A DNA stretch of 64,000 nt, taken from NCBI GenBank assembly GCA_000403495.2, contig KE159799.1, positions 846,782 through 910,781 on the forward strand, in the 5' to 3' direction. Below the pieces are notes generated by a model that was given only the letters and a program-made list of their open reading frames with translations, was not told where the DNA came from and ran no database searches. How positions within the stretch are numbered: the first letter of the stretch is position 1; each line of letters starts with the position of its first letter. The translations under genes were made by a program, and so were the position numbers. Positions 1 through 64,000 of this stretch are shown piece by piece. The stretch is from Lachnospiraceae bacterium 10-1. Its GTDB lineage: Bacteria; Bacillota; Clostridia; Lachnospirales; Lachnospiraceae.

Positions 1-93
1 GAGATGCTCCTGCTTGGCGTGGCTTGAAATATAAGTGATGCGCCCTGATAAGTCATGCAGCTTTGCCATTTCTATAAATGAATTTCTTTTCAT
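1..93 (-). CDS. Relaxase/mobilization protein, N-terminal 31 residues only
   Basis: This minus-strand frame opens with ATG at 93-91 and runs off the left edge of the window. It has a good Shine-Dalgarno (AAAGGAAA) about 7 bases upstream. The first residues, MKRNSFIEMAKLHDLSG followed by RITYISSHAKQEHL, resemble the opening of the relaxases of clostridial ICEs, which begin with an 'AKLHDLxGRIxYIS' strand. Relaxases nick oriT and lead the transferred strand into the recipient. The structured region just upstream (94-840) would be a natural place for its oriT. Family assignment rests on 31 residues, so it is tentative. Confidence 0.55.
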   Translation of the reverse strand, partial: MKRNSFIEMAKLHDLSGRITYISSHAKQEHL

Positions 94-490
94 AAACGCT
101 TTTCCTTTCTTTTGGCGGATAACCTGCCACCGCATTTTTTGTGAGCAGCCATTATAGGACGGCTGTCTGTGAACCGATGCCCGTATCCGGGCAGTCTACG
201 GCTGTCGCTTTCTGACAGCCGCAGGGGGCTTTGTTTTGTGAAGTCCCCTCTGCAATGCTGCACATCTGTCCTGAAATGTAGCCGTAAGCAGCAGCGCCAT
301 CTATGCGCCCGTCCTCTGGGCGGCATGGATAAATACAGTCCGGTTTTTTCGGACTGTATAAATTCACACTTGCGTGAATTTGCCCCCGGCAGGGCGAAAT
401 CCCCGGAGCATAAACCGAAGGTTTGTGCGTAGGGTGTATTTCGCTCTCAAACGCCGAGGGCTTAGGGGAGAGCTTGCGCCCTCCCCGGAA
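94..490. other. Structured intergenic region, candidate oriT
   Basis: There is no credible gene here. The stretch has stacked inverted repeats: a 10-bp perfect stem (333-342 with 350-359, T-rich loop), AATTCAC (361-367) with GTGAATT (374-380), and GGGGAG (465-470) with CTCCCC (481-486). The loop of the last includes TTGCGCC, running on to TTGCGCCCT. A TGCGCCC-type core also follows the oriT stems of the two MobA/MobL relaxases further along this window. Its position just ahead of the relaxase at 1-93 fits an origin of transfer. The nick site cannot be assigned from sequence alone. Confidence 0.35.
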
Positions 491-623
491 ATTAGTTGCT
501 GACACTCTCTGAACCACTCCGAAGCAGTCCGTGGAACAGATTCTTTACAGGCATAAAAAAGCCGCCTGCCTGAAAACTGGTATTCCAGTCTCAAAACAGA
601 CGGCTACATTTGCACCCTTATTT

Positions 624-828
624 GCAGCCTTCCGGCTGCTTTCTGCCCTTATTTTGCGGGCTTGAATGCCCGCCCTTTATTATGCAGCCTTTAATGGCTG
701 CCCCTTGTCCTTGTTTTGTAGCCTTTCGGCTACCTTTTGTTAGTCTTTTTTCAAAATACGGCTACATTTATACTTTGATATAAAAAATCCGCAAAAATAA
801 GGCTACAGTAAACCTAATTACCGTAGCC
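624..828. repeat. Array of short GC hairpins downstream of the parM/parR pair
   Basis: Four 6-bp stem hairpins recur at 28-34 base spacing: GCAGCC/GGCTGC at 624-639, GCGGGC/GCCCGC at 656-673, GCAGCC/GGCTGC at 684-701, GTAGCC/GGCTAC at 718-733. A wider GGCTAC/GTAGCC pair sits at 801-828. The intervals share a CCTTATTTTG-like sequence, so this is a decayed direct-repeat array and not just one terminator. It lies immediately 3' of the parR-like gene. It could be the centromere bound by that protein, a run of terminators, or both. Confidence 0.5.
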
Positions 829-844
829 CTGCCCTATAAATATA

Positions 845-1366
845 TTAAAATGCGTCAAAATCAATCAAATCATTGTCCGGCGGCTCTGTGGCATTCTCTG
901 ATACAGCTTCTTCCTGCATATTCCCCGCATTCCGTATCGTTGCTTTCGTAGCAGCGGGAGAAACTGTGCCGCCCGTCACATTTCCACTGTCTGCGCCGTT
1001 TAATGATTCCTGCCCGCACACCATGCCGCCCTGCGCCGCCTGATAAGCCCCCATAGGAACGGATAAAGGAAAAAGCTGCATCTGTGCCATATACATACCA
1101 AAAAGCGCCGGGAGATTGGACATTACTTTCTTTTCAACCGCTTCCACGATACGCTCTGCAAAAGCATCCTCTTTCTCCCGTGTTTCCAGATAGGGATCAT
1201 ACTCTGCCGCCATGCGCCTGTTATAATAATCATTGACCGCCTCTATCACAAATTTATTCTGCGACTTGAACATCTGCCGTATCTTTGGGGAGTGCAGAAG
1301 CTCCCACGCCCTGCATTCGTCCCCTTTTTCCATGTTAAAGCGGATATTATGGTTTTTGTTTTTCAT
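845..1366 (-). CDS. ParR/StbB-like partner of the ParM ATPase
   Basis: This is a 173-residue acidic protein encoded 13 bases downstream of the ParM-like gene, probably in the same operon. The N-terminal part (residues about 1-60) is basic and helical, with 'KIRQMFKSQNKFVIEAVNDYYNRR', a ribbon-helix-helix-like pattern (split here: KIRQMFKSQNKF then VIEAVNDYYNRR). The C-terminal half is low complexity and ends in an acidic DNDLIDFDAF tail. In type II partition systems a small DNA-binding adaptor follows parM, binds the centromere and caps the actin-like filament with its C-terminal tail. The role is inferred from position and general architecture; I do not recognise the family by sequence. Confidence 0.5.
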   Translation of the reverse strand: MKNKNHNIRFNMEKGDECRAWELLHSPKIRQMFKSQNKFVIEAVNDYYNRRMAAEYDPYLETREKEDAFAERIVEAVEKKVMSNLPALFGMYMAQMQLFPLSVPMGAYQAAQGGMVCGQESLNGADSGNVTGGTVSPAATKATIRNAGNMQEEAVSENATEPPDNDLIDFDAF

Positions 1367-1379
1367 TCAAATGCGCCCC

Positions 1380-2330
1380 TTATCCGGCTGATGCCATTGC
1401 TTTCTGCCTGCGGAGTTTCATATAACAGAAATATTCGTAGCCTTTGGCGTTTGCCCGTATATCATGGTTAAAAGTAACATTATCGCTGTCATAACTGCCC
1501 ACAAGCTCCACAACCTTCGCCCCACCGCCCATGACATACAGTTTCATAAGATTAGGATTGTAACCATGCGCTTTCAGTTCTGCAAATATCTTATCCACAT
1601 AGGATTTTGCCGCTTCCTCCATGAGCTGCTGGTATTCCCCGCCCACTTTTGTATCGCCGCAGCGCAGATAATTCTCAATAATTTCCATCGGAAGTTCCTC
1701 CGCTTTTCTGTCTAAGATGTGGTCACGGATCACCTTAAAACACTCGCCCACGCCAAGCCGCACTGTCCACGATTTGCTTTCGCTTGCCTTGCCATTATTG
1801 AGTATCATCACGTTCATCGTCCCATTCCCAATATCAGCTACCATGTGCATACCCTTAAAATCCGGCAGGCTCTCCGCTATCGCTGCATAGCACTGTGGCA
1901 TGACCGTACAGTCCACAATGTCAATCAAATAACGCCTGCCCGCATACTTATAATCTACATGACGGTTCTGCATCATATACTCCCGGAACGAATCCCGCTG
2001 TGTCTGAACCCATTTTAACGGAAGTCCCACCGCAAGATGAATCTTTGCCGTTGACAGCCCTCTTGCGTTCAGTTCCTTTGCTATGGCGGCAAGGGTAATG
2101 ATATAATTATCGTCATCCATGCTCTTTTCCGCCACAAAATCCTTATGCCCCTCGCCTATGGTGTAATAGCTGCCTTCATATTCCAAATAATTCCTTGTAA
2201 AAATAGGCGGCTGGTCGCTCCTGCTCACGGAAGTCGGGAAACAGCACCTTGCCGTCTTATAGTTCCCATAGCCTGCATCCACGCCTAAAATAATTGTCCC
2301 GTTCATGTTGTAATCCCTGATCTTTGTCAT
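1380..2330 (-). CDS. parM: ParM/StbA-type actin-like segregation ATPase
   Basis: This 316-residue protein has the actin-fold nucleotide-binding signatures: phosphate 1 motif LGVDAGYGNYKTA near residue 15, phosphate 2 motif VADIGNGTMNVMIL near residue 165, and an adenosine motif VMGGGAKV near residue 267. ParM-type proteins polymerise to push apart plasmid or excised-ICE copies. The start is supported by GAGAGGA about 8 bases upstream of ATG. It lies between the serine recombinase (38 bases upstream) and the ParR-like gene. A partition system implies that this element spends time as an extrachromosomal, replicating circle. Confidence 0.82.
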   Translation of the reverse strand: MTKIRDYNMNGTIILGVDAGYGNYKTARCCFPTSVSRSDQPPIFTRNYLEYEGSYYTIGEGHKDFVAEKSMDDDNYIITLAAIAKELNARGLSTAKIHLAVGLPLKWVQTQRDSFREYMMQNRHVDYKYAGRRYLIDIVDCTVMPQCYAAIAESLPDFKGMHMVADIGNGTMNVMILNNGKASESKSWTVRLGVGECFKVIRDHILDRKAEELPMEIIENYLRCGDTKVGGEYQQLMEEAAKSYVDKIFAELKAHGYNPNLMKLYVMGGGAKVVELVGSYDSDNVTFNHDIRANAKGYEYFCYMKLRRQKAMASAG

Positions 2331-2368
2331 ATAAAAATCCTCTCTTTCATGGTTTGTTTTTAATAAAA

Positions 2369-4342
2369 TTATCTGCCATACTTGCGTTTCACTTCTTCTT
2401 TCGTCGGAAGGCTGCCGTCTACGATAACTTTATTTTCCCCGGCTGTTATGGCTGCAACCTGCTCCGTGCTGTCTGTAAGCAGAAGTCCATCCGCTGACTG
2501 CCTCGCTTCCTCTATCTGTTTCTGCCTGTCTGCGGCATTTGCACCCTCAATCAGCTGCCGGATTTCCGGTCTGTGCTTCTTGCGGTATGCTTTTTGGTAC
2601 TCCCTGCTGTACTGGCGGCGTTTCCGTTTCTTTTCTTCCTCTGCAATTTCTTCCTCCGAAAGTTCCTGCGCCGGAAGATCCACCTTCCCGATATAATTTA
2701 AGAAAATCTCAATCTCCTGCACACGGTCTCCATCCATTTTCTCTATTTTGTGTACCAGAACCTTGTCCACAAATTCATTGACGATGGCAGGCGTAAGTTC
2801 CTGAATGTCAGTGTATTTATGCACAAGCAACAAAAATTCTTCCGTCCTGTCCGTATCTTCTTCAAACTGCATGAGTTTTTCCTGAATTTCTCTCATGGAA
2901 ATCTCAATCTCCTGCTGTTCCTTTTCATAATCGGAAGAAAGCATTTCGTATCGCCTGTCCGGCAGCTTTCCCATTGCGTTGTCCTCATACACCTTTTTAA
3001 TCAGCAGGTCAAGGTCTGCAAAGCGTTTCTCTTTTTTCACAAGGTCTGATTTCAGCTTTTTTACCTCGCCTTTGTCCCTGACCTGTGATGCGCTCCGCAT
3101 ACTTTTTATAAATGCCGCCTCGTCCATGCGGACGCTTTTTAAGGCATACTGTATTGTTTCAAGGATAAGTTGCTTTACCGTGTCCTCTTTGATGGAGTGG
3201 GAACAGCACACCTTTCTGTTCTGCTTTCTGGCACTGTTATATGTCCCACAGTTAAAGCCTGCGGATGTGTGTTGGACTTCCCCGTTCGGAATCCCACGCC
3301 AGTCCCTGCCTGCCCTCGTTGTTCCCCTGCGGTAGTGCATTTTTCCACCACAGTCTGCACAATAGAGCTTTCCGGTCAGCATACTCCCTTCCCCGCTGGT
3401 ATCAAACCTTCGAACAGTTTTTCTTAATTCCTGCACCATATACCAAGTCCTGCGGTCTATAATCGGTTCATGGGTATCCTGAAAAACAAGAATCTCGTCA
3501 CTGCTGTTTTTGACTGCTTTCTTGTCCTTATAGGATTCCTTGTGGCTGCGGAAATTTACGGTATCTCCCATATATTCCGGTCTTTCCAGTATCCGTGCAA
3601 CCGATCCGCCCGTCCAGTTATAAGGAGTTTCAAAATTACACATAGTTTTATAATTCCCCCTGTTTCTGGTCGCCTGATAATATGATGGTTTCTCAATCTT
3701 TTCTTCCGTAAGCTGCTTGGCAATCTGGAACGGTCCCATGCCATCCACTGTCAGCCTGAAAATCTTCCGCACAACCTCCGCAGCTTCATCATCGACAATC
3801 CAAAGATTTTTGTCATCAGGGCTTTTTACATAGCCATATGGCGGATTGCTCGTAATCGGTTTTCCCTCTTTCCCCTTTGCCCGCAAAACTGCGGTGATCT
3901 TCCTGCTGCAGTCACGAAGATACCATTCGTTCATGATATTCAAAAAAGGGGCGAATTCACTGCTGGTGTTGTTGGTACTGTCAACACCGTTGGAAACAGC
4001 AATAAAACGGACACCCTTCTCCCGGAAGAATACCTCGGTGTAGAATCCCACCTGAAGGTAATCCCTCCCCACACGGCTCATATCTTTTACTATGACTGTG
4101 CTGACGTCGCCGTTTTCAATCCGGCTTAACATCTGCTTCCATCCCGGTCTTTCAAAACTGCCGCCGGAAAATCCGTCATCCGTAAAATGCACCGTGTTCG
4201 TGTACCCGTTATTTTTTGCGTAGTCTTCCAGCATTTTCTTCTGGTTGACTATGCTGTTGCTGTCCCCCGCAAGATCATCGTCCCTTGAGAGTCGCTCATA
4301 AAGAGCTGTTATTCTGTTGTCACCAGCCGTCCTGTTGTTCAT
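2369..4342 (-). CDS. Large serine recombinase (TnpX-like), element D
   Basis: This is a 657-residue site-specific recombinase. The N-terminal resolvase catalytic domain opens with ALYERLSRDDD, which holds the catalytic serine. It is followed by a 'recombinase' domain, a zinc ribbon (GKLYCADCGGKMHYRR with a later CCSHS pair), a long coiled coil, and a basic C-terminal tail (KKRKRRQYSREYQKAYRKK). These enzymes join element ends to a chromosomal or ICE target through a two-base core. The start codon overlaps the TnpW stop (ATGA), so the two are translationally coupled. Unlike the recombinases of IMEs A-C it is not next to a recognisable element end: parM follows after 38 bases. Confidence 0.92.
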   Translation of the reverse strand: MNNRTAGDNRITALYERLSRDDDLAGDSNSIVNQKKMLEDYAKNNGYTNTVHFTDDGFSGGSFERPGWKQMLSRIENGDVSTVIVKDMSRVGRDYLQVGFYTEVFFREKGVRFIAVSNGVDSTNNTSSEFAPFLNIMNEWYLRDCSRKITAVLRAKGKEGKPITSNPPYGYVKSPDDKNLWIVDDEAAEVVRKIFRLTVDGMGPFQIAKQLTEEKIEKPSYYQATRNRGNYKTMCNFETPYNWTGGSVARILERPEYMGDTVNFRSHKESYKDKKAVKNSSDEILVFQDTHEPIIDRRTWYMVQELRKTVRRFDTSGEGSMLTGKLYCADCGGKMHYRRGTTRAGRDWRGIPNGEVQHTSAGFNCGTYNSARKQNRKVCCSHSIKEDTVKQLILETIQYALKSVRMDEAAFIKSMRSASQVRDKGEVKKLKSDLVKKEKRFADLDLLIKKVYEDNAMGKLPDRRYEMLSSDYEKEQQEIEISMREIQEKLMQFEEDTDRTEEFLLLVHKYTDIQELTPAIVNEFVDKVLVHKIEKMDGDRVQEIEIFLNYIGKVDLPAQELSEEEIAEEEKKRKRRQYSREYQKAYRKKHRPEIRQLIEGANAADRQKQIEEARQSADGLLLTDSTEQVAAITAGENKVIVDGSLPTKEEVKRKYGR

Positions 4343-4584
4343 TCCGAACTCCTTTCCGGCGGCTGGCTCATCTGTGGTGAATCCATCTTAACATAACTTT
4401 CCGTGCCTGTCACCATTTCATTCAAAATTAAGCGGGGAATTTTTTCATCCAGCGTGTCTGCGTATCCCGAACCCGTATATACCCTGACCTTGAAAAGCGT
4501 CCCTCCGATTCTTCTGTAAAAAAATCCAGCCTCATGCGGGCTGGTTTCCATCATCCTGTCATTATCCGTTTTTACTGTTTCCAT
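4339..4584 (-). CDS. TnpW-like small protein coupled to the recombinase
   Basis: This 81-residue protein starts at the ATG (4584) preceded by AAGGGAGGATGC; an in-frame upstream ATG at 4653 lacks a comparable ribosome site. The core GGTLFKVRVYTGSGYADTLDEK is a beta-strand/turn/helix pattern (GGTLFKVRVYTGSG, then a helix) shared with the small proteins preceding the other recombinases here. Its stop overlaps the recombinase start by four bases. TnpW-type proteins are regularly found beside TnpX-like recombinases but their function is not established; a recombination-accessory or directionality role is my inference. Confidence 0.6.
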   Translation of the reverse strand: METVKTDNDRMMETSPHEAGFFYRRIGGTLFKVRVYTGSGYADTLDEKIPRLILNEMVTGTESYVKMDSPQMSQPPERSSE

Positions 4585-4821
4585 GCATCCTCCCTTGCGC
4601 ATCCGGCTCACTGCCGTTATAATGTTTCTTATGCTTCCGTTATTTGTAACCATATTTTTGTGTTATCCGTATCCCATATTCCCATTCTCCTTTCTTGTAA
4701 CCAATTTTTAAATAAAAAGAATTACATCTTTCACTAATGGGAGAAAAACGGCTATAAAAACGGAAGTGTTTTTGAAAAAACTGCTACAAAATTTTATTTT
4801 TTTGCAAAGGACTGACTATAA

Positions 4822-5469
4822 ATGCCGAAATACGCTGAGTTCCAGACATTCAGGGAACAAAACTTAATAACCGAAGCTGACGGGGATATGCTCCACCGTG
4901 AAGCCCGTGCGCTTGCCCTCCGGCGTATCGAGGAAAGCGCACGGACAGAGGAGGATTTCAGGGAAGTCATTAAATGGTGGGATAAACTGGATGCTAACAG
5001 GGAACGCAGGGAAAGGGATCATGAAAAAGGACGCTCCGTTGTCCCTCTGGAATGGGGCACAGACGAACCATATCTTTCTGACAGGCCTTCCTATGACACG
5101 GTTTTAAGAAGGCTCATGCTTGCAGGCGATTTCATTGACCTCATATTTGACTGCCCGGAAACGCTACATGAACTTGTCACGGATGCGGATTTATCAAGAA
5201 TATTAAAAGACCTGAAACCGCATCTCAAAAATATGCTCTATTATCTGTTCCTGCATGATTACTCTGCTGCGGAGTATGCGGAGAACATCGGACAGTCAGA
5301 CCGGAATATCCGTGGCATTCGGGAGACTGCACTGAAAAAGATACGGAAACTTTATGGCGGCATACTCGCATACAGACAAGAGAACAGCCTTCCGATGACG
5401 ATTGATGAAAAATATTTCTTAAACAATGGCGTGCGGAAGAAAAAGGACAGCAGACAGCTTGACCGATAA
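4822..5469 (+). CDS. Sigma-70-like transcription factor
   Basis: This is a 215-residue protein divergent from the recombinase/TnpW pair. The C-terminal part (residues about 125-180) has a region-4-like helix-turn-helix: LKNMLYYLFLHDYSAAEYAE, then a recognition helix with SDRNIRGIRETALKKIR. The N-terminal part is helical and charged with no recognisable region 2, so it may be a regulator with a sigma-type HTH and not a full sigma factor. It could control the divergent recombinase or the + strand genes behind it. Such mini-sigma proteins are common regulators in conjugative elements of Firmicutes. Confidence 0.6.
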   Translation: MPKYAEFQTFREQNLITEADGDMLHREARALALRRIEESARTEEDFREVIKWWDKLDANRERRERDHEKGRSVVPLEWGTDEPYLSDRPSYDTVLRRLMLAGDFIDLIFDCPETLHELVTDADLSRILKDLKPHLKNMLYYLFLHDYSAAEYAENIGQSDRNIRGIRETALKKIRKLYGGILAYRQENSLPMTIDEKYFLNNGVRKKKDSRQLDR

Positions 5470-5624
5470 CAGGTAACTGCTTATAATATAGGAAGTATTA
5501 CATCAGATGATGCAATGAGCGCAAGAGAGGAAAGAGGGAGCTTGCTCACTCTTGACGAACGGCGAATGCCGATCATGAACGAAGTTCATGATATGATAGA
5601 TTGATGGATTGGAGCAGATTTTCT
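5470..5624 (+). promoter_or_regulatory. Leader with hairpins before the zinc-finger gene
   Basis: This 155-base gap contains small stems, including CGGCgaatGCCG and CATGAACgaagTTCATG just upstream of the next gene. There is no clear promoter hexamer pair. It may be a translational control region between the sigma-like gene and the gene at 5625. Confidence 0.25.
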
Positions 5625-6539
5625 ATGAAGAATTTATTTGAACATACCAGCGCACCGTGGATTCGGTACAGCAACTACGAATATAAAACAGATAATAATG
5701 ACAATCTTTACATAACCGTTTCCAAAGATGCCAAGCCGGAAATGTACCGCCCCATGCAGAAAGCAGGACAACTCGTTATGGATGCCGTAAATGTCGGACT
5801 TGCCGCCATGCACAAAGTCCCGGAAGAAGAACTGAAAGAATCTGTCCTCGGTTTTGTGCGGAAGTACGGTTTCCTCGGCTTTATGACCGCCCTGCCGACA
5901 ACAGCGGATTTTATCACCTATGAATCCGTGTATCTTCCCAAGAACCACTTTATAAAGGAAGAATCCCTCTCCACTGAGGATTACCTTTCTTATTTCTATC
6001 CTTTTAATAAGCCGGATTTCAGAAAAAAAGGCGTGGAATCGGGATGGTCTGTGACTGACCGTGAGGGCATTGCAATCGCAATGGCTATGGGGAATGCGCC
6101 GCAGGCTGTGACGATGGGATTCCAGAAGGAATATGCCGAAAAGTACGACTGGATTGTGAAAGAGTTTACTGACCTTGCGTTTACGTTTATGACAAGTTTC
6201 CTTTATTACCTCGATTATGATTCGCTTGACGAAGATACCCGCAGCCTGTACCGTCAGGGCATTTCCGCTTTCGGCGGTATTGCCCCAACTTACCGGATCG
6301 CACTTGAAAAGGATGCGCCCGTCATTGTATGGGACTTCCATTCCCTACTTATCATGGTTCAGATGTGTTTCTCCTTCATGCTCACGGATAAGGACAGCGA
6401 TATGCGGATGTGCAAGCACTGTAAAAAAGCTTTTATTGCAAGCAGAAAAGGAAATGAGTTTTGCAGTCCGCAATGTAAAAACCAATATAATGTATACAAA
6501 TCAAGAGAAAAGAAAAAGGGGAACAAAAACGATGATTGA
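5625..6539 (+). CDS. Zinc-finger protein of unknown function (DUF6076-like)
   Basis: This is a roughly 304-residue soluble protein. The last 45 residues hold a treble-clef-like zinc site, CKHCKKAFIAS then FCSPQCKNQYNVYKSR, followed by a lysine-rich tail. The same C-terminal finger ends many element-encoded proteins of Clostridia. I chose ATG at 5625 because GGAG lies 10 bases upstream; the frame is open to 5601. The stop overlaps the start of the nuclease-like gene by eight bases, so the two are co-translated and may act together. No function is known to me; partner or antitoxin to the downstream nuclease-like protein is a testable guess. Confidence 0.5.
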   Translation: MKNLFEHTSAPWIRYSNYEYKTDNNDNLYITVSKDAKPEMYRPMQKAGQLVMDAVNVGLAAMHKVPEEELKESVLGFVRKYGFLGFMTALPTTADFITYESVYLPKNHFIKEESLSTEDYLSYFYPFNKPDFRKKGVESGWSVTDREGIAIAMAMGNAPQAVTMGFQKEYAEKYDWIVKEFTDLAFTFMTSFLYYLDYDSLDEDTRSLYRQGISAFGGIAPTYRIALEKDAPVIVWDFHSLLIMVQMCFSFMLTDKDSDMRMCKHCKKAFIASRKGNEFCSPQCKNQYNVYKSREKKKGNKNDD

Positions 6540-7050
6540 AAACAGGAATGTAAATATCATAACCGATGCTGACGGTAAAAAGCTGGCCTTGATTAACGAT
6601 ATACGTTTCAAGGGCAAACGGCAGATTGACTGGGATGATGTAAAACAATATCTTGAGGGATATGTCGGTGACTATTACGAAATTGAAGAAAGTGCAGAAC
6701 GTATTTATATCGGAAATGAACTTCCGGAAGAATACACGGAATCAGAGAGCCGTAAAAGCCTTATGGGGGCTAATGCGAAAGCTAAGGCAAATGCCGCCAC
6801 TGCAATACCGGAGCTGATCCAGATAGCATCCAATCCGGCTTATGAGGAAAACCGCAAGGAAAAACACAATAAAAATGCCAAATTCGGCTGGTACAGGTAT
6901 GATGTCCGTTTTGCCCTCCCGGTCTATGAAGAAAACGTACTCGTCAGATACAATATTTTCCATGCCCGGCTTCTAATCAACCACGCTGAAAACGGCAAAA
7001 AATATCTGTATGACATTTTGGCAGTAAAAAAAGAAACGAGCAAGCCGTAA
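6532..7050 (+). CDS. BECR-superfamily nuclease-like protein (PBECR3/LPD3 type)
   Basis: This 172-residue protein carries a C-terminal block typical of the phage/ICE Barnase-EndoU-ColicinE5/D-RelE-like nucleases: AKFGWYRYDVRFALPVY, then HARLLINHAENGKKYLYDIL ending in VKKETS. The N-terminal half (INDIRFKGKRQIDWDDVKQY) matches the N-terminal portion of the same family. Such domains occur as stand-alone toxins or as modules of polyvalent proteins on mobile elements; an RNase role is inferred. It starts inside the previous gene (ATGATTGA overlap). No separate antitoxin follows; the next feature is the inverted repeat at 7166-7275. Confidence 0.55.
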   Translation: MIENRNVNIITDADGKKLALINDIRFKGKRQIDWDDVKQYLEGYVGDYYEIEESAERIYIGNELPEEYTESESRKSLMGANAKAKANAATAIPELIQIASNPAYEENRKEKHNKNAKFGWYRYDVRFALPVYEENVLVRYNIFHARLLINHAENGKKYLYDILAVKKETSKP

Positions 7051-7165
7051 CAAGATGTACGGTGAAAACCCATTTCTTATTGTCAATAATAAGCTATTTT
7101 TCCCGTCCTGTCAATCCCCGATTTTGATTTTTTCAAAATGCCGCCATTGGCATTTCTAATGCAAT

Positions 7166-7275
7166 GGGGGAACTTTGTTCCCCCTTAACTACCCCATAGC
7201 AGGAAGCGCAGAAGATGTCAAGACCGCCGCAGGCGAGGCAGAGCCGATGTCTTGACATCTTCTGCGCTTCCTGCT
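7166..7275. repeat. 8-bp hairpin followed by a perfect 27-bp inverted repeat
   Basis: GGGGGAAC (7166-7173) pairs with GTTCCCCC (7177-7184) across a three-base loop. Thirteen bases on, a perfect 27-bp inverted repeat (7198-7224 with 7249-7275) encloses a 24-base spacer. The region lies between convergent genes, so it could be a bidirectional terminator. The size, perfection and neighbouring hairpin are also compatible with an oriT or a recombinase/replication site. No T-tract follows either arm, which argues against a simple terminator. Confidence 0.6.
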
Positions 7276-7299
7276 ACCACCTGCGGGATTTCCACAAAA

Positions 7300-7653
7300 T
7301 TAAAGAGAATAAATCAAGTCATGCAGCACTATTTCCTCCGCCCTGCTCCTGATGCTGTTTGTTTTTTGAATCCAAAGCAGCCAGTCATCGGATTTTAGCT
7401 GCTCCGTCACACCCTCGTTTTTTGCCATCTGTCTTACAAGCCTGTCCATCATTTCATTACATTCCTCGTCAATCTCTGCAAGATGCTTCCATAAGGTTTC
7501 CGACAAAAGCATATAAGAATAAATGCCCCTGTGGTTTTCTTCCAAAAACCGCTTTCTCATTCTCCCATACTTCCCGATCTGATATTCTATTGTATCCGAA
7601 AGTTTGAGATCAGGGATTAGATAATCGCCTTCCCAATGATATGTAATCTCCAT
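7300..7653 (-). CDS. tnpV: TnpV-family protein (copy 1)
   Basis: This is a 117-residue protein of the TnpV family. The conserved core is YLIPDLKL near the N-terminus, GKYGRMRKRFLEENH in the middle, and a C-terminal SIRSRAEEIVLHDLIY. I chose ATG at 7653, with AAAGGCGG upstream. TnpV accompanies Tn4451-like and ICE-borne elements; its function is unknown. Two more copies lie in this window at 15104-15466 and 51999-52388. Here it sits close to the boundary where element D cuts the helicase gene. Confidence 0.8.
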   Translation of the reverse strand: MEITYHWEGDYLIPDLKLSDTIEYQIGKYGRMRKRFLEENHRGIYSYMLLSETLWKHLAEIDEECNEMMDRLVRQMAKNEGVTEQLKSDDWLLWIQKTNSIRSRAEEIVLHDLIYSL

Positions 7654-7770
7654 ATACAACCGCCTTTCTTTGTGCTAAACTGTTTACAGATACGAATAAA
7701 AAGAGCTATCACCCACTTTCTTTACCACAACATCTGCAAGTTTCCATTCACCACAAATGAGCCAGCCGCA

Positions 7771-7854
7771 TATGTTGTATTTTAGCAGATGCCCCATTTC
7801 CGCTAAAATACTGCGTTTGCCGAAAATGTTTACATCTACAGTTCACAACATATC
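7771..7854. repeat. Inverted repeats at the element D/helicase junction
   Basis: GTATTTTAGC (7777-7786) pairs perfectly with GCTAAAATAC (7802-7811), a likely terminator or recombinase subsite. ATATGTTGT (7771-7779) is inverted as ACAACATAT at 7846-7854, right where helicase homology stops. For IMEs A and C the ends also carry short inverted repeats next to the core, so these may mark the element's attachment arm. The crossover base cannot be fixed without the other junction. Confidence 0.4.
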
Positions 7855-10800
7855 ACATCATCCATATAGCGGCACTTTGCAAACATATCGCTGGACTTCT
7901 GCGCGTCCGTCTGGCTGATGCCCGCAACGTTACGCATTTTCGTATGCATGTAAAGGTTTTTAAAACTATGTGCCTCGTCCACGAAAAGACGGTCAACGCC
8001 CAGCTCCTCAAAGGTAACGGTATCATCCTTTTTCTTGTCATAAAGTTTCTTGATCTTCGCTTCCAGGTTCTTTTTTGTTTTTTCCATCTGCTTGACCGTG
8101 AATTTTTCCTCTTTATTTGCCTTTGCTTCCGCAATGGCATCCACGATCTCGTCAATCTGCCCCTGTATGATGGCCGCCTGCCGCTCCGGTGAAATAGGGA
8201 TTTTCTCAAATTGAGAGTGGCCGATGATAACTGCGTCATAATCGCCGGTGGCAATCCGCGCGCAGAACTTCTTGCGGTTCTTCGGCTCAAAATCCTTTTT
8301 TGTGGCCACAAGCACCTTCGCGCCGGGGTAAAGGGTTAAAAAATCGCCGCCCCACTGCTCTGTCAGGTGGTTCGGCACAACCATGATGGATTTTTTGCAC
8401 AGTCCAAGCCGCTTGCTCTCCATCGCCGCCGCTATCATCTCATACGTCTTTCCCGCGCCTACCACATGGGCAAGCAGTGAATTACCGCCATACAGGATAC
8501 GCGCAACCGCGTTCCTCTGGTGCGGCTCCAGCTTTATCTCCGGGTTCATCCCGATAAAATTGATATGCTTCCCGTCATATTCACGGGGACGGGTGGAATT
8601 GAACAGCTTATTGTAAATACCGCATAAATCCGCGCGCCTGTCCGGGTCTTTGAAAATCCAGTCATGGAAAGCCTCTTTCATGGCATCCTGCTTCTGCTGC
8701 GCGATGGCCGTCTCTTTCTCATTCAGCACACGGGTTTCTTTCCCTTCTATATCCGTGTGCGTATCGAAAATCTGGACGCTGCGCTGGTTTAAGCTGGCCT
8801 CAAAAATCTCATAGGCATTGATCCGCTTTGTGCCGTAGGTGGTGTGGACGCGGGTGTTCGTAATGCTGTCCTCCGATTTTCCCTTTATCCTCCATTCCCC
8901 TGTCACGTCTGAATACATCACGTCTATTCTCCCGTTCTGGAGCCGCCCCGGTGTCTGGAGCAGTTCAAACAGAAACTGCCTATAATATCTCGTATCTATC
9001 CAGGGTGCGCCGATGCGGACGCTTATTTCCGGCGCAGTCAGGTCTTTCGGCTGCACCGCAGTAAGCGCCTCCACGTTGGCGGCAAATTCCGGGTATTCCT
9101 CCGCTGCTTTTTTTGCCCTTTCCAGTTTTTTCCGCACATTGCCGGAAAGGTATTCATCCGCAGTCTGCCAGCCCTTATGCCAGTCCGTATTTTCCTCCGA
9201 AATGACAGCCGGGCCGCTGTCCGGGTCTTTGAAGATAATGCCCTTTAAGTCTGAAATGATCTGCGGTATTTTATCGCTCCCGCCCATCAGGGATGCCATG
9301 AATCCCAAATCCACACAGGCCCTCTCCCCGATGGAAACGCCCAGCGCCTCCACCGCCGTATCCACGCTTGTAACGCTTTGCCGGTGTTTAATTGTCCGCT
9401 TTGTGAACATATCGGCCTTGCGCTTTAAATTCCCTTCCTCGTCTAATACCTCCAGGGAACATAACAGCGGGTAAGAGGAATCCTGTCGGAAAGCAAGGCG
9501 GTTCCCGGCGCTGTTAAGAAGGCCGTATTTCTTCTGGAAATTATCATAGAGTGTATTGAGCCGCTCCTGCTCTTTCCCGATCTGTGCATCATCCGCACCG
9601 TTAAGCTGTAAATCTATGAGCTGCCTTGCGCTGTCCCGGATCGCGATCATGCCCCGGATGCGGGCGGCAGGCATTTTCCCGACTTCCATGCGCTTCATGC
9701 GCGAGTTTTCCCGGAAATAGAGTTTCCCGTCCTTTTCGGCAAAACTGAAATTGCGTACCTGCGGGTCTGCCGGTATGGTTTCCTCTTTTTCTTTTCCTTC
9801 CTGCTCCGGCGCGTCCATGTGCAGGAGTTCTTGATCCGGTGTCCCGATATGCGTTACCGCCTCTGCAAGCTGCTCTTTCAGGTCGGCCCCTTCAAGCGGT
9901 ATACATGCCGTTTCCGTGGCATTTCCGTACATATTCTCCCAGAAAGCCATCCTGCCCAGCACCATCTCCGGGTGCTGCAGATAATAATTGTTTAAGGGTA
10001 CGCCGTCCTCTGTCTGTCCTACGTTCACCCAATCCGGGAGCTTTTCCGGCGCGCTGCCCCGTTTCTGGAAAAACAGGATGTCCGCCGTCACCTCCGTACC
10101 CGCATTGGCTTTAAATGCGTTATTCGGCAGGCGCACTGCCCCCAAAAGGTCGGCTTTCTGCGCCAGCGCCTCCCGCACCCTGCCGTTTGCCTTATCCATT
10201 GTCCCCTTTGAGGTAATAAAGGCCACAACGCCGCCCGGACGCACTTTGTCCAGTGTTTTTGTGAGGAAATAATCGTGTATCAAAAGATTCTGCTTATCAT
10301 ACTGCCTGTCATGCACCTTGTATTCCCCGAAAGGCACATTCCCCACCGCAAGGTCAAAAAAGTCGTTGGGATGGTCGGTGGTTTCAAACCCGCCCACGGT
10401 AATATCCGCTTTCTGGTAAAGCTGCTTTGCGATGCGCCCGGTCAGGGAATCCAGTTCTACGCCGTAAAGGTTCGATTTTTCAAATTCTTCCGGCACAAGC
10501 CCGAAGAAGTTCCCGATGCCGCAGGACGGCTCCAGGATGTTCCCCGGCTTAAAGCCCATGCGTTTTACCGCTTCGTACATTGCCTTAATCACAACAGGGC
10601 TTGTATAGTGGGCATTCAAGACTGTGCTGCGCGCCGATTCATATTCTTCCGGGGTCAGCAGTTCCTTTAGTTCTCCGTATTCCTTCCCCCATTTTTGATT
10701 GTCCGCGTCAAATGCCTGATAAAGCCCGCCCCACCCTACATATTTTGATAAAACCTCCTGTTCCTGCGGTGTGGCAAGGCGGTTTTCCGCTTCAATCTGT

Positions 10801-13800
10801 TTCAAAGTCCGGATTGCAGCGATATTATTCTGGTATTTTGTTTTCTGCCCGCCCTCTCCCAGCGCATCGTCCGTGATGCGGAAATTGCTGCGGTCAGGGC
10901 CGGTATGGAGCTTCTCCACAACAATCTCATAAGGAAGTCCCTTGCTGTAAACTCCCACCGTTTCTGCGGTGATAACCTGCCCGCCCTCAATCTCCACCAT
11001 CTCAGGGAGTTTTTCTTCCTCCCTGTCTGCGCTTTCAGGTTCCGTAGGGAAAACGCCTTCCCTGGCTCCCTGCATTTCCTCCCGCCAGATTTTTTCATTC
11101 AGGCCGGCCTCCAACTGTTCCTCTATATGTGGTTCTACATAGATAAGCTGGTCATAGTCCAGAAATGCCAGTTCCCCGTCGATCAGTTCCCGCAGGCTGT
11201 CATACTGCCGTTTCTCCACACATTTCCCGTCCACAAACTGGCTGAGGGAAAAGTGAATCAGGTCAACATTCACCTGAACCTCAAAGCCGCCGTTTTCCGT
11301 GGTGCCGTAGGCAATCCCGACTTCTTCCAGGTTGGTAAAATCCACGCTGTCCTCATTATATTCTTCAAGGCAGAAATCTTCGATCAGGCGCTTCGCTTCC
11401 TCCATATCCCGGCTGTCCGGCACCTGCGTTTCCGCTTCTTCTCTGTAAACGGCGTCTTTTTCCGGCTCCGGCGCTGTATGTGCTTCCTCCGCCTGCCCTC
11501 CGGCATCCATCCCTGCCTGTGCCATATCTTCCGGGAAATTTCCGTGTTCTAAATCATTCTCCCACTCCTGTTTCACACATTCCCGGACAAAGGGGACAGA
11601 TTCCTCCCGGAAAATCGGAAACCACCCCTGCATATCCAAATCTTTCAGGCTGACACGCCCGTTTTCATAGTCAATGCTGTCAACCTCCATGTGCCGCCCG
11701 TCAATGGTCAGCTTCATTCCAAGTGGGATGTAGTCGGCAATGTCCCTTTCCTTTACAATCTCATAAGGGGCGTTTTCCCCGCGCTCCGGGTCCGGTCTGG
11801 CAATGACAACGCTCTGCCCATGCTCCAAAAGGTCTTTTACTACCGCCTGCCATACCCTGCCCCCGGTAACGGAAGTCTCCCCAAGCCCGTCAATCTCTCT
11901 TGTAAGCAGCTTTGCGGAAAGGGCAGGGGCTGCCGCTTCCGCGTCTTTGCCGTAAAACAGGATGTATTCCCCCACCTGTACGCCCACCAGCTTATCCGGA
12001 TGTTCTGCTTTGAGGTTTAAATATTCCTCCACATTGGGGGCAAGGTCTGTTTCTGCCTGCACGGTTCCGGTATCTTTTTCTGTTCCTTCCAAAACCGGCG
12101 CGGGTTCCTCCTTAATGACAGGTTTTCCGTCCTGATAGAAAATCTCTTTCCGGTCTCCATCTGCTTCCATAACGGCCCGCTCCGGGCGGTACCTCTGTTC
12201 TTCGATGTTATGGAACCATTGGTTGGCAAAGCGGTTTAAATCTTTGCGGAGTTTCGGAATCCATCTTCCGGGTTCGGGATAAACCTGTTGGTACATCCCC
12301 ATGCTGTCCTGCTGATAAGTAAGCGGCTCCAATGTCCCTTTTTCGTGGTCGATCCGGAAGGTCATCTCCGGGTCAGCCATAGAATCACCGTTCTGCCGGT
12401 AATAATGTGCTATGGAAATTTCATCGCTGCCGACAGCCTCTATGTGCAGCGGCATCATGGATTCTCCGGCCCGCATCTGCATAGCGGTGTAATGCTGGCT
12501 GGTAAAATCAGGGAACAGCCGCATAAATGCCCGGTAATTCAGTTCCGGTAATGTCCTGCCCTTCTTCTTACCCTGTGTCTCCGGTTCTCCCGCGCCGGCT
12601 TTTTCCTGCCCGCTGTTTTCTTCCGTCAGCAGATTGTCCGTATTTCCAGATTCTATTGGTTCCGCATCTTCCGGGGCGGCCTGTCTCTGCACAGAAGCTG
12701 CCTCTGTTTCCTTTGCCCATTCCGGCACATCCGGCTCCCCGGCATGTCTCTCTATCGCGTCCCTGCTGTCTGTCACCACGTCCTGATAGGTGCGCTCTAA
12801 AATATCCTCCACCATCCACGCCCTGAACATGGGAAGGGACTGGAAAGCATCATATAAATCCGGCTGGCTCTCCACAATCTCATTGATAAAAAATCCAAGT
12901 TCATTGTCCAGTTCTGCCGCTGCGCTGTCATAGTCCGTCTCACGGTCACGCAGGTAAGAATAGAAACTGCTCTGCCGCACCACATCACTCAGCATGGAGA
13001 GCGCTTCCCTGTATAACTCTGCCGCAGATTTTCCCGCAGGGGACGCTTTTGTATCTTTCTCCGCCCGTATTTCCGGTTCCGCCTGGGTTGGTGTAGAAAA
13101 TACGGGAGCCTCCTGTGTGGCGGAAATGTTCATCTGTGTCTCGGCCGCTACTTTCCGTATCTGTTCCTTGACGGCCTCCGGCAGACCTTCATCGTAAAAT
13201 GTCACACTCCTGTCAGCGTCTATATGGGCAACCGTCTTATAATCCCCATGTTCTTCTTCCAGGCGGTTCCACACGGTCAGGCCGTTCCCCAGAAAGCCAT
13301 AGCCAATATCGTAATGGGCAAGGACGGCTTCCTCCTGTTCCTTTATCTGTTCCAAGTCAGAACCGGTTTTACTTGAGGCAGTATCCGCCTGCCCTGCATC
13401 TTCCTCATTTACAGCCATAAAATCAAAAGTAAGCTGGCCGTCCGGCCTTTCTTTCACTTTCCCCGGCTGTTCTTTTGCAAGGTTCTTCTGCTTTTGGGCA
13501 AGGGCGCGGGCGGCGGCTTCCAGTTCCCCTAAAGGTTCCTTCTCCTTTTTGGATACGTTCTGCTTCTCTTTTGCTTCCTTTTTTGCCGCCTCCCTTTTCT
13601 GCCTTTCCGCCCGCAGGGTTTCCTCCGGCAGCGGCGTAAACAGGGAGTATTCTCCCCTCTGGTATGCGCCCATATCTTCAATGGCCCTCTGCATGATGCC
13701 GTAACTGCGGCTTTCTTCCGGCGTTACGGTGGCAAAGGATTCCAGCATATCCTCATACAATGCCGCGCTGATTTTGGCATCATCCAGCATAGGCTTAAAA

Positions 13801-16355
13801 TCCCGCTCCGCTGCATCCACATCCCATTCAATAGAATTGCTGGGGTTCGGGGTACCTGGGCAGTAAAAATAAAAGGCGTATATGCTCCGCGCAAGCCGTA
13901 TCTTTTCATACTCGGAGGTATACGCCATTTCTTTCGGGTTTAAGTATCTTCCGGCCTCAATCAGTTCCCCGATCCGCTTCTGTGCCTGGTTCCAGTTCAT
14001 TTTTACCGTGTCATATCCGTCAAAACCAGAAGCCTCATCGGAACGGGTGAATTTTATCCCTTTGGAATCATGCCATTCGTTATATCCCTGGCTCCCGTAG
14101 CCGCCGTCCCCGTACTCGTTTTTCAGGAAATCCGCCCGCTCCCTCGCATCATGCCCCTGGCAGAAAAACGAATAAATCCGCATTTTGCCCTCGGAGACAC
14201 CGCTTCCGCGCATAAACATCCTGTCAATCTCATCTTCCGTGATAAAGCTGCCCTTTGCCGGCTCAAACCCCTCCGTGCCGCGGAACTGCCTCGGCTCTAT
14301 ATCAAGATTTAAAAGGCCGTTTAATATCTCCTGCGGGTTATGGAAATGGAAACGCATAAGGTCACGGTCTGCCTCATAAGCGCGGACAAAATCGGTAAGT
14401 TCGGAAACAAAAATATCACGGCTCTCTTTTCCCTCCAAAAGCCCCGCAATCTTTTCCGTGCTGTCAGGGAATCCCCCGTACAGTTCTGAAACATGCGGCA
14501 GGAAACCGCTGCTTGCCGCTTCTTCGCTTAAATCCTGCCGCAGATACCACAGCTTTGCTGCCAGTTCCTGATACTCATTTCCCCTTGCGGTATCTAATAT
14601 TTCCTGCGTGGCATAGATGCCTTCTTCCAGAAGTTCCGATACCTGCCCCGCCGCCTGTTCCCAGGTTACAAGGGTAGCGCCGGGGACATTGGCAGTGCGT
14701 CCGGGCGCGATCTTTATCCCTTCCTTATCAAACCATAAAGCGTATTTTTCCCCGGCAACCGTAAGCCCCTTGCCTCCTGTGCCGTATTCTTTTTGCAGGA
14801 AAGCGGCGGCTTCTTCGATAGAAGGTGACTTCTGGTAAAAGGCAGCGATCCGCATGGTGCTGTTTTTTTCATTTCCGCCGCTGGTGAGTGCGCGTCCAAT
14901 CACGCCTTTAGGAACTTCCGGCACCGGCTTTCTGCCGTGGGCTGAGGAATCTGCCGTTTTCCTTTCTTCCTTTGCCTGGGCAATGCGCTCCACCTGTTCC
15001 TCCACCGTTGGGAAAAGGGAAATCTGAAAATATTCAGGCGCAGAAACGGCGGGTTCATCACCCGCCGTTTCCTGCTCTTTCTCATTTTTTTGTTCTTCCT
15101 GCCCTACCTGTAAACGATCTCCTGAAGCACCGCTTCCTCCGCCTGTGCCGTCAGGCTGTTCACCGCCTGCACCCACGCCATCTGGTCGCGTTCTTTCAGG
15201 CTCTCGTCCACTCCCTGCTGTTTCATCATCTCTGCCACTGTCTGGTCTACCTGCTCCTGTGCCTGTCCGTCTATCTGCCGTAAGTGGGGTATCAGCCTCC
15301 CCGTCAGCAGCATGGAGGTGTACGTCCCTTGATGGTTCTCCATGAGGTAGGTCTGCCGCAGCATCCCGTACTTCCCAATCGGCATCTCCTCCAGTTCTTC
15401 CTCCCCGTCCAGCATCAGCTCCGGTATCTGATAATCCCCGTTCTTCATGTATGTCAGTTCTGCCATGATCTTCGCTCCTTTCTTTACTTTCACGCTTTAA
15501 AGTGTTAAACTGTTCTGTAACTTTAGTATACCCTATGCCCGTGGATTTTGCAAGGGAATTTTCTGCCGTTTTTTGGATATTTTTCTGCCGGCCTGCCATT
15601 ACCTCCCGGTCATAATTCCTGATCACTTTTCCAATCTCCTGCAAAATCTCCATTGACAGGGTGCTTGCCGCGCTCCCTAAATGGTGGAGGACAGCCGGCG
15701 TGGAAAATTCCGTGATGCCTGCCAGTTCCTCATCCTCCATGTAATCGGAAGGATCAAGGCCGCAGCGGGTAAGGAGGGTGTACTGGACGCTTGCCGTCAG
15801 CGTATCCCGGAAGCATACCTCAAGGTTTAGCTGGTCAAGCCCCTCTAAGAAACTTCCTTCCGCATCGTAGGCAAGTTCGCGCAGGTATTCCGGGCAGGCT
15901 TCCTCCACGGCTTTCGCCGCAATCTCCATCAGCCCGCCCCCTAATTCCTTCCGGCTCCCCTCCCCATAGCGGTTCTCTAAAGCGGCAAGGACAGGCGCAT
16001 GGTGTTCCTCCCTCATCTCCCATAAGTACGGCATTCTTGCGCCGCGCACGGGTCTTGTGTCCGCCACATCAAAAACATATTCCAGGTGGGGCCTGCCGGT
16101 TTCCGCGCCGCGGATTAAGGCGATCCCTTTGGAGCCGGCTTTTACCCACCGGCGCATTTTTTCATTCCACAGTTCCATCTCCGCACAGGCCGTGGCATCA
16201 GGCCGCTGCGCATAGATTAAGAGCTGCTCGTCAAACTTATACTTGTATAGCCGTGAAGCCGTGTCAAGGTACTGCTTCCAGCCGTCCACATCCCGCGTGA
16301 TGTTACGGGCGGTCTGGTTTGCCAGTTCCGAGACAAGCTGTAATTTTCTTGCCAT
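7836..16355 (-). CDS. Giant SNF2-type helicase/DNA methylase polyprotein, 3' end lost
   Basis: These 2839 codons begin at the ATG (16355) preceded by GGAGGGAACAC. The N-terminus is an ArdC/LtrC-like module (residues 1-80), followed by repeated polyvalent-protein-associated domains. Next comes a Gly/Asp-rich segment that overlaps tnpV, then an N6-adenine methylase domain with motif I EPSCGIGNFFG near residue 1945 and a degenerate NVPFGEY motif IV. A helicase domain follows, with Walker A HVVGAGKTYE near 2633 and VDEAHSFKN near 2792. Homologues continue through motifs III-VI. Here the frame ends about 45 residues after the DEAH box with a foreign tail (DVICCEL). The protein has no second RecA lobe and is presumably inactive as a helicase. 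Family members help process DNA during ICE transfer. Confidence 0.85.
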   Translation of the reverse strand: MARKLQLVSELANQTARNITRDVDGWKQYLDTASRLYKYKFDEQLLIYAQRPDATACAEMELWNEKMRRWVKAGSKGIALIRGAETGRPHLEYVFDVADTRPVRGARMPYLWEMREEHHAPVLAALENRYGEGSRKELGGGLMEIAAKAVEEACPEYLRELAYDAEGSFLEGLDQLNLEVCFRDTLTASVQYTLLTRCGLDPSDYMEDEELAGITEFSTPAVLHHLGSAASTLSMEILQEIGKVIRNYDREVMAGRQKNIQKTAENSLAKSTGIGYTKVTEQFNTLKRESKERSEDHGRTDIHEERGLSDTGADAGRGGRTGGDADWEVRDAAADLPHGEPSRDVHLHAADGEADTPLTADRRTGTGAGRPDSGRDDETAGSGREPERTRPDGVGAGGEQPDGTGGGSGASGDRLQVGQEEQKNEKEQETAGDEPAVSAPEYFQISLFPTVEEQVERIAQAKEERKTADSSAHGRKPVPEVPKGVIGRALTSGGNEKNSTMRIAAFYQKSPSIEEAAAFLQKEYGTGGKGLTVAGEKYALWFDKEGIKIAPGRTANVPGATLVTWEQAAGQVSELLEEGIYATQEILDTARGNEYQELAAKLWYLRQDLSEEAASSGFLPHVSELYGGFPDSTEKIAGLLEGKESRDIFVSELTDFVRAYEADRDLMRFHFHNPQEILNGLLNLDIEPRQFRGTEGFEPAKGSFITEDEIDRMFMRGSGVSEGKMRIYSFFCQGHDARERADFLKNEYGDGGYGSQGYNEWHDSKGIKFTRSDEASGFDGYDTVKMNWNQAQKRIGELIEAGRYLNPKEMAYTSEYEKIRLARSIYAFYFYCPGTPNPSNSIEWDVDAAERDFKPMLDDAKISAALYEDMLESFATVTPEESRSYGIMQRAIEDMGAYQRGEYSLFTPLPEETLRAERQKREAAKKEAKEKQNVSKKEKEPLGELEAAARALAQKQKNLAKEQPGKVKERPDGQLTFDFMAVNEEDAGQADTASSKTGSDLEQIKEQEEAVLAHYDIGYGFLGNGLTVWNRLEEEHGDYKTVAHIDADRSVTFYDEGLPEAVKEQIRKVAAETQMNISATQEAPVFSTPTQAEPEIRAEKDTKASPAGKSAAELYREALSMLSDVVRQSSFYSYLRDRETDYDSAAAELDNELGFFINEIVESQPDLYDAFQSLPMFRAWMVEDILERTYQDVVTDSRDAIERHAGEPDVPEWAKETEAASVQRQAAPEDAEPIESGNTDNLLTEENSGQEKAGAGEPETQGKKKGRTLPELNYRAFMRLFPDFTSQHYTAMQMRAGESMMPLHIEAVGSDEISIAHYYRQNGDSMADPEMTFRIDHEKGTLEPLTYQQDSMGMYQQVYPEPGRWIPKLRKDLNRFANQWFHNIEEQRYRPERAVMEADGDRKEIFYQDGKPVIKEEPAPVLEGTEKDTGTVQAETDLAPNVEEYLNLKAEHPDKLVGVQVGEYILFYGKDAEAAAPALSAKLLTREIDGLGETSVTGGRVWQAVVKDLLEHGQSVVIARPDPERGENAPYEIVKERDIADYIPLGMKLTIDGRHMEVDSIDYENGRVSLKDLDMQGWFPIFREESVPFVRECVKQEWENDLEHGNFPEDMAQAGMDAGGQAEEAHTAPEPEKDAVYREEAETQVPDSRDMEEAKRLIEDFCLEEYNEDSVDFTNLEEVGIAYGTTENGGFEVQVNVDLIHFSLSQFVDGKCVEKRQYDSLRELIDGELAFLDYDQLIYVEPHIEEQLEAGLNEKIWREEMQGAREGVFPTEPESADREEEKLPEMVEIEGGQVITAETVGVYSKGLPYEIVVEKLHTGPDRSNFRITDDALGEGGQKTKYQNNIAAIRTLKQIEAENRLATPQEQEVLSKYVGWGGLYQAFDADNQKWGKEYGELKELLTPEEYESARSTVLNAHYTSPVVIKAMYEAVKRMGFKPGNILEPSCGIGNFFGLVPEEFEKSNLYGVELDSLTGRIAKQLYQKADITVGGFETTDHPNDFFDLAVGNVPFGEYKVHDRQYDKQNLLIHDYFLTKTLDKVRPGGVVAFITSKGTMDKANGRVREALAQKADLLGAVRLPNNAFKANAGTEVTADILFFQKRGSAPEKLPDWVNVGQTEDGVPLNNYYLQHPEMVLGRMAFWENMYGNATETACIPLEGADLKEQLAEAVTHIGTPDQELLHMDAPEQEGKEKEETIPADPQVRNFSFAEKDGKLYFRENSRMKRMEVGKMPAARIRGMIAIRDSARQLIDLQLNGADDAQIGKEQERLNTLYDNFQKKYGLLNSAGNRLAFRQDSSYPLLCSLEVLDEEGNLKRKADMFTKRTIKHRQSVTSVDTAVEALGVSIGERACVDLGFMASLMGGSDKIPQIISDLKGIIFKDPDSGPAVISEENTDWHKGWQTADEYLSGNVRKKLERAKKAAEEYPEFAANVEALTAVQPKDLTAPEISVRIGAPWIDTRYYRQFLFELLQTPGRLQNGRIDVMYSDVTGEWRIKGKSEDSITNTRVHTTYGTKRINAYEIFEASLNQRSVQIFDTHTDIEGKETRVLNEKETAIAQQKQDAMKEAFHDWIFKDPDRRADLCGIYNKLFNSTRPREYDGKHINFIGMNPEIKLEPHQRNAVARILYGGNSLLAHVVGAGKTYEMIAAAMESKRLGLCKKSIMVVPNHLTEQWGGDFLTLYPGAKVLVATKKDFEPKNRKKFCARIATGDYDAVIIGHSQFEKIPISPERQAAIIQGQIDEIVDAIAEAKANKEEKFTVKQMEKTKKNLEAKIKKLYDKKKDDTVTFEELGVDRLFVDEAHSFKNLYMHTKMRNVAGISQTDAQKSSDMFAKCRYMDDVICCEL
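15104..15466 (-). CDS. tnpV: TnpV-family protein (copy 2), overprinted inside the helicase gene
   Basis: This 120-residue TnpV homologue lies wholly within the helicase/methylase gene on the same strand but in another frame. It has its own strong ribosome site (GAAAGGAGCGAAGATC before ATG) and the full family core: YQIPELML, GKYGMLRQTYLMENHQG, and a C-terminal VNSLTAQAEEAVLQEIVYR. In the helicase frame the same bases read as a Gly/Asp/Arg-rich low-complexity linker with no domain, as expected when the other frame is under protein-level selection. Both frames are intact over the full 363 bases. It was presumably captured as a frame-preserving insertion. Confidence 0.78.
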   Translation of the reverse strand: MAELTYMKNGDYQIPELMLDGEEELEEMPIGKYGMLRQTYLMENHQGTYTSMLLTGRLIPHLRQIDGQAQEQVDQTVAEMMKQQGVDESLKERDQMAWVQAVNSLTAQAEEAVLQEIVYR

Positions 16356-16377
16356 GTGTTCCCTCCTTTTTTGCAGA

Positions 16378-16420
16378 AAAAAAGCCCATGACCGGCGCTC
16401 TGCCTTTGTCATGGGCTTTT
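16378..16420 (-). terminator. Rho-independent terminator between the Spo0A-C-like gene and the helicase
   Basis: AAGCCCATGAC pairs with GTCATGGGCTT across a 15-base loop, flanked by A-rich and T-rich sequence on the two sides. It lies just upstream of the helicase ribosome site. It would end transcripts of the small gene at 16453-16677, so the helicase may depend on read-through or an undetected promoter. Confidence 0.7.
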
Positions 16421-16452
16421 CTTATTTTATGCTGTTTTTATAGCTTGTAGTT

Positions 16453-16677
16453 TTATACGCTTTCCCGGACTTTTCCCGCCGCATACCGTATAAATTCCTC
16501 CGGCGTGGGGATTTCCCCTTTCCGCGGCACCTGCCTCTGGTAAGCTGATATGACGCCGCCGTCCTTTGGCGGGTTTTGGTATGCCGCCGCAATCGCCGCC
16601 TGCATATCCCTTTTTACATCCTTTACGCTCACGCCGTTTTTCCTCGCGATCTCCCGGTAAATCTTCCTCATACTCAT
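16453..16677 (-). CDS. Small Spo0A C-terminal-domain-like protein
   Basis: This is a 74-residue protein with the pattern of the Spo0A C-terminal DNA-binding fold family: KIYREIARKNGVSVKDVKRD, then MQAAIAAAYQNPP. I chose ATG at 16677 because AAAGGGGGA lies 7 bases upstream; the frame is open to 16704. In these ICEs a small protein of this kind commonly precedes the helicase gene. It lacks the receiver domain of true Spo0A and is best viewed as a small regulator. It is divergent from the XRE gene at 16834. Confidence 0.6.
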   Translation of the reverse strand: MSMRKIYREIARKNGVSVKDVKRDMQAAIAAAYQNPPKDGGVISAYQRQVPRKGEIPTPEEFIRYAAGKVRESV

Positions 16678-16739
16678 CGTAGTATCCCCCTTTATCCTGT
16701 GCATATACTGAAAATCTATATGTAGCCTGATTATAGGGA

Positions 16740-16833
16740 ATTATATTCTATATGTCAAGTTCTTTAGAGAATACAATTCCCAATAAATACCTATCCTATG
16801 GAATACAATGATAGGAAAAGGAAGGTGATGCAA
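16740..16833. promoter_or_regulatory. Divergent promoter/operator region with GAATACAAT repeats
   Basis: The AT-rich space between two divergent regulator genes contains two direct copies of GAATACAAT, at 16769-16777 and 16801-16809, 32 bases apart. A related TATATTCTATATG lies upstream. Three-turn spacing suits binding by the adjacent XRE protein on one DNA face. The start at 16834 is supported by AGGAAGG. Confidence 0.45.
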
Positions 16834-17139
16834 ATGGAAGAATTTTTTCGGCAAAGGCTGTCTCAGCTCCGCGCCCAGAAAGGCGTGTCCGCAAGGGATA
16901 TGAGCCTGTCTTTAGGGCAGAGTGAAAGCTATATCAACAAGATTGAAAACGGGAAATCCCTCCCGTCCATGCAGGTTTTCTTTTATATCTGCGATTATTT
17001 CGGCATCTCGCCGCAGGAGTTCTTTGACGCGGAAAACCGCAATCCCACAGCGGCCGGGGCGCTTGCCGATGACATCAAAACGCTGACAGACAGCCAGATT
17101 GCCAGCATTGCGGACATAGTAAAGGGGCTGAAGCGGTAA
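16834..17139 (+). CDS. XRE-family transcriptional regulator
   Basis: This is a 101-residue protein with an N-terminal Cro/CI helix-turn-helix: RLSQLRAQKGVSARDMSLSL, then a recognition helix with GQSESYINKIENGKSLPSM. The short C-terminus may dimerise. It is the only + strand gene in this part of the ICE. It starts divergently from the Spo0A-C-like gene and converges on the genes at 17151. A repressor of ICE transfer genes and of itself is the likely role. Confidence 0.8.
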   Translation: MEEFFRQRLSQLRAQKGVSARDMSLSLGQSESYINKIENGKSLPSMQVFFYICDYFGISPQEFFDAENRNPTAAGALADDIKTLTDSQIASIADIVKGLKR

Positions 17140-17150
17140 CTGAAAAACCG

Positions 17151-17423
17151 TCAGCCCCATCTTTTTTTGTTCATCCGCTCTAAAACCTCCTTCTGCGCCG
17201 CAGACAGGACGCGGGGTGGTACGATTTTCAGCCATTTCTTCGGGAGTGCAAAGGTAAGCCCTCCATAGCCGTTATCCTCCGTCCGGCGCACCTGCTCCGG
17301 ATGGGATTTGCACAACGCTTCAAGCTGTTTCTTTAAGGCATCATTATAGGTGAACACGCTTGCCTCCCGGTCTGCCTCGTTAAATAAAAAGATCGTCTCT
17401 TTCTCATAATTTGACAGTTTCAC
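17151..17423 (-). CDS. Small conserved ICE protein (homologue of 26438-26722)
   Basis: This 90-residue protein begins MKLSNYEKETIFLFNEADRE and ends in a basic region. The opening MKLSxYExETI, the following nucleophile-free beta pattern and the FALPKKWLK/PPR segment are shared with the 94-residue protein at 26438-26722 in IME A. The start overlaps the stop of the DUF4316 gene by four bases, so it is translated from the same transcript. Function unknown. Confidence 0.6.
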   Translation of the reverse strand: MKLSNYEKETIFLFNEADREASVFTYNDALKKQLEALCKSHPEQVRRTEDNGYGGLTFALPKKWLKIVPPRVLSAAQKEVLERMNKKRWG

Positions 17424-17887
17424 AACGCCGCTCCCCCTTTCTCCCGTCCCCCTGCCGGAGCCACGGGACGGGCAATTTCCTCCTGGTTCTTTCTCAGGCT
17501 TTGTAAGAGCGACGGGCGGTATTCCCTTAAATATTCCCGTTCCGCATCAGCCCGGTCATGGAAATTCTTTTCCGCCGCTTCGGGATCGCAGTAATATTTC
17601 CCCCAATAGAAATTTTCCTCTCCCCTGCGCTCATCCTCCTGCATGTTGCGTTCCCATGTTACATAGGGCTGCGGCGCGTTGGGGTTCTGTGCCAGGACAA
17701 ATTCTTTATGCCCCACAACCTCACTCTCCAGAATCACATAATTCTGGTTTACGCGGGGCTTTTCATTGTTGGGGATTCCGTCAAGCATGTTCATGTTCTG
17801 CTCCGCTGACAGTTCTGCCGCCAGCAGGTGATCCCCGTTCCGGGGCTGCCCTCCGGCCTCTCTTTTTAATTCCCGTTCTGTTTTCAT
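17420..17887 (-). CDS. DUF4316-family protein
   Basis: This 155-residue protein contains the block NYVILESEVVGHKEFVLAQ, followed by YVTWERN and an ENFYWGKYYCDPEAAEKNFHD segment, typical of the DUF4316 proteins that follow topoisomerase genes in clostridial ICEs. It lies three bases after the topB stop and overlaps the next gene by four bases, so topB, this gene and 17151-17423 form one transcription unit. Insertion of IME A upstream in topB is expected to cut it off from the main transfer promoter unless the IME's own transcripts read through. Function unknown. Confidence 0.65.
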   Translation of the reverse strand: MKTERELKREAGGQPRNGDHLLAAELSAEQNMNMLDGIPNNEKPRVNQNYVILESEVVGHKEFVLAQNPNAPQPYVTWERNMQEDERRGEENFYWGKYYCDPEAAEKNFHDRADAEREYLREYRPSLLQSLRKNQEEIARPVAPAGGREKGGAAL

Positions 17888-17890
17888 CTC

Positions 17891-19699
17891 CTATTCCGCC
17901 TTTCCTTTTTTCTTATCAAATTCCAGCCTGAAATTCACATACTTTCCGCCTGTGTCCTCCATGACAATCGTTGCGTCATACATGATCCCTTTCTTTTCGG
18001 AATACAGCCCGGTCATTTTCACCTTCCCGTCTTTTAACAGGGCGGCGGCAACCTTCTTTGTCAGTTCCTTGCGCTTGCTCTTAAAATAGGGGTTCTCTTT
18101 CCACAGAGCAAAGCCGCAGGGCACAGCGTCTTTATAAGCGGAACAGAAAAAACTCTTTTTCCCCTCATAGACCGGTTTCCCGCACCGTGGGCACTTTCCG
18201 ACCGCCTCCCTGCCGGAAGCGGATAAAGCATTCCCCGTGATCGGTGCATCGCCATAGGATTCCACCAGGCTGCGCACCATACCGGTAATCCCTTCCATGA
18301 AATCCTCCGGGGAGCATTCCCCGCGCTCCACCTCCTTTAAGGCAGCTTCCCACTCGGCGGTCAGACTGGCAGATTTTACACTGTCCGGCAATACCTTGAT
18401 TAGTTCCATGCCCCGCTCAGTGGGGACAAGGAGTTTCTTTTTCCGCTCCACAAACCCGCCCTTTACCAGCTTTTCAATCACGCCGGCACGGGTAGCCGGG
18501 GTGCCAAGACCCCTGCGCTCCGCGTCCTCGATCTGTGCAAATTCCTCCGCCCCGGCGTTCTCCATTGCGCTAAGGAGGGAATCCTCCGTATAGCGCGGCG
18601 GCGGGCTTGTGGTTCCCTCATGCAGCACGGCTTCCTTTACTGCCACAGCCTGCCCCTCGCTAAATTCCGGCAAAAAGGGCTGTGCCTTTTCTTCCTCCGG
18701 CCTGTTCTTTAACGCCGCCTGGAATGCTTTTTCAAGCCCTTTCCAGCCTGCGGCAGTCTCCGTATGTCCCTTTGCCATAAATTCCACTCCGGCACAGGTA
18801 CATACCACCGCCGTATCTGCATAAATATGTTTCTCCGGGCAGACAGCGCATAAAAGCCGCGCCGCGATCAGAGAGAGGATGTTGCGCTCCCCGGTGGGGA
18901 GTTCCTCTAAATTTGCCTTTGCCGCCTCTTTTGTAGGGATGATCGCGTGGTGGTCGCTGACTTTGGCATTGCAGACCACCTGCGCCGCTTCCACTCTGCC
19001 GTCAAAACCGGATGCAAAGGGGAAGGCTGCCGCCACCAACCGGCAGAGCGCAGGGAGGCGTTCCGCCATATCCTCCGTCAGATAGCGGGAATCCGTGCGC
19101 GGGTAGGTTGCCAGCTTTTTCTCATACAAAAGCTGGATATAGTCCAATGTCTGCTGTGCGGTATAGCCGTATATCCGGTTAGCCTCCCTCTGCAAAGTGG
19201 TCAGGTCATACAGTTTTGGCGGTTTCTCTGTTTTTTCCTGCCTTTCTGCCAGCTTCACCGTGGCATCTTTCCCTACGCACAGCTTCCGCAGCTTCTCCGC
19301 GTCCGTCCTGCTTTTAAACCGTCCGCTGGATATACAAAACCCACCGCAGTCCAAATCTACGGTATAAAATTTTTCTTTCTGAAATCCGGTAATTGCCTGT
19401 TCCCGGTCTGTAAGGAGCGCCAGTGTCGGCGTCATGACGCGCCCCACGTTCAGGGTCTTTCCCTGATACAGCGTTGTAAACAGGCGCGTCGCGTTGATCC
19501 CAACCAGCCAGTCCGCTTTGGCGCGGCACAGGGCAGCTTCATAAAGGGCATCATACGTTTCTCTGGGAGCAAGGTTTTCAAACCCCTTCCGGATAGCGGA
19601 ATCCTCCATTGAGGAAATCCAGAGCCGCTTAAACGGCTTCCTGCACCCTGCCTCCCGGTAGACCAGACGGAAGATCAGTTCTCCCTCCCGGCCTGCGTC
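17891..19699 (-). pseudogene. topB: Topoisomerase III (TopB), C-terminal part, separated by IME A
   Basis: About 603 codons remain, resuming at the invariant DAGREGELIF motif of type IA topoisomerases. The region includes the catalytic-tyrosine motif YPRTDSRYL and a C-terminal zinc-type motif (CPRCGKPVYEG with FFCSAYKDAVPC). The first 104 codons are at 27589-27900. The two parts join at a GA dinucleotide within one Asp codon: ...EATD from the far part and DAGRE here, so the fused frame is intact (GCC ACG GAC GCA). TopB relaxes and decatenates DNA during transfer. As it stands the protein is broken, and IME excision would repair it. Confidence 0.9.
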
Positions 19700-19737
19700 T
19701 GTTGAATAGTTGGAATAGGTGACTTAGAAAATATCCA

Positions 19738-21375
19738 TTATTCAAGGGTTTCCAATGCCCCTATGAATTTGTAATGGATAGTAAGTCGTTGAATTTTCTG
19801 CCCGTCAACTTCTACGGGTTCAGAAACAAGAATTTTTTCTATCAGTTGATTGATTATCTTAAAATTGAGTTCCGTTATTCCTGCATAACCGCTTATCTGC
19901 TCCGCAAACTGCTCAATGGAAGATAACTGCTCCCTGTCCGCTATGGCACTTTTTTCAAGTTCCTTTATCTTGGCAGTCAGTTCTTCCTGCTCGCTGTCAT
20001 ACCTTGCCGACAACATTTGGAAACGCTTTTCGGTCAGCAGTTCCCTTGTCAAGTCCTCGTACAGTTTGGCATACAGGTTTTCAATCTCCGACACACGCTG
20101 TTTACATTGCCTTAGTTCTTTTTTCTGCTGTTCCCTGTCCGCTGACATTTGGAGATTAAGACGCTCCGCAATTTCCGTTACCATTGCTTTCCTGTCCGTC
20201 AGTGCCTGTCCTGCGTGTTTCTGAATGTCTGCAAGCACAACTTCGTGAACCGTCCTCGCCTCAATGTTGTGTGATGAACAACTTTCTTTCCCGAATTTAC
20301 GGTACTTGGTACAGCAGTAGAAAGTCTTGTCCAGTACGTTGTTCCGCTTTCTTTTCTGCTCGACTTTGGCAAGCATGGCACTCCCACAATCAGCGCATTT
20401 GATAATCCCTCGGAAAATGTTATCATATCCGCTTGAACTTTCCCCGATAACAGGCGGTCGGCTCTGTAAAATCTTTTGCACATTGTTCCAGCGGTTCTGT
20501 TCAATGATTGGCTCATGTGTGCCATAGATAACTTCACGCTCTGCAAACGGAATATACTGTCTTTTCTTGGAACGTATGGTCTTAGTTGGTTTGTCCGCAA
20601 CAGTAAGGTTTCCTGCATAGACGGGATTGTGCAATATCTGACTGACATAGGCAGTATCCCAGTCATACATTTTTTCCTCGTCCATAAAACGCTCAAACAG
20701 TTCCTTTTTATAGAAACTCGGTTTCAGCACTTTTGCCTTACGCAAGCGGTTACAGATAGTGTGAAGCCCCACACCCTCCTCGGCGATTGAGAAAATCAGT
20801 TCCACAACGGGGGCGGTCACTTCATCAATGACAAGGTGGTTATGGTCTTTCTCGTCTTTCTGATAACCGAACGGGGCGGTGGTTGCCATATACTTGCCCT
20901 GCATTCTCCTTGCGTGGAGTGCGCTCTTGATTTTCCTTGATGTGTCCTTTGCGTACATTTCATTGATGATGTTGCGGAACGGTGTAATATCCATTTGTGC
21001 GTTGTCTATGGAGTCCACCCCGTCATTGATTGCAATGTACCGCACGTTATGATTAGGGAAAAATACCTCGATATAAGTACCTGTTTCAAGATAATTCCTC
21101 CCCAATCGTGACAGGTCTTTTGTGATGAGCGTTGACACTTCCCCGTCCTGTATATCCTCGATAAGCTGTCGGAAAGCGGGGCGGTCGTAGTTTGTACCGC
21201 TGTAACCGTCATCAACGTAAAACTGGCAGTTCAGAAAACCGTTGCGCTTTGCATAATCTTTCAGCATGGTTTTCTGTGTGCTGATACTCATGCTCTCATT
21301 GTTCGTGCCGTCATCTTTGGAAAGCCTGCAATATAAAGCAGTGATTTTGTCGTTATTCAGTTTTGCCCTTTTCAT
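19738..21375 (-). CDS. Large serine recombinase of IME A
   Basis: This 545-residue recombinase starts at ATG 21375, preceded by AAGGAGGACGAC; the frame is open to 21408. The catalytic domain begins KITALYCRLSKDDGTNNES, with the serine in the YCRLS motif. A zinc ribbon (IKCADCGSAMLAK with CSSHN) and a long coiled coil follow. It ends about 40 bases from the left end of the element, the usual position for the integrase of such IMEs. Integration into topB at GA and excision are its expected reactions. Confidence 0.93.
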   Translation of the reverse strand: MKRAKLNNDKITALYCRLSKDDGTNNESMSISTQKTMLKDYAKRNGFLNCQFYVDDGYSGTNYDRPAFRQLIEDIQDGEVSTLITKDLSRLGRNYLETGTYIEVFFPNHNVRYIAINDGVDSIDNAQMDITPFRNIINEMYAKDTSRKIKSALHARRMQGKYMATTAPFGYQKDEKDHNHLVIDEVTAPVVELIFSIAEEGVGLHTICNRLRKAKVLKPSFYKKELFERFMDEEKMYDWDTAYVSQILHNPVYAGNLTVADKPTKTIRSKKRQYIPFAEREVIYGTHEPIIEQNRWNNVQKILQSRPPVIGESSSGYDNIFRGIIKCADCGSAMLAKVEQKRKRNNVLDKTFYCCTKYRKFGKESCSSHNIEARTVHEVVLADIQKHAGQALTDRKAMVTEIAERLNLQMSADREQQKKELRQCKQRVSEIENLYAKLYEDLTRELLTEKRFQMLSARYDSEQEELTAKIKELEKSAIADREQLSSIEQFAEQISGYAGITELNFKIINQLIEKILVSEPVEVDGQKIQRLTIHYKFIGALETLE

Positions 21376-21445
21376 GTCGTCCTCCTTAATGAAAAGGGAC
21401 TTCCTCAATTCCTATTATACTATATTCCCTTTTCCGTTTCCAGTG

Positions 21446-21619
21446 CTAATTTCCGCTGTTTTCCGCTATCTCCTTAACCTTTTTTGTTATCTGTTCCTCG
21501 GCTATCCGCTTGAATACCGTTTCCATTTTTTCAGTGCCTACATAGTGCCTTTCCACGATTATTTTTGTGGGTGGGTGCTGTCGGGTGGCTCTTTGCCCTG
21601 TGTTGCTGTCTTTGCTCAT
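21446..21619 (-). CDS. 57-residue recombinase partner (TnpW-like) of IME A
   Basis: This short gene lies 71 bases upstream of the recombinase. It has a strong ribosome site (AAAGGAGCAGATTT before ATG). The protein centres on TKIIVERHYVGTEKMETVF, then KRIAEEQITKKVKE: a beta strand, a glycine turn and a helix. The same layout appears in the small proteins before the recombinases at 2369, 41303 and 52893. It may be an accessory or recombination directionality factor; that role is inferred from the repeated pairing only. Confidence 0.6.
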   Translation of the reverse strand: MSKDSNTGQRATRQHPPTKIIVERHYVGTEKMETVFKRIAEEQITKKVKEIAENSGN

Positions 21620-21643
21620 AAATCTGCTCCTTTACAATAAAAT

Positions 21644-21671
21644 AGAGCGCATAGATTTTTCTATACGCTCT
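21644..21671 (-). terminator. Terminator after the GNAT gene
   Basis: AGAGCGCATAG (21644-21654) pairs with CTATACGCTCT (21661-21671) with one mismatch and a T-rich loop. It lies between the GNAT gene and the recombinase module, separating the two transcription units. Confidence 0.55.
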
Positions 21672-21755
21672 GACGCTGTGTTACTTATTCAGTTGTGATT
21701 GTCGTAAGGTAAGATAAAAACCGATTGAAATTAAAAATATATGTTTTCTCAACTT

Positions 21756-22247
21756 CTAAAGTGAATTATCAAACGTAAATCCTGTTTCATTTGCCTCCAT
21801 TGCGGTAAATGTATCATATTTCCCGTTTGTATACTCTGCAATAACCTTACCCCAAAAGTTTTGGGCGGGTAAGTTGTTAATCCATTGGGATATTTCCCAC
21901 CCACCATGAAACATATCAAAAATCTTCATAGCGGCTACCCTGCCAACTCCTTTTTGTCTGTACTTTTTCATTACAAAAAATTCGGCTATGTTATAAGGGC
22001 TTGGCAGATTATTATGTTCACAACAAGAACGTACTAAAACCAGTCCCGCAAGTTTTCCATTTACCCTGATAAAAAAAGGGTGTCTGCCTTCTTCATTCCA
22101 ATAATCATCAATATGCTCATATCCAAAATATCCATATTCGTTTATGTCATCATTGGAAAACTCTGAAAAATCATAATTATACAATTCCAACATCTGAATA
22201 AAAACAGATTTCTGCTCGTATAATATAGGCTCTACACGAATATCCAT
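21756..22247 (-). CDS. GNAT-family N-acetyltransferase (cargo)
   Basis: This is a 163-residue protein beginning MDIRVEPILYEQK; an in-frame extension to 22316 would add a hydrophobic leader with no good start. The acetyl-CoA-binding motif A is visible as FFVMKKYRQKGVGRVAAMKI near residue 98, and a terminal strand follows the NFWGKVIAEYT segment, as in small-molecule acetyltransferases of the GNAT superfamily. It is the only metabolic-looking gene in IME A, likely carried as cargo. The substrate is not predictable; an antibiotic or a cell metabolite are both possible. Confidence 0.75.
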   Translation of the reverse strand: MDIRVEPILYEQKSVFIQMLELYNYDFSEFSNDDINEYGYFGYEHIDDYWNEEGRHPFFIRVNGKLAGLVLVRSCCEHNNLPSPYNIAEFFVMKKYRQKGVGRVAAMKIFDMFHGGWEISQWINNLPAQNFWGKVIAEYTNGKYDTFTAMEANETGFTFDNSL

Positions 22248-22340
22248 ACATATCCTCCATAAAAATATAATTATACTGTCTATGATTTGTGCCCCTAACA
22301 AGAATACCACAATCACACGCTCATTTCTATTAGATTTCCA

Positions 22341-23930
22341 TTAAATTTCTTCCTCCCTCCGCTTAGTCCTGTTCTGTTGCCTGTTATGCTGTCGGCTCTC
22401 GTTCTGAAGTTCCCTCTCAAGGTTCTTTTTGTTATAACTGATTACCTCGGCATATGCTAACTCTGTGGCGGTCTTGGTCTGCTCCTTGCCGATACTGTCA
22501 TACTCGGATTGCAAGGACTGTATCTCGGCTTTCCACTGTTTCGGCGTTATCTTCTCGCCATTCTGTAAAAGGCTCTGCATACGCTCCTTTAATTCGGGGT
22601 ACTTCGATAAGCTGTCCTTATGCTCCTTATCGTATTTCATTTTCGCAAATCCTTTGAGTGACTGGCTCTCCTTATAGGTGGCTTGGATTGGCGCATAAAG
22701 GGCATACATTTTTGACAGTTCCTTTAATCGGTTTAGTTTCTGCCCCTTTGAAAGATGTACCGTTTCCAACTGTTGGTATCTCTGTTCCTTATCCGCTGTG
22801 AATTTCGCAAGGCTCTCAAAGCTGTCTATCTTCCTTGTCGTGATGAATTTCTCCGCATTGTCGGCTGACTGCAAGGCGCTTCTGTCGGATATTCTTCTTA
22901 GGTGCTTTCCGCTGACAATCGGCAAGTCAAGTCTGCCTTTGCGTTCCCTCACTTTTGCAATCATTTCTATGACTTCATTCTTCACGCTGACCGCCGCATT
23001 TTTAATCTGCGTACTTTTGTACGTTGCGTACTGTGCGCTGTGAAGTTCCTGCTTGGCAAGCATGAGTATTTCTTTCGCCTGTTCCAACAGTATATTGTTC
23101 TTGATGATTTCCCGATTGATGTTTCCCCTCTCGGTCTGTATTCCCTTGCGCTCTAAAGCGTTGGCAATCGCCCCGATATGGATAGTTGGCTCTCGGTCAA
23201 TCCCCTGTTCCTTAAAAGAACGGTGTTCCCAATGTACCGCAATCCCTAACTGCTCATTGGCGGCATTGATTGTGTCGGCTAAATCCTTGCGCCACATTTT
23301 AGCGTTTTCCTTACTGTTCCAGTCGGTGCTGTCGGCGGTGTGGCATTTCCATTGTTTCCTGTTCCGCTTGTCAACTTTCTGCTGACCTGTCTTTTTGTCA
23401 ATCACTGGTATCTTTTCGCCGTTCTCGTCAAGGTCATAGATTTTCTTCTGTTTCGCTCCCCATTCCCCGTTTTCAGTGATAGGGCGCATGGTAAGCAAAA
23501 CATGGATATGGAGATTGCGCTGTCCTTTATCGTTCTCGCTGTCATGGATTGCCCAGTCAGCGCACATACCTTTATCAATAAAATTCCTCTGAACGTAATC
23601 CCTCACAACTTCCTCTGCAAATTCGTAACTCCATTCGTTGGGGAGTGACGCTTTTAACATTCTTGCAAGCTGTGATTTCTGCCCTTTCTCTGACAGTTCA
23701 ACAGCGTTCCATAAAGTGGCTCGGTCTGCATACTCTTTGGGCGCATTGGGCGGGAGAGTGATTTCACTATGGACTAAATCCTCATGGTATTTCGGGCGGT
23801 AGGTCTGCCCGTCAAACTCGCTGACAAGAACACTCCTGCTGATATAGGACGCTTTCTCAACTGCCGACTGCCCCTTGCTCCGCTTGACTATGGAAAAACG
23901 TGTGCTTGCCTGTTTCGTGACATTACCCAT
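22341..23930 (-). CDS. mobA: MobA/MobL-family relaxase of IME A
   Basis: This is a relaxase of about 529 residues. The N-terminal domain opens VTKQASTRFSIVKRSKGQSA and contains the metal-binding histidine strand NLHIHVLLTMRP near residue 145, with an upstream 'FADWAIHDSE' segment (in full ADWAIHDSEND). The C-terminal half is coiled coil. I chose ATG 23930 over 23939. These MOBQ-type enzymes nick oriT and ride the T4SS of a co-resident ICE. The structured oriT lies 220 bases upstream at 24148-24182, with DUF3847 beyond it, the same arrangement as in IME B. Confidence 0.88.
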   Translation of the reverse strand: MGNVTKQASTRFSIVKRSKGQSAVEKASYISRSVLVSEFDGQTYRPKYHEDLVHSEITLPPNAPKEYADRATLWNAVELSEKGQKSQLARMLKASLPNEWSYEFAEEVVRDYVQRNFIDKGMCADWAIHDSENDKGQRNLHIHVLLTMRPITENGEWGAKQKKIYDLDENGEKIPVIDKKTGQQKVDKRNRKQWKCHTADSTDWNSKENAKMWRKDLADTINAANEQLGIAVHWEHRSFKEQGIDREPTIHIGAIANALERKGIQTERGNINREIIKNNILLEQAKEILMLAKQELHSAQYATYKSTQIKNAAVSVKNEVIEMIAKVRERKGRLDLPIVSGKHLRRISDRSALQSADNAEKFITTRKIDSFESLAKFTADKEQRYQQLETVHLSKGQKLNRLKELSKMYALYAPIQATYKESQSLKGFAKMKYDKEHKDSLSKYPELKERMQSLLQNGEKITPKQWKAEIQSLQSEYDSIGKEQTKTATELAYAEVISYNKKNLERELQNESRQHNRQQNRTKRREEEI

Positions 23931-23999
23931 ACGCAACACCTACATTCTGCCAATAGGGTAGTGGGGTGCATGAATAGACTTTGTGGGCAGATAAAAGCC

Positions 24000-24147
24000 G
24001 CACTTTGGCTTTTGTCTGAACGCAAAGTTCACTAAAGGGTAGCAAGCGTAGCTTGCGAAGGGGAATTGTCGTTTCCCCTTTTGGCTGTCGCAAGACAGAC
24101 AACGCCCTCTGCAAGAGTCCATGCAAGTGAAACTTGCCCCTCGGAGA
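24000..24147. other. Hairpin-rich leader between oriT and relaxase
   Basis: There is no gene here. Stems include GCAAGCgtaGCTTGC, AGGGGAA with TTTCCCCTT, and GGCTGTC with GACAG(AC). A comparable hairpin-rich leader lies beside oriT in IME B (48340-48480), with the same 'AAAGGGTAGC' opening. It is probably part of the extended oriT or a translational control region for the relaxase. Confidence 0.4.
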
Positions 24148-24182
24148 GCGCACATACCACCTCTGGTGGTATATCTGTGCGC
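24148..24182. other. oriT: Origin of transfer (oriT) of IME A
   Basis: This is a nested palindrome: GCGCACA (24148-24154) with TGTGCGC (24176-24182) outside, ATACCACC (24154-24161) with GGTGGTAT (24165-24172) inside, and TCT as loop. The stem-then-TGTGCGCAC layout matches the MOBQ oriT plan, in which an inverted repeat is followed by a TGCGC-type nick region. A homologous site with the same CGGAGA-xCGCA lead-in and CCTCTGG loop occurs at 48504-48540 in IME B. It lies between the relaxase and DUF3847 genes. Confidence 0.7.
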
Positions 24183-24236
24183 ACCCCGTAAACGGGGTGA
24201 ATACGTTACCTCGGCTTTCCAGTTCCGTTGCCCTCG

Positions 24237-24578
24237 TCATTCCGTACCGCCCTCGCTTTCATTTTCGGCATTGGGGAGAGTAGGTTGTGGGGGAGTGGTT
24301 TCTCGGCTTTCCGCTTTGATTTTAGATATAATCTGCTGACACTCCCTTGTCTGCAAGGCAACCGACAAGATACGGTTTAACTCGCCCTCGTCATAGCGGT
24401 AGCAGTCGGGGAAATACTTCACGATAATACCGCCCATGATGTACTTGTGGTGGTTCTCGGCTTTGCGTTTTTTCTCGTTCTGTTTTTTCTTTTCGTTAGC
24501 TACACGCTGTTGCGCCTGTTTCAACGCCTGCAATGCTTTTTCTAAGTTTTTGCTTGTATCATTCTTGCTCTCAATCAT
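24237..24578 (-). CDS. DUF3847-family mobilization-associated protein
   Basis: This is a 113-residue protein. The N-terminal 50 residues are a charged coiled coil (EKALQALKQAQQRVANEKKK), followed by a short helical domain. DUF3847 proteins are regularly encoded across oriT from MobA/MobL relaxases, as also at 48853-49149 here, suggesting a relaxosome accessory role like MobC. That function is inferred from position. The C-terminus is proline-rich and probably disordered. Confidence 0.65.
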   Translation of the reverse strand: MIESKNDTSKNLEKALQALKQAQQRVANEKKKQNEKKRKAENHHKYIMGGIIVKYFPDCYRYDEGELNRILSVALQTRECQQIISKIKAESRETTPPQPTLPNAENESEGGTE

Positions 24579-24770
24579 TTCTGATACCTCATTCTTTCTG
24601 TGCTGTGTTGATAGTTTCTGAAAATAAAAAAGGTAGCTGATTGTCTGTTAAGATAACCGCTACCCAAATAGGACTATTTAGTTTCTGATATTCTTTTTTT
24701 GCCTTTGTCCATAAATACAAATTGGGAATTTCCATTTCTGAAAATTCCCTTTAAAGCAAGAACTAAAGGC

Positions 24771-25001
24771 TTAAAATTCATCAAGCATTTTTTTGCAACT
24801 TTCTATGGTTTCTTTTGTTATTCGTTCTATTTCTTCTTCCGTATGAGTGTAATAAAATGATGGGGGAAACAATCCCCAACAACTTCCACCCATAAGTTCC
24901 CACAATCTGTCCATTTCCCATAATTTTATTTTGAACATTACTTTGCGTTTTATTTTTTTTAATGTACTGATACATTTCCTTGCAACTGCCATTATCCGCA
25001 T
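24771..25001 (-). CDS. Small hypothetical protein
   Basis: This 76-residue basic-then-acidic protein ends in a helix of EEEIERITKETIESCKKMLDEF character. The start at 25001 has AAGG three to six bases upstream; later ATGs at 24992 and 24938 are possible. It lies 21 bases after the gene at 25023 on the same strand, suggesting co-transcription. I do not recognise the family. Confidence 0.4.
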   Translation of the reverse strand: MRIMAVARKCISTLKKIKRKVMFKIKLWEMDRLWELMGGSCWGLFPPSFYYTHTEEEIERITKETIESCKKMLDEF

Positions 25002-25022
25002 TAGCCTTTTTCCCTTTCTGTT

Positions 25023-25616
25023 TTACCTTGCTCCAATTCCCGCTTTTTCTGCAAAGTATTCCCTTTTTGCCATAAGTTCCTCTTGCGTATCTTTAGACAG
25101 GCATTTGAATATATCCTCATAATCCAGTTCTGCCATTGGGGTGTTTTTTGTGAGTGCTAACAACTGCGCCTCAAACCATTCGTCCCATAAATCAAGAAAA
25201 AGTTCAAGGCTGTCTGTGTAGGCTATGGCGTCATCAAATCCATACGGGAATTTATAATATATCAGTTTCACAAATCCGAACCTTCCTGCGTCTACAACCG
25301 TAACTTCAATTTCATCAAGTTCCTTCTCATAAGCACTGACAACTCTTTTGCATTTTTCATATTCTTCATCGCTGATATACTTTCTTTTTTCTTTGGGTTT
25401 TTCTTCCTGCTCCTGCCAATCCTTTTCCATCTTAACGATTTCCTTTTCCAAAAATTGGAGTTTACTTTCCATTTCTTCTTTGGAAGTGGCAGCAACAGCA
25501 AACTGCAATATTTCTTTTTCATTCCACCCATTAACTTTTTCATAACGCTCTGCCAATGCCGACAGCCTTTCCTGTTGCTCGTCCTCAATTATGTACGTAA
25601 TTTCATAAAATTTCAT
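25023..25616 (-). CDS. Hypothetical protein with central coiled coil
   Basis: This is a 197-residue acidic protein. The N-terminal 60 residues form a small alpha/beta domain, residues 50-95 a lysine/glutamate-rich coiled coil, and the C-terminal half an alpha/beta region with FGFVKLIYYKFPYGFDD. I do not recognise the family. It is divergent from the HTH gene at 25761 across a 144-base region with operator-like repeats, so it may be controlled by that small HTH protein. Confidence 0.5.
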   Translation of the reverse strand: MKFYEITYIIEDEQQERLSALAERYEKVNGWNEKEILQFAVAATSKEEMESKLQFLEKEIVKMEKDWQEQEEKPKEKRKYISDEEYEKCKRVVSAYEKELDEIEVTVVDAGRFGFVKLIYYKFPYGFDDAIAYTDSLELFLDLWDEWFEAQLLALTKNTPMAELDYEDIFKCLSKDTQEELMAKREYFAEKAGIGAR

Positions 25617-25682
25617 TTGGTGATTTTTCTCCTTTCACACTAGGGGTCATACATATTCATTTTTTCCTACTCCCTTAGTATA

Positions 25683-25733
25683 TTCGTTCTTACGAAGATA
25701 TTCAAGTATGAGAATATACTTTATTCTATTGTT
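25683..25733 (+). promoter_or_regulatory. Operator-like inverted repeats before the first HTH gene
   Basis: TTCGT (25683-25687) is inverted as ACGAA (25692-25696). A second pair, ATATTC...GAATAT, overlaps the AT-rich stretch just downstream. The same elements recur at 26123-26136 before the second HTH gene. Conservation of these dyads in both units while flanking bases drift suggests binding by the HTH proteins themselves. Confidence 0.45.
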
Positions 25734-25760
25734 ATACACACTATTAAAGGGGGACTGAAT

Positions 25761-25979
25761 GTGATTGACTATTCCCCGTTTTGGGAAACTTTAGAAAAAT
25801 CAATTGAAAACTGGTATACTCTGACGAAAAACCACCGCATATCGGATAGCACGCTCAACCGTTTAAAACACAATAGAGATGTGACCACTAAAACGCTGAA
25901 CGATTTATGCCGAATATTAGGCTGTGACATAAAGGATATTGTCCGATACATTCCTTCTGACAAAGACCAAAAATTATAA
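25761..25979 (+). CDS. Small Cro/CI-type HTH protein, copy 1
   Basis: This 72-residue single-domain regulator of the HTH_26 kind starts with GTG, preceded by AAAGGGGGA. Visible elements are a first helix SPFWETLEKSIENWYTL, a recognition segment SDSTLNRLKHNRDV, and a final LCRILGCDIKDIVRYI. It is likely a repressor acting on the dyads upstream and on the divergent gene at 25023. Its paralogue lies 440 bases downstream. Confidence 0.75.
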   Translation: MIDYSPFWETLEKSIENWYTLTKNHRISDSTLNRLKHNRDVTTKTLNDLCRILGCDIKDIVRYIPSDKDQKL

Positions 25980-26201
25980 ACTGGCGATAGCAATTTTCAC
26001 TGTTTGCTGTCGCTTATATTTTTTACATATCATTCTCCCTTGTCTGTTTTTTATTTGTTCTTTACTTTTCTTACTTCAAACTAAAACTACACATTCAGTT
26101 TTGCTCCTTTCCTCTTGTTGTATTCGTTTTTACGAAGATATTTAAGTATCGGAATATATTTTATTCTATTGTTAAAGATACTATTAAAGGGGGCGCTGAA
26201 T

Positions 26202-26420
26202 GTGATTGACTATTCTCCGTTTTGGGAAACTTTGGATAAGTCAAATGAAAATTGGTATACTTTGACAAATAAACATCATTTATCACATAGTACACTCCAC
26301 CGCTTGAAGCACAACAAAGATGTATCAACTAAAACATTGAATGATATATGCCGAATTTTAGATTGTGACATAAAAGATATTGTCCGATATATTCCCTCTG
26401 ACAAAGACCAAAAATTATAA
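26202..26420 (+). CDS. Small Cro/CI-type HTH protein, copy 2
   Basis: This 72-residue paralogue of the gene at 25761 also starts with GTG after AAAGGGGG. The helices are conserved (SPFWETLDKSNENWYTL; SHSTLHRLKHNKDV; the same C-terminus). Differences concentrate in the turn before and within the recognition segment, which could alter DNA specificity. Together the pair resembles a duplicated repressor with two operators. Confidence 0.72.
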   Translation: MIDYSPFWETLDKSNENWYTLTNKHHLSHSTLHRLKHNKDVSTKTLNDICRILDCDIKDIVRYIPSDKDQKL

Positions 26421-26437
26421 ACAGGCGATAGCAATTC

Positions 26438-26722
26438 TCACTGTTTGCTGTCGCTTAAATTCATCTTTAACATCATTTCTCTTGCCTGTTCTCTTTGTTC
26501 TTTGCTTATCCTTCTTGGCTTACGGTAATTAACGTATGATTTCGGAAAGGAATAGGTCTTAGATATTTTGTCCTGCCCTGTCAGCTTGTATATGTCGGGA
26601 AATTCATCAACAAGTGTGTCAAGTTTCCGCATAACTGTTTTATCCCTTGTGTAGACGGTGGCAGTCTGTTCTCCTGCATTGTAATTAACAATCGTTTCTT
26701 GCTCGTATCGTGAAAGTTTCAT
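26438..26722 (-). CDS. Small conserved protein (homologue of ICE gene 17151-17423)
   Basis: This 94-residue protein begins MKLSRYEQETIVNYNAGEQ, with a central FPDIYKL and a basic FPKSYVNYRKPRRISKEQRE stretch. It shares start, length and pattern with the ICE protein at 17151-17423 and, like it, overlaps its upstream neighbour by four bases. Its last codons run into the terminator-like stem of the HTH duplication. An IME carrying a relative of a gene of its host ICE may be exploiting or regulating the same process; function unknown. Confidence 0.6.
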   Translation of the reverse strand: MKLSRYEQETIVNYNAGEQTATVYTRDKTVMRKLDTLVDEFPDIYKLTGQDKISKTYSFPKSYVNYRKPRRISKEQREQAREMMLKMNLSDSKQ

Positions 26723-27327
26723 AGTGCCATATCCCCCTTTCCTTTGCTGTGGGTTTTGTGCTTTTTTTCCTCGGCAACTGTCGGCTGTTTTGTCTGTTCC
26801 TTTGCTTTGGCTAACCTTGCCTTTATGGAATGGTCATGCTCAGTCAGTTTCCGTCTTTTGGTGGTGGCTGTCAGTTCCGCACACGTTTCTTCGGACAGAG
26901 AATTTAATTTCTTTAAGGTGGTACTTACTATCTGCTTTGTGTTATCGTCTTTTATCTGCGGAAGAATAGCGGACAGACTGGCACACGTTTCCGCTTTGCT
27001 CTGTTCCCCAAACTGATAGATTAAATTGATTTCATCAGCATTAAAAGGTATCTGAACATTTGCGCCTTCACATAAACGCTCCACGCCCACGCACTTAGGT
27101 AAATTTCTTGTCAGTTCGTAATTATCCCTCGCTGTAATTATTCCATGATTGTCGGTCTGCCTTACCTCGACTTCGCACTGGCTTCTCTGTTCCAACACAA
27201 GCCACTGGTATTTATCACTTTCTTTGGTAAAGACACTCTGATGCGCATTAGAGTGTGTCTTGCTACGGATATATTTCTCTGTGGTACTGTAATAGTATAA
27301 AATCTGCTGTTCCTGCTTTTTATCCAT
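26719..27327 (-). CDS. Conserved hypothetical protein of IME A
   Basis: This is a 202-residue soluble protein, first gene of a two-gene unit with 26438-26722. It contains DKYQWLVLEQRSQCEVEVRQ, then a NYELTRN segment, helical repeats around SAILPQIKDDNTKQ, and a lysine-rich C-terminus. Its position relative to the small partner mirrors DUF4316 at 17420-17887, but I see no clear sequence relation. The ribosome site AGGAGGACAAAGAGC precedes ATG. Confidence 0.5.
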   Translation of the reverse strand: MDKKQEQQILYYYSTTEKYIRSKTHSNAHQSVFTKESDKYQWLVLEQRSQCEVEVRQTDNHGIITARDNYELTRNLPKCVGVERLCEGANVQIPFNADEINLIYQFGEQSKAETCASLSAILPQIKDDNTKQIVSTTLKKLNSLSEETCAELTATTKRRKLTEHDHSIKARLAKAKEQTKQPTVAEEKKHKTHSKGKGDMAL

Positions 27328-27588
27328 GCTCTTTGTCCTCCTGTGATATGGATTGATATGATTGATTGGTTTCCGTGCTGATAAATGATTTTCTTACGTT
27401 AATTGTCGGGAGATTGGATTGCGTAATATTGTTGTTGGATATTTCTCCGCTTGTGGGAATAGGAGTTCATTTTATACGGTAATTACCGCATGAAAAAAGA
27501 CTATAACCGATAGTGTCATAGCCTTTTAAGGATTGAGGAAGTCCCTTTCTTATTTGTATTTGTTTGTCACCCCTCCGCACTATCCAAC
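27328..27588. promoter_or_regulatory. Right-end leader of IME A
   Basis: These 261 bases between the last gene and the element end contain a perfect 12-bp palindrome CGGTAATTACCG (27477-27488) and a small ATAGTGTCATAG-type stem. No gene is seen. The region probably holds the promoter for the leftward genes and the recombinase-binding arm of the attachment site. Confidence 0.35.
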
Positions 27589-27900
27589 ATCCGTGGCTTC
27601 TACAAGTTCCGTCACATCCGCACGTCCCATCAGCGACTTGATAATCCCAAACTGTTTCTTTGTTCCGGGGGATACGGTAAATTTCCACGGGTCAGGCAGG
27701 ATCGGCAGATCCTCCCTGGCCCATCTGGAGTAGCGCGCTTCATAATTGTCGGCATTGGCAAGTCCTACCAGGTGTCCCACACACCATGAAATGATATATC
27801 CGTTCCCCTCTATGTACCCGTCTTTCTTCCCTTTCACGCCGAGTGCGGCGGCGATTGCCTGTGAAACGCTGGGCTTCTCCGCAAGGACTAAGACTGCCAT
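27589..27900 (-). pseudogene. topB: Topoisomerase III (TopB), N-terminal 104 codons, separated by IME A
   Basis: The fragment opens AVLVLAEKPSVSQAIAAALG, the Toprim-domain start of TopB, and includes GYIEGNGYIISWCVGHLVGL. It is in frame up to VEATD, where the Asp codon is cut at its second base by the IME end. The frame then reads VG and stops. The C-terminal part resumes at 19699. The start overlaps the SpaA-like gene by 13 bases, so topB belongs to the transfer operon. Confidence 0.9.
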
Positions 27901-28610
27901 GAGCGCGCACCTCCTTTCTTCCGGTTCCCACCATCCATACGATGCAGCTTAACGGCGCAAAGGAGGGCGGCTGCAAAACAGAGGATGGAAAGGGCATATG
28001 CCCGGACAGGGGGTGTCTGGCCCGTTTTGGGGATAATATCCTGCGGGTTTACATTTGTCAGGTCGATCTCGCTTGTCACCTCCGCTAATGTAATCTCTCC
28101 TTTTGATATGGCAAACACGATCCGGGCAGGTTCCACGCCATACCCGGACGGGGCTTTTCGCTGTTTCAGGTAATAATCACCCGCAGGCAGGGAGAGGGAG
28201 GCTGTCCCTTCCTGTAACGTAACTTCCCCTGCCTTTGCGCCATCCTTTTCATAGACTGCGAACACCGCGCCGGAAAGCCTCTCCCCGGTGCCCGCCGCAG
28301 CGTTCTGAATCCGCAGGGTGCCGGAACTTTTCATGGCGGCCTGCGTCTTTGCTTCCGCCTGCCCCGTCTCTGCTTCCTGCTTTGTTCCCTTCTTTTCCCC
28401 TGCTTCCGGGGACGTTCCCGTTTCCTGCTTTGCTTCCGATACTCTTTCATAATTAGCGCTTCCCACATCTTCCCCGGCATCCGCGGGCTTGCCCTCCATG
28501 CTTTCCGTCCATGTGGCAGGTTCCGGCTCCGGCGCTGCAAACGCCGTCATAGGGACAGACAAAAATATACACAAACATACCGCTGTCAATAATGTTTTGA
28601 TCTGTTTCAT
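27888..28610 (-). CDS. SpaA-like surface protein with sortase motif
   Basis: This 240-residue secreted protein has a signal peptide with hydrophobic core LLTAVCLCIFLSVPMTAFA, a low-complexity Glu/Lys/Thr region, and a prealbumin-like SpaA domain (residues about 105-195; GAVFAVYEKDG, then LPAGDYYLKQRKAPSGYG). An IIPKTG sorting motif, a membrane helix and a basic tail follow. The adjacent sortase is the obvious anchoring enzyme. In clostridial ICEs this pair probably builds a surface structure for cell contact. It overlaps topB. Confidence 0.82.
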   Translation of the reverse strand: MKQIKTLLTAVCLCIFLSVPMTAFAAPEPEPATWTESMEGKPADAGEDVGSANYERVSEAKQETGTSPEAGEKKGTKQEAETGQAEAKTQAAMKSSGTLRIQNAAAGTGERLSGAVFAVYEKDGAKAGEVTLQEGTASLSLPAGDYYLKQRKAPSGYGVEPARIVFAISKGEITLAEVTSEIDLTNVNPQDIIPKTGQTPPVRAYALSILCFAAALLCAVKLHRMDGGNRKKGGARSWQS

Positions 28611-28625
28611 TCTGGTTTCCTCCTC

Positions 28626-29411
28626 TCATTCTTCCACACGCAGCGCACGGACAAGGAGCCGGTGCGTTGCCACTTTCACAGGGGTGCAGGTATAAAGGGT
28701 AAGCTGTGAAGCCCCCTCTGTCGGTGCATCAAACACAGCGGGATCGTCCGGCAATACCGTCAGGATTTCACTTACAGCGAAACACATTTCCGTGCCGTCC
28801 GCCGCCGTATAAAATATCTCATCCCCTGCTTCCAGTTCCCCCAGGCGGTTAAAATGCTTCCCATAGGTATAGCTGCGGTGTCCTGCAATGACCGCATTTC
28901 CCCCGCTCCCGATCAATGCGGTCTGCATGACCCATCCCTCGGAAATTTTAAGCTGTTCTTCTGATACGCCCGCCGTCACCGGCAGCCTCGCATCAATTTT
29001 GGGGATAGAAAGAATCCCGATCTCCGCGCCTGCCTGCGGCATATCCCCCTCCGGCCTTTTTGCTGTCACCGGCTCTGCCGCCGCTTCATCCTCTCTTTCT
29101 GTTTCCTGTTTTTCCCCTGTCTCCGATATTTTTTCCCTCTCCGGCTCCGCTGCTGTTTCAGGCGCTTTATCCACTGAAACCGCTGTTACGGAAGCTGCCT
29201 TTACCGTTTCCAACGGTTCCTCAAAAGCCTGTATTTCCGGCACAGACAGTTCCAGCCGGGAAAGCATTGCCTCCTGTTTCTCCTCACACCTGTGCCGTTC
29301 CCATGCCGGGAACAGGGCGAAAACTGTCCCCGCAAGGGTGGCGGCAGCTAACACGGCAAGCAGGGCTGCTTTTTTATGTGTCTTTCCCAATTTTTGCATC
29401 TCCCTTTCCAT
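28626..29411 (-). CDS. srt: Sortase
   Basis: This is a 261-residue sortase. An N-terminal membrane helix (AALLAVLAAATLAGTVFAL) is followed by a variable Glu-rich linker and a catalytic domain. The domain has the histidine in AVIAGHRSYTYGKHFNRL, the cysteine in LTLYTCTPV near residue 240 and the arginine in THRLLVRA. The layout is closest to class C/D sortases. It lies 15 bases upstream of the SpaA-like gene, its likely substrate. The exact start is uncertain because the preceding Cys-rich gene overlaps. Confidence 0.85.
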   Translation of the reverse strand: MEREMQKLGKTHKKAALLAVLAAATLAGTVFALFPAWERHRCEEKQEAMLSRLELSVPEIQAFEEPLETVKAASVTAVSVDKAPETAAEPEREKISETGEKQETEREDEAAAEPVTAKRPEGDMPQAGAEIGILSIPKIDARLPVTAGVSEEQLKISEGWVMQTALIGSGGNAVIAGHRSYTYGKHFNRLGELEAGDEIFYTAADGTEMCFAVSEILTVLPDDPAVFDAPTEGASQLTLYTCTPVKVATHRLLVRALRVEE

Positions 29412-29595
29412 GTTTTTTTGACGCAGGGAGCAGTTCTTTCATGCACACGCCTATGCAGGGCTTCCCGCTCCCATAAGGGCATCCGGCGCACCGGCTTTCC
29501 GGCGGATAAGGCGGCGGCCCCGCATCCGCCTCCTTTCCCGCATAGGGTCTTTGTGTCATCAGATATTCATAAGGGGAATCCGTAAAGCGTGTCAT
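29374..29595 (-). CDS. Cys-rich small ICE protein
   Basis: This 73-residue protein has a CAGCPYGSGKPCIGVC metal-site-like cluster in the middle. It overlaps both neighbours: start 4 bases inside the DUF4366 gene, end 37 bases into the sortase gene. Tight coupling in the operon supports it being real. Proteins of this type sit between DUF4366 and sortase genes in related ICEs. Function unknown. Confidence 0.55.
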   Translation of the reverse strand: MTRFTDSPYEYLMTQRPYAGKEADAGPPPYPPESRCAGCPYGSGKPCIGVCMKELLPASKKHGKGDAKIGKDT

Positions 29596-30632
29596 TCTTC
29601 CATCCCCTCCTGTTCCGGCTCCCCGTCCGGATCATCGTCCTCCGGGTAATCATCATAAGCGGCGGCATCCATATCCATTCCTGCCTCCACTGCCATATCC
29701 TGTCCGTCCGAATCCTCATTGACTTCCGCCTCATCTTCATCCTCCAGAAGTTCATCCAAATCCTCGGCATCATCCAGGTCATGCTTCGGCTTATATATCT
29801 TGAAATAATATCCGGCTCCGCCCACTGCCAGGGCCGCAAGCAGGACGAAAATAAAAGCGCCGCCGCTTCCCTTCTTTGTGTCCTCTTTCGCGGGTTCCTC
29901 TGTCTCAGGCGGTGCCTGCTCCTTTCCGGTGCAGGCCGACAGGTCATTTTTGCACACCGGGCAGGAGGTGTTTACCATGCCTGCCTCACATTTGTCCGTA
30001 CAGGTGCAGACAATAACTTCCGGCACAGCGCTCTCCCCGGTTCCGTCTTTTTCCCCTTTCTCCGCAAGGGCCGCCAAGTCATCCTCCGTAACGGCATTTA
30101 AGAAATACACGTTTTCAGAATCCCGCTGGTTGTCGATCACAAGGTAAAATACATTTTCCTCCGGCGTGATGAAGGTATAAAACTCCTTGCCGTCCCCATC
30201 GGTGGCATTGTCCAGTACAGAAGCCTGCCCTGCAGGGGTAAAAGGGTTGGGTTCTGCGGAATTTTCCGCTTCCGTATCTGCCGTACCCTCATAATAGGGG
30301 TTCTTTACCTCTACCACCTCCGACTGGTTCCCGGCAAAATCAATGGCATAAACACCCACCGTTTCTGTTTCCGTCCCGGCATAATCCTCAAATTCCACGT
30401 CTATCGCATGATCCACGCGGTAGTTGATACGCTTCGTGCCGATATACACCGCATCCACGCCGGAATCCTCATCGTCTGCTTCAATATGGAGCGTATCCCC
30501 TGACAGTTCCGCGCTGATGGACGGCGGCGTGGTATCGCCGCCCCCTTTTGCGTATGCCGTCACAGGCGTAAAAAAAGCGCCTATGCAAAGCACAAGCGCC
30601 GGTAATGTGTACCGTATGCTATTCTTCTTCAT
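29592..30632 (-). CDS. DUF4366-family membrane-anchored ICE protein
   Basis: This 346-residue protein has a signal peptide (LPALVLCIGAFFTPVTAYA), beta-rich extracellular domains, and a Cys-rich motif VCTCTDKCEAG with SCPVCKND. A C-terminal membrane helix (FIFVLLAALAVGGAGYYF) and a long acidic cytoplasmic tail follow. DUF4366 proteins are standard members of the Tn1549-like transfer region and are thought to be part of the envelope-spanning apparatus. It overlaps the DUF4315 gene by 14 bases. Confidence 0.75.
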   Translation of the reverse strand: MKKNSIRYTLPALVLCIGAFFTPVTAYAKGGGDTTPPSISAELSGDTLHIEADDEDSGVDAVYIGTKRINYRVDHAIDVEFEDYAGTETETVGVYAIDFAGNQSEVVEVKNPYYEGTADTEAENSAEPNPFTPAGQASVLDNATDGDGKEFYTFITPEENVFYLVIDNQRDSENVYFLNAVTEDDLAALAEKGEKDGTGESAVPEVIVCTCTDKCEAGMVNTSCPVCKNDLSACTGKEQAPPETEEPAKEDTKKGSGGAFIFVLLAALAVGGAGYYFKIYKPKHDLDDAEDLDELLEDEDEAEVNEDSDGQDMAVEAGMDMDAAAYDDYPEDDDPDGEPEQEGMEE

Positions 30633-30870
30633 TTTGATCTGTTTCCTCCTTCTGGGTCAGTTTGTTTTGGGGCAGTTCCTTCATGGACTGGATCATCCCC
30701 AGGATTTTTTGCAGTTCCTCCGGCGAGGCGGTGACGCTCCGCACGGCCTGTACGATTTCCAGGTTTTCCTGTTCCGTGATCTGGCGCTCGATATCCTTTA
30801 TGCGCGCCTGCCACTCCGCCGCTTTCTGCTTTGCTTTTTCCAGTTCTGTCTTTAATCTGTCAAGTTTCAT
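30619..30870 (-). CDS. DUF4315 (CD1107-like) coiled-coil protein
   Basis: This 83-residue protein starts at ATG 30870 (GGAGGGAATTGCACCGAA upstream). It is almost entirely heptad-like: LDRLKTELEKAKQKAAEWQA, then RIKDIERQITEQE. It sits between the peptidoglycan hydrolase and DUF4366 genes as in other clostridial ICEs. Role in the transfer complex is inferred from this constant position. Confidence 0.7.
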   Translation of the reverse strand: MKLDRLKTELEKAKQKAAEWQARIKDIERQITEQENLEIVQAVRSVTASPEELQKILGMIQSMKELPQNKLTQKEETDQNEEE

Positions 30871-30890
30871 TTCGGTGCAATTCCCTCCTT

Positions 30891-33530
30891 TTATGGCAGC
30901 CTGCCGCCGCTGTAAAATTTTGCAGACCAATAGCTTGTGTTGATATTGGCGTAGGAGATCGGATCGCCACAGTGTATCATTTTCCCGTCCCCTATATAAA
31001 TCCCCACATGGGTAACGGGGTTTGCCGTGGAGTAGGTCCCTGTGAAGAAAATCAAATCTCCCGGCTGCATGTTTTCTTTGGAAACCGGGGTACACAGGTT
31101 ATACAGCCCCTGCGCGGTCTGCCTGCCCACATTCCCCACGCCGGAATGGTTGATCACCCAGGACACATAACCGGAGCAGTCAAAAGATGTGGAAGGGGAC
31201 GAGCCGCCCCACACATAAGGGTATCCTAAGTATTTTTCCGCTTCCGCCAGCATAGCCGCAAAACTGCCGTCCCCCATAGCCGCGCCGGGGTCTTCCCCAA
31301 AATCAGGTCCTCCCGCCGCGCCTCCGCCCGGAAGGTAGCCGTCCCCGCCCCCTGCCACATAATAGTAAGGGTCTAAATACTCCCCGTTATGGGTCACTTC
31401 CAGATGCAGGTGCGGCCCGGTGCTGCTTCCGGTGCTTCCTACGGCGGCAATCACATCCCCGCGTTTTACCGCCTGCCCTGCGCTTACGGAAAGGGACGAA
31501 CAGTGGGCATACCGGGAGCAGTAACCATCTTCGCCCTCAATCACCACGCACAAGCCGTAGTCCCCGGCATTTCCCGCCGATACCACGGTGCCGTCCTGTG
31601 CCGCTTTAATGGGCGTCCCTTCCGCTATGCCGATATCAACGCCCCTGTGCAGGTCTTTCTCTGCGGTAATGGGGTGTACCCTGTACCCGTAAGGGCTGGT
31701 GACATAGCTTATCCAAGCAAAATCAAAAGGGCTGCCGTAACACTGGCGGTTGCCGCAGGTCTGCATATATACCCCGTACCGGTCAGACGCATCCCCCGGC
31801 GCAAGGCTCCCCGCGATTATATCCGAAAGGGGCTGTACGGACAGCGTTGTCTTTAGCACATGCCATTCATACTCGTGTTCTTCCCCTTCGTCATCCGTAT
31901 AAGTGCGTATCTCCGTGACTTCCTCCCTTGTAAGCTGGTACTGCTCCCCGAACAGGCGGCTTAACTCCGCTTCCACCTGGGTATAGGTGAAATCATCATA
32001 GGCGGCGGAAAGATAGCCCATCAGTTCATAGGGGTTGTGCCCGATCTCCCCGATGTTATAACGGTATTCATCATATCCGGGGTAATCTTCCTCCGTCCGG
32101 TCAATCTCCATCTGTAAATCCGTCTCCAGTTCGGTATACCTTAGTTCGCTCTGGTTGATCTCCGCATCATCCGCCACATAACAGGTGGATATGACTGCGG
32201 ACTGTACGCCGGAAAGCATGGCGGAACAGGAAGAAAACAGGGAACCGAACATGGAAATGATCAGTATGCCGATCCCCACGATTCCCAGGACGGCCTTATG
32301 GGAAGCTACAGCCTGCGCCAGCGCCCGCACCACCTGTCCGGCAGCGGAAAGCACATTTGTGGTGTGTTTTACCTCCTTTGCCGCTTCCCTGGCCGCAGCC
32401 GCATATCTGCGTTTCAGCTTCTGTTTCTGAATCCACTTCGCCAGCGCTTTTTTCTCCAGTTCCGGATTCTCGGAAAGTCTTTTTTGGTAGGCCATATCCA
32501 CGTTTGCCTGTGCAAGCCGCCCCTGCGCCTTCCTTACTTCACGGTAGGGTTTTTCCCGGAGACGCTGCCGCCTTTTCCGCAGTGCCGCCCCTGCGCCCCT
32601 CTCTACAGCAAACTCCGCTTTGTGTGAGGCTTCCACGCCCACGTTATCCGCTTCCGTTTCGCGGATTTTCTGGTGTACTTTCAGGACAGCCGCCGTGTAT
32701 GCCGTGCGTCCGGCCGCCCTGCCCGCCCTTTTTATCAGGGGCGGTTTTTCATTCTCAGGGATGGTTTCTTTCTCAAAGCGCAGGCGGCGCTTTACCTTTC
32801 CGGATTCACTGTCATGCTCCTTTTGCAGACGCACACGGGTACGGGCCGGGAGGTTTTCCTGTGCTTTTATCAGTTTCCCTTCCGCTTTTTCCACCCTCCT
32901 TTGTGCTTTTTCATACTGCTTTATCCGGCGCGGCTTTGCCGCCCCCTTTTCCCCGGCAGCCTTTTCCCCTTCCGGGGCTTTCTCCCCGGCGCGTTCCTCC
33001 GGCGGTATCTCGCTTTTTTCATAATGCAGCCGTGCAGCCTTCTCCGGTTTTTCGCTGTCAGCGGAGAATTTTGCCGCCATCCGCTTTTTTCTGTCCGCCC
33101 GGATTTTGGAAGCATCTGCCGCCTCTGCCCTGTCTGCCTCAAAAATATGCCTGTTTTCCGGCAGATCGGGCATAGCTGTTTCTCCCCGTGCCGCTGTTTC
33201 CTCTGGCGCTGCCGGTTCCCCGTCCTGCCTTTCTTCCTTTACAGTTTCCTTTATCGGGCTGTGCCGCGCTGCCCCATACCGTTTCCTGCCCTCCGCCGCA
33301 CTGCCGGCATCACGCACAGGTGCGCCGTCACCGCACATGGTTTTCTGCGTCCGGCTTTTTGCGCGGTGCCCTGCAGCCGCATCTTCCGCCTTTTCCCGTC
33401 CAAAAGATACATCCGCGAGCCTGCCGCTGATCCTCTGCTCAGTACCTGCCGTCAGGTTTTTCTCTGTCAGGCCGTCACGGGTCATTTTCTGGACTTTTTT
33501 ATCCCGCGCCCGAAATTCCTGCCCCCTCAT
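30891..33530 (-). CDS. Two-domain peptidoglycan hydrolase of the T4SS (M23 + NlpC/P60; CD1108-like)
   Basis: This is an 879-residue protein. A long basic, Ala/Glu/Lys-rich cytoplasmic region (1-410) is followed by one membrane helix (VLGIVGIGILIISMFGS). Outside the membrane come an M23-type domain (HRGVDIGIAEG near residue 628 and a GPHLHLEV motif) and a C-terminal NlpC/P60 domain with the catalytic cysteine in FDCSGYVSWV near residue 783 and the histidine in VTHVGIYIGDG. It opens the cell wall for the mating channel, the VirB1 role in Gram-positive systems. The start overlaps DUF6674 by four bases. Confidence 0.9.
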   Translation of the reverse strand: MRGQEFRARDKKVQKMTRDGLTEKNLTAGTEQRISGRLADVSFGREKAEDAAAGHRAKSRTQKTMCGDGAPVRDAGSAAEGRKRYGAARHSPIKETVKEERQDGEPAAPEETAARGETAMPDLPENRHIFEADRAEAADASKIRADRKKRMAAKFSADSEKPEKAARLHYEKSEIPPEERAGEKAPEGEKAAGEKGAAKPRRIKQYEKAQRRVEKAEGKLIKAQENLPARTRVRLQKEHDSESGKVKRRLRFEKETIPENEKPPLIKRAGRAAGRTAYTAAVLKVHQKIRETEADNVGVEASHKAEFAVERGAGAALRKRRQRLREKPYREVRKAQGRLAQANVDMAYQKRLSENPELEKKALAKWIQKQKLKRRYAAAAREAAKEVKHTTNVLSAAGQVVRALAQAVASHKAVLGIVGIGILIISMFGSLFSSCSAMLSGVQSAVISTCYVADDAEINQSELRYTELETDLQMEIDRTEEDYPGYDEYRYNIGEIGHNPYELMGYLSAAYDDFTYTQVEAELSRLFGEQYQLTREEVTEIRTYTDDEGEEHEYEWHVLKTTLSVQPLSDIIAGSLAPGDASDRYGVYMQTCGNRQCYGSPFDFAWISYVTSPYGYRVHPITAEKDLHRGVDIGIAEGTPIKAAQDGTVVSAGNAGDYGLCVVIEGEDGYCSRYAHCSSLSVSAGQAVKRGDVIAAVGSTGSSTGPHLHLEVTHNGEYLDPYYYVAGGGDGYLPGGGAAGGPDFGEDPGAAMGDGSFAAMLAEAEKYLGYPYVWGGSSPSTSFDCSGYVSWVINHSGVGNVGRQTAQGLYNLCTPVSKENMQPGDLIFFTGTYSTANPVTHVGIYIGDGKMIHCGDPISYANINTSYWSAKFYSGGRLP

Positions 33531-34420
33531 AGCGCCGCCTCATGGCTTTTTGTTCCTTTATCCGGCGCAGGGGAAGGGCGGGCGGCGGCCTGCGCTTTCT
33601 TTTCCTGCAAATCCTTCAGCACGGACGGTTTTTCTTTCCCTTTATCCGGGGACGGCTCCAGATCGTCCAGGTCAGCCGCCTCCGGATGTTCTTCCGGTTC
33701 TTCCTGCCCGGCTTCCGGGAGCGTATCCTCCCTCGTATGCCCCGCCGCCTGTTCCAGACGCTCCATGTTCCCGATTGCGGCAAGGGCCATGTTATTTAAT
33801 TGGTTCAGGATCGTTTTTTCCATGCGCAGGGGTGAAAGGACAGCCGCCTGGAAGCGCCCCTCGCTCCCGCCGTCTACCGCCTGCTGTTCTTTCCCTATCA
33901 GGGCGCGGCCCGCATTTTTCATATGCCCGCCTGCGCTCCGCAGTTCATGCCCCAGGCTCTCCACCTTCTCTATGGATTTTTTTACATCCGCAATGGATTC
34001 CCCGATGCCCTTCTGTATACTTTCCAGCGCCTTTTTGATACCAAGCGCGGAAACTGCATGGTCTAACGCCTTTACGCCGGTGCGCTTAAAGCCTTCCACA
34101 GCTTCCTTTGCGCCCTCCACAATACGCTCTTTCATCTCTGCAAGACACGCCTGCATCACCTGAAGCCTGCCCTCCACCGCATCCGCTATGCGGGATACAA
34201 AACGCTTTGCCGGATTCTCCTGCATTTTTGCAAGTTGCCCTTTAACTTCGTGCAGTTCCGCTAATGCTTTGTTAAGCTGGTTTTCCATGTTGTCCATCTG
34301 CCAGAGCATCATGGAATAGTCCTGCCCCTTATCGGGACGGTTCTCCATCAAAAGCTGTAAAAACTGTTTAACCGCTTCATTCTCCTGAAGCTGTTCTGTC
34401 TGCACATTTTGATCGTTCAT
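33527..34420 (-). CDS. DUF6674-family ICE protein
   Basis: This 297-residue helical protein begins DQNVQTEQLQENEAVKQFL, with a central amphipathic region and an acidic, Pro-rich C-terminus. It is translationally coupled to the peptidoglycan hydrolase (four-base overlap). Members of this family precede CD1108-like hydrolases in clostridial ICEs. A scaffold or regulatory role at the membrane is possible, but nothing specific is visible. Confidence 0.6.
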   Translation of the reverse strand: MNDQNVQTEQLQENEAVKQFLQLLMENRPDKGQDYSMMLWQMDNMENQLNKALAELHEVKGQLAKMQENPAKRFVSRIADAVEGRLQVMQACLAEMKERIVEGAKEAVEGFKRTGVKALDHAVSALGIKKALESIQKGIGESIADVKKSIEKVESLGHELRSAGGHMKNAGRALIGKEQQAVDGGSEGRFQAAVLSPLRMEKTILNQLNNMALAAIGNMERLEQAAGHTREDTLPEAGQEEPEEHPEAADLDDLEPSPDKGKEKPSVLKDLQEKKAQAAARPSPAPDKGTKSHEAAL

Positions 34421-34461
34421 GTTCTTTTCCTCCTTCCTGCCGGCTTCTTTTCATAATAAAA

Positions 34462-34483
34462 AGGCGTAGCAGAAAATACGCCT
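34462..34483 (-). terminator. Terminator after the methyltransferase gene
   Basis: AGGCGTA (34462-34468) pairs with TACGCCT (34477-34483). On the minus strand the stem is followed by TTTTTATTATG. It separates the rSAM/methyltransferase genes from the DUF6674 operon, so the latter probably has its own promoter or relies on read-through. Confidence 0.65.
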
Positions 34484-34557
34484 CCCTGCAAAAACTGATT
34501 TCATTGTCCCTGTCTAAAAAAGTCTTAATCAATTCATCCCCATCGTTTAAAAAAGAT

Positions 34558-35259
34558 TTATAATTGCTTGATTCTATTCTGTGAAGTTCTAAACCACCTG
34601 CTTTCTATTTCCACGCCTATAAATCTTCGGTTTAACTTGATACACGCTTCCCCTGTTGAGCAGCTCCCCATAAATGGGTCAAGACACACTTCATTTTCCT
34701 GCGTGGAACATCTGACCAGATGCTCTATCATAGCTACCGGTTTTTCTGTCGGGTGACGCTTTTCTTTTCCTCTCGGTATCCTTTCCTCTATGACCGTTGA
34801 ACCCGCAAAATGCCCTTTCCTATAACTCCCTTTTCTATACATAAGGATAAACTCCGCCCTTTTGGGATAATAGGTAGAAGGCACCGTCATTTTTTTATCC
34901 AGCACTAACAATTCACAGAATTTAAAGTTACAGTCGGTGCAGGCTTTATGGATGGAAAAAAGATTCCTGTCATTGGTCATCACATAAAAATACCGTTCAT
35001 TTTTCAATATCCGGTATATTTCCGGTATCCACCTGTTAAAAGCAATGTACTTTGTACTGAAACCGCAATTCCTGAATATTTCTCCATTCTCATAATTCAG
35101 CTTCCCATTTTTCATCCCACCGCCTGCCAGTTCAAAAGGCGGGTCAGTAAAGACCAGATCAATGCTGCCATCTGCAAAGCCGTCTGCAATATTCAAAAAA
35201 TCGGCGTGATATAACGTGGCTTTTTCCGTTTCGTACATGGTTGCAGTATCTTTATCCAT
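34558..35259 (-). CDS. Site-specific DNA methyltransferase (N4/N6, beta-class order)
   Basis: This 233-residue enzyme has the catalytic motif IV near the N-terminus (LVFTDPPFELAGG) and the cofactor motif I near the C-terminus (CLDPFMGSCSTGEACIKL), after PTEKPVAMIEHLVR (motif X). This is the circularly permuted order of beta-class adenine/cytosine-N4 methylases. No cognate restriction enzyme is nearby, so it is an orphan enzyme, likely protecting the ICE from restriction in new hosts or marking it. It follows the radical-SAM gene in the same direction. Confidence 0.85.
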   Translation of the reverse strand: MDKDTATMYETEKATLYHADFLNIADGFADGSIDLVFTDPPFELAGGGMKNGKLNYENGEIFRNCGFSTKYIAFNRWIPEIYRILKNERYFYVMTNDRNLFSIHKACTDCNFKFCELLVLDKKMTVPSTYYPKRAEFILMYRKGSYRKGHFAGSTVIEERIPRGKEKRHPTEKPVAMIEHLVRCSTQENEVCLDPFMGSCSTGEACIKLNRRFIGVEIESRWFRTSQNRIKQL

Positions 35260-35319
35260 ATCCCTCTTTCACCTCCTTCCAGCAGACAAAATAGTAGATT
35301 TTTATACATCCCCATCCTC

Positions 35320-36234
35320 TCAACATAAAATAGCTACCCTTTTTCTGTAATCGCCCGGATCATAGTCCTTAAAATCCTTTACAGAATAGAACAGCCGTTT
35401 ATTGTTTACCCATCTCTGTATCTTCCGTGTTTCTTCCGGTGCGGTGGGTTTTTCGTACACCATCACATACGGGTCATATCCCATATCGCGCAGAGTATAA
35501 ATGCGGTATAAGTCCTGTTCATGGGTGCTGCCATAATTGGTAAGGACATAGACACGCCTTTTCCGCTTATCCTTTACCTTTGTCAATTCCAAGAATCTCC
35601 TGAAATACGGTATCAGGTCATCTTCCGGGTTATCCCATGCAAAATGCAGCATTTTTGTTTTTACCTTATTTAATGCCGCTGCTTTTTCCGGCGTAACCAG
35701 CCGTACATCAAGCCCCTGCGTAAAGTCAACCATTGCACCGCTGTCCGCAAGCTGCCCTAAGAGCCTTTTCCAATCCGGGCAGGCTAAAATGTTAGCGTCT
35801 AAAAGTTTGATCTCTTTTTCGCCGCCCCAAAATTCTGACAGGTCAGCCACCGCTTCCGTTTTTCTTCCCTCCTTTTCCCCGACTATGCAGAATCCGCACC
35901 CACGGGGGCATCCTCTGGAAAGGAAGCCGTAGGCTGTCCCCGCATACTGCGGGTACAGCCCATAATCCGGGTGTGTATGCTCTATGGCGTAAGGCAGCTT
36001 ATTGTCAAGGCCGTATCCTGTGCCGCCCTTTATGATGTGGTCTGCTTTTATATCTCCTTCGTAATCTTTTGAATAGGTGTCCGTGAATACCCTGCTCATA
36101 TAAACAAGGTCATACCGCTTTCTGCCATCGTGCCATTCCACCAGATCGCCCCTTGCCTTATGGTAAGCAGACAGCTTCATCAGGCAGAGATTGGGAAAAC
36201 GGTGCCCGTCCACGTCGATCAGCCCTATCCTCAT
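35320..36234 (-). CDS. Radical SAM protein with B12-binding-like N-terminus
   Basis: This is a 304-residue protein. The N-terminal 90 residues follow the Rossmann-like cobalamin-binding pattern (IGLIDVDGHRFPNLCLMKLS, then YDLVYMSRVF), without an obvious B12-ligating DxHxxG. The radical SAM cluster motif is LSRGCPRGCGFCIVG near residue 108 (CxxxCxxC). The rest resembles a TIM-barrel rSAM core (LLDANILACPDWKRLL, DFTQGLDVRL). Its start overlaps the virB4 stop by four bases and a DNA methyltransferase follows. The substrate is unknown; nucleic-acid or protein modification are both possible. Confidence 0.8.
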   Translation of the reverse strand: MRIGLIDVDGHRFPNLCLMKLSAYHKARGDLVEWHDGRKRYDLVYMSRVFTDTYSKDYEGDIKADHIIKGGTGYGLDNKLPYAIEHTHPDYGLYPQYAGTAYGFLSRGCPRGCGFCIVGEKEGRKTEAVADLSEFWGGEKEIKLLDANILACPDWKRLLGQLADSGAMVDFTQGLDVRLVTPEKAAALNKVKTKMLHFAWDNPEDDLIPYFRRFLELTKVKDKRKRRVYVLTNYGSTHEQDLYRIYTLRDMGYDPYVMVYEKPTAPEETRKIQRWVNNKRLFYSVKDFKDYDPGDYRKRVAILC

Positions 36235-38702
36235 TTCCCATCCTCCGCCAAATCCTCCGGCCTGGTTGTAAGCAGGTGGTACAAATGGGTGTCCTTCGGG
36301 AAATGGTCGATAAAAGGGATGATCACATTCCCGTAAAATAAAAGCCCCTCACCGGCATTGGAATTAGTGACATACGAAAGCTGGTGAGGGGAAATATTCA
36401 GTTGTTTCGCCAGAATCTGCCTGTCTCCTGCGGCCTGGTTGAGCATGTAGATAAAATCACTGTTCTCAAAAATATTCTCAATCTCCCGCGAGGAAAGCAG
36501 GTCTTTCACGTTCTGAGTGATGCCGGTCGGGACACCGCCCCATTTCCTAAAGCGTTTCCAGATTTCCACACTGTAAGCCGCCGTCTGTTCCTCTTTTAAA
36601 AGCAGGTGGAACTCATCAATATAGAGCCGCGTTGACTTATGCACTTCCCGGTTTACGGTAACACGGCCCCAGACCTGATCCTGCACCACCAGCATCCCCA
36701 GCTTTTTAAGCTGCTTTCCGAGTTCCTTAATGTCATAGCAGACAATGCGTGATTTTATATCCACATTTGTCCGGTGGTTAAAGACGCTCAAAGAGCCTGT
36801 CACATAGATTGCCATGCAGTCCACCACATGCCGCGCCTTATCTCCCCCGTACTTTTGGATTTCCTCATATAAATCCTGCAAGACCGGCATTTTTTCCGGG
36901 CACGGATCGTCAAAAAACCGGTGGTACACCCTGCGCAGGCACTGGTCGATGATACTCTTTTCGTCCGGCTCCACCTTCCCCATCATCAGCTCCATGAGTG
37001 ACAGGATAAAATCACTCTTTAAGATCAGCGGGTCATCATCCTCGCTGTAATTCAAGTTAATATCCATCGGGTTAATGTACTGCGTGGATGTGGGGGAAAC
37101 TTTGATCACCTGCCCGCCCAGCGCTGTCACAAGGGGAGAATATTCCGCCTCCGGGTCAATAATCGCTATATCATCCGTGGTAATCAGGAAAGAATTGGTA
37201 ATCTCCCGCTTTGCTGAAAAGGACTTGCCTGCGCCGGGTGTGCCGAGTATCAGCCCGTTCGGGTTTTTCAGTTTCTTCCGGTCACACATGATCAGGTTGC
37301 TGCTGAGCGCGTTTACCCCGTAATAAAGGGCTTCCCCGCTCTGGAAAAGTTCCTGTGTCGTAAACGGCACAAAGATCGCCGTGCTGCTTGTGGTAAGCCC
37401 CCTTTGTATCTCCACCTGGTTTACGCCAAGCGGAAGCGAGGATACAAACCCCTGCTCCTGCTGGTAGGCGAGCCGCCTGAGGGCGCAGTTGTATTTCTGC
37501 GCGATTCCTGCCGTCTGGAACACATTGTTCTCCAGCTTCTGCCGCTTGTCCGCCAGGTTCATCACAAGGATTGTGACTAAAAACATACGCTCATTCCGGC
37601 TCTGCAAATCTTCCAACAGCGTCTTTGCTTCATTTCCGTATGTTGCAAGGTCGGACGGGATGATATCCATATCATACCCTGCGCGCACTGCCTTTTTCTG
37701 TTCCTCAATCTTCATTTTATCAATATCCGTCAGCTTGCGCTTGATGGTCTTGATCGCCGCGCTCTGGTCGATGGACTGGATATGCAGCGTCACCACCATG
37801 CCATTCTCCAGGTCAAGAAAATCCGCCAGCATCCGGTCAGTCAGTTCCGGCGCTAAAATCTGTATAAAGGACGCTGCGTCGTAAGTCCGCCCCACTTTGA
37901 AATACTGCCCATTCTGGAAAGTGAAGCTGTCCGGCGCAATAAAATCCTTGCTGGAAAGCCCCGTCCGCCAGATTGCATCCCACGAAAAGTGAAATTTCCT
38001 CTCCCCGGCAGGGTGGAACATCTGGTGCAGGATAACAAGGCGCTCATAACCGTCCAGGGATTTCGCTTTTACCCCAAGCACCTTGAAATTCGCCATGATG
38101 TCGGCCTCAATCCTCTCCAACCGTGTCTTTGCGGCTTTCAGGTTTTCAGCTTCCACCCCAAAGGTGATGTATTTTGTCTTTGTCAGCCCATTGTTGCCGC
38201 GCGAAAGCTGTCCCCGGAGCATCCCGGCATATTCACGCCGGATTTCATTAAATGCGTCCCCCTGCTCCGGTATGTCGATGGACTTTCTGAAACGCTCCAT
38301 ATCCGCCCTCTGGTTGATAAAGGAAAGCTGGAAGCGGATGGACGAATCAAAGTAGTTCAAGAAATCGCACCAGTTCTCAAAAATGATGTTCTTATCCTCA
38401 TTCTGTGCAAGCTGATAGTTTATGTCAAAAAACTCAACCTGTTTTGTAAAATAATGCCCGTCCACGTCACAGATGCCGTCCCGGTGCATTTCCCGGTAAG
38501 GGATCGTCTCCTGTGCGGACTTCGGGATTTTCCCGTCCCGCTTCGCTTTCTTCACGGCGGCGACAAGCCTCTTTTTTTCCTGCTTTGCCAGTTTCCCCTC
38601 CGGCATAAGCCTGATCGCCTTTAAGTCCTCCTTATCTTTTCTGTACTGGTTTTTTGCGGCCTGCAGGTTTCTTTCCTGCCTTGCCTGCTGTCTTGTTTTC
38701 AA
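36231..38702 (-). CDS. virB4: VirB4-type conjugation ATPase
   Basis: This is an ATPase of about 823 residues that powers the type IV secretion channel. I chose the TTG start at 38702, which follows AAGGAGGCAGAGCAGA; the ATG at 38756 would lie deep inside PrgI with no ribosome site. Walker A GLILGTPGAGKSFSAKRE is near residue 487 and Walker B LYIDEFHLLLK near 694, with the downstream QNVKDLL arginine-finger region. It overlaps the prgI gene by about 70 bases and the radical-SAM gene by four. The protein appears complete. Confidence 0.92.
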   Translation of the reverse strand: MKTRQQARQERNLQAAKNQYRKDKEDLKAIRLMPEGKLAKQEKKRLVAAVKKAKRDGKIPKSAQETIPYREMHRDGICDVDGHYFTKQVEFFDINYQLAQNEDKNIIFENWCDFLNYFDSSIRFQLSFINQRADMERFRKSIDIPEQGDAFNEIRREYAGMLRGQLSRGNNGLTKTKYITFGVEAENLKAAKTRLERIEADIMANFKVLGVKAKSLDGYERLVILHQMFHPAGERKFHFSWDAIWRTGLSSKDFIAPDSFTFQNGQYFKVGRTYDAASFIQILAPELTDRMLADFLDLENGMVVTLHIQSIDQSAAIKTIKRKLTDIDKMKIEEQKKAVRAGYDMDIIPSDLATYGNEAKTLLEDLQSRNERMFLVTILVMNLADKRQKLENNVFQTAGIAQKYNCALRRLAYQQEQGFVSSLPLGVNQVEIQRGLTTSSTAIFVPFTTQELFQSGEALYYGVNALSSNLIMCDRKKLKNPNGLILGTPGAGKSFSAKREITNSFLITTDDIAIIDPEAEYSPLVTALGGQVIKVSPTSTQYINPMDINLNYSEDDDPLILKSDFILSLMELMMGKVEPDEKSIIDQCLRRVYHRFFDDPCPEKMPVLQDLYEEIQKYGGDKARHVVDCMAIYVTGSLSVFNHRTNVDIKSRIVCYDIKELGKQLKKLGMLVVQDQVWGRVTVNREVHKSTRLYIDEFHLLLKEEQTAAYSVEIWKRFRKWGGVPTGITQNVKDLLSSREIENIFENSDFIYMLNQAAGDRQILAKQLNISPHQLSYVTNSNAGEGLLFYGNVIIPFIDHFPKDTHLYHLLTTRPEDLAEDGK

Positions 38703-39054
38703 TCTGCTCTGCCTCCTTATCAAAATCCGCCTGCCGCATAAGCGCGGCATAGCCATTATTCGTGCGGTAGGGCCTCCCCGGTGGCCGCAGGAAAGTGACG
38801 TTTACAAAGTTTTTCAGCACTTTCTCAAGCGGCTGCCCGTCCTTTTCATATATCCCAAATGCAAAAAAGGGCAGCATCAGGCCGATCATCAAAAGGGCGG
38901 CGGATTCATTCCCTATGCTGCCACGGGTAAAAAGATAGGCAGGGATTCCCACAAGGCCGCCCAGCCCGAACGTGACAAGCTGCCGCTTTGTCAGGTTGAA
39001 TGCCACCTTCGTTTTTACTTTTGTCAAATCCTTCGGTACAGGCACAAACGGCAT
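38632..39054 (-). CDS. prgI: PrgI-family membrane protein
   Basis: This is a 140-residue protein with the family opening FVPVPKDLTKVKTKVAFNLT and two membrane helices (LVTFGLGGLVGIPAYLFT; SAALLMIGLMLPFFAFGIY). A conserved FLRPPGRPYRT segment and a basic tail follow. PrgI is the VirB3-like inner-membrane partner of VirB4. It lies one base after DUF3849 and overlaps virB4. Confidence 0.88.
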   Translation of the reverse strand: MPFVPVPKDLTKVKTKVAFNLTKRQLVTFGLGGLVGIPAYLFTRGSIGNESAALLMIGLMLPFFAFGIYEKDGQPLEKVLKNFVNVTFLRPPGRPYRTNNGYAALMRQADFDKEAEQIENKTAGKAGKKPAGRKKPVQKR

Positions 39055-39055
39055 C

Positions 39056-39553
39056 CTACCTCACCTCCCTGTCTTTGTTTTTTGCAGTGGTTTTTTCTCC
39101 GGGGACAGGCGGCGCGGCAAGCTGGCCTTTAATAGACGGCTTTTCCTGCTGCTTCCTTACCGCCTCCCTTTCTTCCCGCACCAGGTCCACAAACCCGTCC
39201 AGCACAGCCGGATGGCTCCCTACTATAAAATCCAGCCCCCGGTCAGAACCGTGCATACTGCCCATATCAAAACTGCCTGCCCACTCCCTATTGCTCCGGG
39301 AAAAGCGTCCGTCATAATTAAGGTGCTGGAGGGTATTTGCCAGCACCCATTCCACGCGGTCAGGGCCGTACTCCTCCATGACCGGCCTGATGCACTCTTT
39401 TTTCAGGTGCATCCCGTCAAAGTTCTCCCGTATTGCCGCCTCAACCGCTTTCTTACAGGCAATATTCAGCTTGTGTGACTCCCTGAAAAGGGCTGTTTCT
39501 TCCCTCTCCCTTGCTTCTGCCGGGGATCGTTTATAAATCTGCGGATATTCCAA
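39056..39553 (-). CDS. DUF3849-family protein
   Basis: This 165-residue soluble protein shows the DUF3849 signature: PQIYKRSPAEAREREETALF, then SHKLNIACKKAVEAAIRENF, DGMHLKK, WVLANTLQHLNYDGRFS and SHPAVLDGFVD. It occurs as a stand-alone protein or as a domain of helicase-like polyproteins on ICEs. Its role is unknown. Embedded between the SpoVG-like and prgI genes, it is part of the transfer operon. Confidence 0.75.
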   Translation of the reverse strand: MEYPQIYKRSPAEAREREETALFRESHKLNIACKKAVEAAIRENFDGMHLKKECIRPVMEEYGPDRVEWVLANTLQHLNYDGRFSRSNREWAGSFDMGSMHGSDRGLDFIVGSHPAVLDGFVDLVREEREAVRKQQEKPSIKGQLAAPPVPGEKTTAKNKDREVR

Positions 39554-39603
39554 TCCTTTTCCCTCCTTCCGATCTCATGTTCCATGCAGCCACAGGCGGC
39601 ATA

Positions 39604-40233
39604 TCACCGCGCCCCCTTATCCGCTACCCTCTGGCCCTCCGGGGCGGGGCGTGCTGCAACCTCCTTCGCGGCGTTCTGCAAGGCTCCGCGCAGGGACGGC
39701 TTCTCCACCGCTTTCTCATATTCCCCCAGGACTGCCGTATTTATGGCCTTGCGCATTTCCGCCGTAGTCGGGCAGCAGATATCATGGTATTTCCCATCGC
39801 CGCCTTTGCTGCTGGGCATGGCGACAAATTTCCCTTTTTCGCTGTCCATGATGCGGATTCCGTTGACCGCAAAACAGCCGCCGATCGTTGCACTGGCAAA
39901 GGCAAGCAGGTTCCCTTTGTCCTCCTTCATGGGATAGACTTTTACGTTAATTTCCAATGTGTTGTTCTGGTTCTCCATAGCATCCTCCTTTTGATGTTCC
40001 ATTTCCTGTAAGGGCATAAGCGCCCCGTTTTCGTAGCTGTATCCTGCTTTCCTGGCCGCATTAAGCGTTTCATCCGACACGCGCCCATACAGTGCAAGGT
40101 CGGTATCTGCCGCAAACAGCAGCATATCCCGCTCATTAAATTCCTCCGGCAGTTTGCCGTTCCATGTACGGCGCATCTGCCCGGCTTCATCCATGCGGTA
40201 TCTGGCAGGCATCCTTCTTCCTTCCATATACAT
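39604..40233 (-). CDS. SpoVG-like protein with N-terminal extension
   Basis: The frame encodes 209 residues. Residues 86-180 match SpoVG: INVKVYPMKEDKGNLLAFAS, then GGCFAVNGIRIMDS, KGKFVAMPSS and a CCPTTAEMRKAINTAVL end. SpoVG proteins bind nucleic acids and regulate gene expression. A very strong ribosome site (AAAAGGAGGATGCT) precedes an internal ATG at 39978 (MENQNN), so a SpoVG-only product is likely, with the first 85 residues (RRTWNGKLPEEFNERDMLLF) a fused or separately started domain. Confidence 0.75.
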   Translation of the reverse strand: MYMEGRRMPARYRMDEAGQMRRTWNGKLPEEFNERDMLLFAADTDLALYGRVSDETLNAARKAGYSYENGALMPLQEMEHQKEDAMENQNNTLEINVKVYPMKEDKGNLLAFASATIGGCFAVNGIRIMDSEKGKFVAMPSSKGGDGKYHDICCPTTAEMRKAINTAVLGEYEKAVEKPSLRGALQNAAKEVAARPAPEGQRVADKGAR

Positions 40234-40242
40234 CCGTCCCCC

Positions 40243-41112
40243 TTAGTGTGCATTGAAGATTGAGCGCGAGATTGAACTTGTCTTAAAAAGCGAGAAGCAT
40301 AAAAGCAGCGTATACCCGGCGCACTTCCAGATTGCCCCGTGGATATTCGCCGCGCTCCCGATATTTGACACAAGGACAGAATAAATGGCTATACATACCA
40401 TGATAAAAAAGCCCTGCAATCCAAGCGCCACAAGCCCCCGCAGGTAGTTGTTCCCCATCTGTCCCCACTCCCGGTTGGTCATGGTGGCAAAAGGGATTGC
40501 GCCCACGGAACAGTAAATATAGATTTCCACCATGCGCCCCACCAGCACCAGCATGACGCAGACAGACAGTATCGGGGTGGTAATCCGGATTAACACCGTT
40601 TCCACCAAAAGCCCGAACAGTTCCCCGTTCCCCATTGTCTCAAGCTGCGCCGTCAGGCTCCCCATGACGGCATCAAACTGGATGCTCGTATTCCCGGTGA
40701 TCACCCCGGCGCTCTGGCGCACCACGTTCTGCGAAAGTTCAAAGATCGCCATTGTGATGTCAAAAGTGTGTGTGACAAGGTAGGTCGCAACAAATACCTT
40801 GAAAATCCATTTGAAAATATTGAAAGTGTCAAAATCGTGCATGTTATTTTTTTCAGTAATCATACTGATCAGTTCATAGCACAGGACGAATGTTAAAATA
40901 ATTCCGGCTATGGGGACGATCACGTTATCCGATAAGGAGCGGATCATGGAAAACACCCCGGCATTCCAGTCCTGGGGTGTTTTTCCTACATCCGCCGCCA
41001 CGTCCCCGACCGCTTCGTTTACCTGGTCGAACAGCCCGGAAAGGTTCCCTGTGATGCACTCAATCAGGAACTCTTTTATCCACTGCCCGATCTGGTCGAG
41101 GATATTCAGCAT
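40243..41112 (-). CDS. VirB6/TrbL-like conjugation membrane protein
   Basis: This is a 289-residue polytopic protein with about six membrane segments, including VIVPIAGIILTFVLCYELIS, IFKVFVATYLVTHTFDI, ISVCVMLVLVGRMVEIYIY (approximate limits) and GLQGFFIMVCIAIYSVLV. It is the usual neighbour of Maff2 in clostridial ICEs and likely forms the inner-membrane channel. It starts 15 bases downstream of the maff2 stop. Confidence 0.82.
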   Translation of the reverse strand: MLNILDQIGQWIKEFLIECITGNLSGLFDQVNEAVGDVAADVGKTPQDWNAGVFSMIRSLSDNVIVPIAGIILTFVLCYELISMITEKNNMHDFDTFNIFKWIFKVFVATYLVTHTFDITMAIFELSQNVVRQSAGVITGNTSIQFDAVMGSLTAQLETMGNGELFGLLVETVLIRITTPILSVCVMLVLVGRMVEIYIYCSVGAIPFATMTNREWGQMGNNYLRGLVALGLQGFFIMVCIAIYSVLVSNIGSAANIHGAIWKCAGYTLLLCFSLFKTSSISRSIFNAH

Positions 41113-41127
41113 AGGCGCTCACCTGCC

Positions 41128-41211
41128 TTAGTTGAACAGGTTCGCAAGCAGGGGGATAAGCTGCATCCCGATCAGTGCCACGCCGCCGCCCGCCATGAGC
41201 TGTTTTATCCC
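41128..41211 (-). pseudogene. maff2: maff2 C-terminal fragment (plus IME B-derived or allelic start)
   Basis: The frame reads GIKQLMAGGGVALIGMQLIP then LLANLFN-stop, the C-terminus of the Maff2 pilin-like membrane protein. The native segment probably begins at the GG core (41193-41194); the preceding GIKQLM codons (41195-41211) belong to the IME end or to another allele, because the intact host version (GMKQFM) lies at 52782-52813. Maff2 encodes a small VirB2-like protein of conjugation systems. Confidence 0.8.
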
Positions 41212-41253
41212 CAATTAGGTGTAAAAACTCTGCTCGATGGCGGGCGGCGGCGT
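41180..41253. repeat. Inverted copy of a maff2 segment at the IME B left end
   Basis: The 17 bases at 41180-41196 recur perfectly in inverse orientation at 41237-41253. With a single-base bulge the match extends to GCTC on the inner side, and looser similarity covers about 35 bases each way around 41214. The repeated piece encodes the Maff2 LMAGGGV region. It is far longer than a recombinase recognition dyad should be. Confidence 0.8.
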
Positions 41254-41302
41254 ACAAAAAATCTATATGGTGTTGTTAAGAGAACCGTCCCGGCGGGACA
41301 GG

Positions 41303-42973
41303 TCAGGCAGTGACCTGTTCCACCTCCGGGATGGGTTTGAGATTAAAATGAATTTCGATAGAAATGTGTCTTGTTTTATTTTCGTCAATGCGCTCATGCA
41401 CGACGATTTCTTTGATTAAGCGGTTGAGGGTGGCTGCGTCCAGCTCTGTGATGTTGGCGTATTCCTGAATGGCTTCCACCCATTGTTTTGCGTCATTGGC
41501 AAGCTGGACTTCATCGGACAGCCGCTTCCTGCCCTCGGACACTTTTGTTTTAAGCTCCGTCTGCTCGGTCTGTGTCCTTTCCAGCATGGTGTTGAAGTTC
41601 TGCTCACTGATACGCCCTGCAATCATATCCTCATAAAGCCGCATTACCATTTTGTCCAGAACCTCAATCCGTTCCTCGTCCCTTGTAAGGGAGCGTTCCA
41701 TTGCTTCCCGCTGTTCCCGCTGCTCGGCTTCACAGGTATTGGTCAGGCGGTCGGCAACCGCTTCCCCGTCCATCAGGGCAGCTCTGGCACATTCCCGTAT
41801 TTTCCGCAGCACATGGCTGTAAAGGGTGTCATAATCAATCCGGTGCTGGGTGCAGTGGTTCTTTCCAAAGGCATTGTAGGTTTTGCAGGAGTATATCCGC
41901 TGGGGATGTTTTGCGTTTGTGTAGCGTATCGTCAGCGACTTCCCACACTCGCCGCATTTTAGCAGTCCGGCAAACAGGCTGATTTCATTGGTCTGCCCCG
42001 GACGCTGGCGGGATTTCAGCTTGTTCTGCACAATGTCAAAACTCATGCGGTCAATCAGCGGTTCATGCTGTCCCTCCACCACAATCCAGTCCTCCGGCTT
42101 CTTTTCCCCAATCGTGCCGATTTTGAAGCGGTAGTCTTTTTTCTGGGAAGCAATCGCCCCGGTGTAGACGGGATTCATCAAAAGGTCTTTGATAACGGAG
42201 AAGTCCCACATATACCGCCCGTTTTCCGGGTCTTTCTTTTCCCATTTGGTGCGGGTATTGCGAAGCCCCCGTTCCCGGTTCCACCATGTGGGGCAGGGGA
42301 TTTTTTCTTCCTCCAGCCGTCTGCGGATATAGTTCGGACCATGACCGTTCAGGGCATATCCGAAAATCAGCCGCACAATCGGGGCGGTTTCCTCGTCAAT
42401 GAGCAGATGGTTTTTGTCCTCCGGGTCTTTCCGATACCCAAACGGGGCAAGACACCCGGTAAACTGTCCTTTCTGCGCTTTCAGAAGATAAGAGGAATGG
42501 ACTTTCTTGGAAATATCCTTGCTGTACATCTCGTTCAGGATATTCTTGAACGGGGCAATATCGTTGTTATCCCGCAGGGTGTCGATACCGTCATTCATGG
42601 CGATATAGCGGACACCGTTTCTTGGGAAAAAGTCCTCAATCAAATGCCCGGTTTGCAGATAGTTCCGCCCCAGTCGGCTGAGGTCTTTCGTGATGACAAG
42701 GTTGATTTGCCTGCGCTCAATGGCTCTCAACATTCTCTGTAAATCAGGACGCTCCATATTAAGACCTGTGAAGCCATCGTCCTGATAGACTGCCACAACC
42801 TCCCATCCCTGCTTTTCGCAGTATTTTTCCAGCATATCACGCTGGTTTGCGATACTGGCACTTTCGCCTTGCAGGTCATCGTCCTTTGACAGTCTGCAAT
42901 AGACCGCTGCACGATAGCCCCCGGCAAGTGCCGAACCGATTGTTCTGTATTCCATTTCGTTCATCATAGCCAT
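41303..42973 (-). CDS. Large serine recombinase of IME B
   Basis: This is a 556-residue enzyme with catalytic motif AAVYCRLSKDDDLQGES near residue 20, a zinc ribbon (LLKCGECGKSLTIRY with HCTQH), and a coiled-coil C-terminus ending KPIPEVEQVTA. It ends about 110 bases from the left edge of the element. The start follows directly on the stop of the 65-residue partner gene (TAAATG). Its likely core is GG within maff2. Confidence 0.93.
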   Translation of the reverse strand: MAMMNEMEYRTIGSALAGGYRAAVYCRLSKDDDLQGESASIANQRDMLEKYCEKQGWEVVAVYQDDGFTGLNMERPDLQRMLRAIERRQINLVITKDLSRLGRNYLQTGHLIEDFFPRNGVRYIAMNDGIDTLRDNNDIAPFKNILNEMYSKDISKKVHSSYLLKAQKGQFTGCLAPFGYRKDPEDKNHLLIDEETAPIVRLIFGYALNGHGPNYIRRRLEEEKIPCPTWWNRERGLRNTRTKWEKKDPENGRYMWDFSVIKDLLMNPVYTGAIASQKKDYRFKIGTIGEKKPEDWIVVEGQHEPLIDRMSFDIVQNKLKSRQRPGQTNEISLFAGLLKCGECGKSLTIRYTNAKHPQRIYSCKTYNAFGKNHCTQHRIDYDTLYSHVLRKIRECARAALMDGEAVADRLTNTCEAEQREQREAMERSLTRDEERIEVLDKMVMRLYEDMIAGRISEQNFNTMLERTQTEQTELKTKVSEGRKRLSDEVQLANDAKQWVEAIQEYANITELDAATLNRLIKEIVVHERIDENKTRHISIEIHFNLKPIPEVEQVTA

Positions 42974-43171
42974 TTACCCACACAATCCAGACGGTATCTG
43001 GCTCTTTTGAACCTCATCTTCATTATACTTCAAATCTTTCTTTTTAGCAAGATATTCTTTTGAATTTGTCTTTCCATATTTCTGGGAAATCAGGCTGACG
43101 AACACATCGGTTGCGTCAAGCTCCCCGTCAAACACAGTAGTCACATGAATCTCTGTTTTGTTTTTTGCCAT
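42974..43171 (-). CDS. 65-residue recombinase partner (TnpW-like) of IME B
   Basis: The gene starts after GGAGGATAACTGCCT. The core TEIHVTTVFDGELDATDVF, then VSLISQKYG, has the same strand-turn-helix arrangement as the small proteins before the other three recombinases. Its stop is contiguous with the recombinase start, implying translational coupling. Function not established; accessory or directionality factor is my inference. Confidence 0.6.
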   Translation of the reverse strand: MAKNKTEIHVTTVFDGELDATDVFVSLISQKYGKTNSKEYLAKKKDLKYNEDEVQKSQIPSGLCG

Positions 43172-43412
43172 AGGCAGTTATCCTCCATACATGAAAATAG
43201 CCAGACAGAGGGTGTCGGCAACGAAGTCCGGCAACGGGCTTCAAAAGACCTTGCAAACAATCTCAATCTGGCGATGGTTACTATTTATATTTTTCTTTTA
43301 TTTTTCTGTTGTTTTGGTTGTCATAGGGGAGAAAAGCCCGCAGTTATGGGATTTTCTCCGGCAACCGGCTCGGCAACGGGATAGCAACAGGGTGTGCAAC
43401 AGGCTGTCATTT

Positions 43413-44807
43413 TCAGAATGGAAGCTCCATCTGTTCTGTGACCTCCACAAAACCGTCCACCATTTTTTCAGACGGGTTGCCGGAGTCCGTTGCCGGGTTT
43501 TCACGCTCCCAGCCCTTTTGTCTGCCATATTCTGAAAACATTCTTGGATTCGGGAAGTACCGCCAGCCGGAAATGCACTGGTTCATAATCTCGTTGATTT
43601 CCCGGATTTCCCATTGCTTCGGTTCGTCAAAGGCATGGTTCAAGGCTTCCTTGTAGAGCTGCTTGGAACAGACCATGCTCCCGGTGTACTTATCAAGATA
43701 CGCCTGTATCATTCCGGCTTTGGTGTCCTCCGGCATAAAATCCCGCTGGTGTTCTTTGAGATACCGCTGCATGGCGGGGCTGAAAGCCAGCTTGAACCTG
43801 CCGCTTCGGTAAATCTCCATCGCTTCCGCCCACATCTGCTCGATATAGGCTCTGGAAGCGGCTTCGTCCTCCAAAATGTGAACCTCGGCTTGCTCCGGGT
43901 ACACCATGACGGGGATAAAGCGGCGGTTGCCGGAACGGTCAAGGGGAAGAAAATCAAGGGCATTGGAAGTGCCGCCAAACACGCACTGACGGGGGCGGTC
44001 TGCCGGGTGGGTTTCATAGGGTATCTTGTAAACCTCTTTCTGCCGGCTTAAAAATGACTTGATTTCCTCAATGCTCTTGGCGTTTGCGGTTGCCATCATT
44101 TCCGACATTTCGATAATCCAGTGACCTTGCAGCTTGCGGTACACATTGTCATCGTCCAGCTTCCGCAAATCATCGGAGAACCACTCGTCCCGGATTGCCA
44201 GCAGACGGAAGAAGGTGGACTTGCCAGCCCCCTGACCGCCTACCAGACAAAGCATGATTTCAAACTTGCACCCCGGCTGAAAGGCTCGTGAGATTGCACC
44301 CAGCAGGAACAGCTTCAACGCTTCATAGGTGTAATCGTCTGCGTCAGCCCCCAGAAAGTGCCGCAGGCAGAAGCGGATTCGCTCTGTCCCGTCCCACACA
44401 AGGGAACTTAAATAATCCCGGATGGGGTGGTACTTGTTTTCATTCGCCACAATCCCGATGGCGTTATCAATCTTTTTCTCATTGGTAAGCCCGTAGGTTT
44501 CTTCCAGATAGAGAAGCAGATACTTCATATCTGTATCGTTCAGGGGGGTGCTTTCCCTGTGGAAGCCGATGGGCTTTATGATGTCCTTGCGGTCAGTCAG
44601 GATATTGTATGCGATAGCCCCGGAAAGCAGCGGGTCACGCTGGAATACAGTCAGGCAGTTCCGTATACTCTGACGGACGCCGCCTTTCTCGGTAGTTTCC
44701 AGCCCCTCCTTGATTTCCTCAATGCTCTGGGGTGGCTGCATGGCGTTCATGGTGTTTTTTAGTTCTTGCTGCGTCTGCGGCGGCAAGCTCTGCCATTCGC
44801 TGTTCAA
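43413..44807 (-). CDS. VapE-family primase-associated helicase/ATPase
   Basis: This 464-residue protein has Walker A LVGGQGAGKSTFFRL near residue 190, preceded by the VapE region KYHPIRDYLSSLVWDGTERI. Later motifs are WIIEMSEM and the arginine-finger-like CVFGGTSNALDFLP. VapE-like proteins act with a DnaG-type primase in phage and island replication. The TTG start overlaps the end of the primase gene, so the two form a replication module that would let the excised IME copy itself. Confidence 0.82.
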   Translation of the reverse strand: MNSEWQSLPPQTQQELKNTMNAMQPPQSIEEIKEGLETTEKGGVRQSIRNCLTVFQRDPLLSGAIAYNILTDRKDIIKPIGFHRESTPLNDTDMKYLLLYLEETYGLTNEKKIDNAIGIVANENKYHPIRDYLSSLVWDGTERIRFCLRHFLGADADDYTYEALKLFLLGAISRAFQPGCKFEIMLCLVGGQGAGKSTFFRLLAIRDEWFSDDLRKLDDDNVYRKLQGHWIIEMSEMMATANAKSIEEIKSFLSRQKEVYKIPYETHPADRPRQCVFGGTSNALDFLPLDRSGNRRFIPVMVYPEQAEVHILEDEAASRAYIEQMWAEAMEIYRSGRFKLAFSPAMQRYLKEHQRDFMPEDTKAGMIQAYLDKYTGSMVCSKQLYKEALNHAFDEPKQWEIREINEIMNQCISGWRYFPNPRMFSEYGRQKGWERENPATDSGNPSEKMVDGFVEVTEQMELPF

Positions 44808-45363
44808 GCTGTATCACATCCTTTCCGTAGTCCGTAATCAAAGCCGCTTTTTCCTCTGTTTCCCCGAACAGCAGCACATCCAGCAGATACTCCACTTGGT
44901 CTTGCTTCTGTAAGGCTTCTATAAACCGGGGATGAAAGGCTTCCTCCGGGGAGTGTGGGGCGTAGTCCGTTCTCCATGCCCGAAGCAGATGGAGATAATC
45001 GGCAAGAATACGGAAGCAGCGGCTCTTTGCTTCTTGAAACTGTTCCTCCGGGGATTTCTGCCAGGGCTTGGGCTTTTTTGCCTTTCCCGGCGGCTTCCAG
45101 TCCTCATAGGAAAGCCCGAAGTCCTGTGCCAGTTGTACGGCGGCTTCTTTCTTTCCCAGCCCATACAGGGCGGCGGCAAAATCAATCACATCCCCATCCG
45201 CACCGCAACCGAAGCAGTGGTAACGCCGATCCAGCTTCATGCTTGGGGTTTTATCGTGATGGAACGGGCAGCAAGCCATCCCGTTCCGCCCTGCATGGAT
45301 TCCATAATGCTCCGCAGCCTGTCTGGTTGTGACGGACTGCTTCACAGCTTCAAATACATTCAA
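44719..45363 (-). CDS. CHC2 zinc-finger primase-like protein
   Basis: This 214-residue protein has a DnaG-type CHC2 zinc finger: ACCPFHHDKTPSM, then YHCFGCGADGDVIDF. I chose the TTG start at 45363, preceded by AAGGAGGGACAGAT; the ATG at 45402 lies inside the upstream terminator. There is no Toprim catalytic domain, so it probably supplies DNA recognition and works with the VapE ATPase or a host enzyme. It overlaps the VapE gene by about 89 bases. Confidence 0.8.
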   Translation of the reverse strand: MNVFEAVKQSVTTRQAAEHYGIHAGRNGMACCPFHHDKTPSMKLDRRYHCFGCGADGDVIDFAAALYGLGKKEAAVQLAQDFGLSYEDWKPPGKAKKPKPWQKSPEEQFQEAKSRCFRILADYLHLLRAWRTDYAPHSPEEAFHPRFIEALQKQDQVEYLLDVLLFGETEEKAALITDYGKDVIQLEQRMAELAAADAARTKKHHERHAATPEH

Positions 45364-45391
45364 ATCTGTCCCTCCTTGAAAAAAAGAAAAA

Positions 45392-45426
45392 ACACCTGAC
45401 ATTCTCTGATTGAAAATGGCAAGTGT
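45392..45426 (-). terminator. Terminator between relaxase and primase genes
   Basis: An imperfect 15-bp stem (12 pairs) between 45392-45406 and 45412-45426 is followed on the minus strand by GTGTTTTTTCTTTTTTT. It lies just 3' of the relaxase stop and 5' of the primase ribosome site. Confidence 0.6.
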
Positions 45427-45429
45427 CTG

Positions 45430-47010
45430 TTAAAGTTCCATATCCTGTTGTTTGCGTTTTGTCTGCGCCGGGATAGTTCTTTTAGCCTTTTTCTCGTCCA
45501 CCTTATCCTGCAAGGCTTCCTTGATGGGCTGTTTCTTGGGTGGCTCTTTACTTTCCTCTGTGCCGGGTGTGGCTTTCCGTACCCAATAACGGATGTCCCG
45601 CAGCTTCTTCAAATCCTCCTGTACCTCGGTCAGCGGTACTTTCAGCTCTGCGATTTCGCTGAGAAGCGTTTCCTGCTCCTCTTGCAGTTCCTTTTGAGTG
45701 CTGTCCTTATCGTCCGGGTGCTTAGCAAGGTAGGCGGCGGCTTTCTCATACCGGGCAACCTCCGGGTGTTCCTGTTTGAATTTTTCCTTTGTTTTCTTAA
45801 AAAATATCTTCTGGTACTTGTCATAGACGGGCTTACATTCCTTGCTGTCTGTCCGGCTGGCAAGAATCCCGTCAATCACTTTGCTGCGGGCTTCCTTTGG
45901 CTTCATCTGATTGCGGTAATCTGCGGCTGATTTCCCGGAAGATTCCAGAAATACTTCTAAGTCCTCCACAGTAGAAAGCCCCTTTTGCCGGAGATAGGAC
46001 AGGGCTTCGCTGACTGCCTTTAAGTCCTGTGAAGTCCCCCGGTTCTGTCCAGCCCTTGTCCAGTCCTTCCGTTCTTCCTTTCGTATCTCCATATACTTCA
46101 TCAGCAGATTTGGAAGAAAGACCGCTTCCTCCGCCGCTTTTTGTGCAAGCAGCTCTTTCCGTTTTTCTCCCAGCTCGGTAATCCAGCCTTTGAGGTTTTG
46201 GATAAGCTGCCGGATGGACTTCATCAGGCGGTTGGCGGCTCTGATTTCCCGGTTCAGATTGCCGATATTCGTCTGGATACCACGTTTTTCCATCTGCCGG
46301 ACAGCAGCACCCTCATGGACAGTGGGGACAATATCAAGCCCCTGTCTGGCATAGGAACGCAAGTCCACACGCTCCGGGCGGTCATTGGCTTCCAGATAGC
46401 GGTTCTGGATGACCTCCCATTCATGCCTCCAGATTTCACAATACTTCTGGTCGTTCCAGTCAACCGTATCTTCCTTGTGGCTTTTCCATCTGCCGGAGGG
46501 AAGTTTTATCCGTTCCCCGTTTTCGTCAAGGTCATAAACCTTGCGGCTCTTGGGAAGCCATTTCCCATGTTCATCCATTGCCCTCATAGTCAGCATGACA
46601 TGGGCGTGGGGATTGTGTCCCGGCGGATGGGGGTCATGGATGGCAAAGTCAGCAATCATGCCTTTGGAAACAAACTGCTGTTTACAAAACTCCCGGACAA
46701 GGACAGCATACTGGTCAGGTGGTATCTCTCTGGGGATGGTAAGCACCCACCGCCTTGCAAGCTGAGAGTTCCATTGTTTCTCCACCGCTTCGGCGGCGTT
46801 CCATAGGGTATTGCGGTCTGCATATTTCTGTGGGGCATTTGCCGGGAGCAGGATTTCATTGTGGACGATACCACGCTTTTCCGGGTAGTGCTTCACTTGC
46901 TGGTCATATTCACAGAAAAGCTTTTCGCCACTCTGGTAAGCAGCGGCGGCAACCGCAGACTGCCGCTGGCTTCGCTGTACAATCGTGATTTCGTTGTGTG
47001 GACAGGGCAT
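45430..47010 (-). CDS. mobA: MobA/MobL-family relaxase of IME B
   Basis: This is a 526-residue relaxase beginning PCPHNEITIVQRSQRQSAVA at ATG 47010 (GAAAGGAGGGACACGAA upstream). The histidine strand is GHNPHAHVMLTMRAMDEHG near residue 140, preceded by IADFAIHD. The C-terminal half is coiled coil, with KEELQ-rich heptads. It is related to the IME A relaxase but clearly divergent. The likely oriT is 1.5 kb upstream at 48504-48567, separated from the gene by the deaminase/MBL cassette. Confidence 0.9.
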   Translation of the reverse strand: MPCPHNEITIVQRSQRQSAVAAAAYQSGEKLFCEYDQQVKHYPEKRGIVHNEILLPANAPQKYADRNTLWNAAEAVEKQWNSQLARRWVLTIPREIPPDQYAVLVREFCKQQFVSKGMIADFAIHDPHPPGHNPHAHVMLTMRAMDEHGKWLPKSRKVYDLDENGERIKLPSGRWKSHKEDTVDWNDQKYCEIWRHEWEVIQNRYLEANDRPERVDLRSYARQGLDIVPTVHEGAAVRQMEKRGIQTNIGNLNREIRAANRLMKSIRQLIQNLKGWITELGEKRKELLAQKAAEEAVFLPNLLMKYMEIRKEERKDWTRAGQNRGTSQDLKAVSEALSYLRQKGLSTVEDLEVFLESSGKSAADYRNQMKPKEARSKVIDGILASRTDSKECKPVYDKYQKIFFKKTKEKFKQEHPEVARYEKAAAYLAKHPDDKDSTQKELQEEQETLLSEIAELKVPLTEVQEDLKKLRDIRYWVRKATPGTEESKEPPKKQPIKEALQDKVDEKKAKRTIPAQTKRKQQDMEL

Positions 47011-47079
47011 TTCGTGTCCCTCCTTTCTATGCTTGGTGGATGGGGTGGCGTTTTGCCACCTCATTTTGGGCAGAAAAAA

Positions 47080-47108
47080 AGCAGGAGACCTTTTTCAGAT
47101 TTCCTGCT
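47080..47108 (-). terminator. Terminator of the MBL/deaminase cassette
   Basis: AGCAGGA (47080-47086) pairs with TCCTGCT (47102-47108), followed on the minus strand by seven T. The stem and the 35 bases 5' of it (GCCGCC... TAA on the minus strand) resemble the terminator and gene end at 59522-59600 of the tet module in IME C. This suggests the two cargo cassettes share an ancestral landing site. Confidence 0.65.
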
Positions 47109-47191
47109 CGGTATGCCGCTGGGCGGCGGGTATTTAGTTGTAAAAGTTCGGGGCAAGTTGACCCGATGTAGAAAAATAGCAAAATGGAATT

Positions 47192-47884
47192 TCAAGCTTC
47201 TACTGACAACAAATAAGCAAGCAAATCCTCTTTACTAAGAGGTTCGCAATGACTTAGTATGCAATATTTACAATCGATAGATTGAATAGTCTGAACCAAA
47301 GAATACAGTTTATCCTTATCCATATATCCATTATTAAAGAAATCTTCACTCGTTGAATCTCCTAAAAACAAAACTTTTTCTTCTGGCACATAAACACAAG
47401 TAGTATCTTCTGAATGTGGCGAAATTGTATGAAAGATTTGTGCAGTAATGCCACCTAAATCCAAAGTCATTTTATCCGAGAAAGTTATGTCGGACAGCAC
47501 AATACTTAATTTGTCCTGTCCGCAATATTCTTTTCTAAAATGAATATCTTCCTTTTTCAGAATTTCGATATAATTGAGGTTTTTTGCCTGTTCTTGCTGG
47601 TCTTTGAGGAACTCATTTGTTTTGCCATAGGCAATACTTATTCCATTGATTGCGTGCATACCAAAGGTGTGGTCATAATGCCAATGTGTAATAACCGTAA
47701 AATCCGGCTTGTTAAACTGTTCCGCTTCGATTGCCCTGTAAAAATCCTGAACATGAGATGCCGAATATCCAGCATCAATCGCCAGAGAAATTTTATCTCC
47801 TTTAAGATAAGCTAACATCGGTCTGTCCACTTCGGGGGCGTGTTCTAAAAAATAAATTCTGTTGGTTAATTTATTTAATCCCAT
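47192..47884 (-). CDS. Metallo-beta-lactamase-fold hydrolase (cargo)
   Basis: This 230-residue protein starts at ATG 47884 (GAAAGGTGGGACAAAA upstream). It has the MBL zinc-ligand motif THWHYDHTFG near residue 72 and later ligands in TISPHSEDTTCVYV and LFLGDSTSED. The fold spans many hydrolases, so the substrate is unknown; the sequence does not look like a classical beta-lactamase. It overlaps the deaminase gene by ten bases, so both are made together. A role in detoxifying an antibiotic or nucleoside compound is plausible but unproven. Confidence 0.75.
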   Translation of the reverse strand: MGLNKLTNRIYFLEHAPEVDRPMLAYLKGDKISLAIDAGYSASHVQDFYRAIEAEQFNKPDFTVITHWHYDHTFGMHAINGISIAYGKTNEFLKDQQEQAKNLNYIEILKKEDIHFRKEYCGQDKLSIVLSDITFSDKMTLDLGGITAQIFHTISPHSEDTTCVYVPEEKVLFLGDSTSEDFFNNGYMDKDKLYSLVQTIQSIDCKYCILSHCEPLSKEDLLAYLLSVEA

Positions 47885-48258
47885 TTTTTGTCCCACCTTT
47901 CAGGTAATAATTCTTTCAATGTAACCTTTTGGTCATTGTTAATGGCAACTACTGTATTTTCATTATCCAGATCTAACTGTGAAATCAATTCTCTGCATCT
48001 TCCACAAGGCGACAGGATGCTGCCATCTTCATAAACAGATACAATTCTTTTGATTTTCGTTTCTCCATGTTTCAGCATTTCGGCAATAGCTGCCTGTTCT
48101 GCACAAATTCCAATTGAACAGGGCACATCAATACAAATGCCAGTATAAACAATACCACTTACTGTTTCTAAAGCACAAGCCACATGACCTGCTTTACCAT
48201 TTTTCTTTAAATTTATGTTTTTTACCGTACACAAGGCAATATCATATAAGTCTTTCAT
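47875..48258 (-). CDS. Cytidine/blasticidin-S deaminase-family protein (cargo)
   Basis: This 127-residue protein carries the deaminase zinc site: CAEQAAIAEM (C-A-E) and SPCGRCRELISQ (PCxxC), with the C-terminal VTLKELLPERW. Both blasticidin-S deaminases and small cytidine deaminases share these motifs and the length; CRELIS followed by ELLP is reminiscent of the blasticidin enzymes. ATG 48258 follows AAGGAAGATAGTG. A TATAAT-like -10 lies at 48293-48298. First gene of a two-gene cassette with the MBL protein. Confidence 0.78.
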   Translation of the reverse strand: MKDLYDIALCTVKNINLKKNGKAGHVACALETVSGIVYTGICIDVPCSIGICAEQAAIAEMLKHGETKIKRIVSVYEDGSILSPCGRCRELISQLDLDNENTVVAINNDQKVTLKELLPERWDKKWD

Positions 48259-48339
48259 CACTATCTTCCTTACTTAAATTGTTATCAACATCATTATACT
48301 GTATTGCCTATCGAAAAGATAGCATATTTTATGAAACTT

Positions 48340-48503
48340 GTCGGCTGGGAACAGCTTGCAAGGCAAGGTGTCCCCAGATGGCAAGTCCACAAAAGGGTAG
48401 CTGGCGGCAGCCAGCGCAGGGGAAGCGTAGCGTCCCCTGTATGATTTGGAGCAGACCATGACTGCGGAAAATCACAGCCCTCCGGCGAGGAGCCTTCGGA
48501 GAA
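48340..48503. other. Hairpin-rich leader beside oriT of IME B
   Basis: No gene. Several stems occur, including AGGGGAAgcgtagcgTCCCCT and AGCTGGcggCAGCC. It corresponds to the leader between oriT and relaxase in IME A (24000-24147), but here the deaminase/MBL cassette separates it from the relaxase gene. Confidence 0.4.
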
Positions 48504-48567
48504 CGCAATGCACCAACCTCTGGGTGGTGTATAATTGCGCCCTATCCGAGTTCTTGGATAGGGCGCA
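48504..48567. other. oriT: Origin of transfer (oriT) of IME B
   Basis: CACCAACC (48511-48518) pairs with GGGTGGTG (48522-48529; one mismatch) around TCT, inside CGCAAT (48504-48509) and ATTGCG. Immediately after comes TAATTGCGCCCT, close to the nick region of MOBQ/IncQ-type origins. A second perfect 12-bp stem follows: TGCGCCCTATCC (48536-48547) with GGATAGGGCGCA (48556-48567). The first stem is homologous to the IME A oriT. Confidence 0.72.
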
Positions 48568-48847
48568 TTATCCGAGATAAAAACTTATCCGAGGTAAATT
48601 GATTAAATCCGATGAATACAGCATTTGAAAACGATTATCTCGGATAATTAACCCCGCTTTCAATTGTGGGTGATTTGTACTTATCCGAGATAATTGGGTA
48701 AATCACACCTTTGCCTCTGATAATTTTTGAAATGGCAGTTGCTCTTTTCATAAATAATTATCCGAGATAATTTCTTTGAAAGCCTTTCATATCGGCAGCT
48801 TTGAGAGTTACCTCGGATAATTGGAAATCTCGGATAATGCGCCCTTA
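48568..48847. repeat. oriV: Iteron array (TTATCCGAGATAA), candidate replication origin of IME B
   Basis: Seven copies of a 13-mer, exact or with one or two changes. Direct: 48568-48580, 48585-48597, 48681-48693, 48758-48770. Inverted: 48635-48647, 48808-48820, 48825-48837. A partial copy lies in the oriT stem (48542-48550). The array ends with TAATGCGCCCT (48836-48846), echoing the oriT core. The intervening DNA is AT-rich. It abuts DUF3847 and the RepA gene, so it may be the RepA-bound origin of the excised circle. Confidence 0.8.
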
Positions 48848-48852
48848 GTAAA

Positions 48853-49149
48853 CTAAGGGGTTTCCGGCTTCTCCCGTTCCAGCATTTTTTTCAATAGTTC
48901 CTGCGTGTCCTGCCTGTGAAAAATGAGTTTCAACAACAGCATGACATCATCATCTGTTAGGCGTTCCGGCTCTTGCAGAAAACTTTCCAGCATACCGCCA
49001 CGAGTGCAGAGCCGGTGCGTCCGTTCCTTTCGGGTAAGCTGCTTTAACTGGTGCTGCAATGCCTTTTCATCATTGATGGCTTTCCGCAGTTTCTTTTCGC
49101 TTTTCTCCAGCTCCCGGTTGAGCTTTTCCAGCTTCGAGGTATCAGGCAA
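48853..49149 (-). CDS. DUF3847-family mobilization-associated protein
   Basis: This is a 98-residue protein: an N-terminal charged coiled coil (LEKLNRELEKSEKKLRKAIN) followed by a domain with LTDDDVMLLLKLIFHRQD. It is a relative of the IME A protein at 24237-24578 and sits in the same place across oriT from a MobA/MobL relaxase. It overlaps the RepA gene by eight bases. Confidence 0.68.
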   Translation of the reverse strand: MPDTSKLEKLNRELEKSEKKLRKAINDEKALQHQLKQLTRKERTHRLCTRGGMLESFLQEPERLTDDDVMLLLKLIFHRQDTQELLKKMLEREKPETP

Positions 49150-49483
49150 GGGCAGCGTCCTCCTTTCCCGGTATCAGCACATAAATCCTATTCGGTTCTC
49201 CCACGCCCTGACGCACCCGCATGATAAGTCCGGCGTTTTCCAGTTCATTCAGAGAACGCTTGACCGTCATGGGACTGCGGGACAGGACTGCGGCAATGGC
49301 TGTGACAGGGAAGCAGACAAACAGGATTCCGTTCTCGTCCTCCTGCCCTTTGGATAGCATAGCGTCCAGCATCCGGCAGTACATGACCTTTGCGGTGCTG
49401 CTGACTGGAAATCCTGTCAACGCTCTGGGAAATGGCATACAGGGCGGCAATGGTGTGTCTATCGTCATAAATTCAAAATTCAT
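49142..49483 (-). CDS. repA: Replication initiator RepA N-terminal-type protein (IME B)
   Basis: This is a 113-residue winged-helix protein with the RepA_N pattern: PFPRALTGFPVSSTAKVMYC, then VTAIAAVLSRSPMTVKRSLN and ELENAGLIMRVRQG. It is much shorter than plasmid RepA and consists of the DNA-binding domain only. The same domain forms the N-terminus of the protein at 55753-56517. Position beside the iterons makes it the likely iteron binder. Confidence 0.75.
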   Translation of the reverse strand: MNFEFMTIDTPLPPCMPFPRALTGFPVSSTAKVMYCRMLDAMLSKGQEDENGILFVCFPVTAIAAVLSRSPMTVKRSLNELENAGLIMRVRQGVGEPNRIYVLIPGKEDAALA

Positions 49484-49668
49484 TCGGTGTGTTCCTCCTT
49501 TTTCTTTGATCGTTTGAATAAATAACGGGGGCAGTCAATCACAACCGCCCGGAAGCTCTGCTTGCACCCATGCTGGCATTTCCGGCATAATTCGTTGTAA
49601 GTGACACGCCCCCGGTCATTGAGGTAAAAGGAAAGCTCATGCTTCCTCTTTTTGCTCATTCTCGGCAT
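49480..49668 (-). CDS. Small Cys-containing hypothetical protein
   Basis: This 62-residue basic protein has a CRKCQHGCKQ cluster in its middle and a lysine-rich end. It overlaps the RepA gene by four bases, so it is the first gene of that unit. A zinc-binding nucleic-acid protein is possible. I do not recognise the family. Confidence 0.45.
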   Translation of the reverse strand: MPRMSKKRKHELSFYLNDRGRVTYNELCRKCQHGCKQSFRAVVIDCPRYLFKRSKKKEEHTE

Positions 49669-50151
49669 ATTGTATTTCCTCCCGTTTTAGTGTATGGTTT
49701 CGGGGCGATTTTCGGCAAAATTACGGTCATAGAGCCGATTAAAATCTCCCGAAGTATCAGCGATAGGGTAGACTATCCCCCTATCAGATTGTCGTGTTTC
49801 GGTATCATTTCGGTGTCAGTTCGCCAGTTCTCCCCGGTGTCGTTCCTCCCCTGAATCTCACAGCGGCGTATCGCTCCCTTTGGTACGCTCGTTTCGGTCA
49901 GGGTTCCTCCACATCCCTGCCAAAAGTCATGGCGCTACATCGCCGGGGAAGCATATCCCACACAGGCTGGTCATTCGATTGGAATAATCCATCGATGAAC
50001 TACCTGTATCATAGAACATTTTTGTGCCCTGTGCCGTATGTCCACAAAGTAGGAATTAGGGGTAAAAATCAGAAATTTCCACGATTGCGGAAAGTGTGAT
50101 ATAATCCAGATAAGCGGCAGCAATGAAACCATTGGAAAGGAGCGTGCGCCC
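49669..50151. promoter_or_regulatory. Divergent region before the XRE regulator
   Basis: These 483 bases lie between leftward RepA genes and the rightward XRE gene. No credible gene is seen. The start of the XRE gene is supported by GAAAGGAGCGTGCGCCC upstream of ATG 50152. Promoters for both directions are expected, but no pair of hexamers is clear enough to mark. Confidence 0.4.
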
Positions 50152-50958
50152 ATGAAAGGAGCAACAAGCATACAGGAACGCCTTTGGGAACTCCGCAAGG
50201 ACAAAGGCTTAAATCTGGAAGAACTATCAAAGCTGACAGGCATTTCCAAATCAGCTCTTGGAAGTTATGAAAAAGAGGATTTTAAGGAAATCAATCATGG
50301 CAACCTTATCACGCTGGCAGACTTCTATGGGGTCTCTGTTGATTATCTACTGTGCCGGACAGAGAACAGGGAGCAGATCAACACACCATTGACGGAGCTG
50401 CATTTGAATGATGAGATGGTGGCACTGCTGAAAAGCGGTCGGATTAACAACCGTCTGCTCTGTGAGCTTGCTACACATAAAGATTTTATCAAGTTTCTTG
50501 CAGACATTGAGATTTATGTGGACGGGATTGCTACCATGCAGATTCAAAACCTCAATGCACTTGTCGATACCGTCCGGCATGAAATCATTGAACGGTATCG
50601 CCCAGGCGAAGATGACCCGCATTTGAAAGTGCTGCAAGCCGCCCATATCAGTGATGATGAGTATTTCAGTCACATGGTTCTGGATGACCTCAACCTGATT
50701 ATCCGGGATATTCGGGAAGCCCACAAAAAGGACAGTGAGAGTGCGCCCCAGACCACCGTTGCCGATGAATTGAAAGAAAATCTCGAAGCAGTCGAAAATT
50801 TCAAGGGCAGCCGGGATGAAAAGCTGGTTGTCCTTTACTGCAAGCAGCTCGGTATCAACTATAAAAATCTGTCAGACGAAGAATTTCGCTGGCTGATTCG
50901 GATTCTCAAAAAATCAAAGAAAATGGGAACGCCTATCAGCCAGAGGAAAAAACGGTAA
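50152..50958 (+). CDS. XRE-family regulator (IME B)
   Basis: This 268-residue protein has an N-terminal Cro/CI HTH: RLWELRKDKGLNLEELSKLT, then GISKSALGSYEK and a LADFYGVSVDYLLC closing helix. A 200-residue C-terminal helical domain of unknown function follows. Only a few genes in this element run rightward, which suits a master regulator of excision or mobilization. A strong terminator follows at once. Confidence 0.82.
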   Translation: MKGATSIQERLWELRKDKGLNLEELSKLTGISKSALGSYEKEDFKEINHGNLITLADFYGVSVDYLLCRTENREQINTPLTELHLNDEMVALLKSGRINNRLLCELATHKDFIKFLADIEIYVDGIATMQIQNLNALVDTVRHEIIERYRPGEDDPHLKVLQAAHISDDEYFSHMVLDDLNLIIRDIREAHKKDSESAPQTTVADELKENLEAVENFKGSRDEKLVVLYCKQLGINYKNLSDEEFRWLIRILKKSKKMGTPISQRKKR

Positions 50959-50962
50959 AAAA

Positions 50963-51006
50963 AACCGCTGTTGCATGGTTGGGGTGCCTTCCATGTAGCA
51001 GCGGTT
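50963..51006 (+). terminator. Terminator after the XRE gene
   Basis: AACCGCTG (50963-50970) pairs with CAGCGGTT (50999-51006), with an inner CATGG/CCATG pair. A-rich and T-containing flanks allow use from both sides, serving the convergent gene at 51020 too. Confidence 0.7.
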
Positions 51007-51019
51007 CTTGCTGTGGTTA

Positions 51020-51982
51020 TTATTTCATTCGTTTTCTTAATATCCGGCGATAATTTGTTTCTCCCTTTGGTGCGTCCTGTATAATTTCCAACACACCATC
51101 TTCAAGCATTTTATCAATGCGATTAGAAATCCATACATCACTAATTCCAAGTTGATATTTTCCTAAAACATTACCTATAACAATAGCCATTTTGAATTGC
51201 TCTGGCTGTTCCGCAATTTCACGAAGAATGAAACTATCATATATATCTTCTGAAACACTTTGCAATTTACCATTTAGCATTGCACGCAAAGGTGCATTTT
51301 CATTTTGAAGTTGATTCCATTTCATAGCACAAGCTGAAAGAAATACAGGCTTAGCTTTTTCTTGTAGAGTTATATATTTTCCCCATTCGCCAGGAGAAAC
51401 CTCACCCCATGCTATTTTGGATATCATAGTATTTTCTTTTCCATATTCCCAGGCAGGTAACTTAACCAAATAAATTGTTGTCTGACAGTTTAATGGTCGA
51501 AGTTGTTTCATAAGCCAGTACATACCGCAAAGTTCATCCGGATTATAGCTATACCAAATACGAACTTCTTCCCCAGCTACATATCGTTCAATAACCGAAG
51601 ACAATGTAGTTTTAATTTTCTGTATTTTTTCTTCAACCTGATAGTCTAAATCCTCTACAAACCAGACAGACAGCATTTTCTTGAGAACATTTTTCCGCTG
51701 TTCGCCAATTCCATTATCAGAAATATCTCCCACACTAAGAGCCATATCAAAACAATAAACATCACTGCTCTTGCCTCCCAATGGAATAGCATTCTCCCAA
51801 GCAATATGTTCTTGTTCCTGTGCTTGAATTTGTGCTTCTTTCATTTCATCTGAAGATGGAACACTCCCATCTTCGTGCCTCATAAAGACCGAAACTGCAC
51901 TTCCTCTATACTTTCCCTTACCGTAAGTTTGGGCAATTTTCAAACTTCCACAGGCACTTTCACCAAATACAATTTCAATCAT
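51020..51982 (-). CDS. DUF1835/DUF3658-family protein (cargo)
   Basis: This is a 320-residue protein. The N-terminal part reads IEIVFGESACGSLKIAQ, the typical opening of DUF1835 proteins, and the centre has RIWYSYNPDELCGMYWLMKQ with YLVKLP, also typical. The C-terminal third (DVWISNRIDKMLEDGVLEII) matches the DUF3658 winged-helix end. These proteins occur widely in Firmicutes chromosomes with unknown function. It is more AT-rich than its neighbours, consistent with recent capture. Confidence 0.65.
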   Translation of the reverse strand: MIEIVFGESACGSLKIAQTYGKGKYRGSAVSVFMRHEDGSVPSSDEMKEAQIQAQEQEHIAWENAIPLGGKSSDVYCFDMALSVGDISDNGIGEQRKNVLKKMLSVWFVEDLDYQVEEKIQKIKTTLSSVIERYVAGEEVRIWYSYNPDELCGMYWLMKQLRPLNCQTTIYLVKLPAWEYGKENTMISKIAWGEVSPGEWGKYITLQEKAKPVFLSACAMKWNQLQNENAPLRAMLNGKLQSVSEDIYDSFILREIAEQPEQFKMAIVIGNVLGKYQLGISDVWISNRIDKMLEDGVLEIIQDAPKGETNYRRILRKRMK

Positions 51983-51998
51983 CTTATATACCTCCGAT

Positions 51999-52388
51999 TT
52001 AATTACTCCCGTATGAATAAATTATATCATGCAAAACAATTTCTTCTGCCCGGTTGTGAATGTTATTACAACGCTGCACCCATTCCATTTGTTGAGTTCG
52101 CTTCAATTCCTCTGTCACGCCCTCGGTGGCTTTCATCTGCTCCATGATAGTGTCTAACCGTTCCTGTGCCTGTTCGTTCAGGTCTGCAAGATATGTCCAC
52201 AATTCTCCGGTCAGTATCAATGTATTCAATCTGGCTGGGTGGACTTCCCTTAAATATTCCCGGTGCATCCGTCCGTACTTTCCGATAGGGCGGTGTTCCT
52301 CCGGCAGTTTCAAGTCCGGGATGTAGTAATCTCCGACAAGGATATAATCAATTCCGTTTTCCGTTATTCTTGGTTTCAATTCTCTCAT
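51999..52388 (-). CDS. tnpV: TnpV-family protein (copy 3, IME B)
   Basis: This is a 129-residue TnpV homologue: YYIPDLKLPEEHRPIGKYG, then RMHREYLREVHP and a C-terminal NNIHNRAEEIVLHDIIYSYG. It overlaps the small HTH gene by 41 bases. It is closest in pattern to the copy at 7300-7653. In all three copies the family appears near an element end or a recombination-prone gene, but its function is unknown. Confidence 0.82.
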   Translation of the reverse strand: MRELKPRITENGIDYILVGDYYIPDLKLPEEHRPIGKYGRMHREYLREVHPARLNTLILTGELWTYLADLNEQAQERLDTIMEQMKATEGVTEELKRTQQMEWVQRCNNIHNRAEEIVLHDIIYSYGSN

Positions 52389-52620
52389 GTTCCTTACCTC
52401 CTGTGGAAGCAGGCTCGTCTGGTACTAACTCAATCACATCGGTAATCTCACAATTCAGCGTTTCGCAGATACGGGCTAATGTATCCATGCTGATGTGCTT
52501 TCCCTCTTTGCTCATGTTGGCAATCATATTTGTTGTCATACCAGCAGCAAGCCTTAAATCCTCTTTCCTCATATCACGCTCTAACAGTGTGTGCCAGAGT
52601 GGTTTATAGCTGATGTGCAT
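52348..52620 (-). CDS. Small XRE-family HTH protein (IME B)
   Basis: This is a 90-residue protein starting at ATG 52620 (GGCAGGAAAACAAT upstream). The HTH reads LWHTLLERDMRKEDLRLAAG, then MTTNMIANMSKEGK and ARICETLNCEITDVIELV, a Cro-like fold of the HTH_26 kind. It is the first gene of the leftward unit that also carries TnpV. It probably represses its own promoter at 52684-52712. Confidence 0.78.
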   Translation of the reverse strand: MHISYKPLWHTLLERDMRKEDLRLAAGMTTNMIANMSKEGKHISMDTLARICETLNCEITDVIELVPDEPASTGGKEHERIETKNNGKRN

Positions 52621-52683
52621 ATTGTTTTCCTGCCTTTCTATCCATACCACCGGGGCGGCTGCCCCGGCAGGAACTTTTCTCTT

Positions 52684-52712
52684 ATTATAGCACCAATCTT
52701 GTGAAATCACAA
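52684..52712 (-). promoter_or_regulatory. Promoter with overlapping palindromic operator
   Basis: On the minus strand TTGTGA (52712-52707) and TATAAT (52689-52684) are separated by 17 bases. The perfect 14-bp palindrome TTGTGATTTCACAA (52699-52712) covers the -35 element, a standard arrangement for autorepression by the HTH protein encoded just downstream. Confidence 0.65.
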
Positions 52713-52781
52713 TTTATTCTTGTATCCTGCCGCTGATACCGTCTGGATTGGCTTTCCCTTTCTTTTTGTTCCCTTTAATTA

Positions 52782-52813
52782 GCCATGAACTGCTTCATGC
52801 CCTGTGATTTTGC
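52782..52813 (-). pseudogene. maff2: maff2 middle fragment trapped between IME B and IME C
   Basis: Thirty-two bases read AKSQGMKQFMA in the maff2 frame, bounded by IME C on one side (TGA just before GCA) and IME B on the other (AATTAA just after). They fill exactly the gap between the N-terminal fragment ending PGA (63189 upward) and the C-terminal AGGGVAL (41194 downward). This is direct evidence for two separate insertions in one maff2 gene. Confidence 0.85.
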
Positions 52814-52863
52814 TCATGTGAGATAAAGAAGTAAAAGAAGTGTAAAAAATTTTGCCGTTCCCT

Positions 52864-52882
52864 GTCCGGCTGACTGCCGGAC
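52864..52882 (-). terminator. Hairpin after the IME C recombinase
   Basis: GTCCGGC (52864-52870) and GCCGGAC (52876-52882) form a stem. On the minus strand it is followed by AGGGAACGGCAAAATTTTTT. Probable terminator of the recombinase transcript. Confidence 0.5.
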
Positions 52883-52892
52883 GGGTCGGGCT

Positions 52893-54515
52893 TTAGTCGG
52901 GCAATTCTACCTTGCCGACAAAAGAGTAATAGATTTCGATTTCCTGTCTGCGGAGTTTCCCCCGGCGTTTCCCGTCAAGGGCTTCCGATTCGTGGATTAC
53001 GATTTTCTCCACAAACTCCCGTAACAGGGTAGGGGTGAGTTCCTCAAAGCTGGTGTACTTGCGTACCACTTTCATAAACTTTTCAGCGTTTGCCGTGGCT
53101 TCCAGCGTCTTGGAAAGCTCGCTCTGCAAGGCGGCGGCTTTCTCTTTCAGTTCCTTTTGCTCGGCTTCGTAGTCTGCCGAAAGCTCCGTGAAACGCTCGT
53201 CCGATATGCGCCCCGTCACGCTGTCCTCATACAGCCGCTTGAAGATGGCGGAGAGTTCCGCAATCCTTTTTTCCGCCGCTTCCAGCTCTTTCTTCTTGGC
53301 GGCGTTCCGGCGTTTGCTCCCGTCCTCGGTCTGCTCGGTCAACAGCTTCATAAACCGGGCTTCATGCTTGGCGGCGTAGCTGGTGACTTTCCGTAGGTTC
53401 TCGGTCACTCCCTCGGTCAAGAGGTCGGTGCGGATAAAGTGCGCCGTACAGTCTGCCGTGCGCTTCTTGTAGCTGCCGCATATGTAGCAGTCCTGCCGCC
53501 GTTTGTCCGTCTGGTATCTCTGCTGGTACATGACGCTGCCGCAATCGGCACAAAAGAGTATGCCGGAGAACAAACCCACTTCATCATAGCGGTTGGGGCG
53601 TTTGCGCTGCTTGCGTAGCTCCTGCACACGCTCCCATGTTTCCCGGTCAATGATTGCTTCGTGGTGGTTCTCAAAGATTGCCTGTTTTTCCACGGGGTTC
53701 TCTTTGCTCTGCTTCACCTTGTAGGACACTTTCTCGGTCTTGAAGTTCACAAGGCAGCCCGTGTATTCCCGGTTTTCAAGGATATGCGCCACGGTGTTTG
53801 TCGCCCACCTGCACTCATAGCCGGGGTGGTAGCGGCGGGTTCTCCCTGTCCGGCGGTATTCCAGTGTTCCCGGCGTGGGGATTTGCTGTTCCGCAAGCAT
53901 ACGGGCTATCTTGGTCGGTCCGTTCCCGGCAAGGCAAAGGCTGTATATCTGCTTCACCACGGGGGCGGCTTCCCCGTCAATGATGAAATTTTCGTCCTCG
54001 TCCATGAGGTAGCCGTACACGGGCTTGCTTGTGACGGGCTTCCCGCTCATTCCTTTTGACCGCTTCACGGCTCTGATTTTTTTGCTCGTATCTCTCACCA
54101 GCCATTCGTTAAAAATGTTACGCAAGGGGGCAAAATCGTTGTCGCCCTGTGCGCTGTCTACTCCGTCATTGATTGCAATGAAACGGACGCCGTTCTGTGG
54201 GAAAATCATTTCCGTGTACATTCCCACTTGCAGATAGTTTCGCCCTAACCGTGACATATCTTTTACGATAACCGTTCCCACAAGCCCCGCTTCAATGTCG
54301 GCAAGCATGGACTGGAAGCCGGGTCTTTGGAAATTTGCCCCGGAGAATCCGTCGTCCGTGTACCATTTGAGGTTGGAAAAGCCGTTCTGTTTTGCGTAGG
54401 CTTCCAGAATCCGCTTCTGGTTGCTTATGGAGTTGGATTCGCCTTGAAGCGTGTCCTCGTGCGACAATCTCGGATAAAGGGCGGTAATGAGTTTTTGGGT
54501 GGTCTGTCTTGGCAT
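52893..54515 (-). CDS. Large serine recombinase of IME C
   Basis: This 540-residue enzyme has catalytic motif ALYPRLSHEDTLQGES near residue 13. A recombinase domain, a zinc ribbon (LFCADCGSVMYQQRY with CYICGSYKKRTADC) and a coiled-coil/C-terminal domain ending SFVGKVELPD follow. It ends about 80 bases from the left end of IME C, as expected for its integrase. The deduced core is AA/TT in maff2. Confidence 0.93.
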   Translation of the reverse strand: MPRQTTQKLITALYPRLSHEDTLQGESNSISNQKRILEAYAKQNGFSNLKWYTDDGFSGANFQRPGFQSMLADIEAGLVGTVIVKDMSRLGRNYLQVGMYTEMIFPQNGVRFIAINDGVDSAQGDNDFAPLRNIFNEWLVRDTSKKIRAVKRSKGMSGKPVTSKPVYGYLMDEDENFIIDGEAAPVVKQIYSLCLAGNGPTKIARMLAEQQIPTPGTLEYRRTGRTRRYHPGYECRWATNTVAHILENREYTGCLVNFKTEKVSYKVKQSKENPVEKQAIFENHHEAIIDRETWERVQELRKQRKRPNRYDEVGLFSGILFCADCGSVMYQQRYQTDKRRQDCYICGSYKKRTADCTAHFIRTDLLTEGVTENLRKVTSYAAKHEARFMKLLTEQTEDGSKRRNAAKKKELEAAEKRIAELSAIFKRLYEDSVTGRISDERFTELSADYEAEQKELKEKAAALQSELSKTLEATANAEKFMKVVRKYTSFEELTPTLLREFVEKIVIHESEALDGKRRGKLRRQEIEIYYSFVGKVELPD

Positions 54516-54644
54516 AATGTCCTCCGTTTCCGACAGCCAGCCCCACTATTCCGTAAGTTTATCATACCACATGGGGCGGCTGTCTGTACAGTCTTTTTTG
54601 CTTCTTTACCGCCCGTCAAAATGACGGTTTTTATCTGCGGGTTG

Positions 54645-54842
54645 TCATGCGCTGTAAATCGGCTTGTGTCCGGCTGCGCTTTCGGCTTCCAGCACTTTCA
54701 TCATCTTGTCGGCGGCGGTGGCGGTCGTGCCTTGCTTGAAGTAGCCGGAAACCACAAGGACGGTGTTCCCCCGGCGTACCTCGGTCACGCAATCCGGGCG
54801 GCGGGCGGTAGTGGCGGTGCTTCTGTTGGGGGTGTCGGTCAT
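54645..54842 (-). CDS. tnpW: TnpW-family protein
   Basis: This is a 65-residue protein with the TnpW signature VRRGNTVLVVSGYFKQG, then TATAADKMMKVLEAE. It precedes the recombinase by about 130 bases and overlaps the stop of the DnaC-like gene by four bases (ATGA). It is the clearest family match among the four small recombinase-associated proteins in this window. Function not established. Confidence 0.78.
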   Translation of the reverse strand: MTDTPNRSTATTARRPDCVTEVRRGNTVLVVSGYFKQGTTATAADKMMKVLEAESAAGHKPIYSA

Positions 54843-55711
54843 AGGCTCTCCTTTCTGTTCAGCAGCGTTTTAAGCTGTTCCATTTTCTCCCTTGCTCTGG
54901 CTTTTCTGAAATTCTCCCCGGTAATGCGAACGGGGGTACACATTTCTGTAAGGCGGTCATAAATGCGGGCGTGGGCGGTGTCCTCCGGGTTCTGCAATTC
55001 CTCCAGCGTCAAATTTGTTGTGACAATCAGCGGCTTTCTGCTGCGGTATCGGCTGTCAATCACGTTGTAAACCTGTTCAAGCCCGTATTCCGTGCCACGC
55101 TCCATGCCGAAATCGTCAAGGATAAGCAGAGGGAAGCTGCAAAGACGGGCTATGTATTCGTTGCGGTCTTTGAAATTGGCGGCAAGGTCATTGAGGATAA
55201 GGGCAAAGTTTGTCATGCACACGGAAACTTCTTTCTCCATGAGGGCGTTGGCGATACACCCGGCGAAATAGCTTTTGCCTGTGCCTACCATGCCCCATAA
55301 CAGATAGCCGATATTCCCGGCTTTCATTTCCTCCCAACACTCTACATAAGCATGGGCTTTGTGCATTTGGGGGCATTTCCCGTTGTCGTTTTCAAACGTC
55401 CATTCCCGCATAGCCGGGTCTGTAAATCCCTTTCGTTTCAGCCGTTCCACTTCCTCCCGGTGCTTGTATTCCCGGTGGCTGGCTTCCAGCGTTTCCCGGC
55501 GTTTTCTCTGGCAGCCACATTCTTTGGGGTGGCGGTCACGTCCGAAAAAGGTCTTACCCTCCGGGAAGTAGGCTTCTTTGGGCTGGCGGCAGCTCCCGCA
55601 ATATAAAAGCCCGTCCTCGCCCGTGTAGTCCTCCGGCTCTGCTTCCTGTGCCGTGGCAAGCCGGAAAATGGCGTTATCGTAATCACTCATAAAATCTTCC
55701 TCCTTGTTCAT
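54839..55711 (-). CDS. DnaC/IstB-like ATP-binding replication protein
   Basis: This is a 290-residue AAA+ protein. An N-terminal zinc-like cluster (YCGSCRQPKEAYF with ECGCQRKR) precedes Walker A LLWGMVGTGKSYFAG near residue 140, Walker B PLLILDDFGMERGT near 200 and sensor VTTNLTLEEL. DnaC-like proteins load the replicative helicase. With the RepA gene upstream it forms the replication module of IME C. The start may instead be the in-frame ATG at 55690. Confidence 0.85.
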   Translation of the reverse strand: MNKEEDFMSDYDNAIFRLATAQEAEPEDYTGEDGLLYCGSCRQPKEAYFPEGKTFFGRDRHPKECGCQRKRRETLEASHREYKHREEVERLKRKGFTDPAMREWTFENDNGKCPQMHKAHAYVECWEEMKAGNIGYLLWGMVGTGKSYFAGCIANALMEKEVSVCMTNFALILNDLAANFKDRNEYIARLCSFPLLILDDFGMERGTEYGLEQVYNVIDSRYRSRKPLIVTTNLTLEELQNPEDTAHARIYDRLTEMCTPVRITGENFRKARAREKMEQLKTLLNRKESL

Positions 55712-55752
55712 GGTCTTTTACGCCCTGTTTACGGGGCGTTGTGTCTATGCGG

Positions 55753-56517
55753 TCAAAGGCTCTCGCCCTCCTTGTAGGAATAATCGGGGATTCCTTTCTT
55801 TCCTGTGCCTTTCCTGTCACGTTTTGCCCACATACGGACAGCTGCGGCATGGTTGGTGTACACTTTCCCGTAGGCGGCTATGTACTCGCTCAATTCCTCA
55901 ATGAACCGTTCCAGCCTGTCCGGGTATTCCCCTTTCAGCTCCGCATACTCGGATTCGGAGAGGAAAAGGTTTTTATATCTGCCAAAGGGTGCGGGCTGCT
56001 CCCCACTCACTCCTTTTCGTTGGTTCTCTTTTAGTTGGTTTATAGTAAGTTGGTTAGGGGTCGGTTTTCCGTCCAACGCAAAGGTCGGTTTTCCGCCCTT
56101 ATGAGGGTCGCTTTTCCGGCTATCAGAGGGTCGGTTTTCCGGCTGTATGGCTGTCATATGGTCGGAAAACTGTACCACTGGCATTTGCGGTATTTTTATA
56201 TAAAGGCGGTTCGGTGCGGAGAAGCCCCGGCGTTCCCTCACCAGAAGCCCGGCAGCGTCCAGCTCGTTCAGTGCGCTTTTTATGGCGGTGCTGCCTTTAT
56301 CCAGCATTTCCGTTATCTCCGAAACGGGATAGACAATATACGTCCTGCCCTCGCTGTCCTGCCAGCCGTTCTTCTGTGAGAGGGTGGAACGGTCAAGAAG
56401 CAGCCCATAGAGCAGCCTTGCAGTATGTGACAAGTCCATTTTCAGCAGAAAATAGGGATAGGGCAGAAAACGGGGCAATATGGTGTCGGCTGTGATGTAT
56501 TCGGTTATGGTTCTCAC
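55753..56517 (-). CDS. repA: Replication initiator protein RepA (IME C)
   Basis: This is a 254-residue protein with an N-terminal RepA_N winged-helix domain: LPRFLPYPYFLLKMDLSHTA, then RLLYGLLLDRSTLSQ, a VSEITEMLDKGSTAIKSALN helix and AAGLLVRERRG. The C-terminal third has a basic patch ending near NHAAAVRMWAKRDRK. It would start replication of the excised element, perhaps at the iteron region 62652-63064 at the far end of IME C, which becomes close to this gene only through the circle. Confidence 0.82.
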   Translation of the reverse strand: MRTITEYITADTILPRFLPYPYFLLKMDLSHTARLLYGLLLDRSTLSQKNGWQDSEGRTYIVYPVSEITEMLDKGSTAIKSALNELDAAGLLVRERRGFSAPNRLYIKIPQMPVVQFSDHMTAIQPENRPSDSRKSDPHKGGKPTFALDGKPTPNQLTINQLKENQRKGVSGEQPAPFGRYKNLFLSESEYAELKGEYPDRLERFIEELSEYIAAYGKVYTNHAAAVRMWAKRDRKGTGKKGIPDYSYKEGESL

Positions 56518-56618
56518 CTCCTGTCTGTGGCTTCTTGTTACGCAGTTAAAACGGCATTTTCGGGGGTAAAGGATAAATGTATCGGCTACCTGTTGAGGGC
56601 GGTCAAAAAAGCCTTGAT

Positions 56619-57005
56619 TTACGGGCTTCTTTCATAGCCTAAATGCGTAGAAAGGTGGTATCTTTTCCGCTGTCTGTCGGCTTCTTTCCGGCGGCGCACT
56701 CTTGCGGCGCAATCCGGGCAGTATTTCCCCCGGTTTGACTTGGGGAGAAAATACCCGCCGCACTCGGTACAGCGTTTCCTGTCTGCCCGGTGCAAAAGGG
56801 CGGCTTCCAGTTTCCCGTCCAATGGCAGTACGGCGGCTATGAACCAGCGGCACAAGAGAGAATAGCTGATACTCTGGACGCATACGCAAGGCTCGCCGTT
56901 ATCCAGCAAGATACAGTTGCCGTTATCGTAGTTGCAGCACTCATGCACAAGGCGGCGGGCGGCTCTGTGTTGTTGATAGTCCATGTAGGGGCGTTTACCG
57001 TTCAT
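56619..57005 (-). CDS. Cys-rich zinc-finger protein
   Basis: This is a 128-residue protein with two cysteine clusters: HECCNYDNGNCILL with CVCVQS, and RCTECGGYFLPKSNRGKYCP then CAARVRRRKEADRQ. The C-terminal finger is like that in the protein at 5625-6539. ATG 57005 overlaps the relaxase stop by 11 bases and follows GGGAAAGGGACGGG. Such proteins regularly trail MOB relaxases in clostridial IMEs; the role is unknown. Confidence 0.65.
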   Translation of the reverse strand: MNGKRPYMDYQQHRAARRLVHECCNYDNGNCILLDNGEPCVCVQSISYSLLCRWFIAAVLPLDGKLEAALLHRADRKRCTECGGYFLPKSNRGKYCPDCAARVRRRKEADRQRKRYHLSTHLGYERSP

Positions 57006-58635
57006 TTTCCCGTCCCTTTCCCCGTTCCGGCTCACGGCGTAAGATTTTGTCAAGATTGCTTTTCACGGTCTGCAATTCCCGGACGTTCTCTTTCTTCTCC
57101 CGGTACTCGTTGTAAAGGGCGTTTTTCTCTTTGGTAAGCTGCTCAATCTCCGTTTGTAAGGTCTTGGAAGCTGGCAGTTTGGCGATTCCCTGTGCCTTGA
57201 AATACCGGGCGGCAGATTCGGAAATGATAAACTCGCTTTCGTGCTGCTCCCGGTAGGCTCTCCGGGCTTTCTCCGTTTTCTGCGCCCGCAATCCGTCACG
57301 GGCTGGCTTGGTCTTGATATACGCCAATAGCTGTTTCTGCAAGTCTTTTTTCTCCCGCAAAGTGCTTTCCACGGCTTTCAGTTTCCCGGTGGTTTCGTGC
57401 AGTTCTGTATTGGCGGCGGCAAGGGCAGCTTCCAGTTCCTCCGGGGAAGAAAAGCCGGATTCCTCGTAAACGCTCATGGTAGCCGCCATTTGCTTCAAGT
57501 TGTGCAAGGTCGCCCACTTTTCATAGCCCCGCCCCTTGCCCTCGGCTTTCTTGGCGGCTATGTCTACCATGCGCTGTACGCTGTCCTGTTTCGGGGCGTT
57601 TATAGTGGCTTTGCCACGCTGTAAGCGGTCTTTTATGCTGCGGGGGTATTCCTGTTTGGGTGCGGGCGTTTCGGCGGCTCTGACGGCGTTCTGTGCGTTT
57701 ATGGTGAGTGCTTCCAGTACGGCGGCACGGTCAAAATCATCACCTAATTTCCGGGCGGTGATGGGCTTCGTCCTATCCGGCGTGAGATATGACAATCTCC
57801 CCCGGCTCTCTTTGACGGTCACGCCCTCCCGGAGCAGCAGAGAGGAAAAGTCGTCAAAGGTGGCAGCGGCGGCAAGGGCTTTCCGTATGGTCTGCCTTAG
57901 CTTTTCCTTGTCGGTTTCAAACTTGGTCTGTTTGGGCGGCTCTCCTGTGGCGGCAAGGGTAGCGTTCTCTTTATCCAGTGCGGCTTGTCCTTTCCGTTTC
58001 GCCCAATACTCACGCTCGGTAACTCGGTTCTTGCTCCCATGCAATAAGTCAATCTGATAGAGATTTTCCCGGTGGCACATCTCCATGACTTCCGCTTTGA
58101 AGTATTCCATAGCTGCGTCTGTACAGCGGTGCTTGCAGCCCTCTCTTGTGTCGGCTGGTCTTTCCATGTAGGGCAATAGCGGCACTTCCGCAATCCGCAA
58201 AGAATTGATTACGATATGCACATGGATATTTCCGCTGTGGTTATGCCCGTCCGGGTGGGTGCATACAAGGGCTTGGTGTCCGGGGAAATGCGTCTTGCAA
58301 AATTCCTCGCCCAACGCTTGCGCCCGGTCTACGGTCAAGCCGTTGTCTGGTGCGTCACGGGGGTCAAAGGAAATAATATAGTGGTGGCTCTTTACGTCCT
58401 CCCGTTTCTGGTTCTTGCCGTATTTGAGATTAGAACGCATACAGGCGATTGCAAAATCTTCCTCACCGCAATTCAGAGAGGAAATGCGGTAATCGTCACG
58501 GAGAACAAGCCGCCCGTTTCCGTCCAGTGTGGGCTTCATGGTAAACTCGTCATGCTCAAAGGTTAGGTACTGTTCAGCCGCCCCATAGTCGGCATTTTTA
58601 GAGCTGATATGTTTGAACGTTGCCAACGGCTTCAC
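56995..58635 (-). CDS. mobA: MOB-family relaxase of IME C
   Basis: This 546-residue relaxase has the Relaxase-domain opening AVFKH-like ATFKHISSKNADYGAAEQYL. The segment SHHYIISFDPRDAPDNGLT follows, and the metal-binding histidines lie in NHSGNIHVHIVINSLR near residue 133. The C-terminal 200 residues are coiled coil. Pattern and the associated MobC point to the MOBP-type relaxases of Tn1549-related elements. It overlaps mobC by 38 bases. The oriT lies just upstream of mobC at about 59026-59073. Confidence 0.9.
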   Translation of the reverse strand: MKPLATFKHISSKNADYGAAEQYLTFEHDEFTMKPTLDGNGRLVLRDDYRISSLNCGEEDFAIACMRSNLKYGKNQKREDVKSHHYIISFDPRDAPDNGLTVDRAQALGEEFCKTHFPGHQALVCTHPDGHNHSGNIHVHIVINSLRIAEVPLLPYMERPADTREGCKHRCTDAAMEYFKAEVMEMCHRENLYQIDLLHGSKNRVTEREYWAKRKGQAALDKENATLAATGEPPKQTKFETDKEKLRQTIRKALAAAATFDDFSSLLLREGVTVKESRGRLSYLTPDRTKPITARKLGDDFDRAAVLEALTINAQNAVRAAETPAPKQEYPRSIKDRLQRGKATINAPKQDSVQRMVDIAAKKAEGKGRGYEKWATLHNLKQMAATMSVYEESGFSSPEELEAALAAANTELHETTGKLKAVESTLREKKDLQKQLLAYIKTKPARDGLRAQKTEKARRAYREQHESEFIISESAARYFKAQGIAKLPASKTLQTEIEQLTKEKNALYNEYREKKENVRELQTVKSNLDKILRREPERGKGRENER

Positions 58636-58996
58636 CTACTTTCTGCAAGACTTCAAACTTCAAGGCGGCAAGCTCCGCTGTGGCGGCTCGTACCTCTTGG
58701 GAGAGGGCGTTATAAGGTGCGCCGTACTCGTTCAGACAGCGGGCAATCTGGTTCAAGTTGCCGCCGATTTTCCCGTATTCGGCTGTGAGTTTTCCAACGG
58801 CAGAGAGTAATTCATCATTGACCGGGGAAACGGTAATGACCGGGCGTATGCTTGATTTGATAAGGGCTTGCCGGATAAACTCGGCTTGGCTCATTTTGCA
58901 GAGGGTGACACGCTCGGAAAACTCGGCGTATTCTTCCTCGGTCAAGCGTGTCTTGATTACCCGGTGACGGTGTGGCGTGTTGTATCTTTTCATGGC
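58598..58996 (-). CDS. mobC: MobC relaxosome accessory protein
   Basis: This is a 132-residue protein. The N-terminal ribbon-helix-helix reads VIKTRLTEEEYAEFSERVTL, then SQAEFIRQALI, and the C-terminal MobC motif is YGKIGGNLNQIARCLNEYG. I chose ATG 58996, preceded by GAAAGGAGATTCACAGCC; the open frame to 59092 crosses the oriT hairpins. MobC binds oriT and helps the relaxase load. Confidence 0.88.
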   Translation of the reverse strand, partial: AMKRYNTPHRHRVIKTRLTEEEYAEFSERVTLCKMSQAEFIRQALIKSSIRPVITVSPVNDELLSAVGKLTAEYGKIGGNLNQIARCLNEYGAPYNALSQEVRAATAELAALKFEVLQKVGEAVGNVQTYQL

Positions 58997-59025
58997 TGTG
59001 AATCTCCTTTCGTGGGTGGATTTTT

Positions 59026-59073
59026 TCAAGCGGCGCAAGCCGCAAAAAGGCGGGCTTGGGGTGGCAACCCCAA
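59026..59073. other. oriT: Candidate oriT of IME C
   Basis: Just upstream of mobC lie two hairpins: GCGGCgcaaGCCGC (from about 59032) and TTGGGGT (59056-59062) with ACCCCAA (59067-59073). A GC-rich stem followed by a CTTGTTGGGGT-type stem directly before mobC is the usual oriT layout for this relaxase type. The nick is not assignable by eye. Confidence 0.6.
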
Positions 59074-59521
59074 CAAGATTCCCATAGGACAAAATGAGCC
59101 GGTAGGCGAAATTTGGTACTGTGGTAGAATCTTGCTCTAAGAAACTGCGCTGTGTGGTCTGTTCGCTTACTATCCGGCTATTGGCGGCTGGTTTGTTGCG
59201 TTCCGGCGAAAATATCTTATGGAATTTTCTGATACCCTCGACGGACAGGGCGGGGATTTTGCCAACTCGGCGGCGGTATTTCTCCCCCTACTACCTACAA
59301 CACCACGCAAAGCAAAAATGACGGTGATTTGCGGAAATTTCCCCTCATTTCTTACAAAACCACACAAGCCCGGATAGGCGGGAATTTTGAGAAATTTCTT
59401 CATTTTCCTTTCATTCCCCACACCACCGAAAATTGAAAACTGCCAAACAAAGAGCGTGTCATGTTTCCCTTTTCGTGGGGCAATACGGCGGTTTTTCAAA
59501 AACGCCGAAAATAAACGCAAA
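59074..59521. other. Leader between oriT and tet module, no gene
   Basis: About 450 bases with open frames on both strands but no ribosome site, conserved motif or codon pattern typical of the neighbours. The minus-strand frame at 59170-59520 lacks any recognisable domain. The region is probably the leading segment adjoining oriT. Confidence 0.4.
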
Positions 59522-59554
59522 AAAACAGGAAACCTTTTTATGATTTCCTGTTTT
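59522..59554 (-). terminator. Terminator of the tet module
   Basis: AAAACAGGAAA (59522-59532) pairs perfectly with TTTCCTGTTTT (59544-59554). On the minus strand it ends in a run of T. It resembles the hairpin at 47080-47108, including flanking bases. Confidence 0.75.
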
Positions 59555-59579
59555 GGTGTGCCGTTCTATGTGGCGGCGG

Positions 59580-59804
59580 TTATTCAGTTTTGGGGTATGG
59601 CTGTTCATCAAAGCGGAACTGGAACAGGGCAGCGATAAGCCGCCGTTTAATGTTGTCCTCTGTATCTTTGTTGACGTGTCCGTTTTCAAGGGAAGCAATT
59701 CGGATTCGCTTGCTGTAATGCCGTAAAACCTCGTCTACGGCTTCCGGTTCTCCATTGGTCGCTCTGACAATAATTTCATAAGGAATAAGATTAGGATTCT
59801 TCAT
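59580..59804 (-). CDS. HTH_16 regulator, Tn916 orf8-like
   Basis: This is a 74-residue protein: PNLIPYEIIVRATNGEPEAV, then DEVLRHYSKRIRIASLENGH and IKRRLIAALFQFRF. This is the HTH_16 pattern of the small regulator that follows tet(M) in Tn916-like elements. ATG 59804 overlaps the sigma-like gene by 14 bases. In Tn916 the homologous genes link tetracycline-induced transcription to transfer functions. Confidence 0.78.
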   Translation of the reverse strand: MKNPNLIPYEIIVRATNGEPEAVDEVLRHYSKRIRIASLENGHVNKDTEDNIKRRLIAALFQFRFDEQPYPKTE

Positions 59805-60324
59805 GCGAAAACACCTCCATTTTTTCTTGTAACATTTGTAAAGCACTGTGTATGTGATGCCATGCCGTACTCCGGCAACGTCCATACATTTCACCAATTT
59901 CCTGTTGCGTGTAATGACCGAAAAAGTAGAGATAAATGATTTCTCTTTTTTTCTCTGGCAAGGATAACAGCGCAGCGGCAAGCTCTCCATTGGTGAGGAT
60001 AACCGTCTGACCACATATGGTGATGGGGTACTGCTCATAGGGGTCTATGAAATATTTATTAGACGTACTGAACGGGTAAAATTTTTCTTCTGTAAGATAT
60101 TCAAAAGATATTTCTCTTTGCCGTTTCCTGCTTCTGTCACGCCATGAGTTGAGAGTTGCATAGCGTATCACCACTCTACAAAAAGCGTTAAAAGTATACA
60201 TAATGTGTTCTTTGTATGCTTCGGTGCAAGCTGAAAGCCTTTGTTTTTTATTTGCTGTATTTGTCCGCTCTTTATTCAAAATAGGTTCTCCTTTTTTATC
60301 AGATTTTTTCTCCATATAATTCAC
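59791..60324 (-). CDS. Sigma-70 region-4-like regulator, Tn916 orf7-like
   Basis: This is a 177-residue protein with C-terminal sigma region 4: GELAAALLSLPEKKREIIYL, then YFFGHYTQQEIGEMYGRCRS and TAWHHIHSALQMLQ. It starts six bases after the tet stop, so it is transcribed with it. In Tn916 the counterpart sits in the same place downstream of tet(M) and helps activate mobility genes. The N-terminus (SRKRQREISFEYL) is basic. Confidence 0.82.
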   Translation of the reverse strand: MNYMEKKSDKKGEPILNKERTNTANKKQRLSACTEAYKEHIMYTFNAFCRVVIRYATLNSWRDRSRKRQREISFEYLTEEKFYPFSTSNKYFIDPYEQYPITICGQTVILTNGELAAALLSLPEKKREIIYLYFFGHYTQQEIGEMYGRCRSTAWHHIHSALQMLQEKMEVFSHEES

Positions 60325-60330
60325 AAAAAC

Positions 60331-62250
60331 TTACATTGTCTTTTGAAACATATACCGAATCTTATCTAACCGACTGTTAGGGCGGCGTGGCTGCGATACA
60401 AACTCCCCAGAAGTTTCTTTATACCCTTTTAATTCTGTAAGACAAACACTTCTCCCGTTTGTATAAAAATTTAAATCATTTTTATATTCATTGATACAGC
60501 GGGCGGGGATTTCTCCTTTAAAAATAACCTCATCATTTTCAAGTACAACCGATTCAATCACTGCACAATATTTTGGCACATCATTGTAAGCCCGTGAAAG
60601 ATATTCCTGTGGAGCAAAAAGGGTAAAGGAAAGGTATGGCTCCAAAACCTGTGTTCCTGCTTTTTTCAATGCCTGTTCCAATACGACAGGAGCAAGGAAG
60701 CGAAAATCTGCGGGGGTACTAACCGGGCTGTAATAAACTCCATAGTCAAAACAAATGCTGCAATCTGTCACTTCCCAGCCATATAAGCCTTGCTCCATTC
60801 CATAATGCACACCCTCCATGACGGCATTTTGAAAACTTTGGTTCAAATAGCCAAGAGATACCTTGCTTTTATACTGGGTTCCGCTTCCGATAGGGAGTGG
60901 TGTTACAGTTAAACCAATAGACGCCCAAAATGGATTTGGTGGTACTTCAATATGAATCGTGTAGGCTGCCTTTTTTAACGGTCTTTCCAGATAAATAACC
61001 GTAGGCTCTTTCATAGCCACTTTTACATGATACTTTTCTTCCAGCAATGAACAAATAACCTCTAATTGCACCTTTCCTAAAAAAGACAGAATAATCTCAC
61101 GGGTGGCAGTATCAATTTCAAAGTGCAAAAGTGGGTCTGTATCGGCAATTTCTATGAGAGCATTCAGCAAGGCTTCTCTTTGTTCTGGCTCTTGTGGCTC
61201 AACGGTTGTCCGAAGTAAAGGCATAGGATTGTCAATCCATGCTTTGCGAGGTAAAAGTTCTTCATTTCCCAAAATGTCATATAATTTTAAAGTATCATCG
61301 GATAAGACAACAATTTCTCCCTGACAGGCATGGTCTGCCGAAACAATTTCGCCATTTGCCGGAATGTACATTTCTGTAATCTTTACCTTTTTCTTTTTTG
61401 ACAGCAGAAGTGTATCTCGTAAATGGAGCGTTCCATGATATAGGCGTAAGTAGGAAAGACGTTTTTTCCCTTCTGTATACTCAACCTTAAAAACATACCC
61501 ACATAATTCAGACTGATTATTTTTTGTTTCTGTAACAAAAGTTTCAGTAATTACCTCAATCAATTTTTCTGTTCCTAAATTGTCTTTTGCGCTTCCATGA
61601 TATACAGGAAACAAAGAACAACATCTGGTTCTCTGGCACTTTTCAAGTTGTAATTCCTGTATGTCCAATGAATCCTCTGAAATATATTTTTCTAATAGTT
61701 CATCATTCCCGGAAATAACGGAATCCCATTTATCCAAATCAGCAATATCAGTAATATCTATTTTGGGCGATAAGATAACCTCTTGCATGACGATTATATC
61801 ACTGGTAAGTTTTTCCCTGATGTTTTGGTAAACACGCCGTAAATCAATTCCGTTTTGGTCTATCTTATTTACATAGATAATTGTCGGAATGTTCATTTTC
61901 TGAAGTGCATGGAATAATATTCGGGTCTGTGCCTGTACACCGTCTTTTGCCGAAACAACTAAAACAGCTCCGTCAAGGACAGATAAAGAACGATATACTT
62001 CGGCTAAAAAATCCATATGACCGGGAGTGTCCACGATATTGATTTTATAACCATTCCAGCAAAAAGAAGTAACTGCCGTCTGAATGGTAATTCCCCGCCG
62101 CTGCTCTAAAACCATAGTGTCTGTTCTTGTGGTTCCTTTATCTACACTTCCTTGTTCTGCAATCGCTCCACTGGTGTACAACAGGCTTTCTGTTAAAGTT
62201 GTTTTTCCCGCGTCTACATGGGCAAGAATGCCAATATTGATTATTTTCAT
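60331..62250 (-). CDS. tet: Tetracycline resistance ribosomal protection protein
   Basis: This 639-residue EF-G-like GTPase removes tetracycline from the ribosome. GTPase motifs are [13 protein letters not shown] (residues 10-22), DTPGHMDF near 75 and NKID near 128. The C-terminal loop motif [11 protein letters not shown] and the ending [16 protein letters not shown] are hallmarks of the Tet(M)/(O)/(W)/(32) group. Length is exactly that of the group. By memory of those sequences the N-terminal half is nearest Tet(32) and the ending nearer Tet(W)/(M); only an alignment can settle the class or a mosaic. The ribosome site is GGGAGGACAATCAC. Confidence 0.93.
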
Positions 62251-62288
62251 GTGATTGTCCTCCCTTTACAAGCCCAAAAGGGCATAAA

Positions 62289-62325
62289 AATCCCCAGCAG
62301 TAAAATACTTTTACCACTGGGGATT
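62289..62325 (-). terminator. Attenuator hairpin upstream of tet
   Basis: AATCCCCAG (62289-62297) pairs with CTGGGGATT (62317-62325), extended by GTAAAA (62300-62305) with TTTTAC (62309-62314). On the minus strand TTTTTATGCC follows. It overlaps the end of a leader peptide, as in Tn916 tet(M) attenuation. Confidence 0.8.
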
Positions 62326-62355
62326 ACAGTTTGCGGACATACACATATACAGCAT
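62311..62355 (-). CDS. tet leader peptide (14 residues)
   Basis: ATG 62355 to TAA 62311 encodes MLYMCMSANCNPQW. It corresponds to the short orf12-type leader before tet(M) in Tn916. Its stop lies in the attenuator loop region. Translation of the leader by tetracycline-stalled ribosomes is thought to prevent terminator formation in Tn916; the same mechanism is inferred here. Confidence 0.7.
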   Translation of the reverse strand: MLYMCMSANCNPQW

Positions 62356-62411
62356 ACACCTGCTGGTGATTGCTGTTCTTTTTCAGATATGTCAAAATTG
62401 ATAAGGCAAAA

Positions 62412-62509
62412 GTATTCTTAAATTGGGTACAAAAAACCAAGCCCCCTTATTTAGGGACATTCAAAATTCTTTGAACCCACTATTTGATTGAAGTTTTATT
62501 TAAGAATAC
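62412..62509 (-). promoter_or_regulatory. Long-range inverted repeat in the tet leader RNA
   Basis: GTATTCTTAAAT (62412-62423) and ATTTAAGAATAC (62498-62509) are perfect 12-base complements 74 bases apart. The inner region includes the CCAAGCCCCC...TTAGGG segment seen in Tn916. This folds the 5' part of the tet transcript and overlaps the seven-codon leader. Confidence 0.7.
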
Positions 62510-62519
62510 CTTGCCGCAT
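62496..62519 (-). CDS. Seven-residue leader peptide MRQGILK
   Basis: ATG 62519 follows AAAAAAGGAGTAAAAAAT and encodes MRQGILK before TAA. The same peptide and ribosome site begin the tet(M) leader of Tn916-like elements. It lies on the 5' arm of the long inverted repeat, so its translation could control folding. Confidence 0.65.
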   Translation of the reverse strand: MRQGILK

Positions 62520-62548
62520 ATTTTTTACTCCTTTTTTGGAATGAAGCT

Positions 62549-62577
62549 ATTATAGCACATCAATTTTAGAAAAGAAA
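62549..62577 (-). promoter_or_regulatory. tet promoter
   Basis: On the minus strand TATAAT (62554-62549) is preceded at 17 bases by TTTCTT (62577-62572). The surrounding bases (GTGCTATAATAGC, then AAAAAAGGAG) match the Tn916 Ptet region as I remember it. Confidence 0.65.
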
Positions 62578-62651
62578 GTAGAAAAAGGAAAAATACTTTG
62601 TACACCATAAGAAAGATGTAATGAGTGAGAGGTTTCGTAGTCATCGACATT

Positions 62652-62953
62652 GTGGAAAAATCTAAACTTTTGGATTTTTCCACAAATCCAAACTTAGAAG
62701 AAATCCAAACTTTTCTCTGTAAATCCTTTATTCAAGGCATTTTCTGATAAAAAAGTTTGGATTTTGTTTTGTACTTCTCTTGTCAGAAATGAGAATAAAT
62801 TGATTGAAACAGAGCTAAATAGCAATGTTTTACGCATTTTGTCATAATTGGAGTATTGTACTTTGTGAAACGAAATCCAAACTTTTTCCGGCAAGAATCC
62901 CCAATTATCAAGCTGTTTTCAGAAAAGTTTGGATTTTATATAAGTTTGGATTT
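62652..62953. repeat. oriV: Cluster of AAATCCAAACTT iterons, candidate origin of IME C
   Basis: The 12-mer AAATCCAAACTT occurs at 62684-62695, 62701-62712 and 62873-62884, with one change at 62658-62669. Its complement AAGTTTGGATTT occurs at 62753-62764, 62925-62936 and 62942-62953. A perfect 11-bp stem (62652-62662 with 62673-62683) sits at the left border. The area is AT-rich with no convincing gene. Both the repeats and neighbouring DnaA-box-like sites suggest a replication origin. Confidence 0.75.
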
Positions 62954-62960
62954 GTGGGAA

Positions 62961-63064
62961 TGTGTATAACTGGCTGCCTTATGAAGTTGTGGGTAACTCT
63001 GTTTGCAGGACGTGGGAAAGCTGCATTTTAGCTTTTCCATGTGCTGTGAATAGAGTTATCCATG
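62961..63064. other. DnaA-box-like sites next to the iterons
   Basis: TGTGTATAA (62961-62969) is an exact reverse complement of TTATACACA. TGTGGGTAA (62988-62996) and TTATCCATG (63056-63064) are near matches. A GGAAAGCtgcattttaGCTTTTCC stem lies between them. Together with the iterons this resembles a theta-type plasmid origin. Confidence 0.55.
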
Positions 63065-63170
63065 ACGGAATAGCCTGTTATGCACATTTCCATAATGCTT
63101 GTCTTTTGGTCTTTGGTTCGGAATAGTGTGGTACTGGCAGTCTATTTCTTGTTTTCGGTTACTTGCTTCT

Positions 63171-63311
63171 TTACCGTACATGAGCATTTGCACCAGGGTT
63201 GTCATTGCCATACCCTTCGAGCAAATTGATCACTCCCCATACGCCCAGGCCAGCGCCCAGCGCGATTACAAGTACCTTCAAAGTGTCGATTGCTGCTGTA
63301 AAAAATGCCAT
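63171..63311 (-). pseudogene. maff2: maff2 N-terminal fragment
   Basis: ATG 63311 opens AFFTAAIDTLKVLVIALGAG, then LGVWGVINLLEGYGNDNPGA, the N-terminus and first membrane helix of Maff2. After PGA the frame enters IME C (NAHVR-stop). Joining to the fragments at 52782-52813 and 41128-41194 gives a continuous 71-residue Maff2. As it stands no functional protein is made, so the ICE should be defective for the step needing this VirB2-like protein. Confidence 0.88.
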
Positions 63312-63655
63312 AATGATTACCGAAACCCAAACCCCCGGAACGCCTTATTTTGTCGTTCCACCACAATTCAGACAAAACAGCCCTGTCATTCCGAATCTGT
63401 GTATCTCAGGAGCCGGGTTTCTCTCCTTTCCCTTATTTTTATTTTCTTTGAGATAAGAAAAGGGAGCCTCCACAGCCGGAACCGCCTATAAAAGCGGGTT
63501 TCCATACGAAAGCTCCCTGTTTTCAGGTTCCATATTCAGTTGTCAGCGGGATTTCTCCCTGTCTGGTGGGCGCGCGTATCCTGCACCTCATTACTGCCTC
63601 ACTTCCTTCCATTTTTATTTACAGTCCCTATAAGAGCGCCGCCGAGAAAAAAGAT
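63312..63655. other. Intergenic region between virD4 and maff2
   Basis: 344 bases on the transfer operon. A long imperfect hairpin (GGGAGCC... with ...GGCTCCC-like arms about 63452-63525) is present. A 29-codon minus-strand frame (MEGSEAVMRCRIRAP...) has a weak ribosome site and may be a small gene, but I cannot support it further. The maff2 leader is purine-rich and AT-rich. Confidence 0.35.
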
Positions 63656-64000
63656 TCAGGCGGCAGGGCTGCCGGGGTCAGCCGGTGCTTCCAGTTCACA
63701 CACCTCATAAGTCTCCTCCGGCTTTACTTTCAGCCGGCGTTTCACAAATTTTGCCACATCAAACGTGTTTTTCGGGTCAGCATCGGACAGGTACTTGTAC
63801 TGCGGGTGTTTTGTAATGTCGAATTTGTCACTGAAAAACGGCCTTACCCCCTGCACCTGCAAAATACATTTGCCGCCGTCCATAACAGCAAGTTCATCGG
63901 GCGTCATAAGTTCCTTACCGAGTTTCTGGTAATTCAGCCCATAGCTGCGCTGGCTTCCCCGCGTATCGGATGTGTTAAATGTGTCTATGGTCTCCTTTCC
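63656..64000 (-). CDS. virD4: VirD4/TraG coupling protein, C-terminal 114 residues
   Basis: The frame runs off the right edge. It reads GKETIDTFNTSDTRGSQRSY, then GLNYQKLGKELMTPDELAVM and DGGKCILQVQGVRPFFSDKF, the conserved end of VirD4-type coupling ATPases of clostridial ICEs. These hexamers recruit the relaxosome to the T4SS. It is the first gene of the visible transfer operon and the nearest intact neighbour upstream of maff2. Confidence 0.9.
   Translation of the reverse strand, partial: GKETIDTFNTSDTRGSQRSYGLNYQKLGKELMTPDELAVMDGGKCILQVQGVRPFFSDKFDITKHPQYKYLSDADPKNTFDVAKFVKRRLKVKPEETYEVCELEAPADPGSPAA

What the first reader, a model, noticed from the sequence alone, without database searches (positions are those of the whole stretch)
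41128..63311. Two mobilizable elements inserted about 24 bp apart in one maff2 gene; removing both restores the frame
Seen: maff2 is in three pieces (63189-63311, 52782-52813, 41128-41194). IME C joins at core AA with inverted TGCTCATGT ends, IME B at core GG. Splicing gives ...DNPGA-KSQGMKQFM-AGGGVALIG..., a 71-residue uninterrupted Maff2. Known: serine recombinases leave only a two-base core. Inference: two different recombinases use neighbouring sites in the same conjugation gene, so the gene is a hot spot and the insertions switch conjugation off reversibly.
Basis: partly seen in the sequence, partly recalled or inferred. Interest (0 to 1): 0.85.

Follow-up and report, generated by a model that had tools for sequence, protein, structure and literature searches.

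The report
Crowded landing site in conjugation gene
A 71-codon gene of a bacterial conjugative element is cut by two mobile elements 18 bases apart, and in relatives the same 26-base stretch is also used by two kinds of self-splicing intron, so this spot is a shared landing site for unrelated mobile DNA.

Summary
maff2 is in three pieces, separated by two mobilizable elements with different serine recombinases (36% identical). Site 2 (element B) has core CA, not GG, so the sites are 18 bp apart, not 24. They are the first two bases of invariant codons Lys42 and Gln48.

IMEs in maff2, two maff2 sites, and the "excise and restore conjugation" idea are already published. Not found in print by my searches: double occupancy is common (29 of 58 maff2 insertions among the 80 nearest site-1 relatives in named genomes); group II introns (11) and group I introns (2) interrupt the same 26 bp; all 56 classified interruptions fall there; and off-target sites of the site-1 recombinase favour positions that maff2's protein fixes (right arm clear, left arm not significant alone). 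Most interrupted pieces stay constrained, but three copies have lost their N-terminus. That insertion switches conjugation off reversibly is plausible but untested.

The parts
63189..63311 (-). maff2 5' piece, codons 1-41
   Evidence: PF12750 match 1-43; read directly
63187..63188 (-). site-1 core AA, left junction of element C
   Evidence: base before AA varies with host, element constant after it
52811..63186 (-). element C, IME_Rho_tet-like (about 10.4 kb with one core)
   Evidence: recombinase, relaxase, MobC-like, RepA_N, tet gene; same right-end type as 58 maff2 site-1 insertions in named genomes
52809..52810 (-). site-1 core AA, right junction of element C (first two bases of Lys42 codon)
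52791..52810 (-). maff2 middle piece, Lys42 to Gln48.2, both cores included (20 nt)
   Evidence: intact copies in A2/A3
52791..52792 (-). site-2 core CA, left junction of element B (first two bases of Gln48 codon)
41203..52790 (-). element B, mobilizable element (about 11.6 kb with one core)
   Evidence: recombinase, MobA/MobL (MobQ) relaxase, VapE-like helicase, primase-like protein
41201..41202 (-). site-2 core CA, right junction of element B
41128..41200 (-). maff2 3' piece
   Evidence: PF12750 match 45-70, the first few positions being element end that imitates maff2
52893..54515 (-). site-1 large serine recombinase (540 aa)
   Evidence: serine recombinase matches; relatives; stop 82 bp from the right junction
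54839..55711 (-). DnaC-like ATPase (element C)
55753..56517 (-). RepA_N replication initiator-like protein (element C)
   Evidence: PF06970
56995..58635 (-). MobA/VirD2-like relaxase (element C)
   Evidence: PF03432
58598..59092 (-). MobA/MobC-like accessory mobilization protein (element C)
   Evidence: weak NCBIfam matches below their cut-offs
60331..62250 (-). tetracycline-resistance ribosomal-protection protein (element C)
   Evidence: NF033148, 1243.7 bits over cut-off 1100; 80.2% nt to tet(O/32/O)
41303..42973 (-). site-2 large serine recombinase (556 aa)
43413..44807 (-). VapE-like helicase (element B)
   Evidence: PF05272
45430..47064 (-). MobA/MobL (MobQ) relaxase (element B)
   Evidence: PF03389; NF041496
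40243..41112 (-). VirB6/TrbL-like protein of the host ICE, next gene after maff2
   Evidence: PF19478
38632..39054 (-). PrgI (VirB3-like) of the host ICE
   Evidence: PF12666
36231..38756 (-). VirB4-like ATPase (TraG P-loop domain) of the host ICE
   Evidence: PF19044
63656..64000 (-). 3' part of the VirD4/TraG coupling protein gene just upstream of maff2 (continues beyond the window)
   Evidence: L036:5438-6664, PF02534

Best explanation
maff2 of this ICE is a shared landing site. Two integrative and mobilizable elements, each with its own large serine recombinase, entered one maff2 copy at two separate attB sites whose crossover dinucleotides are the first two bases of Lys42 (AA) and Gln48 (CA), 18 bp apart; the stretch between them is presumably an arm of both attB sites. 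The sites are dependable because the encoded residues are invariant: the site-1 recombinase favours an imperfectly palindromic DNA pattern largely at positions that protein conservation keeps fixed, so nearly any ICE of the family offers the target whatever its codon usage. Other relatives are invaded at the same spot by self-splicing group II and group I introns. Inferred, not shown: the insertion stops Maff2 production from this copy until the elements excise (IMEs) or, for introns, splicing removes the block.
For: 56 of 56 classified interruptions in two genome samples lie between codons 39 and 48: 34 at site 1 (1 only probable), 9 at site 2, 11 group II, 2 group I, beside 92 intact strong copies (recount). 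12 of the 13 Maff2 pieces from a third collection, IMG/VR, show the same junction types; the thirteenth, L281, starts at the edge of its stretch. Recombinase family matches site: 10 of 10 site-1 breaks with a recombinase next door have a C-type (79-100%), 10 of 11 site-2 breaks a B-type (7 at 80-100%, 3 at 42-49%); the eleventh, L093, gave an ambiguous fragment there but is 50% B-like. K42 and Q48 invariant in 24 of 24 and 26 of 26 intact copies. Off-target right arms: information sits mainly where maff2 is invariant, Spearman -0.73, p 0.0004; both arms -0.61, p 0.0002. Double occupancy recurs. Introns: Rfam. Constraint: dN/dS 0.096-0.144 in interrupted 5' pieces, 0 of 52 with a stop. An ICE with 90-92% identical aligned flanks has intact maff2 (L012).
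Against: No excision, circular form or transfer data. The left arm alone misses significance (Spearman -0.49, p 0.066); there the wobble of Pro39 (-7) carries 0.43 bits, invariant Gly40.1 (-6) only 0.05, and the favoured bases at -2 and -15 differ from maff2. maff2 is not the only target: 22 of 80 and 30 of 51 site-1 ends lie elsewhere. The hot segment is not the most conserved 27-bp window of the gene (rank 51 of 177), so conservation alone does not explain the choice. Three interrupted copies (L077, L078, L079) have lost their N-terminal codons and were left out of the stop and dN/dS counts. 3' pieces next to site-1 elements show dN/dS 0.123 against 0.072 for intact copies, compatible with some decay. 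Site-1 and site-2 elements show no clear preference for co-occurring.
Confidence: 0.85

Rival explanations
1. Reversible conjugation switch: the elements keep Maff2 (a transfer-module membrane protein) off and excise when conjugation is induced, so that the ICE and the elements transfer and re-insert.
For: maff2 lies between virD4 and virB6; 52 of 55 readable interrupted 5' pieces (L121 aside) are complete and stop-free, dN/dS far below 1; published as a hypothesis (PMC5357655 sec. 25; PMC5704250 sec. 13); introns at the same spot would let the gene be expressed.
Against: No expression or excision data; ICESp2905 with a maff2 insertion was seen to transfer whole (PMC5704250), so Maff2 may be dispensable or excision transient; the window ICE appears to have other insertions (snf2-like ORF).
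Confidence: 0.35
2. Dead-end parasitism: the elements inactivate ICEs whose maff2 decays; they persist by moving with other helpers.
For: Three interrupted copies have lost their N-terminus; 3' pieces slightly less constrained (0.123 vs 0.072); many site-1 ends outside maff2; [quoted passage not shown]
Against: 0 of 52 complete 5' pieces with a stop, dN/dS far below 1.
Confidence: 0.35
3. One composite element entered once: C and B travel as a unit with the middle piece between them.
For: Order C-middle-B is the same in window, G041 and G294.
Against: Middle pieces differ between copies; B-type elements occur without C and with group II introns; C-type elements occur alone in 29 of 58 maff2 copies.
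Confidence: 0.05
4. Chance or assembly artefact.
For: Draft assembly; G028:C48 shows a site-1 left flank that is not maff2 (L312).
Against: Same junctions in several collections and many genera.
Confidence: 0.01

Closest known systems
Serine-integrase IMEs inserted in maff2 of Tn5252-superfamily ICEs (IME_ScoC232_maff2_site1, IMESp2907; PMC5357655, PMC5704250)
   Same: Serine integrase, relaxase, insertion inside maff2, two internal sites used by two integrase families, gene disruption, proposed excision on induction.
   Different: Here both sites are filled in one gene copy; crossover dinucleotides, 18-bp spacing and codon register are defined. Whether the streptococcal sites S1/S2 equal these sites could not be checked (figure not held).
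IME_Rho_tet family (PMC12904643, 2026)
   Same: tet ribosomal-protection gene, relaxase, MobC, serine recombinase, about 10.7 kb, 3' boundary 81-90 bp after the recombinase stop (82 here), MAFF2 as the most frequent identified target (116 of 256).
   Different: In the parts of the paper seen (abstract, passages, section 15, Discussion) I saw no second element or intron in the same maff2; the tet gene here is 80.2% to tet(O/32/O).
Two IMEs in two sites of one traG (IME_Sco1050_traG_site1/site2, PMC5704250 section 13)
   Same: Two IMEs at two sites of one conjugation gene in one ICE.
   Different: There in traG; here two sites 18 bp apart in a 71-codon gene.
Tn7 TnsD / attTn7 in glmS (PMC2918618, passages)
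   Same: Target read at codon positions fixed by protein conservation, variation confined to wobble bases.
   Different: Transposon target selector outside the insertion point, not a serine recombinase crossing over inside the codon.
Group II intron Ll.LtrB in a conjugative relaxase gene (PMC6003770, search listing and start of abstract only)
   Same: Self-splicing intron inside a conjugation gene.
   Different: Here in maff2, next to IME sites and sometimes together with an IME.

Membership tests
Integrative and mobilizable element (IME) | Own integrase/recombinase | tested here: met
   Serine recombinases 41303-42973 and 52893-54515
Integrative and mobilizable element (IME) | Own relaxase but no mating-pore genes | tested here: met
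   Relaxases 45430-47064 and 56995-58635; no VirB4/VirB6/VirD4 among the ORFs scanned inside either element (not every small ORF was scanned)
Integrative and mobilizable element (IME) | Excises as a circle and is mobilized in trans | not testable with these tools
   No reads or bench data
IME_Rho_tet | tet ribosomal-protection gene | tested here: met
   NF033148
[quoted passage not shown]
   82 bp by coordinates; paper value
IME_Rho_tet | 21-bp terminal inverted repeats of the published motif | tested here: inconclusive
   Inverted TGCTCATGT ends seen; the motif is in a figure that is not held
IME_Rho_tet | Recombinase/relaxase within the published clusters | not tested
   R. hominis A2-183 reference sequence was not compared
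maff2-targeting serine-integrase IME | Insertion inside maff2 of a conjugative element | tested here: met
   ICE genes virD4, virB6, prgI, virB4 around it
maff2-targeting serine-integrase IME | Host ICE belongs to the Tn5252 superfamily | not tested
   Gene order fits, but no comparison with Tn5252 itself was run
Group II / group I intron (relatives, not the window) | Catalytic RNA core in sense with maff2 | tested here: met
   RF02004 in 10 loci, RF00028 in 2; splicing not testable; window has no Rfam match

The most novel reading that the evidence does not exclude
Codons 39-48 of maff2 form a convergent docking site for four unrelated kinds of mobile element (two serine-recombinase IME lineages, group II introns, group I introns), singly or stacked, because the DNA there is pinned by invariant residues; DNA excision and RNA splicing are two alternative ways to keep the transfer gene usable, and the set of occupants gates when the ICE can conjugate.
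Probability: 0.3. Interest if true: 0.85.

Novelty: new variant of a known kind. Interest (0 to 1): 0.6.

Why it matters
It turns a published list of 'IMEs in maff2' into a defined, testable site: exact crossover points, an 18-bp spacing that both recombinases must tolerate, a recombinase whose off-target choices lean on bases fixed by the encoded protein, and intron invasions of the same stretch. It helps explain how elements that spread tetracycline-resistance genes find a target in many related ICEs, and it gives two natural experiments (splicing introns against non-splicing IMEs) to ask whether Maff2 is needed for conjugation.

Tried and rejected
Composite co-travel of C and B: rejected because middle pieces differ and each kind of element occurs alone. 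Preference of the two elements for each other: not supported; among 10 site-2 left ends in 144 genomes 4 had site 1 filled, 1 an intron, 4 sat in otherwise uninterrupted maff2, 1 lay outside maff2, against 27 site-1 breaks among 84 maff2 copies. Maff2 as a VirB2/PrgF-like pilin: left open; AlphaFold2 gives a confident two-helix hairpin (helices 2-36 and 39-70, mean pLDDT 91.9) but no PDB match at E<=0.001 (best 0.59), no PDB sequence relative (best E 0.85), and PMC12102498 (passages) says T4SS classes of Gram-positive bacteria lack virB2 homologues. Conservation as sole reason for the hot spot: rejected (rank 51 of 177). Introns in the window itself: none at gathering threshold.

Rows dropped before counts: contig-edge pieces L080, L081; edge-cut 3' or long pieces G132:C65, G029:C181, G404:C118, G288:C72; five weak full-length Maff2 matches and G048; G464 and the G524:C1 match; G000, G063 and G104 rows already counted. 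3' pieces are not counted as copies. For stops and dN/dS: L077, L078, L079 (matches start at codon 18-23; one search shows their N-terminal codons replaced by other sequence), L080, L081, L121 and L003 (replaced by the window piece) were left out; 24 fetched intact copies were the reference. L003 and L004 were printed in the wrong orientation; the window junctions were read. The motif recount gave 29 site 1, 11 group II, 9 site 2, 2 group I; L067, L069, L074, L077 (site 1) and L121 (probable site 1) were added by eye. L299 was moved from off-target to 'group II plus site 1', and one near-duplicate was dropped, leaving 29 left arms. L146, L155, L164 and the four CTTCATACC cases were classed by eye.
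Full report
1. What is there. On the minus strand the ICE reads virD4 (ends at 63656), maff2 5' piece (63311-63189), element C, a 20-nt maff2 middle piece (52810-52791), element B, maff2 3' piece (41202-41128), virB6, a SpoVG/LPD26 protein, prgI and virB4. Element C holds a serine recombinase, DnaC-like ATPase, RepA_N protein, relaxase, a weakly matched MobC-like protein and a tetracycline ribosomal-protection gene. Element B holds a serine recombinase, VapE-like helicase, primase-like protein and MobA/MobL relaxase. The two recombinases are 36% identical. Because a resistance gene is inside element C, I compared the pieces apart and joined nothing.

2. Exact junctions. I read junctions of 43 five-prime and 29 three-prime pieces from 144 related genomes (window rows re-read) and of 15 and 16 more from a class-wide sample of 391. 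Site 1: the base before AA varies with the host allele (Ala41 wobble) and the base after it too (Lys42 wobble), so the core is AA. Both cores are the first two bases of codons whose residues are invariant in 24 of 24 and 26 of 26 intact copies. The crossovers are 18 bp apart.

3. Intact copies. All 50 intact copies in A2 and A3 have the intervening stretch without gaps; 49 read KSQG[MIV]KQ, and L035 reads KNTGLKQ. The closest, L012 in the same genus, sits in an ICE whose aligned flanks are 90.4% (437 bases upstream) and 92.0% (1201 bases downstream) identical to the window's, and 84.6% for the 5' piece itself: a near relative with neither element.

4. Hot spot. By tally, recounted, there are 92 strong intact copies (43 and 49) and 56 classified interruptions: 34 at site 1 (one, L121, only probable), 9 whose first break is site 2, 11 group II introns and 2 group I introns; 2 further pieces end at contig edges. 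All 56 lie between Pro39 and Gln48, 26 bp. The two samples share at least 6 genomes. In IMG/VR (46 Maff2 loci) 12 of 13 pieces show the same junction types; the thirteenth (L281) starts at the edge of its stretch. The recombinase next to a break predicts its site: of 45 three-prime entries, 10 of 10 at site 1 are C-like; 10 of 11 at site 2 are B-like, the eleventh (L093) an ambiguous fragment that is 50% B-like; 17 had no readable neighbour and 7 intron loci had no recombinase neighbour. Of 8 B-recombinase relatives at 80% or more in 144 genomes, 6 end 95-99 bp from a maff2 3' match; the two in G021 do not.

5. Double occupancy is common. A scan of named genomes with recombinase C found 457 relatives and kept the best 80, mostly Lachnospiraceae and other Clostridia by record title. 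58 of 80 sit in maff2: 29 alone, 28 followed 18 bp later by a site-2 element and 1 (L155) by a site-2 element in inverted orientation; 22 lie elsewhere. This is a sample of close relatives, not a random one. In the 144 relatives, site-1 plus site-2 doubles occur in the window, G041, G028 and G064, and in G294 of the class sample; a group II intron plus site 2 in G029 and apparently in one IMG/VR contig (L274/L279); a group II intron plus site 1 in G017 (L299). In G028:C48 the site-1 left end on the same contig is not in maff2 (L312), so that copy is rearranged. Middle pieces differ between doubles, so they probably arose separately. Co-occurrence is not clearly above independence.

6. Introns. 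Group II introns (RF02004 in 10 loci, RF00029 in 7 of them; an RT protein with an HNH match checked in L042 and L043, below cut-off in L043) enter the Pro39 codon 8 bp upstream of site 1; group I introns (RF00028, under 0.5 kb) enter about the Gly45/codon-46 boundary. 10 of 10 group II copies with an Rfam match and 2 of 2 group I copies are in sense with maff2, as splicing would need; the eleventh group II copy (L073) is cut by a contig edge. The three group II copies from IMG/VR were recognised by junction motif only. The window has no Rfam match.

7. Why this spot. For 22 off-target site-1 insertions the core is AA in 22 of 22; in the right arm, information is mainly at positions invariant in maff2 and low at variable ones (Spearman -0.73, p 0.0004 without the core). 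I then predicted the same for the left arm: with 29 off-target left ends the trend is there but not significant (-0.49, p 0.066); the Pro39 wobble (-7) carries 0.43 bits, invariant Gly40.1 (-6) only 0.05, and the favoured bases at -2 and -15 do not match maff2. Both arms together give -0.61, p 0.0002. The preferred off-target bases are partly complementary between the arms (at 5, 8, 9, 11 and 12 bp either side of the core), i.e. an imperfect palindrome on a three-base step. Among 51 site-1 left ends in 144 genomes, 21 are in maff2 (one behind a group II intron) and 30 elsewhere, so maff2 is a frequent but not the only target. A precedent for reading non-wobble positions is TnsD/attTn7 (PMC2918618, passages).

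8. Function. Complete interrupted 5' pieces remain constrained (dN/dS 0.096 site 1, 0.131 site 2, 0.096 group II, 0.144 group I, against 0.080 intact; 0 of 52 with a stop), with mild relaxation in 3' pieces beside site-1 elements (0.123 against 0.072). Three interrupted copies (L077, L078, L079) lack the N-terminal codons and are evidence of decay. The dN/dS values are pairwise to the nearest intact copy and include time before insertion. Maff2 is predicted as a two-helix hairpin whose turn lies at residues 37-38; its biochemical role is unknown.

9. Literature. Of 8 papers holding the whole word maff2 in the held library, I read passages or sections of five (PMC12904643, PMC5357655, PMC5704250, PMC13214566, PMC9674144) and saw three as listings only (PMC12323340, PMC8442362, PMC8754150). 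IMEs in maff2, two sites, two integrase families and the excise-to-conjugate idea are in print. Introns in bacterial maff2 and double insertion in one maff2 were not found; subscription papers and supplementary tables were not searched.

10. Verdict. Observation mostly right with corrected site-2 core and spacing; hot spot confirmed and widened; the reversible switch remains a published, untested hypothesis.

Noticed in passing
window 41180-41196 and 41237-41253: A 17-nt perfect inverted repeat links maff2 beside site 2 with the end of element B; its core GCCGCCGCCCGCCA is present near the right end of 13 of 23 site-2 elements. It could form a hairpin or an antisense stretch against maff2 mRNA; unexplained.
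   Followed up: partly
window 7836-16412 and 2369-4342: A 2858-aa SNF2/ResIII-type ORF stops shortly after its helicase match, a few kb from a 657-aa serine recombinase: probably another element in the snf2-like gene, a known IME target.
   Followed up: no
window 19738-23939: Serine recombinase next to a MobA/MobL relaxase suggests a further mobilizable element in the same ICE.
   Followed up: no
L155, about 4700: Site-2 element in inverted orientation right after a site-1 element and a middle piece.
   Followed up: partly
L317, L001, L002 (own genome): Three further maff2 5' pieces of the own genome are also cut at site 1.
   Followed up: partly
L113/L114 (G214): Two site-1 halves of maff2 lie 63 kb apart with an intact maff2 between them: possibly an ICE nested inside.
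   Followed up: no
L062, L070, L088, L121: Divergent site-1-like junctions that suggest further recombinase lineages at or near site 1.
   Followed up: no
L077, L078, L079: Interrupted maff2 copies whose first 17-22 codons are replaced by other sequence.
   Followed up: partly
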